28,443 nt of DNA from Bacteroidales bacterium (lineage in GTDB: Bacteria; Bacteroidota; Bacteroidia; Bacteroidales; UBA932). Of the stretch, positions 1 through 28,443 are shown piece after piece. The DNA lies in NCBI GenBank assembly GCA_017551215.1, contig JAFZMA010000137.1:1-28443 (forward strand), given 5' to 3'. The first letter of the stretch is position 1, and each line of letters opens with the position of its first letter. The position numbers and the translations under genes were made by a program. The notes below the pieces were generated by a model. It saw nothing but the letters and a program-made list of their open reading frames with translations. It made no database searches and was not told the DNA's origin.

Positions 1-219
1 GTAACCATCTACACGCCCCTTGCCCTGGCCGTATTCATCATCTACGGACAGGTTCACTGGGGAATAGCCCTCATATACGCTGTTGGAAATGTAATTGGCG
101 GAATAATAGGTTCATACGCATCTATCAAGGGCGGAGAAAAGTTCATCAAGATATTTGTGACGATAATCATCATCACCATGTGCACCATCCTGATCATCCG
201 CCATGTCGGTGGCGGCTAA
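1..219 (+). CDS. TauE/SafE (TSUP) family permease, C-terminal fragment
   Basis: This is the 3' end of a gene whose start lies left of the window; frame 1 is open from the first base to TAA at 217-219 and gives 72 residues. The protein is very hydrophobic, with about three membrane segments separated by a short basic loop. The segment around GNVIGGIIGS followed by KGGEKFIKIF matches the typical C-terminal repeat of the TauE/SafE (DUF81, TSUP) permeases, which are inner-membrane proteins proposed to export sulfite, organosulfur compounds or other small anions. The family is recognised from pattern only and the substrate cannot be told. It converges on the HAD gene, with a shared hairpin between them. 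Confidence 0.7.
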   Translation, partial: VTIYTPLALAVFIIYGQVHWGIALIYAVGNVIGGIIGSYASIKGGEKFIKIFVTIIIITMCTILIIRHVGGG

Positions 220-244
220 CACCTTGATGCTCAGCGATGTAAGA

Positions 245-280
245 AGATGGTCCTGCAGCAAAAACACCGCAGGACCATCT
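245..280. terminator. Bidirectional terminator-like hairpin
   Basis: A perfect 12-base inverted repeat (AGATGGTCCTGC at 245-256, GCAGGACCATCT at 269-280) with a 12-base loop sits between the convergent permease and HAD genes. The T-tracts on both sides are weak, so it is a shared hairpin terminator by position rather than a textbook one. Confidence 0.6.
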
Positions 281-318
281 ATTTAAGAGCCTTATTATCA
301 GCAACTTAGGCGCCACCA

Positions 319-1134
319 TTATAGCACGCTCAAGCGTGCCAAGGCCTTTGCAACGCCGTCTTCATCCACGGTTTCGGTCACATAGTCAGATACAGCCCTC
401 ACTGCATCATCCGCATTTCCCATGCAGACGCTCAGGGCGGTGTGCTCCAGCATCGGTATGTCGTTTCCTCCATCGCCGAAGGAAAGGGTTTCAGACAGGT
501 CTATCCCAAAGATTTCCAGCATCCTGTCTATGCCGTAAGCCTTGGTAATCCCCTTCTCGTTCACATCGGCGAACACAGGATTCCACACGCTTGCTGTACA
601 GCCGGTCAGCCATCCTTCCATCACATCATCCAGCTCCCTGCCTTTCAGATACACGCACATCTGGAAGACATCCATCTCCACTATATTGTCTATGTTGCTG
701 ACTATCGGAGGAGCAACTCCAACTATTCGCGCTACCTCTTCCGCTTTATCTGACTGGCAGTTCAGATAGTAGTTGTCTGACGTCATGAATGAAACCGCAA
801 ACGGCGGAAGAATCTCCCCTCCGGGACCAGCCGGCTTACCGCTCAAAGCAAGCCTTTCCCGCAAAGAGTACAGTTCCTTCTTTGGGAGAAGCCTTCCGTG
901 AATCATCTTCTTAGAGGAATCATAGATGGCCGCCCCGTTGTTGGCAATGTAGCCGTCGAACTCTATGCCATCCAGCACACTGGTCATCCCCAGCATGCGC
1001 CCTGTAGAAATGAAAACCTTGATGCCCTTACGTTTAAGAGCATCAAGGACTTCCAGATTGCTATCCGTTACCCTGTGCGTCTTGAAAGAAACCAGGGTTC
1101 CGTCTATGTCAAAGAATATCGCCTTTATGTCCAT
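319..1134 (-). CDS. Cof-type HAD-IIB family phosphatase
   Basis: A 271-residue soluble hydrolase of the haloacid dehalogenase superfamily, subclass IIB (Cof/YbiV-like), which usually dephosphorylates sugar phosphates or similar small metabolites. All four motifs are visible: DIDGT at 9-13 (D9 nucleophile, D11 acid/base), STGR at 43-46, the lysine of motif III near NEKGITK (K194 or K198), and GDGGND at 220-225 that binds magnesium. The long insert between motifs II and III is the substrate-selecting cap. Its ATG begins six bases after the fba stop, so it is probably the second gene of an fba operon. That context suggests a phosphosugar substrate, but this is inference. Confidence 0.9.
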   Translation of the reverse strand: MDIKAIFFDIDGTLVSFKTHRVTDSNLEVLDALKRKGIKVFISTGRMLGMTSVLDGIEFDGYIANNGAAIYDSSKKMIHGRLLPKKELYSLRERLALSGKPAGPGGEILPPFAVSFMTSDNYYLNCQSDKAEEVARIVGVAPPIVSNIDNIVEMDVFQMCVYLKGRELDDVMEGWLTGCTASVWNPVFADVNEKGITKAYGIDRMLEIFGIDLSETLSFGDGGNDIPMLEHTALSVCMGNADDAVRAVSDYVTETVDEDGVAKALARLSVL

Positions 1135-1140
1135 AAACGG

Positions 1141-2139
1141 CTACGCCTTGCCGTCAGAACCAAGGACGTTCACGATCTTGTGCTCGTAAAGCTTCTGCAT
1201 CTCGTCTCTTGCAGGACCAAGATACTTTCTCGGATCAAACTCGCCCGGCTTTTCGTTGAATACCTTGCGGACCATTGCGGTCATTGCAAGACGGGAGTCG
1301 GAGTCTATGTTGATCTTGCAGACAGCACTCTTGGCAGCCTTGCGGAGCTGCTCCTCAGGAATGCCGACTGCATCTGGAAGCTTACCGCCGTTCTCGTTGA
1401 TAATCTTCACGTATTCCTGTGGAACTGAAGATGATCCGTGGAGCACGATTGGGAATCCAGGAAGCTTCTTCTCAATCTCTGCCAGAACGTCAAATGCCAA
1501 TGGAGGCGGAATGAGGATTCCGGTCTTAGGATCTCTTGTGCACTGCTCAGGCTTGAACTTGTAGGCACCGTGAGAAGTACCGATGGAAATTGCCAGAGAG
1601 TCGCATCCGGTCTTGCTTGTAAAATCTATAACTTCCTCAGGGCGTGTATAGTGAGATTCCTCAGCAGCAACCTCGTCCTCTACTCCTGCCAGCACGCCAA
1701 GCTCAGCCTCAACGGTAACGTCAAACTGATGTGCATATTCCACAACCTTCTTTGTCAGAGCCACATTCTCATCGTAAGGAAGAGCGCTTCCGTCAATCAT
1801 CACTGAAGAGAAGCCCATATCTACGCAGCTCTTGCAAGTCTCGAAAGTATCTCCGTGGTCCAGATGGAGCACAATCTGCGGATTTTCCCAACCGAGTTCC
1901 TTCGCATACTCTACCGCGCCCTGAGCCATATATCTGAGGAGGGTCTGGTTAGCGTAGGAACGCGCACCCTTGGAAACCTGAAGAATAACCGGAGACCTCT
2001 TTGTAGCTGCAGCCTTGATAATGGCCTGGAGCTGCTCCATATTGTTGAAGTTGAAAGCAGGAATGGCATATCCGCCTGCCACCGCCTTGGCAAACATCTC
2101 TCTTGTGTTTACAAGGCCTAACTCTTTGTAAGATACCAT
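1141..2139 (-). CDS. fba: Class II fructose-1,6-bisphosphate aldolase
   Basis: A 332-residue zinc-dependent aldolase that reversibly cleaves fructose 1,6-bisphosphate to dihydroxyacetone phosphate and glyceraldehyde 3-phosphate in glycolysis and gluconeogenesis. The class II signature is clear: LHLDHGD at 91-97 gives the catalytic D94 and zinc ligand H95, VEAELG holds E146, SIGTSHGAY holds zinc ligand H190, and VLHGSSS holds zinc ligand H234. NIDSD near 277-281 is the phosphate-binding turn. Length is normal for the family. The gene is divergent from gmk and has a candidate promoter at 2201-2233. It is followed at once by a HAD phosphatase. Substrate assignment is strong by similarity; the close relative tagatose-bisphosphate aldolase is less likely. 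Confidence 0.93.
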   Translation of the reverse strand: MVSYKELGLVNTREMFAKAVAGGYAIPAFNFNNMEQLQAIIKAAATKRSPVILQVSKGARSYANQTLLRYMAQGAVEYAKELGWENPQIVLHLDHGDTFETCKSCVDMGFSSVMIDGSALPYDENVALTKKVVEYAHQFDVTVEAELGVLAGVEDEVAAEESHYTRPEEVIDFTSKTGCDSLAISIGTSHGAYKFKPEQCTRDPKTGILIPPPLAFDVLAEIEKKLPGFPIVLHGSSSVPQEYVKIINENGGKLPDAVGIPEEQLRKAAKSAVCKINIDSDSRLAMTAMVRKVFNEKPGEFDPRKYLGPARDEMQKLYEHKIVNVLGSDGKA

Positions 2140-2200
2140 AATCTATTGAATATTAAAAATTTACCTCATTCCAATCCCGACAGATGCCGGAAATCCGTTG

Positions 2201-2233
2201 CAAAAATATGAAATAATTCCCAAAAGTATCCAA
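2201..2233 (-). promoter_or_regulatory. Candidate promoter of fba
   Basis: On the minus strand TATTTTTG (2208 to 2201) matches the Bacteroidetes -7 element TAnnTTTG. TTGG (2233 to 2230), 21 bases upstream, can serve as the -33 element. It lies 61 bases before the fba start. No other element was seen in the 161-base divergent region apart from the gmk promoter. Confidence 0.4.
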
Positions 2234-2271
2234 TCAGGGAGACAGCACCATCGCCCTTCTAAAAAAAACAC

Positions 2272-2279
2272 TACCTTTG
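2272..2279 (+). promoter_or_regulatory. Candidate -7 promoter element of gmk
   Basis: TACCTTTG is an exact match to the Bacteroidetes -7 consensus TAnnTTTG and lies 21 bases before the gmk ATG. A good TTTG -33 element was not found at the expected spacing, so the call rests on one box. Confidence 0.45.
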
Positions 2280-2300
2280 TGATAATAAGTTTTAGTTATT

Positions 2301-3032
2301 ATGGATAACAAGGTAATGGTTTTCTCCGCCCCGAGCGGTGCCGGAAAGACAACAATTGTCACTCATCTTCTCAATACTTTCAAAAAGCTGGAATTCTCCG
2401 TATCCGCCACATCGCGCGCCCCAAGAGGTCAGGAAGTAGACGGCAAAGACTACTACTTCCTTACAACCAAGGAGTTCAAGAAAAGGGTGAAGAACAAGGA
2501 GTTTGTGGAATATGAGGAGGTTTATCCGGGCTCATTCTACGGAACCCTCAAGAGTGAGGTAGAGAGAATCTGGGCCAAGGGCAATGTCATCATGTTCGAC
2601 GTGGATGTCAAGGGCGGTGTGAACATAAAGAAAATCTTCGGGGAAAAATCATTTACCGTGTTCATCCAGCCGCCTTCCCTGGAGGTTATGGAACAGAGGC
2701 TAAGAGCCAGAGGCACAGACTCCGAGGAAGCCATCAAGACCAGAATTGCCAAGGCCGCGGAAGAAATGACATACGCCTCCAAATTCGATACGGTTCTGGT
2801 AAATGACATTTTGGAAGAATCCTTTGCCAAGGCAGAAAGGCTCGTAACCCTCTTCACCGGCCTCAAGCCCCAAGCAGCAAAGAAGCCAGTTGCAAAGAAA
2901 GCTCCTGCAAAAAAGCCTGTTGCTAAGAAGCCTGCTGCTAAGAAGCCTGTTGCAAAGAAAACTCCTGCAAAAAAGCCCGTTGCAAAGAAAGCACCTGCAA
3001 AGAAGCCTGCAGTTAAGAAGGCTAAGAAATAA
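2301..3032 (+). CDS. gmk: Guanylate kinase with histone H1-like Lys/Ala/Pro tail
   Basis: Residues 1 to about 189 form a complete guanylate kinase, which phosphorylates GMP to GDP with ATP in nucleotide salvage and GTP supply. The P-loop is APSGAGKT (10-17), the GMP-binding region runs from SATSRAPRG (35-43) to YPGSFYG (75-81), FDVDVKGG (99-106) carries the core acidic residues, and the lid is RLRARGTDSEEAIKTRI. Ordinary enzymes end near residue 185-205. This one continues in frame for about 53 residues of AKKP/AKKAP repeats (191-243), strongly basic and H1/AlgP-like. The join shows no frameshift, and TAA follows the tail. The tail may bind nucleic acid or polyphosphate; that is inference. 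A pseudouridine synthase follows 18-24 bases later. Confidence 0.93.
   Translation: MDNKVMVFSAPSGAGKTTIVTHLLNTFKKLEFSVSATSRAPRGQEVDGKDYYFLTTKEFKKRVKNKEFVEYEEVYPGSFYGTLKSEVERIWAKGNVIMFDVDVKGGVNIKKIFGEKSFTVFIQPPSLEVMEQRLRARGTDSEEAIKTRIAKAAEEMTYASKFDTVLVNDILEESFAKAERLVTLFTGLKPQAAKKPVAKKAPAKKPVAKKPAAKKPVAKKTPAKKPVAKKAPAKKPAVKKAKK
2871..3029 (+). repeat. In-frame tandem repeat encoding the Gmk basic tail
   Basis: About ten degenerate copies of a 15-base unit encode five-residue steps such as AKKPV, AKKAP and AKKPA. Larger 30-base blocks are nearly identical (for example around 2886, 2946 and 2976). Such an array can gain or lose units by slippage, so the tail length may vary between strains. Confidence 0.85.
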
Positions 3033-3056
3033 ATTGTAAGGAAGTTTTCCTTGTGG

Positions 3057-3848
3057 ATGGAATCATCTGAAGTTTATAGGGTACTTTCTCCGGAAGAGTT
3101 TGAGGATATCTCTTCCCGTATCTTGTTTGAAGACAACCACTTCCTGATTTTCAACAAGAGGAGCGGGGAGATTGTCCAGGGAGACAAGACTCAAGACGAG
3201 CCGCTCAGCGAAACCCTCAAGGCCTTTATCGCCCAGAGAGACGGAAAAGCCGGTCAGGTCTTCATGGGAGTTGCCCACAGGCTGGACCGCCCTGTAAGCG
3301 GAGCCGTGCTATTTGCAAAGACTGGCAAGGGGTTGGAAAGAATCAATGAGATGCTCCGCGATGGGGATATCCACAAGACCTACTGGGCTCTGGTACAGAC
3401 TCCTCTGGATGGAGTGCCGGACGGCGTGGCTATTGATGATGGCTGGGTGGAACTCCGCGATTATCTATATCGCGATGAAAAGAAAAACAAGTCTTATCCT
3501 TTCACGGGCAAGGGAACTCCTCCTGCAGGATACAAGGAGGCCCGCCTGCTTTACCGGATTATCAAGGAGCTTGACCATTATACTCTTCTGGAAGTTATGC
3601 TTCTGACGGGAAGGCATCATCAGATACGCTGCCAACTGTCTTCCATCGGTTGCCCGATTAAGGGAGACCTCAAATACGGAGCCAACCGTTCCAACAGAGA
3701 CGGATCCATCTGCCTGCACGCCAGAAGGATAGAGTTTATCCATCCTATCGGAAGAAAAGACGCCAAAGGGCTTGCCACCGGCAACGACCGGCTGATTAGC
3801 GTGGAAGCTCCGCTCTCCGGAGAGCTAGGCCGGATCTTAGGACTATGA
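3057..3848 (+). CDS. RluA/RluC/RluD-family pseudouridine synthase
   Basis: A soluble enzyme of 263 residues that isomerises uridine to pseudouridine in structured RNA. The family core is present: LFEDNHFLIFNKRSGE near the N-terminus, then AHRLDRPVSG around residues 73-82, whose aspartate (D77) is the catalytic nucleophile. KTYWALV (107-113) and LLTGRHHQIRCQL further on also match the family. There is no N-terminal S4 domain, which places it with the RluA-like single-domain members. The exact RNA target cannot be read from sequence. The start is uncertain: ATG at 3057 is chosen here, but TTG at 3051 is in frame and closer to the AAGGAAG sequence at 3038-3044. It is likely co-transcribed with gmk. 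Confidence 0.88.
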   Translation: MESSEVYRVLSPEEFEDISSRILFEDNHFLIFNKRSGEIVQGDKTQDEPLSETLKAFIAQRDGKAGQVFMGVAHRLDRPVSGAVLFAKTGKGLERINEMLRDGDIHKTYWALVQTPLDGVPDGVAIDDGWVELRDYLYRDEKKNKSYPFTGKGTPPAGYKEARLLYRIIKELDHYTLLEVMLLTGRHHQIRCQLSSIGCPIKGDLKYGANRSNRDGSICLHARRIEFIHPIGRKDAKGLATGNDRLISVEAPLSGELGRILGL

Positions 3849-3956
3849 GGCTCTGCAAGATAAGTCGCTGATTATGAACGATATACTGATATTAACCTAT
3901 TCGTTTTTGCATAGGTTCATTTGCGCAAAATACTGATTTACAAATAGATACGTTGC

Positions 3957-3963
3957 AGGAGGA
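3957..3963 (+). promoter_or_regulatory. Strong Shine-Dalgarno that fixes the SDR start
   Basis: AGGAGGA lies seven bases before ATG at 3971. An in-frame TTG at 3953 would place this sequence inside the gene, so the ATG is the better start. Such a full Shine-Dalgarno is uncommon in this window. Confidence 0.75.
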
Positions 3964-3970
3964 TTTTCGT

Positions 3971-4828
3971 ATGAAACGGGCGGTAATCATGGGAGCAACT
4001 TCCGGAATGGGATGGGAGGTTGCAAAGATTTTGGCTTCCAAGGGCTGGACCCTGGGCATTGCGGCAAGGCGTGAGGAAAAGCTCATGGAACTCAAAATGC
4101 TGTGTCTCGGGCTGAATTCTACAGATGAAAAAGGTGCCTTGATTTCTCGGCAAAGGATAGAATACCAGGTTATAGATATAGAGCAGGAGAACGCGCCTGA
4201 ACTTCTTAAGACTCTCATAGGCAAGATAGGCGGAATGGATTTGTACTTCCATGGCTCCGGAGTTGGCTGGCAGAATCCTGAACTTGAGCCTCAGACGGAA
4301 CTCAAGACCTGCGCCGTAAATACCGTTGGCTTTACCCGCATGGTTACAGCCGCATGGCAGTATTTCAAAGATATCCAGGAGAAGTCCGGGGACGAGGAGG
4401 AGCGGATAGATGATAATCCTCATGGCAAAAATGTCATGGATATATCCTCTGCCGGACACATCGCGGTCATTAGTTCCATTGCAGGAACAAAAGGCATGGG
4501 GACGGCTCCGTCATATTCCGCCACCAAGAGTTTTGACAACACCTATATTCAGGCCCTTGTCCAACTTACCCATAAGACAAGACTGGAAGATGGCAGACGG
4601 CTGAAAATCAGGTTCACCGATATCCGTCCGGGCTTTGTGGATACTCCTCTTCTGGATACCACCAAACACCACTATCCGATGCTTATGGATCCGGTGAAGG
4701 TCTCAAGGAAAATTGTCCGGGCGATAGAAAGGAAAAAGAGAGTTGCGGTGATTGACTGGCGCTACAAAATCCTCGTGTTTTTATGGCGCCTGATTCCCAA
4801 CTGCATCTGGGAACGCATAAAATTATAA
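3971..4828 (+). CDS. Short-chain dehydrogenase/reductase
   Basis: A 285-residue classical SDR oxidoreductase of unknown substrate. The N-terminal Rossmann motif is GATSGMG (8-14, a variant of TGxxxGIG). The basic residues AARREEK after the second strand hint at NADP preference. VISSIAG (167-172) supplies the catalytic serine, YSATK (182-186) supplies tyrosine and lysine, and RPGFVDT follows. A somewhat long insert (about 134-162, rich in acidic residues) precedes the serine strand, and the last 25 residues are hydrophobic with WRLIPNCIW, so the C-terminus may touch the membrane. It is separated by about 120 bases from the pseudouridine synthase and converges on nadD. No promoter could be assigned with confidence. 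Confidence 0.88.
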   Translation: MKRAVIMGATSGMGWEVAKILASKGWTLGIAARREEKLMELKMLCLGLNSTDEKGALISRQRIEYQVIDIEQENAPELLKTLIGKIGGMDLYFHGSGVGWQNPELEPQTELKTCAVNTVGFTRMVTAAWQYFKDIQEKSGDEEERIDDNPHGKNVMDISSAGHIAVISSIAGTKGMGTAPSYSATKSFDNTYIQALVQLTHKTRLEDGRRLKIRFTDIRPGFVDTPLLDTTKHHYPMLMDPVKVSRKIVRAIERKKRVAVIDWRYKILVFLWRLIPNCIWERIKL

Positions 4829-4893
4829 GTGTCTTGGATAGTCCATCTTAGCCATTATCTCTCCGTTTTGCCTTCAACGTCTCCCAATGAACT

Positions 4894-5457
4894 TTAGGGA
4901 GCCTCAATTGCAGCACGGATTTGGGTGGAGGAGATGTTGTTAAGCGGAGCGTCTTCCAGATACAGGGCCTTGTATTTGCGGCACATGGTCTTTACCCTGT
5001 AACCTTTTCTTGGATAGACTATTACCTTGAATTCTTTAAGGATATCCTCTCCAAGATACCACTTGGGCATAATCTTTAAGGAGTCTGCTCCAACCACAAT
5101 CACAAATTCAGTATCCGGATTCCTCTTCTGGAGTTCCTTCATGGTGTTGAATGTGTAGAGCGGTTCCTTGAGATGGAATTCTATGTCGTTTACAGTAACC
5201 TTGCTACACTTCGGTTTTATTCCGGAGGCCAGAATCTTTTCCTTAAGGCTTCTGTTGAATTTGCCGATTGCCTTCTTCAGGTCTTTCAGCCTCTGCTGGG
5301 GATCCTGGAGCATCTGCTTATCCTTGAAAGGATTGTGCGGGCTTAGAACCATCTCAAAGCGGTCTATGTCGCAATTCAGTATGACATATTCCGCTATGCC
5401 CAGATGTCCGTAGTGGAGAGGGTTGAAGGAGCCGAAATACAAGGCAACTCTTTTCAT
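4894..5457 (-). CDS. nadD: Nicotinate (nicotinamide) mononucleotide adenylyltransferase
   Basis: A 187-residue nucleotidyltransferase that adenylates nicotinic acid mononucleotide to deamido-NAD, the penultimate step of NAD synthesis. GSFNPLHYGH (9-18) is the HxGH-containing ATP site, and ISSTQIR (175-181) is the C-terminal ATP-binding motif. SPHNPFKDK and VGADSL are further family markers. Size is normal. The gene lies 25 bases after an exported-protein gene on the same strand and may be read with it. Its start codon is embedded in one copy of the 9-mer CTCAGCGAT, the last two bases of which are the A and T of ATG. Confidence 0.93.
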   Translation of the reverse strand: MKRVALYFGSFNPLHYGHLGIAEYVILNCDIDRFEMVLSPHNPFKDKQMLQDPQQRLKDLKKAIGKFNRSLKEKILASGIKPKCSKVTVNDIEFHLKEPLYTFNTMKELQKRNPDTEFVIVVGADSLKIMPKWYLGEDILKEFKVIVYPRKGYRVKTMCRKYKALYLEDAPLNNISSTQIRAAIEAP

Positions 5458-5482
5458 CGCTGAGGCTAATCCTTAGTATGGG

Positions 5483-6703
5483 TTATTTAACATAGAAGGA
5501 TTCGGTTCCTACGCCATAGCAGTGCAGAGAGCCATACTTGCCTCCCTGGTAATCTTCTGCCCAGGATACTTTGGTTGCCATCTTGCCATGCTTGGTATTC
5601 CCTACCGAGTAGCCGTAAATCACGCGGCGAATCGGGATTCCGGCAGGATTCTTCTGGACTTCCCAGGAATTGCTTGTAACAACAACTTTCACAACATCCT
5701 TATGGGACTTTGTCTTTTCAGCTGCAAGAGCCTTGGCATTCATGGAGGCGTTCATGCTTCCGGCCTTAGGCATAGGCTTGAATTCCAGATTATCCAGGGA
5801 ATTGCCGTTTATTGCTTCCTTCAATGCATTGGCATAGTAATGGGCCTTATGGTAGTAAATGTCAAACTGGTCTTGCATGACACCCTGCTGGGTTTGGCGG
5901 CACCATTCGAGAGGATAACCCTCAAACAAATTAGAGATGTTGGTCGCCATATTCAAGTCCAGTTTTGCCACCTCCAGTTCATTTTCCTCTGCAAATACAG
6001 GCTCAAGCTTAACGTCGCAGAAAAAGCCTTTTCCGTTCTTTCTGGCGAAACTGATTCTTCCCACGCCTTTTACACCTTCCTCGCTGGCAGGAACTCCAGC
6101 CTTGAACATTCCGCACATCATTAAAGGACAACCCTCGGTGTACCATAAGCCGTTGCTTTCATCTTTCTGGAACTGAGCAAAACTGATCAGATTCATGATT
6201 TCTCCGAGAGTTATGTAGAAAGACTGCCAGTTCTTCATCTCCTTTATCAATTGCTGTCCAAACTCATAGTCTTCATTAGCATCCAACTGCGCCAGAATAG
6301 TCCTGTCCCACTTGAAACGGGCGGTAAGTTTTTCCGCAAGAGCTTTAACCTCAGACTGGGAAGCCTTTCTCAGCCCCCATGCCAAACTGTTGATATACTG
6401 ACCCGTTTCATCATATTCGCTATATGACTCGTTCATAGCCATAAGCTGAGGTATCTCCGGACCGGAAGGATATGTCTTTGTTTCTGGGGTTTCTTCCTGG
6501 GAAGATCTGGCCTCTATCTGAGTGGTTTTTGTTGTTTTTGTCTTATTCCCGGTCGAAGAATTATCAGTCGTCTTTTCTGTCTTGTCCTTAACAGCCTTCT
6601 TGGCCTTGTTGAGGACTCCTTTAAGCTGGGCGTCTGCAGAAGAGCAAATGCCGATTGTCAGAACCGCTATCAGCAGCAATCTGAAAAAGATCTTTGTTTT
6701 CAT
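5483..6703 (-). CDS. Exported protein of unknown function
   Basis: A 406-residue protein that I do not recognise. It starts with a clear signal peptide (MKTKIFFRLLLIAVLTIG and cleavage near SSADAQ). A lysine/threonine-rich low-complexity stretch follows, with no hydrophobic content (mature residues to about 80), and then a mixed folded region to the C-terminus. The open frame extends upstream to an ATG at 6760, but that would put 19 hydrophilic residues before the signal peptide. The candidate promoter at 6748-6779 also lies around that point, so the ATG at 6703 is chosen. The product is expected in the periplasm or at the surface. It is divergent from a lipoprotein gene of unknown function; nadD follows on the same strand. 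Confidence 0.8.
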   Translation of the reverse strand: MKTKIFFRLLLIAVLTIGICSSADAQLKGVLNKAKKAVKDKTEKTTDNSSTGNKTKTTKTTQIEARSSQEETPETKTYPSGPEIPQLMAMNESYSEYDETGQYINSLAWGLRKASQSEVKALAEKLTARFKWDRTILAQLDANEDYEFGQQLIKEMKNWQSFYITLGEIMNLISFAQFQKDESNGLWYTEGCPLMMCGMFKAGVPASEEGVKGVGRISFARKNGKGFFCDVKLEPVFAEENELEVAKLDLNMATNISNLFEGYPLEWCRQTQQGVMQDQFDIYYHKAHYYANALKEAINGNSLDNLEFKPMPKAGSMNASMNAKALAAEKTKSHKDVVKVVVTSNSWEVQKNPAGIPIRRVIYGYSVGNTKHGKMATKVSWAEDYQGGKYGSLHCYGVGTESFYVK

Positions 6704-6747
6704 ACTATAGGTCTTGTTCGTTAGACAATTTGAGTGGTCTTGTCTGG

Positions 6748-6779
6748 TAAAGTTACTCATATCGGCTGATATGTCAAAA
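6748..6779 (-). promoter_or_regulatory. Candidate promoter of the 5483-6703 gene
   Basis: On the minus strand TTTTG (6779 to 6775) and TAACTTTA (6755 to 6748) are separated by 19 bases. This is one mismatch from the Bacteroidetes TTTG/TAnnTTTG promoter. It would start transcription about 40 bases before the ATG at 6703 and excludes the upstream ATG at 6760. Confidence 0.5.
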
Positions 6780-6842
6780 TATAATGCTAAATTGTGCCTG
6801 AGTTTATGGACCGAATATTATTAACACGTAAAACATAGCCTT

Positions 6843-7622
6843 ATGAGAAATATCTCTCAAATTTCAATTATTGTTCTTTTGGGCACGGCATCATTTCTTT
6901 TTGCCTGCAACAACCAGAAAAACACGGCCAACGGTAATCCGGGAACGCCATCTGCAACTCAAAACGCAACAACTGCAGCACCTTCTGCAGAACTGAATTC
7001 TGAAGGAGACATGATAACGTATGGAAATCACTCCTACAAGGTAAGCGGAGAGTTCGGAAAGGCCGGCTCTATCCCTACTGCGTTTGTCACATTTACAAAC
7101 TTTCCTGCAGACTACAGGGAGTTTGAGGCCGTTTACAACGGACTGCTTGGAAAGAGCATTCAGGGAGCGGCATCCATGATTCCTATGGCCATTGAGATGT
7201 ACGCCAAGGATGCTGATGAGGGGGAAAAGTGCTTCAACCTTCTGTGCAACAGCGAATCAACGGTCAGCGGAATCATCCGCATTCTTAAAACCAAGCTGGT
7301 CCCGGGCAAATACTCTCCGGACAACGATTCTTACATCCAGCGCTACATGGCAGCGGCCCTGCTCAAGGGAGCAAATTCAAAGAACGCCTACGCGCCTGAA
7401 TATCCGTATGTTGTAGAAATGGCCGCCTCCCCTAACGGAGTCCACGAGGTTACAGACGGAACAGTTACCTACATTTACATCATAGCAGACGGCTGGGATA
7501 CCCGCCAAAGAGGCGTTGAGGTCTTCAAGCCGGAAGACGGGGAACTTTACAAGGTATTCAACTGCCCTTCCTGCTATACCCAGTGCAAGAACATCAAGGG
7601 CACCTGGGGCGGTCTCCAATAA
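6843..7622 (+). CDS. Lipoprotein of unknown function
   Basis: A 259-residue protein with a type II signal peptide: basic start MRN, a hydrophobic stretch, then LFAC with the lipidated cysteine at residue 22. A Asn/Thr/Ala/Pro-rich linker (about 23-50) leads to a globular region. I recognise no family. Features include several cysteines in the mature part, among them CPSCYTQC near the C-terminus, which resembles a metal or disulfide knot. There is no acidic run right after the cysteine that would support surface export. The gene stands alone, divergent from another exported protein, and ends at a strong terminator. Confidence 0.8.
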   Translation: MRNISQISIIVLLGTASFLFACNNQKNTANGNPGTPSATQNATTAAPSAELNSEGDMITYGNHSYKVSGEFGKAGSIPTAFVTFTNFPADYREFEAVYNGLLGKSIQGAASMIPMAIEMYAKDADEGEKCFNLLCNSESTVSGIIRILKTKLVPGKYSPDNDSYIQRYMAAALLKGANSKNAYAPEYPYVVEMAASPNGVHEVTDGTVTYIYIIADGWDTRQRGVEVFKPEDGELYKVFNCPSCYTQCKNIKGTWGGLQ

Positions 7623-7643
7623 GCCCTGCCTTAGACATCTTTA

Positions 7644-7676
7644 AACCTCCCGAAGTGACAATCGGGAGGTTTTTTC
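7644..7676 (+). terminator. Rho-independent terminator after the 6843-7622 lipoprotein gene
   Basis: An 11-base stem (AAACCTCCCGA at 7644-7654, TCGGGAGGTTT at 7663-7673) with an eight-base loop runs into six T residues. Confidence 0.9.
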
Positions 7677-7687
7677 ATGTCCTTTTT

Positions 7688-7838
7688 CTCAGCGATTTGA
7701 CAAAATGGCAGAAAAATGTCTTATCTCGGCGATGGCACAATTATAGAGTGTAACCATCGCGGAGCACGAATAACTCCCATCGCGGAGCATGAAAGGCTCC
7801 CATAAAAAAGAACAAATAAAAAAATAGGAGATAAAATC
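7688..7838 (+). promoter_or_regulatory. dnaK upstream region with CTCNGCGAT elements
   Basis: TTTGAC (7696-7701) followed about 20 bases later by TATCTCGG (7722-7729) is the best promoter candidate. The same interval has a GACA/TGTC dyad (7699-7702, 7717-7720). Four variants of one word occur here: CTCAGCGAT (7688), CTCGGCGAT (7725), and CTCCGCGAT twice on the minus strand (7756-7764, 7779-7787). CTCGGCGATGG (7725-7735) can pair with CCATCGCGGAG at 7754-7764 or at 7777-7787 (10 of 11 pairs each). TAGGAGA (7825-7831), seven bases before the ATG, is a good ribosome site. No CIRCE operator is seen. Confidence 0.5.
7754..7799 (+). repeat. Two 23-base direct repeats in the dnaK leader
   Basis: Copies 7754-7776 and 7777-7799 begin CCATCGCGGAGCA and end CTC, with four mismatches between them; a third partial copy (CCAT) follows. 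Each can fold on itself: GGAG/CTCC in the first copy and GGAGC/GCTCC in the second. Confidence 0.8.
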
Positions 7839-9779
7839 ATGGGAAAAATTATCGGAATCGATTTGGGAACAACCAACAGTTGTGTCTCAGTAATGGAAGG
7901 CTCTGAGCCTACCGTAATCATCAACAGCGAGGGTAAGAGAACAACCCCTTCTGTAGTTGCATTCACCGGAAACGGAGAGAGGAAGATTGGAGACCCTGCA
8001 AAGAGGCAGGCCATCACCAATCCGACCAAGACCATATACTCCATAAAGAGGTTTATGGGCGAGACTTACGACAGGGTACAGACAGAAATCGCCAGAGTGC
8101 CTTACAAGGTGGTCCGTGGAGACAACAACACCCCTAGAATTGACATTGACGGCAAACTCTATTCTCCTCAGGAGATCTCGGCGATGATTCTTCAGAAGAT
8201 GAAGAAGACAGCAGAAGACCATCTGGGACAGACAATTACAGAGGCCGTTATCACAGTGCCTGCATACTTTACAGACTCTCAGAGGCAGGCCACCAAGGAA
8301 GCCGGAGAGATTGCCGGACTTAACGTAAAGAGAATCATCAACGAGCCTACCGCAGCCGCTCTGGCATACGGACTTGACAAGAAGGAAAAGGATGCCAAGG
8401 TTGCAGTATTCGACCTGGGTGGCGGTACATTCGATATCTCTATCCTTGAGCTCGGCGACGGCGTATTCGAGGTTAAATCCACAAACGGCGATACTCACCT
8501 TGGAGGAGATGACTTTGACCACGTTATCATAGACTGGATGGTTGAGGAATTCAAGATGGAGCATTCCGGCGCAGACCTCAGCAAGGACCCTATGGCCCTC
8601 CAGAGACTGAAGGAAGCAGCCGAGAAGGCAAAGATCGAGCTTTCCAGCCAGACCACAACGGAGATCAACCTGCCTTACATCATGCCTATAGACGGTGTGC
8701 CTCAGCACTTTGTAAAGACTCTTACAAGAGCAAAGTTCGAGGCATTGGCAGACAACCTGTTCCAGAAGTGTATAGAACCTTGCCGCAAGGCATTGGCAGA
8801 TGCTCACCTGAGCGCATCAGACATCAACGAGGTTCTTCTGGTAGGCGGTTCAACCCGTATCCCTAAGGTACAGCAGATGGTTAAGGACTTCTTTGGAAAG
8901 GAACCTAACAAGAGCGTTAACCCTGATGAGGTTGTAGCAATCGGCGCATCCATTCAGGGCGGCGTTCTGGCAGGAGATGTAAAGGATGTGCTTCTGCTTG
9001 ATGTAACCCCTCTGTCTCTGGGTATCGAAACCTTCGGCGGAGTATTCACAAAGCTTATAGAAGCCAACACCACAATCCCTACCCGCAAGAGCCAGATCTT
9101 CTCTACGGCATCTGATAACCAGCCTTCTGTAGAGGTTCACGTGCTCCAGGGCGAGAGGCCAATGGCTTCCGGCAACAAGACCATAGGTAGATTCCATCTG
9201 GACGGAATCATGCCGGCACCAAGAGGCGTTCCTCAGATTGAGGTAACATTCGATATCGATGCCAATGGTATCCTCAACGTATCCGCAAAGGACAAGGGAA
9301 CCGGCAAGGAGCAGCAGATCCGCATTGAGGCATCAAGTGGCCTCAGCGATGCGGAAATCAAGAGGATGAGAGACGAGGCCAAGGCCAACGAGCAGGCAGA
9401 TAATGCCGCCAGGGCAGAGGCAGACAAGCTCAACAACGCAGACGGCCAGATCTTCGCCAGCGAGAAGAACCTCAAGGATTATGGAGACAAGATCCCTGCA
9501 GACAAGAAGGCAAAGATTGAGGAAGCCACAAGGAAACTGAAGGAGGCTCACCAGAACAAGAACATCGCAGAGCTGGATAACCTGATGAACCAGCTTAACG
9601 AGGCTTGGCACGCTGCCAGCGAGGAAATGAACCGTGCGGCAGGCGCACAGCAGGGCCCTAACCCTGGCGCAGGCACTCAGGGTGGCTATGGCCAGAGCAC
9701 AGGCTCAACCGGCGGTCCTTCCAACGGCGGCAAAGGTGACGGAGAAGTAACCGACGTGGACTTTGAGGAAGTTAAGTAA
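7839..9779 (+). CDS. dnaK: Molecular chaperone DnaK (Hsp70)
   Basis: A 646-residue Hsp70 that uses ATP to bind and release unfolded peptides, working with DnaJ and GrpE in the cytoplasm. The nucleotide-binding domain starts [12 protein letters not shown] and contains [30 protein letters not shown] and [13 protein letters not shown]. The interdomain linker is [13 protein letters not shown] (about residues 388-400), followed by the substrate-binding domain, the helical lid (about 505-605) and a glycine-rich tail ending DVDFEEVK. All of this is standard, and the length is normal. dnaJ and grpE are not adjacent, so it is a single-gene unit with its own leader and a strong terminator. Confidence 0.98.
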
Positions 9780-9798
9780 AGCTTCATAAGAATGAAAC

Positions 9799-9845
9799 GA
9801 AAAAGGGAGATACCTAATTGCGGGTTTCTCCCTTTTTCTTTTCCC
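9799..9845 (+). terminator. Rho-independent terminator of dnaK
   Basis: A perfect 12-base stem (GAAAAAGGGAGA at 9799-9810, TCTCCCTTTTTC at 9827-9838) with a 16-base loop, followed by T-rich sequence. It lies about 20 bases after the dnaK stop. Confidence 0.88.
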
Positions 9846-9910
9846 CTTCCCCCTGTATTTTCATGTTAATTTCTCAACGTTTTTTCAACATCGCTGAGAA
9901 ATTTTAATTA

Positions 9911-9945
9911 TTTGTGCTTGTTTTGATGTATTATTCTTAACTTTG
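9911..9945 (+). promoter_or_regulatory. Candidate promoter of the CoA-transferase gene
   Basis: TAACTTTG (9938-9945) matches the Bacteroidetes -7 box exactly. TTTG at 9911-9914 is 23 bases upstream, slightly long; CTTG at 9917-9920 is the alternative. A CTCAGCGAT copy (minus strand) sits just upstream at 9890-9898. Confidence 0.5.
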
Positions 9946-9990
9946 GAAACTTGAAAAACGAATTTTCAGATTAATATAAAAACAACTTAT

Positions 9991-11331
9991 ATGAATTGGT
10001 TAGAAAAATACAGCGACAGGATTACCACACCTGAAGGTGCGGCAAATGCTATCCAAAGCGGAATGAACATTGTCTTGGGCCACTCTGCGGCTGCTCCACA
10101 GGAGATTCCTCTGGCAATGATGGACCAGAGAGAAAGGCTGAAAGACGTGAACATCTACCACATGGTTACCCTTCATCCTGCAACCTACATGCTGCCTGAG
10201 GGATATGGCCATTTCCGCCACATCACGAACTTTGCACACGGCAACACAAGAGAGGGCCTCAACGACGACCGCGGAGACTTCTTCCCTTACTACTATCACC
10301 AGGTAGCAGATTGGTTCGACACCCGCTATCCGATTGACGTGGCCATGATTACCGTCACCCCTCCAAACGAGGACGGATATTGCAGCCTCGGTATCAGCGT
10401 GGACTATACCAAGCTTGCAGTTGACCGCGCAAAGATGATAATCGCTGAGATGAATGACCAGATGCCTTTCCTTGGCTATGGAGACTGCCTGATTCACATT
10501 TCAAAGATTGACCACATCGTAAGGACCTCCAAGCCTATGTTCCAGCTTCCTAAGCCTACCATCGGGCCTGTTGAGGAGAAGATCGGAGAGTATTGCGCTT
10601 CTCTTGTTGAAGATGGTGCAACACTACAGCTGGGTATCGGTGCAATTCCGGACGCAGCCCTGCATTACATGACTGGAAAGAAAGACCTCGGAATCCATAC
10701 CGAGATGTTCTCTGACGGCGTAGTAGAGCTTGTAAAGAAGGGAGTTGTGACCAATGCAAAGAAGAAACTCCATCCAGGCAAACTCGTAACGGGATTCCTT
10801 ATGGGAAGCCAGATGCTGTACGACTTTGTGGACCACAATCCGGACGTGCTGATGTTCCCTGTAAACTACTGCAACGACCCTAGGACCATCTGCCAGATGG
10901 ATCACTTCGTATCCATCAACTCGGCTCTAGAAATGGACCTCCAGGGACAGAGCACCGCTGAGACAATCGGACTGAAGGTATTCAGCGGAACCGGCGGACA
11001 GGTAGACTTCATCCGTGGAGCATCCTGGAACAAGACCAGCAAGGCAATCCTTGCATTCCCGTCCACCGCTAAGCACGGAGAACTCTCCCGTATCAAGGCG
11101 TTCCTGACAGAAGGTGCCGGAATCACCACTCCAAGAGATGATATTGATTATGTTATTACAGAGTACGGTATCGCCCACCTGAAGGGAGCTACCCTGAAAG
11201 ACAGGGCAAGAATGCTCATCGGACTGGCTCATCCTAAGTTCCGCGACGATCTCATCAAGGAGTTCGAGAGAAGATTCCCTAGGACACCTTACAAGCCTTG
11301 GGACTTTACCGCCAAAGAATTTGTTTACTAG
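9991..11331 (+). CDS. Acetyl-CoA hydrolase/CoA-transferase family protein
   Basis: A 446-residue class I-type CoA-transferase (AcH/4-hydroxybutyrate and butyryl-CoA:acetate transferase group). These enzymes move CoA between acyl-CoA and acetate or a similar acid through a glutamyl-CoA intermediate, usually as the last step of a fermentation route. The likely catalytic glutamate is E238 in HTEMFSDG, at the same spot as in 4-hydroxybutyrate CoA-transferases. QLGIGAIP (213-220) and FSGTGGQVDF (331-340) form the CoA site. The length fits transferases of about 440 residues. It cannot be decided from sequence alone whether the acyl substrate is acetyl, butyryl, propionyl or 4-hydroxybutyryl. An ATPase gene follows after 15 bases and is probably co-transcribed. 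Confidence 0.88.
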   Translation: MNWLEKYSDRITTPEGAANAIQSGMNIVLGHSAAAPQEIPLAMMDQRERLKDVNIYHMVTLHPATYMLPEGYGHFRHITNFAHGNTREGLNDDRGDFFPYYYHQVADWFDTRYPIDVAMITVTPPNEDGYCSLGISVDYTKLAVDRAKMIIAEMNDQMPFLGYGDCLIHISKIDHIVRTSKPMFQLPKPTIGPVEEKIGEYCASLVEDGATLQLGIGAIPDAALHYMTGKKDLGIHTEMFSDGVVELVKKGVVTNAKKKLHPGKLVTGFLMGSQMLYDFVDHNPDVLMFPVNYCNDPRTICQMDHFVSINSALEMDLQGQSTAETIGLKVFSGTGGQVDFIRGASWNKTSKAILAFPSTAKHGELSRIKAFLTEGAGITTPRDDIDYVITEYGIAHLKGATLKDRARMLIGLAHPKFRDDLIKEFERRFPRTPYKPWDFTAKEFVY

Positions 11332-11346
11332 CAAACTGAATCAATA

Positions 11347-12918
11347 ATGTACGACAAAGAACGCGGGCTCTATATAGCCCACTGCGAAAACGGCCCTATC
11401 AGTCTGGTTGGAAAGATGGCCAACCGCCACGGCCTGATTGCCGGTGCTACAGGTACCGGAAAGACTGTTTCCCTGCAAGTTATGGCAGAGAGCTTCTGCC
11501 AGGTGGGAGTACCTTGCTTTATGGCGGATATGAAAGGCGATCTTTCAGGAATCAGCCAGGCAGGAAAGACCAGTGGCTTCATAGAGAAGCGAAAGGATGA
11601 GTTCGGAATTCCGGATCCTCAGTACCAGGCTTGTCCCGTAAGGTTCTTTGACGTGTTCGGAGAGCAGGGCCATCCTATGAGAAGCACCATCTCCAGGATG
11701 GGCCCTCAGCTTCTGAGCCGTATCCTTGAGCTCAACGATACCCAGGAGGGAGTTCTGAACATTCTTTTCCGCATCGCCGATGAAAAAGGCCTCCTTCTGG
11801 ATGACATCAAGGATTTGCGTTCCATGCTCAACTACATGGGTCAGCATGCCGCCGAGTACACCACTCTTTACGGCAATATCTCCCAGCAGAGCATTGGAGC
11901 CATTCAGCGCTCTCTGCTTACCCTTGAAAATCAGGGCGGAAATAACTTCTTCGCCGAGCCTGCCTTTGACATAATGGACCTGATGCAGGTGGATATGGCT
12001 ACGGGCAAGGGAATTATGAACGTGCTGGCTGCCGACAAGCTGATGCACAACCCTAAGCTCTACTCTACCTTCCTGCTGTGGCTGCTGAGCGAACTTTACA
12101 CAACCCTTCCGGAGGTCGGAGACCTGGACTTCCCTAAGCTGGTGTTCTTCTTCGACGAGGCTCACATGCTGTTTGAGGGAACCACCAAGTCCCTGACAGA
12201 CAAGATAGAGCAGGTAATCCGCCTCATCCGTTCAAAGGGTGTTGGAGTTTACTTCATCTCCCAGCTTCCGACAGACATTCCGGAAGTGATTCTGGGCCAG
12301 CTCGGAAACCGCATCCAGCATGCCCTCAGAGCCTATACCCCTAAGGACCAGAAGGCTGTAAAGGTTGCAGCAGAGACATTCCGCGCCAACCCGGCCTTCA
12401 AGACAGAGGATGCTATCATGAACCTCGGAACAGGAGAGGCCCTTGTTTCCTTCCTGGACGAAAAGGGAGCTCCACGCATCGTTGAAAATGCAAAGATTCT
12501 CTTCCCTCTCAGCCAGATAGGCCCTATAGACGAAGGCCAGAGAAGCCAGATTATCAAGTCTTCCAGGCTCTTTGGCAAGTACGACAAGATCACGGACCGC
12601 GAGAGCGCGTTTGAGGCCCTCCTTGCACAGACTCTGAAAGAAGAGGAAGAAAAGAAGAAGGCTCAGGAAGAGGCTGAAAAACAGAAGGAAAAGGAGAAGG
12701 CAGAAAAAGAGAAGGCCAAGAAGAAAGGCAAGAGTGTCTGGAGTAAAATCTGGAAAGCCGTGATAACTGCCGTTACAGCTACCGTTGCTACAATTGTAGG
12801 CAACAAGCTCACAGGCAAGAAGAGCAGGACCAGCACCGGCAAATCCATAGTCAAGAGTGCTACCAGCGCCGCTACCAGAACTCTCACCAGAGACATTCTG
12901 GGCAACCTTATCAAGTAG
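11347..12918 (+). CDS. HerA-like ATPase of the DUF853 (YjgR) family
   Basis: A 523-residue ATPase of the FtsK/HerA superfamily. The N-terminus gives the target strand [21 protein letters not shown] with Walker A at 33-40. [12 protein letters not shown] near 264-275 is Walker B with its glutamate. [24 protein letters not shown] is the typical DUF853 sensor region. After about residue 430 there is a highly charged Glu/Lys coiled coil, then a small hydrophobic patch and a family-typical end (TRDILGNLI). Its cellular role is not established; relatives are thought to translocate DNA or act as P-loop motors. It has no NurA-type nuclease neighbour. It ends at a terminator. Confidence 0.88.
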
Positions 12919-12940
12919 AACAAATCTCTTGAAAACAAGT

Positions 12941-12976
12941 ATCCCCGTGTAAACTAAATTACGCGGGGATTTTTTA
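12941..12976 (+). terminator. Terminator after the DUF853 gene
   Basis: A 12-base stem with one G-T pair (ATCCCCGTGTAA at 12941-12952, TTACGCGGGGAT at 12959-12970), six-base loop and T-tract at 12970-12975. The stop of the convergent Nudix gene lies in the T-tract, so the hairpin may also serve that strand. Confidence 0.85.
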
Positions 12977-13366
12977 TTTCTGCAAGATTTGTTTAAGATG
13001 CCCAATTACAGACAGATCCGCCGGCAGCCAGTCTACTGATTCTAGTTCTTGAGGGGTGAGCCAGCGGGCGGATTCATGTTCCAGGAGGCTAAGCGATTCT
13101 CCATTCAGGCTGCAAAGGAAGCAGTGGAGAATCAGATGGAATTTGGGATAGTCAAACTCGACCGTCTCAAGGAACTTGTCCACGGAAATATCTGAAGCAA
13201 GTTCCTCCCGGATTTCCCTTTTCAGGGCATCCTCCCGGCTCTCTCCACACTCCATCTTGCCTCCGGGGAATTCCCACATATCCTTGAAATCCCCGTAGCC
13301 CCGCTGAGTGGCAAAAACAAGGCCGTCCCTTACTATGACGGCCGCTACTACTTCTATGGTTTTCAT
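12974..13366 (-). CDS. MutT-type Nudix hydrolase
   Basis: A 130-residue pyrophosphohydrolase that cleaves nucleoside triphosphates to monophosphates; relatives clean 8-oxo-dGTP or pyrimidine nucleotides out of the pool. The Nudix box lies at about residues 34-58: GGKMECGES then REIREEL. The glycine usually found near the end of the box is alanine, a change tolerated in this subgroup. WEFPGGKMECGE is characteristic of the MutT/CTP pyrophosphohydrolase branch. The gene begins four bases after the amn stop, so the two form a nucleotide-metabolism unit. Exact substrate not determinable. Confidence 0.88.
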   Translation of the reverse strand: MKTIEVVAAVIVRDGLVFATQRGYGDFKDMWEFPGGKMECGESREDALKREIREELASDISVDKFLETVEFDYPKFHLILHCFLCSLNGESLSLLEHESARWLTPQELESVDWLPADLSVIGHLKQILQK

Positions 13367-13370
13367 CAGC

Positions 13371-14183
13371 TTACCAGTCGTATTTCAGGTGCTTTACGGT
13401 GCGGTTGTCCTCAATGATCTTCCTCAGAGCGTCTATTCCCATCTGGAGATGGTCTTCTACAAAGTTCTTTGTCACAACCTTGTCGCTTTCCTCTGTCTTG
13501 ATTCCTTCCGGTATCATAGGCTGGTCGGAAACAAGCAGCAGGGCTCCCGTAGGAATATGGTTGGCAAACCCGCAGATGAACAGGGTTGCAGTTTCCATAT
13601 CAACTCCCATCGCGCGTGTGGATGCAAGGTACTTCTTGAATTCCTCATCGTGCTCCCAAAGCCTTCTGTTAGTGGTGAATACGGTACCTGTCCAGTAGTC
13701 CAGGCCATGGTCTCGAATCGCTGAGGAAATTGCTCTCTGGAGCATGAAGGCTGGCAGTGCAGGCACTACAAGAGGATAGTAGTCGTTGGAGGTTCCTTCT
13801 CCACGGATTGCGGCAATAGGAAGAATCAGGTCCCCTATCTTGGTATGCTTGTCTATTCCGCCGCATTTGCCCAGAAAGAGGCAGGCCCTCGGATGTACTG
13901 CACTCAAAAGGTCCATTATGGTGGCTGCGTTCGGGCTGCCCATACCAAAATTGATGATGGTTATTCCGTCTGCGCTGGCATTGGGCATGTTGGAGTCCTG
14001 GCCCACAATCTTTACACCGTACTTCTTTGCAAAAAGATGCAGGTACTTGTCAAAGTTGGTCAGCAGGATGCAGTCTGTAAAGTCCTCCAGTTTCCTCTTG
14101 GTATATCTTGGAAGCCAATTGCTTGCAATGATGTTTTTCTTCTCCTGGCCGGAAACCTGCGCCAATATGTTCTCCTGTTCCAT
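13371..14183 (-). CDS. amn: AMP nucleosidase
   Basis: A 270-residue enzyme of the purine nucleoside phosphorylase/hydrolase fold that splits AMP into adenine and ribose 5-phosphate. Markers are INFGMGSPNAATIMDLL, FLGKCGGIDKHTKIGDLILP, the RGEGTSNDYYP segment typical of AMP nucleosidases, and VDMETATLF, whose MET corresponds to the ribose-binding MExA motif. The short form without the large N-terminal domain of the E. coli enzyme is usual in Bacteroidota. The open frame extends upstream to 14315 across the rmuC stop, but a promoter at 14207-14214 and the family N-terminus place the start at ATG 14183. The Nudix gene follows by four bases. Confidence 0.88.
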   Translation of the reverse strand: MEQENILAQVSGQEKKNIIASNWLPRYTKRKLEDFTDCILLTNFDKYLHLFAKKYGVKIVGQDSNMPNASADGITIINFGMGSPNAATIMDLLSAVHPRACLFLGKCGGIDKHTKIGDLILPIAAIRGEGTSNDYYPLVVPALPAFMLQRAISSAIRDHGLDYWTGTVFTTNRRLWEHDEEFKKYLASTRAMGVDMETATLFICGFANHIPTGALLLVSDQPMIPEGIKTEESDKVVTKNFVEDHLQMGIDALRKIIEDNRTVKHLKYDW

Positions 14184-14206
14184 AATATCCTTTGTTTGTG
14201 TGTGTG

Positions 14207-14214
14207 CAAATATA
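14207..14214 (-). promoter_or_regulatory. Candidate -7 promoter element of amn
   Basis: TATATTTG on the minus strand matches TAnnTTTG exactly, 23 bases before ATG 14183 and just after the rmuC stop. It supports the short amn start. No clear -33 box. Confidence 0.5.
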
Positions 14215-14250
14215 CAACATCTTTGCCCATAAACGGCAGAACCTCCACGC

Positions 14251-15654
14251 CTACTCTTCTTCAAGAAGCCTGTTCGGGGAATCCGTATCCAGAGAGGAAA
14301 CGTCTGTCTCCACATCCCGCAGTTTCCTGTTTATCTGGTTGGTACGGGTGGTAAGCAACTTATCCATATCGCTGAGGCCACCCTCTATCTTTCCCTTTGC
14401 CTTCTCCAGGAGGTCCCCAAATGTTGAGAATTCTTTCTTCACGTCTCCCAGCACTTTCCAGACATCGCTGCCTTTCTTCTGGATGGCCAGAGTACGGAAT
14501 CCCAGCTGGAAACTTGTAAGGATAGCGGCCAGGTTGGTAGGTCCGGCTACCGTTACATTGAACTCTTTCTGAAGGTTTTGCAGCAATATGCCGTCTCTTG
14601 CAACCTCGGCATAAAGTCCTTCAAAAGGCAGGAACATTATTGCAAAAGGCGTTGTCTGCGGTACGTTAATGTACTTGGTGATATTCTTTGCCTCGTTTCT
14701 GATTGCGGCATAAAAATCCTTGCGGGCCTGTTCCACAATCTCCTTGTCTGCAGTATTGTAGGCGTTTACCAGAGCCTCGTACCTGTCTTCCGGGAACTTG
14801 GAGTCTATAGGAAGCAGTACCGGATTTCCATCTGCACCGGGGAACCGCACGGCAAACTCCACTACCGCGTTCTTGTCTTCTCCCGTATGCGCGTTGGCTA
14901 TGAACTGGCCCGGCGCAAGATACTGTTCCAGAAGCGTTTGCAACTGGATTTCCCCGAGTCCTCCCCTCATCTTAACATTCCCCAGAACCTTCTTCAATCC
15001 TCCGACATCCTTGGCCAGGTCCCTCATCTCCGCAAGCCCTGTCTTTACGTTATCCAGCTGGTTTCCAACGGTCTCAAAGCTCTTGCTAATGCGGTCGTTG
15101 AGGGTCTTGTCCAACTTCTCCTCCACAGTCTGCCGCATGTTCTCCAGGCTCTTTTCAGTGGACTGGATCATCCCGGCCTGAGTCTTCTCAATCTGCTCCA
15201 GTTTCAGCTTCTGGCTCTGTTCCAAAGACTTGAGACGCTCTTCCTGCCCCACCTGCATTTTATCAAGCTGTAGCCTCTGGCTTTCCTCCATAGACTTCAG
15301 ACGTTGCTCCTGCATGGTTTTAAGGCTATCCATCTGGTCTTTCTGGCCTTTATTCAGAAGATCAACTTTTTCGGAAAAATTAGAGTTGAAATCCTTTATC
15401 CTGGCAGAAATCTCTTCCCTCTGCGATGTCTGGGCTCTCTCGTAATCATCCTTGTTCTCCTTGTGGTAATCTTTCATACTCTGCGACAGATTACTCATGA
15501 ACCCGGAGTTCTCCTCCTTGAAAGACTTGAAGAACAGCTCATTCCCTTCTTTCAATGACTTAATGACCTTGCCCTGCCTAAAAGAGAGTACAAACAGAAC
15601 TACCAGTGCAACAACCAGCACCCCGCACAATACATATAAAACAACTTCTGGCAT
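14251..15654 (-). CDS. rmuC: RmuC-family DNA recombination protein
   Basis: A 467-residue protein related to E. coli RmuC, a predicted nuclease-fold protein that limits recombination at inverted repeats. Residues about 5-24 are a single membrane anchor. A long coiled coil (about 30-210) follows, with an internal near-repeat of roughly 25 residues (QEQRLKSMEESQRLQLDKMQ and QEERLKSLEQSQKLKLEQIE). The conserved RmuC domain covers about 220-440, with GEIQLQTLLE, VLLPIDSKFP and FLPFEGLYAE. Length and layout are normal. It has its own promoter and is followed by amn with a separate promoter. Confidence 0.93.
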   Translation of the reverse strand: MPEVVLYVLCGVLVVALVVLFVLSFRQGKVIKSLKEGNELFFKSFKEENSGFMSNLSQSMKDYHKENKDDYERAQTSQREEISARIKDFNSNFSEKVDLLNKGQKDQMDSLKTMQEQRLKSMEESQRLQLDKMQVGQEERLKSLEQSQKLKLEQIEKTQAGMIQSTEKSLENMRQTVEEKLDKTLNDRISKSFETVGNQLDNVKTGLAEMRDLAKDVGGLKKVLGNVKMRGGLGEIQLQTLLEQYLAPGQFIANAHTGEDKNAVVEFAVRFPGADGNPVLLPIDSKFPEDRYEALVNAYNTADKEIVEQARKDFYAAIRNEAKNITKYINVPQTTPFAIMFLPFEGLYAEVARDGILLQNLQKEFNVTVAGPTNLAAILTSFQLGFRTLAIQKKGSDVWKVLGDVKKEFSTFGDLLEKAKGKIEGGLSDMDKLLTTRTNQINRKLRDVETDVSSLDTDSPNRLLEEE

Positions 15655-15670
15655 AACTACATATTTTCTT

Positions 15671-15678
15671 CAAAGTTA
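15671..15678 (-). promoter_or_regulatory. Candidate -7 promoter element of rmuC
   Basis: TAACTTTG on the minus strand matches TAnnTTTG exactly, 16 bases before the rmuC ATG. No clear -33 TTTG. Confidence 0.45.
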
Positions 15679-15735
15679 CTCATAAAATAACATACACTAC
15701 TATCGTTTTTTAAACAGATTGCCATGGATTTTTAG

Positions 15736-15855
15736 TTAAGCCGGTATCTTCTGGCCAAAATACAGTTCTACTGGAATCTGCCTTCCAATACCTTGGTGTG
15801 TCCTGTGATAATTGTAATCCTTTATAAATCTTTTAATTCCGTTAAATAAGTCTGT
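15736..15855 (-). pseudogene. Transposase C-terminal remnant (integrase-core type)
   Basis: Translating the minus strand gives 39 residues ending in a stop at 15736-15738, containing KRFIKDYNYHRTHQGIG and then PVELYFGQ. This is the C-terminal signature of rve-type integrase-core transposases such as those of IS3 and IS481 elements (YN..RTHQGxG....P). An in-frame TAG at 15856-15858 cuts it off and nothing transposase-like precedes it, so the rest has been deleted. No confident terminal inverted repeats were found. It is the only recognisable content of the left part of the 346-base gap between rmuC and the next large gene. Confidence 0.75.
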
Positions 15856-15887
15856 CTAATTGGGAACTGTCCTATTTTTAGGGAAGG

Positions 15888-15986
15888 CTATAATCTGCAA
15901 ATCAGTAAAGACCCTATGAGCAATATAACAAGGAGGACTCCCATAAGAAGTCCTCCTAAATGCATTATGACCTTACGATGCTTCAT
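15888..15986 (-). CDS. Possible 32-residue single-pass membrane peptide
   Basis: An ATG (15986) to TAG (15888-15890) frame encodes a basic start (MKHRKVIMH) followed by about 20 hydrophobic residues and an RL end. The peptide would be a one-span membrane protein. It starts 14 bases after the stop of the upstream exported-protein gene on the same strand, so it could be the last gene of that operon. Against it: a perfect nine-base hairpin lies within the frame and no strong ribosome site is seen. It is too short for composition tests. Confidence 0.35.
   Translation of the reverse strand: MKHRKVIMHLGGLLMGVLLVILLIGSLLICRL
15931..15957 (-). terminator. Hairpin downstream of the exported-protein gene
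   Basis: AGGAGGACT (15931-15939) and AGTCCTCCT (15949-15957) form a perfect nine-base stem with a nine-base loop, about 45 bases after the stop of the 16001-17095 gene. No clean T-tract follows on the minus strand, so termination is only possible. It overlaps the small open frame described separately. Confidence 0.35.
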
Positions 15987-16000
15987 CTATACGCCAATCT

Positions 16001-17095
16001 TTAATTCAACCTTATGTTATTTAGGGATGCCTTGATTTTATCCGGATGTCCCTTTTTGTAGAAAACCAGATCAAACTCGTCCTCACACTCAACACTGAGC
16101 GGAAATACAATTTTCAGAAGACGGTTATACTTTACGGGGCGAACATCATAATTCATTTGGGAGCATTCTATAAGTCTGTCGCCGATTCTTAAAGCGGACG
16201 TGTATTTCTTATGTTTCAAGTCTGATGAAATCTTATTGTTGTCTTCTATCAGTATTGCTATTTCATTTGTATCATTTCTTCTGTTGATTAAAAACACACC
16301 TATATTATCGTCAGTAGAAGAAAAAGAAGAATTATATGAAGTGTTATCCCCTAACTCAAACGTTTTAAACAAAGCAAAATACGGATCTTCTTGAGCAATA
16401 AAGCATTTTTGAGGTTTAAACGTTTTTCCGAACGCTCTCATCATAAGATAAAGCATGGGTTCATCATCTATCAAAAACTTACTGCCTGTACGTGTATCCA
16501 CGGCCTGAGCAAGCCACAAATCATTTCGGTTTCCGTCTTTTAAGTCAAATGCTTCAATAATTATAGATTTGTAAAAAAGATGTTGATGCTTTTGTTTAAA
16601 GTTGTCTGATGGGAAATAGCTGTAATTGTCTCTTGCTTTAACTGTTGTCCGCACAAACTCATGATCTGGAATGTTGTTGTAGTTTTTCTGTACAGGAGAA
16701 GATTCTATACCGTCCAACATTGAATTTTGAAGATAAACAGAAGATAAATTCTTCCACTTTAGCATTGGACTTTTGGAAACATCGGTATTACTATCCCAAT
16801 AATTTACAGACGTGGTAATGTAAAAATCAGCTTTCAGGCTGTCTGAAATCCTAGATGCCCCATATAAAGACATGGCTTCATCAAGATAATTGAGAAAAGA
16901 CTCTTGTGACTTTTTGTGTTGAGATGGGACGAGTGTATAATACTGGACAGCTGACACGTAATAGCTTTTCCCAGACAAATCATAATCACCCAAGGAAACA
17001 ACATCAGCGGTATAGTATGGCGGCTGGTAGTAGGGTTGGGCATTCATCTCAATGCTTAACCCTATCAAAAAAATGAGTATAAATAACTTTTTCAT
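16001..17095 (-). CDS. Exported protein of unknown function
   Basis: A 364-residue protein with a type I signal peptide (MKKLFILIFLIGLSIEMNAQ, cleavage after NAQ or before it) and no further membrane segment. I recognise no domain. The mature start is rich in tyrosine and proline (PYYQPPYY), and the rest has alternating short hydrophobic strands suggesting a beta-rich fold. The C-terminal quarter (from about 285) reads like an immunoglobulin-like sandwich. The gene begins 21 bases after the stop of the cysteine-rich lipoprotein and is probably translated from the same message. Codon use is clearly more A/T-rich than in rmuC or the tricorn-like gene. Confidence 0.8.
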   Translation of the reverse strand: MKKLFILIFLIGLSIEMNAQPYYQPPYYTADVVSLGDYDLSGKSYYVSAVQYYTLVPSQHKKSQESFLNYLDEAMSLYGASRISDSLKADFYITTSVNYWDSNTDVSKSPMLKWKNLSSVYLQNSMLDGIESSPVQKNYNNIPDHEFVRTTVKARDNYSYFPSDNFKQKHQHLFYKSIIIEAFDLKDGNRNDLWLAQAVDTRTGSKFLIDDEPMLYLMMRAFGKTFKPQKCFIAQEDPYFALFKTFELGDNTSYNSSFSSTDDNIGVFLINRRNDTNEIAILIEDNNKISSDLKHKKYTSALRIGDRLIECSQMNYDVRPVKYNRLLKIVFPLSVECEDEFDLVFYKKGHPDKIKASLNNIRLN

Positions 17096-17116
17096 AAGAA
17101 TGGTGACGTATATACT

Positions 17117-18382
17117 TTAATCTGCTGCAAATACTGCGTAAATAACTTGATAGCACCCTGCTATAAAAGAGTACTGGCTGCTTGTTGAAATAATATTACC
17201 ATTTACTTTCCAACCCACAAAATGATATCCATAAAATGGTGCTGCAACTATTGAAACATTAACGCCACTCTCTATAAACTCACCATAGGGATATTGAGAA
17301 ACATTGCCATAAGGAGTGTTTGGATCAACAGAAATAATTATTTGACATAAATTCTCAGGTATATTTCCTCCTCCTAAATTTCCCAACTGACATGAACTGC
17401 CATCGCAATTTGCTTTTCCACATAAAGAACAACCATTAACTCCTTCTGGCGGACATGTGCAAGGATAGCTTTGACAAGTAGAACAGCACCTGCAATTATC
17501 TTTAGGGTAATAACATACGAAACAAGTTTCTAGTGGATCTAAGAAAGTGTTAAACGATTCTTGACATGTTGTACAATAATAGCTTATAAAGCCCATTCCA
17601 GAGTAAATCATCTGAATAGTATTATGACCATTAGGGCAAACATTGTCCTCCCCCGAAGAACCACCTCCCCCTCCTTTAGTCAAAGCTAACTTGTTGGTTA
17701 TAAAAGTAATGCCACGAAAAACAAGATCTTTCCCAAGACTATCTACTTTAGTTATCATGGATTCAGCATATACTGTACGTTTTTCGTAATTTCCTGCAAC
17801 ATAATAATTAGAATTCAATACTTCCCCATTTTCGTTGCAAAAAAACTGATATCCAGAGAAAGAATCTTTATCACTTAGATAGGAATACTTGAAATTCTGA
17901 GGAACCCTTGAGTAGGTGCCAACTGTCGTTACGGATGAATGATGTATACAACCATCCGTTTTATGCTTATAAATCAACAAGGAAGTGTTAACCTGGACCT
18001 GACGGATATTTTTGTTTAAATGTCCAAGTCCGTCATAAAGAAGTGCAGTAACAGGAGATACCATACTGATTGGAACTTCCACAAAATAACTATCTTCTGT
18101 TTCTCCTGCAAGGGCTTGGTCCCACTCAATTACCATATTCCCAGTAAGATAATAGTCTGTATTTTTCGTTCCGGTTGGCGTAATACACGATTTAAGAAAC
18201 TTTAGTGTAGAGGCTGTTTGCTCAAAGTATTCCTTGGCTTGAGACTTTGTGAGTGCGTTCGGATCTTTTTGTTTTAAACCCTCATCCTTCTGACAGGACA
18301 AGATAAAAAGAAATGAAAATAGAGAAATGGTCAGGCAAACGGTGATTCGCCTGAAGAAAGAAGTAACTCGTTTGCTAATCAT
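17117..18382 (-). CDS. Cysteine-rich lipoprotein with C-terminal InlB-like repeat
   Basis: A 421-residue lipoprotein: FILSC gives the lipidated cysteine at about residue 30, followed by QKDEG, an acidic start that can favour surface export in Bacteroidota. The middle (to about 235) is an unrecognised domain ending in GGGGGSSGE. Then comes a cysteine block: CPNGH with YYCTTC, CFVCYYPKDNCRCCSTC, PCTCPP and CSLCGKANC, resembling stacked zinc-ribbon or disulfide-knot modules, which is unusual for an exposed protein. The last 70 residues (from about YGNVSQYPYGEF to IYAVFAAD) match the divergent InlB B-repeat pattern, including GYHFVGWKVNG. Function unknown; a surface-binding or antagonistic role is conceivable. 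Has its own promoter. Confidence 0.82.
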   Translation of the reverse strand: MISKRVTSFFRRITVCLTISLFSFLFILSCQKDEGLKQKDPNALTKSQAKEYFEQTASTLKFLKSCITPTGTKNTDYYLTGNMVIEWDQALAGETEDSYFVEVPISMVSPVTALLYDGLGHLNKNIRQVQVNTSLLIYKHKTDGCIHHSSVTTVGTYSRVPQNFKYSYLSDKDSFSGYQFFCNENGEVLNSNYYVAGNYEKRTVYAESMITKVDSLGKDLVFRGITFITNKLALTKGGGGGSSGEDNVCPNGHNTIQMIYSGMGFISYYCTTCQESFNTFLDPLETCFVCYYPKDNCRCCSTCQSYPCTCPPEGVNGCSLCGKANCDGSSCQLGNLGGGNIPENLCQIIISVDPNTPYGNVSQYPYGEFIESGVNVSIVAAPFYGYHFVGWKVNGNIISTSSQYSFIAGCYQVIYAVFAAD

Positions 18383-18396
18383 AATTGATAATATTT

Positions 18397-18412
18397 ACAG
18401 TTAATTAACTGT
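18397..18412. promoter_or_regulatory. Palindrome downstream of the lipoprotein promoter
   Basis: ACAGTTAATTAACTGT is a perfect 16-base palindrome in the leader of the 18382 lipoprotein gene. Its 10-base core GTTAATTAAC occurs again at 18489-18498 (overlapping the stop of the upstream gene), so the two copies bracket the promoter like paired operator sites. Confidence 0.45.
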
Positions 18413-18442
18413 CATGCCATCAAAGACTTCATCGTGTTTTAG

Positions 18443-18474
18443 CAAATGTAAGTAAATAATTGTGAAAAAACAAA
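18443..18474 (-). promoter_or_regulatory. Promoter of the cysteine-rich lipoprotein gene
   Basis: On the minus strand TTTG (18474 to 18471) and TACATTTG (18450 to 18443) are 20 bases apart, a full match to the Bacteroidetes promoter. Transcription would begin about 55 bases before the ATG. Confidence 0.65.
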
Positions 18475-18489
18475 TTGAATCAACTATCG

Positions 18490-20103
18490 TTAATTAACAG
18501 AGTGATTACTCTTTACAAACTCTCTTGCGGCAGCCTTTATTTCTATTGTAATGGCATTATATGTACGAGGAGAAGATGCCAGGATGATATTGGCCCATTC
18601 TTTTGCTTTCTCTATTTCTCCCTTGTCGCGATAAAACTTGAACAAATCAAACTTTGGCACCATTCTATCGGGAGCCATATAATGTGCCAAAATGAGACAT
18701 CTTTCAGCTTTGTCATTTTGTGAGCTATCAAGATACAGGTTGCCCAAGGCCGACATCATTTCCACCACGGTTATTCTTTTTGAACATTGTTCAAGAACGG
18801 CTATGTGGTCTTGAGGGGACAACCGGAAAGAATGGGTTGCATAGAGAAGAGTCATGTCCTTGTTTCTTAAAATGATTGATTCACTTGAAGGAAGGATTCT
18901 TTCTGCAATGGAATTTTCAGGAAGGTGAATGAATTCTTTCAAGTCCTTTTCAGCAGAAGAATATCTCTTCCCCACATTCCAGCATACGACGGAGGTCAAT
19001 ATCAAGACAACCGCACAGAAAAGTGATCTGGTTGGCCATTGTTTCTTCTTGTTTTCATTGCAACTGTCGTTAATGCCACAACTGTTTGCAAATCCCAAGA
19101 ACAGCGGAGCCAGTATGATTATGGGAAGGATGTCGTATGTGTAAAGGAAGAATGAAGTGATCCCCAATGAAATGGATGCCGCAACAAGTCCTCTGTTTCT
19201 GCATTTCCTGAAAGAATAAACTACAATCAGGGCAAAAAGGATAAACCCAACAACTCCCTGTTCGCAGAGAATATGCAGATACTCGTTGAATGTCTGATAA
19301 TGGTTTGTAGCAAACGGGGCAAAAGAAGAAAGAGGATTCGCCTGGAAATATTCCGCCTGCCAAGGCATATACAAAGACTGGACAGAGGCGGAAGAATAAC
19401 CGAAAAATGGAGCTTTCAGGAATGCTTCACCACTTGATGCCCAGATCAGAAGCCGTACATCAGCAGACCCAGTACGTATTCTGTATAGAAGAAAGGCACC
19501 AACTAGAACCACCACAGACAAACACACAAAAAGCAGTCGTTTTCTGTTAGATTCTAGAGCTGTGTATTTATCCGAACTGAACCACAGATATGCTAATGCC
19601 ATTACAAAAGCCAGCAAAGCACCCCTTGATCTAGAGAGAAGCAGAATAACAAGCAGTAGTATGCTCAGCGATGCAAGAAGAATCTTTTTGTATCGGTTGC
19701 TGTCTTTTTCAAACAGAAGAGAGATTACTCCAGATAAGCCTATGGAAACATACGCTCCCAAGTGCCCCGGGTTGTAGAAAAAGCCGAAAAGATATGACAG
19801 GGCACCACCCAAACCGACTGTTGTAAGCATTAGAGGAATATATCCTTTATCAGATGATCTTCCTGCAATAAACAGTAAACCAAGAAGCAGCCATTTTACA
19901 ACTGTAAGAGGTTCAATGTAGCTTTCTTTTTCCAGCCAAATTCTGACAAAGGCATACAAACAGTAGGAAAGCAACAGGATATCCGCAGTGTTTATCCTGA
20001 ATTTTCTAGAAAGGCATAGTTGTACACAAACCACAATCGCAGAAATGCAGACCAGGGCAATACATGGGAGCCAGGTTCCGAAATTTGTGGCAGTAGTATA
20101 CAA
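18490..20103 (-). CDS. O-antigen ligase/polymerase-like membrane protein with TPR-like C-terminus
   Basis: A 537-residue protein with roughly ten or more membrane spans and a soluble C-terminal part (from about 400) of helical repeats resembling TPRs. LLSRSRGALLAF and FNEYLHILCEQGVVG match the Wzy/WaaL (O-antigen ligase, PF04932-type) signatures; relatives polymerise or transfer lipid-linked glycans to lipid A or protein on the periplasmic side. The start is odd: the only upstream option is TTG at 20103, directly after an in-frame TGA and the tail of a terminator hairpin. Other Bacteroidota members often carry one more N-terminal membrane span, so the 5' end may be truncated. It is AT-rich. 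Gene order with exported proteins suggests it modifies them, which is inference. Confidence 0.75.
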   Translation of the reverse strand: MYTTATNFGTWLPCIALVCISAIVVCVQLCLSRKFRINTADILLLSYCLYAFVRIWLEKESYIEPLTVVKWLLLGLLFIAGRSSDKGYIPLMLTTVGLGGALSYLFGFFYNPGHLGAYVSIGLSGVISLLFEKDSNRYKKILLASLSILLLVILLLSRSRGALLAFVMALAYLWFSSDKYTALESNRKRLLFVCLSVVVLVGAFLLYRIRTGSADVRLLIWASSGEAFLKAPFFGYSSASVQSLYMPWQAEYFQANPLSSFAPFATNHYQTFNEYLHILCEQGVVGFILFALIVVYSFRKCRNRGLVAASISLGITSFFLYTYDILPIIILAPLFLGFANSCGINDSCNENKKKQWPTRSLFCAVVLILTSVVCWNVGKRYSSAEKDLKEFIHLPENSIAERILPSSESIILRNKDMTLLYATHSFRLSPQDHIAVLEQCSKRITVVEMMSALGNLYLDSSQNDKAERCLILAHYMAPDRMVPKFDLFKFYRDKGEIEKAKEWANIILASSPRTYNAITIEIKAAAREFVKSNHSVN

Positions 20104-20142
20104 TCAAAACTCCCGGCCTCATTTATGGGACCGGGAGCTTTG
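20104..20142 (-). terminator. Terminator of the tricorn-like protease gene
   Basis: On the minus strand CTCCCGG (20137 to 20131) and CCGGGAG (20116 to 20110) form a seven-base GC-rich stem with a 14-base loop, followed by TTTTGATT. It lies 25 bases after the protease stop and touches the TTG start of the next gene. Confidence 0.75.
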
Positions 20143-20162
20143 GTTTGTATGTGTAGCTGTTG

Positions 20163-23100
20163 TTACTTGATTTCCTTAAGGAGGCCCTTAACGGCTGCTT
20201 CAAGCTGAGGGTCCTTGCCGGCAAGGAAATCGTTGTAAGGGAGTTCAACCTTTACGTCCGGCTCAAACTGCTTGTTCTCGGTAACCTTTCCGTCTGTTCC
20301 CATAGAAGCAATCATAGGGATACCGAATACAATGGCAGGATCTATCTGGGTCTCCCACCAAACTGCTGTTCCTGTGCCAGGTACAGGCATTCCGTAAACC
20401 TTTCCTATTCCGTTCTGCTGATATACGAACGGGAACATGAAGGCGTCTGAATAGTTGCCCTCGCAGGTAAGAACTGCGCTCGGCTTCTGCCATCTGCCCA
20501 GAGGCTCGCCATCGTCAAGGAGGTCTCCCTGAGGAGCATAGCGCATGTAAGTCTTTGCACCCAGGAGAGTTACAAGCTCGTCATGCAGCCAACCGCCGCC
20601 GTTGAACCTTGTATCAACAATTACGGCTTCTTTCTTTACATGCTTGCCCATCAGACGGTTGTAGATAACCTGATAGCTCTGCTGGTTCATGCCCTCTACG
20701 TGAACATAACCGATCTTGCCGCCAGAGAGTTTGTCTACCATCTCCTCCATACGTCTTACCCACCATTCGTAGATAAGGTGGCTCAGCGATGATTCAGTCA
20801 CAGGACGGAGAGTCTGTGTGAATGTGTTTCCTGCTGTGGACTTAACGGTTACCACAGTGTTTGCATTTGCAATGTTATTGAGGTACTTGTTGTAGTTCTC
20901 GGATGCAGGAATGCTCTCTCCGTTAATTGCAGTGATGATGTCACCAGGACGGATCTTGTTGGAGAGCTTGTCTGCAGGGCCGCCTGGGATGATGGCGGAA
21001 ACCTTGATGCCCTCTCCGGTGTATGTCTCGTCGAACAGCATACCAAAGTTTGCCGTAACGTCACCGCCGGTAAGAACCCTTGCAGCATAGTAACGTCCAC
21101 CTGTATGGGAAGCATTGAGTTCACCCAGAAGCTCGCTCAGAAGAACCTGGAAATCATAGTTGTTGTTGATGTAAGGGAGGAACTTTGCATATTCGTCGTG
21201 ATACATCTTCCAGTTGATTCCGTGGATCTTAGGATCGTAGAACTTCTTGGTTACCTGAAGCCACATGTGGTCAAACATGTAGGCACGCTCGCCCGCAGCG
21301 TCAAGTTCCATCTTGCCGGCAATCATGATAGGCTTTGCCATACCGCTCATCAGGTCAACCTTAATAGGAGAACCGTTGCGGAGAGCGAACAGGCTCTTTT
21401 CGTCCTGGCTGATTTCTCCGGCGGAAATCATTCCGCCAAGGGAACCCTGACCAACCTTCTTGCTCTCGCGGCTACGGGTATCCGTGCTCCAGAGTTCCAT
21501 TCCCCTCTCTGCGGTGCGGACATAATACATCTTTTTGCCGTCTTTTGTAAGGAAATAGCCAATAGGGCTTCCTTCTGTGCGAATATCCGCTATACGTGTC
21601 TCTATGAGGTCGAAATCGTCAAATACGATAGGTTTTACTTCCTTCTTCTCCGGTTTCTTAGGACCGCCAGGGCCTCCAGGACCCGGCTTGTCGCCCGGCT
21701 TAACGTCTTTCTTGTCGCCAGGTTTTTCTCCCGGTTTTCCGTCTGGCTTCTTCTCGCCCTTTTCCTTCTCCTCAAGAAGTTCAAAATCATCCTTTGAGAG
21801 CATGAACTTGTCGTAAGACTCTTTGTCAAAGAAAGCAGCCTTAACGCTTCCGCCGCCTCTTTGTCCGCCACCGCCGATGTAAGTCATTGCCTGGCCGCCA
21901 AATCCGAACTTGGCCATCCTCTCTCCGTAAGCGCTGTTAACAGGATAACGGATTTCTCCGCCATCGGCACTGATAAGAGCCGTTGCTCCACCCCTCATCA
22001 TATTCTTATCGTCTTCTACAAGAAGCCACTTGCTGTCTGGACTCCACTCGAATCCCCAGTCTCCATCGCGATAAGAATGGTTGTGACCCTTAGGCAGTAC
22101 GGTAACGGTCTTCTTGCTCTTGAGATCCATCACTTTCAGCGTGTTGCGCTCGCAGATGTACGCAAGTTTCTTTCCGTCCGGAGAAATATCCGGCTGGTAG
22201 TTGTCCTTGCCGTCTGCAACCACCTTGTCTGTGTTCACAAGTGTGGAAGCGTAGAAGTATTTCTCCGTGGTATCCTTGAGGGTAGCCTTCATTATGTTCC
22301 AGTTGCCGTCTACCTCAGCGGAGTAGTAAATGGCCTTTCCGTCAGGAGCCCAGGTAATCATCCTCTCCTGGTAAGGAGTGTTGGTGATTCTCTTGGTACG
22401 CCCGTCATTTACTCCTACAACAAACAATTCTCCGCGATTAATCAGGGCAAGCTCCTTGCCGCTTGGGCTCACTGCCATTTCTGTGGCGTTGTTGATGTTG
22501 AGGTTCTTGATCTTCTGGTAACCGGCATTGTCGGCGACATAGATATTGAGTTTCTTTGCCTTCTGGCCGTCCTTTATGGTGTAGATATCACCCTTCCAGA
22601 CAAAAGAGATGGTACCGTTCTTTGCTATGGATACCTCCCTTACAGGGAAGTCTTTATAATCGGTGAGCTGGGTTATCTTTCCGGAAGACAAATCCTGCTT
22701 GAAAAGATTCAGTGCATTGTTAGACTTGTTCAGCTTCATCTCAGAGATGTAGTAAACTGCCTTTCCGTCCGGGCTGAATACAGGCTTGAGGTTCTCTCCC
22801 TCGTAACTGGAAACCTTGGTGTAAGTGTTTGCCTTTATGTCATATACCCAGATGTCTCTTGTAACGGAAGAAGTGTGGTGTTTTCTCCATGGGTCCTCAT
22901 ATCCTTTCTTGTCCTGGAAAACTATCCTGTTTCCGTCTGCACTGAAGTTAGCCTCGTCTGCACCGGCTGCAGTTACCAGGATAGGCCTTCCTCCGTCTAC
23001 CGGAATCTTGTAGAGGTTCTTGAACATGGAAGAAGGGAACCTTACGCTCTCTGCCGGAGCAAATCTTCCGCTTCCGAAAAGTACATACTTTCCGTCCGGA

Positions 23101-23471
23101 GTGAAATCGTAAGGATAATCCGCAGTGGAATTGTAGGTAAGCCTTACCGGAACTCCTCCGCCCGCCGGCATTACGAATACGTCAAAATTGCCGTAAAGGT
23201 CTGAAGCATAGGCAATCTTCTTGCCGTCTCTGCTCCATACAGGATAACCGTTGTAGTTGTCTCCGCTGGTGATTGCAGTTGCAAGACCACCTTCTGAAGA
23301 AACTTTGTAGAGATTTCCCATGTAGCCGAAAACTATCTGGGTTCCGTCTGGAGAGATAGCAGGATTGCGAAGCCATCTGACATCCTGCTGAGCGTTTGAA
23401 ACATTAATGGAAGCCACGAGCATAACGGCAGCCGCGGCAATCATCGTGAGTCTTTTAAACAAGTGATTCAT
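20163..23471 (-). CDS. Tricorn-like exported S41 serine protease
   Basis: A 1102-residue protein with a signal peptide (residues 1-27, cleaved after SNA). Residues about 30-540 are beta-propeller repeats of the TolB/PD40 type, each built around SPDGKKLA or similar. About 560-610 is a Gly/Pro/Lys/Asp linker, then a mixed core. A PDZ-like domain with GGPADKLSNKIRPGDIITAINGES follows near 820-860. The C-terminal S41 peptidase domain has VDTRFNGGGWLHDEL and EGNYSDAFMFPF, where the serine (about 1008) is the likely nucleophile, as in tricorn. The family degrades peptides to short products. It is probably periplasmic. An unusual 20-base near-palindrome lies upstream. Confidence 0.9.
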   Translation of the reverse strand: MNHLFKRLTMIAAAAVMLVASINVSNAQQDVRWLRNPAISPDGTQIVFGYMGNLYKVSSEGGLATAITSGDNYNGYPVWSRDGKKIAYASDLYGNFDVFVMPAGGGVPVRLTYNSTADYPYDFTPDGKYVLFGSGRFAPAESVRFPSSMFKNLYKIPVDGGRPILVTAAGADEANFSADGNRIVFQDKKGYEDPWRKHHTSSVTRDIWVYDIKANTYTKVSSYEGENLKPVFSPDGKAVYYISEMKLNKSNNALNLFKQDLSSGKITQLTDYKDFPVREVSIAKNGTISFVWKGDIYTIKDGQKAKKLNIYVADNAGYQKIKNLNINNATEMAVSPSGKELALINRGELFVVGVNDGRTKRITNTPYQERMITWAPDGKAIYYSAEVDGNWNIMKATLKDTTEKYFYASTLVNTDKVVADGKDNYQPDISPDGKKLAYICERNTLKVMDLKSKKTVTVLPKGHNHSYRDGDWGFEWSPDSKWLLVEDDKNMMRGGATALISADGGEIRYPVNSAYGERMAKFGFGGQAMTYIGGGGQRGGGSVKAAFFDKESYDKFMLSKDDFELLEEKEKGEKKPDGKPGEKPGDKKDVKPGDKPGPGGPGGPKKPEKKEVKPIVFDDFDLIETRIADIRTEGSPIGYFLTKDGKKMYYVRTAERGMELWSTDTRSRESKKVGQGSLGGMISAGEISQDEKSLFALRNGSPIKVDLMSGMAKPIMIAGKMELDAAGERAYMFDHMWLQVTKKFYDPKIHGINWKMYHDEYAKFLPYINNNYDFQVLLSELLGELNASHTGGRYYAARVLTGGDVTANFGMLFDETYTGEGIKVSAIIPGGPADKLSNKIRPGDIITAINGESIPASENYNKYLNNIANANTVVTVKSTAGNTFTQTLRPVTESSLSHLIYEWWVRRMEEMVDKLSGGKIGYVHVEGMNQQSYQVIYNRLMGKHVKKEAVIVDTRFNGGGWLHDELVTLLGAKTYMRYAPQGDLLDDGEPLGRWQKPSAVLTCEGNYSDAFMFPFVYQQNGIGKVYGMPVPGTGTAVWWETQIDPAIVFGIPMIASMGTDGKVTENKQFEPDVKVELPYNDFLAGKDPQLEAAVKGLLKEIK

Positions 23472-23536
23472 AAATGAGGTATAGTATTATTTGTTGTTCT
23501 AAATAGAGACGTATGGCAATTGCCTTTGTTGCATTT

Positions 23537-23556
23537 TGCAGAAATGAATTTCTGCA
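23537..23556. promoter_or_regulatory. Near-palindrome between acyltransferase and protease genes
   Basis: TGCAGAAAT (23537-23545) and ATTTCTGCA (23548-23556) are perfect inverted copies around a GA centre, four bases beyond the acyltransferase stop. The spacer is too short for a good hairpin unless the stem is seven bases; an operator or weak terminator is possible. No TAnnTTTG box was found upstream of the protease gene. Confidence 0.4.
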
Positions 23557-23559
23557 TGG

Positions 23560-24717
23560 TTACAGAGACAATTTGTTGAGGACCGGATTGCTGTAAACTT
23601 TCAGATAGAGGTTCATCAGCGGAAGAATGCTCTCCTTCCATCTGGACAGGGTGGAATGCATAACGCTGGCAAACTGCTTGTATTCCTCCTTGGTGTAATG
23701 GTCTGTAAATCTGAATGTATTGTACAGCATGTCGTATGCTATATAATTGGTGTTAAACAACTTATAGCCATTGTATATGCGGTTGTCTATGACAGAGGCA
23801 ATGTAGGCGAGTGCCTCGTTGCGGTCCATTGAGCCCGCTGCCAGGAGTTCCTCCGCGGAAATAGGCTCGCAAATCTGGATGTGGACCTTGCCTTTTGGAG
23901 AAAGGATGCCTTCCATGATACTGCGGAAATCCTCTCCCTTTTCCTTTATGTACGGATGCTCCTGAGACAAGTACAGCTCCCTCACTTTCTGGGTGATGCA
24001 GGTCTCCCACTCGTAGGAGATAGCCATAGGCACAATGTTCAGCGCGGAGAAATTGGTGCCGATGTTCCTGTCTCCGGAAAGGGAGAACATCTTGAGCACG
24101 GTCTGGCTGGTCTTGTCGTCTCCGTCCTTGGTGCGGCCGTTGCGCTGGGCAATCCATACAGACGTATTCCTCTCCGTAAGTACATATCTGATGTAGCTGG
24201 AAAGATGCAGGGAAGTCTTGAAGAAATCCTTTGACGTTCCCCTTCTTATGACCTTGAACATGCGGTTGCTCTTGCCAAGGTCCGTAACAATGCCAGGCTG
24301 CATCAGGTTGTCTCCGAATGTGATTTCCGAGCAGTCCAGACCCTCGTTATGGAGCGCTATCTGAAGAAGGGCTGCATCCAGGAGGATATCTCTGTGATTG
24401 GAAACAAAGAGATAACCCTTGCCTTTTTCCAGATTCTGCAGGCCGTCATACGTAAAACCGGTTGTTGTCTTCTTTGCAATGGCATTGATAGCCTCTGCCA
24501 TGAACTTGGCCTGGAACTCGTAAACTGTCTTGTAAGTTGCAAACTCAGCGATTTTTTCAGCTGCCTTCTCCGGTCCGTAAATGTATTCTATTACTTTGGG
24601 AAAATCCTTGTCGGCTGCAATTCTCTGCATGGCCGCGGGAATCTCATCGTCTCTATACGGGCGTATATCGTCCCATACCGTTGAGATATCCCTTGGCGTT
24701 CTGTTGTTTGTGTCCAT
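23560..24717 (-). CDS. PlsC-like glycerolipid acyltransferase (Bacteroidota type)
   Basis: A 385-residue acyltransferase that probably transfers fatty acyl groups to a lysophospholipid or related acceptor at the inner membrane. The acyltransferase block is FVSNHRDILLD (104-114), a form of the HxxxxD motif with the conserved His and Asp, followed by GDNLM and then IAQRNGRTKDGDDKT in place of FPEGTRS. The C-terminal third, with INRIYNGYKLFNTNYIAYD-like text, is typical of the long Bacteroidota members. No transmembrane segment is obvious. It starts three bases after the hydrolase stop. The acyl donor and acceptor are unknown. Confidence 0.85.
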   Translation of the reverse strand: MDTNNRTPRDISTVWDDIRPYRDDEIPAAMQRIAADKDFPKVIEYIYGPEKAAEKIAEFATYKTVYEFQAKFMAEAINAIAKKTTTGFTYDGLQNLEKGKGYLFVSNHRDILLDAALLQIALHNEGLDCSEITFGDNLMQPGIVTDLGKSNRMFKVIRRGTSKDFFKTSLHLSSYIRYVLTERNTSVWIAQRNGRTKDGDDKTSQTVLKMFSLSGDRNIGTNFSALNIVPMAISYEWETCITQKVRELYLSQEHPYIKEKGEDFRSIMEGILSPKGKVHIQICEPISAEELLAAGSMDRNEALAYIASVIDNRIYNGYKLFNTNYIAYDMLYNTFRFTDHYTKEEYKQFASVMHSTLSRWKESILPLMNLYLKVYSNPVLNKLSL

Positions 24718-24720
24718 AAT

Positions 24721-25581
24721 CTACTCGAATACTGTTTTCTCAAGCCATTCCACAAACCTTTCCTGCCAACCCAAAGCACCGGATTTCTTCTTTGGCGCTA
24801 TGCCGAACCCGTGCCCCCCCTTGGAATGGAATTCCACTTTGCAAGATACGCCTAATTTCTCTAATTCGGAAGCGAATATGTGGGAAGCTTTCGGATTCAC
24901 AATGGGGTCATCCTCGCAATGAAGCAGGAATACCGGAGGGAACTCTTCAGTAACGTTCTCTTCCAGAGAGAGTTTGGCAATCAAAGACCGGTTGCCCCTG
25001 AGGAGGTGCTTGCGAGATGGCTTATGAACCAGCGGATCCCTCATGGTGATAACCGGATAAATCATGGCCACAAAGTTCGCCCTGAAATGCGGATTATCCT
25101 CCATAGCGGCACAGCCCGCAAGATGGCCACCTGCGGAAAAGCCCACAGCCCCTATTCTGGTTGTATCTACGCCAAAGCGGATGCAACTGTCCTTGAGATA
25201 ATCCATGGCAAGACGGTAATCCTCCAGCTGCTGCGGGTATCTGGCTCCGTAAAAGCCCATCCTGTAACGCAGGACAACAGCCACAAATCCCTTGGAAGCA
25301 AACCATTTGGCAACTTGATGTCCCTCTCCCTTAATGCCCAGATAAGTGTAGCTTCCACCCGGCATAATCACAACGGCCGGCCGGTTCTGTCCTTCCTCCT
25401 CCGGAACATAAACGAATACTTTGCTTCTGTGGCGGCCGGAAACGTTTGCGTCTGCGTCTTTCCACAGCTTGTGCACATCCGTCAACTGCTGACCGTAGAT
25501 GTTAAGCGTAAAAAACAATAAAGCCGCCATCAGCAGCCATCTAAACCATCTCTCCTTCCGACCTGTATAAATCTCTGTCAT
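24721..25581 (-). CDS. Exported alpha/beta hydrolase (esterase-like)
   Basis: A 286-residue hydrolase with an N-terminal signal or anchor (RWLLMAALLFFTLNIYG, residues about 14-30). The catalytic triad is visible: S149 in GFSAGG, D225 in CEDDPIVN and H257 in GGHGFG. PGGSY (74-78) supplies the oxyanion loop. The layout is like BD-FAE/acetyl-xylan-esterase and lipase-like hydrolases, so it likely cleaves an ester outside the cytoplasm. The start ATG lies 41 bases inside the upstream gene; the next in-frame ATG (25530) would remove the basic part of the signal, so the longer start is kept. It is translationally coupled to its neighbours. Substrate not known. Confidence 0.87.
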   Translation of the reverse strand: MTEIYTGRKERWFRWLLMAALLFFTLNIYGQQLTDVHKLWKDADANVSGRHRSKVFVYVPEEEGQNRPAVVIMPGGSYTYLGIKGEGHQVAKWFASKGFVAVVLRYRMGFYGARYPQQLEDYRLAMDYLKDSCIRFGVDTTRIGAVGFSAGGHLAGCAAMEDNPHFRANFVAMIYPVITMRDPLVHKPSRKHLLRGNRSLIAKLSLEENVTEEFPPVFLLHCEDDPIVNPKASHIFASELEKLGVSCKVEFHSKGGHGFGIAPKKKSGALGWQERFVEWLEKTVFE

Positions 25582-28443
25582 TATCCCTTAACTTCTTGTA
25601 TTTGGCATCGGCGTTAACTCTTCCTTCCAGGGAAGAGTAAGCCTGTATGTAGTATCTTCTGAATTCCTGGGCCTGCTTAAGCGGCCTAGGACCCCAATCT
25701 TCAAGTTCTGAAGGACTTATCCTGTCTCCCAACTGAATAACGACCTTCCCGCGCCTGAGCAGGTGCTCTCTCTTTGGAAGCACCTGGCCCGGACCATAAA
25801 GAATAACCGGAAGGATATCCATTTCCAGATCCCTTGCTAGAGAGAAAGCGCCGCTGCGGAACTTGAGTATGCTGCAGTCCCCGCTTCTCGTACCTTCCGG
25901 GAATACCAGTATGGACACCCCCTCATCCCTGAGAGCCTTCAGTTTTTCCAGGTTGGCCTCCACTCCGTCATCTATGCACACAAAACCTGCCTTGCGTACA
26001 AAGTTACCATAAACCGGGGATTTATACACCCATCCGTTGGTGACAACCGCAATTTTGTCTGAAAGACTGAGCAGATACATAAGGTCCAGGTGAGACTGGT
26101 GGTTGCAGATAATCACGGCCGGCTTCTCCTGTGCAAACAGCTTGTCCGTCTCCTTGAAAATCTCCTTGCCCTCAAGATGTGCATCGCTGAGCATCAGAGA
26201 GAAGGAGGTTCTTGGCAACCCCTTGGAGAAGAAGCGCATAATGCCTGTTATCCTTTTCCTCAGCGATGCGGAATCTGTCCTGCCCCCCAGCGCTGTCCTG
26301 AGCTTCAGGCCAGTAAGCACAGCAACAAAGACTATCCCGCACCAGAGGGTGACCAGGATATCGGTGAGCCTTACCGGAAAAATTCTGTCCTCCCTTTCTT
26401 TGCTCAGCGATTTGCAAACCAGGAAACGGAAGATCACGGGAGGAAGCACAAATGCCAGCGCCACAACGCAGACCATTCCTATAACAGCCACGCTGCCAAG
26501 GGAATGCAGAGCCGGATGAACGGCAAAGACCAGAGAGCCCACACCGATGAACATGGTCAGGGCGGATAGAGTAACGCCCGTCTTGTAGGACGGAAGCAGA
26601 GGCTTCTTGAAAGTATGCTCGTATTGCAGGCCTTCCACCATGAATATTGTGTAGTCGTCACCCAGACCGAATATGAACGTGGCAAGTATTATGTTCACTA
26701 TGTTGAAGCTTACGCCGAATATTCCCATTATGCCGGTTATCCATATCCAGCTCACCACCATAGGCAGGAAAGCCGCCAGCGCAAGTTCCAGGCGGCGGAA
26801 GGCAATCCACAGGAAGCAGAACACCAGTATTGAGCAGATAGCCAGCACTTTGTCAAAGTCCTCCTGAAGAATGTCTATCATCTTGTCTGTCATGGAATAG
26901 GAATCGAACAGGAAAGAACCATCTGCCTTGCCGCTGAAATTCGAGTAAGATGCATATAGGCTGTCCACCTTGTCTGACGGACAGTAGAGAATGTCCATAA
27001 CTATAGTGGAGGAACTGTCTTTCAGTATGAAAGGAGAAAGCAGAGATGCAACAGGAGCAAAGAACTCCTCGTCGCGTACCTCCAGATTATTTGCCAGAAG
27101 GCCGCGGAAAGCGTTGAACGCATCCTTGCTGAATCCGGCTTTGGAAGCATTTGCGTCCAGTGCCTTCAGGAGAGTTTCAGAGTTCTTCTCCGAGAACTCT
27201 TTCCACATTTCAAGCCTCCGGGCTTGAGAAGAGGAAGATGGCAGGAACGGTCCTATTCCCCTGAATTTAAGTCCATTGATTTTATCAGCAGAAGAAGCCA
27301 TGAAACCCTGGCTCTTCTCGGATGCCTCGAGAGCCTTGTCCAGAGAGCTCCCCTCCGAAACAGCGTATACCGCAATGGCGCCCGGAGCGGAATTATATGC
27401 GGAAAGCTCCTCCAGCAGTTTCTGCTGCTGCGGTGCCATATAGTTTATCTTGGTAAAGTCTCCGCTGAAGGTAACCTTGCGGCTGAAGAAGAACAGGACA
27501 ACCGTAACTCCCAGAATAATCCAGAACATGAAGCGGCTTTCCTCCGGACGAATATTAGCCCATTTTCCCATCCATCCGCCGTCTCTGCTCCTGTATTCCT
27601 TCTCTCCAACCCAGTGAGGCAGAAACAGAACCACAAACAGTATAGCTCCCACCAGAGACACTGCGGCAAACAGGCCAAAGTCCCTCATTCCGGAAGCGCT
27701 CATTACAAGCAGAGAAAGGAATGCGCCAACCGTGGTTATATTGCCGATTACCATCGGGCTGGCTATGTCCTTCAACGCCGTACGGGAATTATGAGTGAAG
27801 CCCAGACGTGTGGAATACAGCAGAGAGTAATCCACTGCTATTCCGAATATTACGCAGCAGGCCGCCAGAGCCACGCTGGAAACTTCCGCCTTGAACGCTC
27901 CCATGAACGCAAGTCCCGCGGCTATGCCAAAGATTACCGGTATGCAGATGAGAACTATTGGCCTTACCCTTCTGAAATACCAGGCCAGAAGAATAATTAT
28001 CAATGCCACAGCTATGGAAGCGCACCACACGGTGTCTTGCATCATCCTGTCCGCATTCATCACAGCCACCACAGGAGAACCGGTAAAAGTCATCTCCACA
28101 TCCGGGAACTTGGCCTGGACAGAATCCCTTACGGCATATACCCGACTGAGCATCTGCTTGTTATGATTAGTCTCACTCCCTCCGAATCCAGACGAGAAGT
28201 TCATCATTACAGCCAGAGAATCCGGTGTATAAAGATAATCTCCTATAACCTTGTAGCCGCTCTGGGAACCAAGATCCGACAGCTTTTTCAGAAGGCCGGC
28301 GGAAAAGTGGAAAGGATCCGCGGAAACTATGCCCTGCGAGATTCCGGAAGTGGAAACCAGAGATGCCCTGTCCTCTTCCAGTGCCGCAAGGAAATCCCCC
28401 CTCTGAATAATGGAATCCATCGCAGAGTAATCTTCAGAGTCCA
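25541..28443 (-). CDS. MMPL-family transporter fused to a lysophospholipid acyltransferase, partial
   Basis: The frame runs open past the right edge, so the N-terminus is missing; at least 960 residues are seen. An RND/MMPL exporter with two membrane-span clusters forms most of it, including GIAVDYSLLY in the first half and FGLGDDYTIFMVEG in the second, where acidic residues in the membrane are typical of proton-driven MMPL pumps. The last 230 residues are a PlsC domain: CNHQSHLDL (HxxxxD) and FPEGTRSGD. Related Bacteroidota proteins are annotated as trifunctional, with a SAM-dependent methyltransferase after the acyltransferase; here the protein stops just after the acyltransferase, so that domain is absent. 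Likely lipid or polyene-type pigment export. The hydrolase gene overlaps its end. Confidence 0.87.
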   Translation of the reverse strand, partial: DSEDYSAMDSIIQRGDFLAALEEDRASLVSTSGISQGIVSADPFHFSAGLLKKLSDLGSQSGYKVIGDYLYTPDSLAVMMNFSSGFGGSETNHNKQMLSRVYAVRDSVQAKFPDVEMTFTGSPVVAVMNADRMMQDTVWCASIAVALIIILLAWYFRRVRPIVLICIPVIFGIAAGLAFMGAFKAEVSSVALAACCVIFGIAVDYSLLYSTRLGFTHNSRTALKDIASPMVIGNITTVGAFLSLLVMSASGMRDFGLFAAVSLVGAILFVVLFLPHWVGEKEYRSRDGGWMGKWANIRPEESRFMFWIILGVTVVLFFFSRKVTFSGDFTKINYMAPQQQKLLEELSAYNSAPGAIAVYAVSEGSSLDKALEASEKSQGFMASSADKINGLKFRGIGPFLPSSSSQARRLEMWKEFSEKNSETLLKALDANASKAGFSKDAFNAFRGLLANNLEVRDEEFFAPVASLLSPFILKDSSSTIVMDILYCPSDKVDSLYASYSNFSGKADGSFLFDSYSMTDKMIDILQEDFDKVLAICSILVFCFLWIAFRRLELALAAFLPMVVSWIWITGIMGIFGVSFNIVNIILATFIFGLGDDYTIFMVEGLQYEHTFKKPLLPSYKTGVTLSALTMFIGVGSLVFAVHPALHSLGSVAVIGMVCVVALAFVLPPVIFRFLVCKSLSKEREDRIFPVRLTDILVTLWCGIVFVAVLTGLKLRTALGGRTDSASLRKRITGIMRFFSKGLPRTSFSLMLSDAHLEGKEIFKETDKLFAQEKPAVIICNHQSHLDLMYLLSLSDKIAVVTNGWVYKSPVYGNFVRKAGFVCIDDGVEANLEKLKALRDEGVSILVFPEGTRSGDCSILKFRSGAFSLARDLEMDILPVILYGPGQVLPKREHLLRRGKVVIQLGDRISPSELEDWGPRPLKQAQEFRRYYIQAYSSLEGRVNADAKYKKLRDNDRDLYRSEGEMV

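Follow-up and report, generated by a model that had tools for sequence, protein, structure and literature searches.

Occurrence of the word within the window

The window, which is the whole 28.4-kb stretch of Bacteroidales DNA analysed here, carries genes such as nadD, dnaK and an RND/acyltransferase gene, and a short word, ATCGCTGAG, is scattered through it. The recount agrees with the original prediction in its 14 exact copies, 6 on the plus and 8 on the minus strand, spanning positions 230-26411. In 100 dinucleotide-preserving shuffles of the window, the word occurred 0.20 times on average and at most twice, and none of them reached 14. No other 9-mer of the window is as frequent, and the runner-up, with 8 copies, overlaps it, while ATCGCNGAG is present 24 times against 0.72 expected. 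The fuller form of the word is RTCGCNGAG, with R at the first base, which has 26 copies in the window (Table 1). Its exact core, ATCGCTGAG, is preceded by C, A or T and followed by an A-rich stretch. According to the gene list of this analysis, three exact copies lie wholly between genes, the one at 230 provided that no gene extends past the left edge of the window, and another lies across the nadD start, which bears out the earlier statement that four are intergenic or at a gene start. Among the 26 copies of the fuller word, six are intergenic and two straddle a gene end, in a window that is 8% non-coding.

Table 1. Copies of RTCGCNGAG placed by pattern match and the gene list of this analysis, in coordinates of the whole window
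Word	Position	Strand	Location
ATCGCTGAG	230..238	-	intergenic by gene list
ATCGCGGAG variant	3354..3362	-	RluA-like gene, antisense
ATCGCGGAG variant	3453..3461	-	RluA-like gene, antisense
ATCGCTGAG	5456..5464	+	straddles nadD start
ATCGCTGAG	7688..7696	-	intergenic, upstream of dnaK
ATCGCCGAG variant	7725..7733	-	intergenic, upstream of dnaK
ATCGCGGAG variant	7756..7764	+	intergenic, upstream of dnaK
ATCGCGGAG variant	7779..7787	+	intergenic, upstream of dnaK
ATCGCCGAG variant	8177..8185	-	dnaK, antisense
GTCGCCGAG variant	8451..8459	-	dnaK, antisense
ATCGCTGAG	9342..9350	-	dnaK, antisense
ATCGCAGAG variant	9564..9572	+	dnaK, sense frame 0
ATCGCTGAG	9890..9898	+	intergenic, downstream of dnaK
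ATCGCTGAG	10441..10449	+	CoA-transferase gene, sense frame 0
ATCGCTGAG	13717..13725	+	AMP nucleosidase gene, antisense
ATCGCTGAG	14368..14376	+	467-aa gene, antisense
ATCGCAGAG variant	15419..15427	-	467-aa gene, sense frame 2
GTCGCAGAG variant	15479..15487	-	467-aa gene, sense frame 2
ATCGCTGAG	19664..19672	-	O-ligase-like gene, sense frame 2
ATCGCTGAG	20782..20790	-	1102-aa TolB-like/protease gene, sense frame 2
ATCGCGGAG variant	22430..22438	-	1102-aa TolB-like/protease gene, sense frame 1
ATCGCTGAG	24544..24552	-	385-aa gene, sense frame 0
ATCGCTGAG	26183..26191	+	RND/acyltransferase gene, antisense
ATCGCTGAG	26259..26267	-	RND/acyltransferase gene, sense frame 2
ATCGCTGAG	26403..26411	-	RND/acyltransferase gene, sense frame 2
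ATCGCAGAG variant	28419..28427	+	straddles start of RND gene

Genome-wide statistics

Two word-rich genomes were studied in detail, G167 (1,896,138 bases) and G128 (448 kb for the motif). Under an order-4 Markov model of G167, ATCGCTGAG is found 329 times against 26.0 expected and ATCGCCGAG 280 times against 17.6. Among the 8- to 11-mers that occur 15 times or more in its 1.896 Mb, ATCGCTGAG and its variants ranked first, and no equal enrichment of unrelated 9-mers appeared. RTCGCNGAG has 1201 copies in this genome, i.e., one per 1.57 kb. G128 yields the same motif; there, 138 exact copies of ATCGCTGAG stand against 262 single-mismatch forms, or 155 omitting the free middle base, a comparison that concerns the exact word only. 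In uptake sequences, perfect copies are more numerous than those with a single mismatch.

The word shows no preference for a replication strand. On contigs of clear GC skew, taken as a proxy of the leading strand, 425 copies are leading-like and 405 lagging-like (p 0.51), with contig C5 (180/180), whose skew is mixed, and two small contigs, C2 and C7, omitted, and on the long contig C1, of positive skew, every 40-kb bin contains both orientations. This neutrality bears on the Chi-like recombination site or polar segregation signal (FtsK-orienting sequence) that the original prediction had offered next to an uptake sequence. Chi sites and FtsK-orienting sequences described so far favour one of the two replication strands; they share with RTCGCNGAG the property of being short genome-wide words, but the latter is not polar with replication. 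Hundreds to about a thousand copies per genome would suit such a signal, as would the UvrD/AddA-like protein of G167, which was found via a short motif. The absence of strand bias speaks against both roles, which are very unlikely.

The spacing of the word in G167 is no more regular than random, with a 10-kb variance/mean of 1.02 (Poisson) and a gap CV of 1.15. Fully intergenic copies amount to 61 of 893 (6.8%) vs 7.9% of the length and 3.4% for permuted words, so that the intergenic preference is weak. The regular spacing and non-coding preference that are hallmarks of uptake sequences are therefore not seen in G167. All six frame classes are occupied by ATCGCNGAG in this genome, with 40-292 copies each, and the biggest is sense frame 0 (292/893), which reads Ile-Ala-Glu as ATC GCN GAG.

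Conservation of the word and its scarcity in islands

Between orthologs of G167 and G128, word sites are conserved in 105/186 and 105/185 cases, compared with 21% and 24% for permuted words. Synonymous codons within the words are identical in 295/392 cases vs 207.2 expected (z 9.5), and in a second set in 298/406 vs 228.7 (z 7.3). In every frame class except one, a codon that lies within a word is better conserved than the same codon elsewhere. In both of the word-rich genomes examined, the word is thus maintained beyond what protein sequence and codons require, and together with the six frame classes this upholds the earlier view that protein sequence does not drive it. Gaps occur at 3/189 and 2/187 word sites and at 7/853 control sites, and the words are not insertions.

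These results concern the possibility that the word reflects codon or amino-acid bias, or that its sites are copies of a repeat or mobile element. The size of the Ile-Ala-Glu class is what a codon bias would produce, but the use of all frame classes, the fully intergenic copies and the extra synonymous conservation speak against it, as do the background counts in close relatives with similar proteins among the 39 genus genomes. An element is contradicted by the word sites not being insertions. Codon bias, repeats and insertions were rejected on the frames, the synonymous conservation and the gap counts, and such an origin is scarcely credible.

Low-GC bins are poor in the word: 1.1 words per 10 kb in the 8 bins below 42% GC, 6.7 in the 93 bins of 48-50% GC, and 6.7-7.4 in bins of at least 48% GC. 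The word is scarce in horizontally acquired DNA, with low GC standing in for foreign origin.

Distribution among relatives and a second word

The relatives examined comprise 299 genomes of the surrounding family and 39 of the genus. Exact ATCGCTGAG reaches 168-625 copies in 11 of the family genomes and stays at a background of 0-76 in the other 288. Within the genus, RTCGCNGAG has 371-1311 copies in 11 genomes and 6-181 in the other 28; the plus and minus counts are alike in all 11 word-rich members, and the reversed pattern, used as a control, gives 64-97 copies. In a DnaK comparison of 28 genomes, picked mostly for high word counts, identity to the DnaK of the window is 95-97% in nine word-rich genomes, 94% in the word-poor G159, and 93% and 88% in the word-rich G084 and G227. 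In 45 kb of G159, no alternative dominant word was found. The same 45 kb suggested CATCGTGA as its dialect, which was rejected on genome counts: G159 has 71 copies, ten of the word-rich genomes have 92-185, G227 has 72 and G249 has 122.

Most of 80 other Bacteroidales loci scanned have no such word. The only dispersed one among them is GGCCGAT, in L002, L003, L014 (and L080). As GGCCGATR, it has 2328-3127 copies in three other Bacteroidales genomes and, more weakly, 1211 in a fourth. It is perhaps a dialect, and the CGAT(R) core common to the two words may be due to chance. Codon effects are less well excluded for GGCCGATR than for RTCGCNGAG. The words of L018, L061, L026, L022 and L057 are local or tandem repeats, not dispersed, and those of L069 and L011 are clustered copies of CAGAATGA.

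The surface operon and the putative uptake machinery

Transformation of Riemerella anatipestifer requires a DUF5689 protein and a CarboxypepD_reg outer-membrane protein, as described in PMC8459023, where homologs of RS04915 are reported in Flavobacteriaceae only. G167 carries an operon encoding DUF5689, CarboxypepD_reg barrel, Exo_endo_phos_3, Endonuclease_NS and BACON proteins, in which the genes of the DUF5689 and CarboxypepD_reg outer-membrane proteins adjoin with 12 bp between them (C4:105600-109568). The two nuclease genes were profiled in G167. Their flanking genes share a contig in 12 further genomes, separated there by a gap of 2.25-2.34 kb that would accommodate the pair. Operon genes (barrel, short DUF5689 and/or anchor-J protein) are present in 11/11 word-rich and 5/28 other genus members (Fisher p 2.6e-6, kinship ignored), an association underlain by few evolutionary events. 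All 23 operon-less members are without the word, which within the genus is confined to genomes carrying the operon. G159, G249, G193, G263 and G261 possess the operon genes, yet only 80-181 word copies, close to the 64-97 of the reversed pattern. With 3941 barrel homologs in the database, the operon cannot be regarded as word-specific.

For the DUF5689 model, Foldseek gave 25 matches at E<=0.001, with HIN-200 DNA-binding domains at the top. These HIN matches have a TM of 0.21-0.27 and an rmsd of 12-14 A, so the HIN tandem arrangement is poorly matched by the model. VIA-align points to an OB fold at residues 33-168, its rows mainly covering those residues.

The type IV pilus secretin PF00263 was detected in 0/39 genus genomes by a search that was positive in 6/14 control genomes. 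In the known systems, secretin belongs to the uptake machine. The search for competence genes suggested in the original prediction found ComEC in all 11 word-rich genomes, and in 31/33 genomes overall, which makes it uninformative as a discriminating gene. G167 encodes DprA-like, ComF-like and RecA-like proteins as well, while helix-hairpin-helix (ComEA-like) and DUF1343 proteins gave no match in this genome, in a weak test with short motifs.

A putative self-recognition word

We propose, with a probability of roughly 60%, that RTCGCNGAG is a genome-wide self-recognition word of this Bacteroidales lineage, similar to the DNA uptake sequences of Neisseriaceae (DUS) and Pasteurellaceae (USS) and acting through a different machine, that of the DUF5689 operon. 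The data of the two word-rich genomes fit an uptake-sequence-like self tag. In the proposed mechanism, a surface lipoprotein of the operon, or its partner, would recognise the word in DNA outside the cell, the CarboxypepD_reg barrel would admit this DNA through the outer membrane, and the operon nucleases would process it. ComEC, DprA and RecA would then bring it through the inner membrane for integration in the chromosome. Fragments bearing the word would be taken up and recombined more often, so that it would spread by biased uptake and be kept in any frame and on any strand. We infer DNA uptake by the operon in these bacteria, the identity of the word-reading protein and an uptake bias driving the enrichment. 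Strand neutrality, the use of all frames, extra conservation, non-insertion and island scarcity argue against the word being a product of codon bias, a repeat, a Chi site or a segregation signal. The uptake-like part of the original prediction is accordingly favoured, through these features and the operon, and its Chi and segregation parts are disfavoured. The uptake reading is put forward conditionally, because no secretin was found and five operon-bearing genomes are without the word.

Alternatively, the word may be a site recognised by a DNA-binding protein inside the cell or by a DNA methyltransferase with a strand-neutral role throughout the genome, serving chromosome packing, epigenetic or self/foreign marking, with no uptake. 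For such a site, a neutral strand distribution, the use of any frame and conservation in excess of codon need are expected just as much, scarcity in low-GC islands is likewise expected of it, and operon-bearing genomes without the word fit it easily. It is nevertheless rather unlikely, since in the genus the word is present only alongside a surface operon that handles DNA, and since its Poisson-spaced copies, one per 1.57 kb, fall within the densities of uptake sequences, at one per kb or so (PMC1626085).

A wider form of the self-recognition proposal, which is more tentative though quite conceivable, is that lineage-specific words (RTCGCNGAG, GGCCGATR) restrict Bacteroidales transformation to kin through a secretin-free machine of barrel, OB-fold lipoprotein and nucleases, which would have evolved independently, with dialects, in a third group. 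According to a 2006 statement (PMC1626085), uptake sequences were unknown outside Pasteurellaceae and Neisseriaceae, and our literature search returned none described in Bacteroidota. If the proposal is true, this is a third, unrelated case, without pilus secretin, and comparison could test whether receptor bias produces uptake sequences as a by-product or whether they are selected for kin recognition. DNA of animal-gut Bacteroidales could then move through kin-restricted transformation, with candidate receptors named, and the word would be a sequence mark revealing foreign islands in these genomes.

Comparison with known systems

The DUS receptor is a type IV pilus protein. DUS occur in thousands of copies as species-specific dialects with a common core, and they are not over-represented in some Neisseriaceae relatives, which resembles the word-poor relatives here (PMC3630211). 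They are 10-12-mers with a CTG core (PMC3630211), whereas the two Bacteroidales words share at most CGAT(R) and belong to different genera.

The likeness to Riemerella anatipestifer lies in the DUF5689 and CarboxypepD_reg outer-membrane proteins, which are encoded side by side in both (PMC8459023), and extends to the ComEC, DprA-like, ComF-like and RecA-like proteins of G167. In Riemerella, DUF5689 and DUF5017 are joined in one protein (PMC8459023), whereas here a 337-aa DUF5689 protein, a separate 848-aa BACON/anchor-J-like protein and two operon nucleases are found, by a comparison of domain names and not of sequences. The Riemerella transformation account makes no mention of an uptake sequence (PMC8459023).

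Unlike the USS of Pasteurellaceae, RTCGCNGAG is a different word in another phylum, has a free middle position and a spacing no more regular than random, and belongs to a genus in which no secretin was found (0/39) and the uptake preference is putative. The similarities are several. Both USS (AAGTGCGGT, ACAAGCGGT) and RTCGCNGAG are 9-bp words without orientation bias, located in coding regions and not insertions, with an AT-rich 3' flank (PMC1626085). USS have subclade-specific types (PMC1626085), which the two Bacteroidales words may parallel. USS number 742-1760 copies per Pasteurellaceae genome and 199 in H. ducreyi, a word-poor member of its group, as G159 is here (PMC1626085).

Distribution of the word in the window and among relatives

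All 14 exact copies of ATCGCTGAG that the original prediction had placed in the window were found where predicted, 6 on the plus and 8 on the minus strand (shuffled sequences: mean 0.20, maximum 2), and this is the top-count 9-mer of the window. The middle base of the word is free, ATCGCNGAG occurring 24 times against 0.72 expected, and allowing R at the first base (RTCGCNGAG) gives 26 copies, or 9.1 per 10 kb. The genes of the window are, by profile matches, ordinary (aldolase, guanylate kinase, nadD, dnaK, AMP nucleosidase, HerA-like ATPase and others), and neither tRNAs nor Rfam families were found in it. Upstream of dnaK, at 7688-7787, four copies lie inside 100 bases, two minus and then two plus, in an inverted arrangement. 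The gap without the word, from 15,487 to 19,664, matches a low-GC stretch (36-42%); the stretch 15488-19663 carries an O-ligase-like gene and is probably an exchanged polysaccharide island.

The enrichment is real and genome-wide, as predicted, and is limited to a clade. The 80 Bacteroidales loci collected through the aldolase (the best 80 of 590; 1,337,556 bases) hold together 11 exact copies. In the family of one of these loci, which includes Candidatus Cacconaster merdequi (order Bacteroidales; genome G003, locus L005), 299 genomes were counted: 11 contain 168-625 exact copies, with 0-3 of the reversed-word control, and the other 288 contain 0-76. In the 39 genomes of the genus of the relative G167, RTCGCNGAG counts separate 11 word-rich genomes, with 1311, 1253, 1234, 1176, 1162, 1081, 1074, 1002, 912, 728 and 371 copies (reversed pattern 35-120), from 28 word-poor ones with 6-181. 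The word-rich genus genomes also contain CATCGTGA in several-fold excess over its reversed control (72-185 vs 13-33), and this excess is smaller elsewhere. In a comparison of 28 genomes, mostly picked for high word counts, identity to the window DnaK is 95-97% in nine word-rich genomes, 94% in the word-poor G159, and 93% and 88% in the word-rich G084 and G227. In a tree built from DnaK of the window and of 20 genomes, the window groups with ten word-rich genomes (support 1.000); G227 and G159 fall just outside this clade, with poor mutual support (0.42).

Form and spacing of the word

The analysis of G167 covered 1,896,138 of 1,946,911 bases on 7 contigs. Among its 8-, 9-, 10- and 11-mers that occur 15 times or more, an order-4 Markov ranking puts variants of the word first at each length, with 329 ATCGCTGAG against 26.0 expected and 280 ATCGCCGAG against 17.6. 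The preceding base is C in 46% of cases and rarely G (8%), and the word is followed by an A-rich stretch (38-45%) at positions 10-13. The same word tops 448 kb of a second relative, G128, with the middle T commoner (ATCGCTGAG, 138 vs 6.3). In these stretches, ATCGGTGAC, a near relative with another half, occurs 23 times against 1.0 expected, perhaps as a minor variant. Among unrelated words, CAAATTTA/TAAATTTG ranks next in enrichment in both genomes; it recalls the -7 box of Bacteroidota promoters, and thus the enrichment count also recovers a known signal.

The copies are spaced in a Poisson-like manner across 187 10-kb bins of G167 (variance/mean 1.02), apart from 8 bins below 42% GC, where the mean is 1.1 per bin, compared with 6.7 at 48-50% (93 bins) and 7.4 in richer bins (54). 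The largest word-poor island, C1:440-482 kb, appears by eye, from the first 70 residues of each protein, to be a polysaccharide cluster.

Alternative origins and maintenance

Codon bias as the source of the word is ruled out. With genes called by a custom script (1607 genes, 92.1% coding), the 893 ATCGCNGAG of G167 are spread over the six frame classes, none of which has fewer than 40 or more than 292, which bears out the frame independence originally claimed; 61 are fully intergenic and 15 straddle gene ends, and the only class without the exact T form is the sense frame where a stop codon would result. A replication-polar signal is disfavored: over contigs with clear mean GC skew, the G-rich strand carries 425 copies and the opposite strand 405 (p 0.51); C5, excluded for its mixed skew together with the small C2 and C7, has 180 vs 180. 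Repeats or insertions are not the source either: in G167-G128 orthologs, gaps touch 3/189 and 2/187 word sites vs 7/853 permuted words. Close opposite pairs are few in G167, with 31 neighbors at most 60 bases apart. Local or tandem repeats that mimic an enriched word were set aside at L018 13243-13446, L061 16430-16808, L026 2516-2705, L022 13902-14091 and L057 1040-1100.

The word is maintained between G167 and G128. Across 252 ortholog pairs (288,087 aligned bases, 80% identity), 105/186 word sites are conserved, and 105/185 in the reverse reading, whereas permuted words reach 21% and 24%; about 43% of the word sites differ, which therefore indicates turnover. Codons for the same amino acid in both genomes with the wobble base inside the word were compared with the same codons outside words: 295/392 are identical where 207.2 would be expected (z 9.5), and 298/406 where 228.7 would be expected in the other direction (z 7.3). 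This excess is present in every frame class except the small plus frame 1 (n=18, 19; 0.56 vs 0.56, 0.58 vs 0.53).

A second genome-wide word

GGCCGATR is a second genome-wide word, in the genomes of loci L002, L003, L014 and L080. GGCCGAT is dispersed and frequent in the first three (40 in 20.5 kb, 34, and 27 in 14.5 kb), with a weaker signal in L080 (19); six other loci hold 1-8 copies, and single-base variants are sharply rarer at most positions. Whole-genome counts in 21 genomes, with the reversed pattern as control, gave 2328, 3127 and 2827 GGCCGATR for the first three (control 276-303), 1211 for L080 (242) and 28-614 for the other 17. Of these 17, G313 and G314 also show an approximately 4.5-fold excess (582 and 595 vs 130 and 128). 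A possible codon effect counts against this word, with 48/101 copies in one frame (Ala-Asp), and a phase-aware model weakens its excess, e.g., to 11 vs 2.2. The four loci contain one RTCGCNGAG in 76 kb; GGCCGATR has no copy in the window and is under its controls in genomes with the first word (G167 99, G128 112, G269 171) and in the word-poor G159 (28). The second word and the reverse complement of the first share CGAT plus a following purine.

Candidate uptake genes and a surface operon

ComEC is present in 31/33 genomes, including all 11 word-rich ones, and is therefore not discriminating. The secretin (PF00263) was found in 0/39 genus genomes, with the same search positive in 6/14 controls, so a pilus-based machine of known kind is unsupported. 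As described in PMC8459023, transformable Riemerella anatipestifer, of the same phylum, requires ComEC, DprA, ComF, RecA and four further proteins, of which two are encoded side by side, one with DUF5689 and the other an outer-membrane carboxypeptidase-regulatory-domain protein. All 11 word-rich genomes, as well as G159, G249, G193 and G263, encode a short DUF5689 protein (~340 aa); six other genus members have solely a longer, different one (711-922 aa). In G167, the short form belongs to a surface operon.

Surface operon of G167
Feature	Location	Strand	Remarks
Whole operon	C4:105600-114388	minus	DUF5689 gene last; intergene gaps 2 to 55 bases
848-aa protein		minus	BACON domain
DNA/RNA non-specific endonuclease		minus	PF01223; nearest solved relatives nucleases 2o3b, 1zm8
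Exo_endo_phos_3 protein		minus	
980-aa outer-membrane barrel		minus	CarboxypepD_reg
337-aa DUF5689 protein		minus	Ends operon

The barrel (at least 65% identity) is found in 15/39 genus genomes, as a fragment in G263 and split on two contigs in G278; the remaining 24 have no match above 53 bits. The 848-aa protein (at least 51% identity) is also found in 15/39, including G261, which is without a barrel match. A protein of this type (anchor-J-like), at G117:C16:56151-59360, is apparently enlarged to ~1077 aa and has an internal duplication. Operon genes thus occur in 16/39 genus genomes, the 11 word-rich and five word-poor ones (RTCGCNGAG: G159 181, G249 154, G263 133, G193 112, G261 80); counts in the other 23 range over 6-144. 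Fisher's test gives p 2.6e-6 for this association, but the genomes are relatives and represent few independent events.

Comparison with known uptake sequences

The best-supported reading, with a probability of roughly 60%, is that the word acts as an uptake-sequence-like self tag; the lack of a pilus secretin and the five operon carriers without the word stand against it. Searches of the open-access literature yielded no uptake sequence in Bacteroidota. The word is not classed with the USS of Pasteurellaceae or the DUS of Neisseriaceae, because their pilus machine was sought and not found; it differs from those systems in the absence of their secretin in the 39 genus genomes. As a self tag, the word would work like USS and DUS, and the inverted cluster upstream of dnaK resembles the close opposite pairs known from them.
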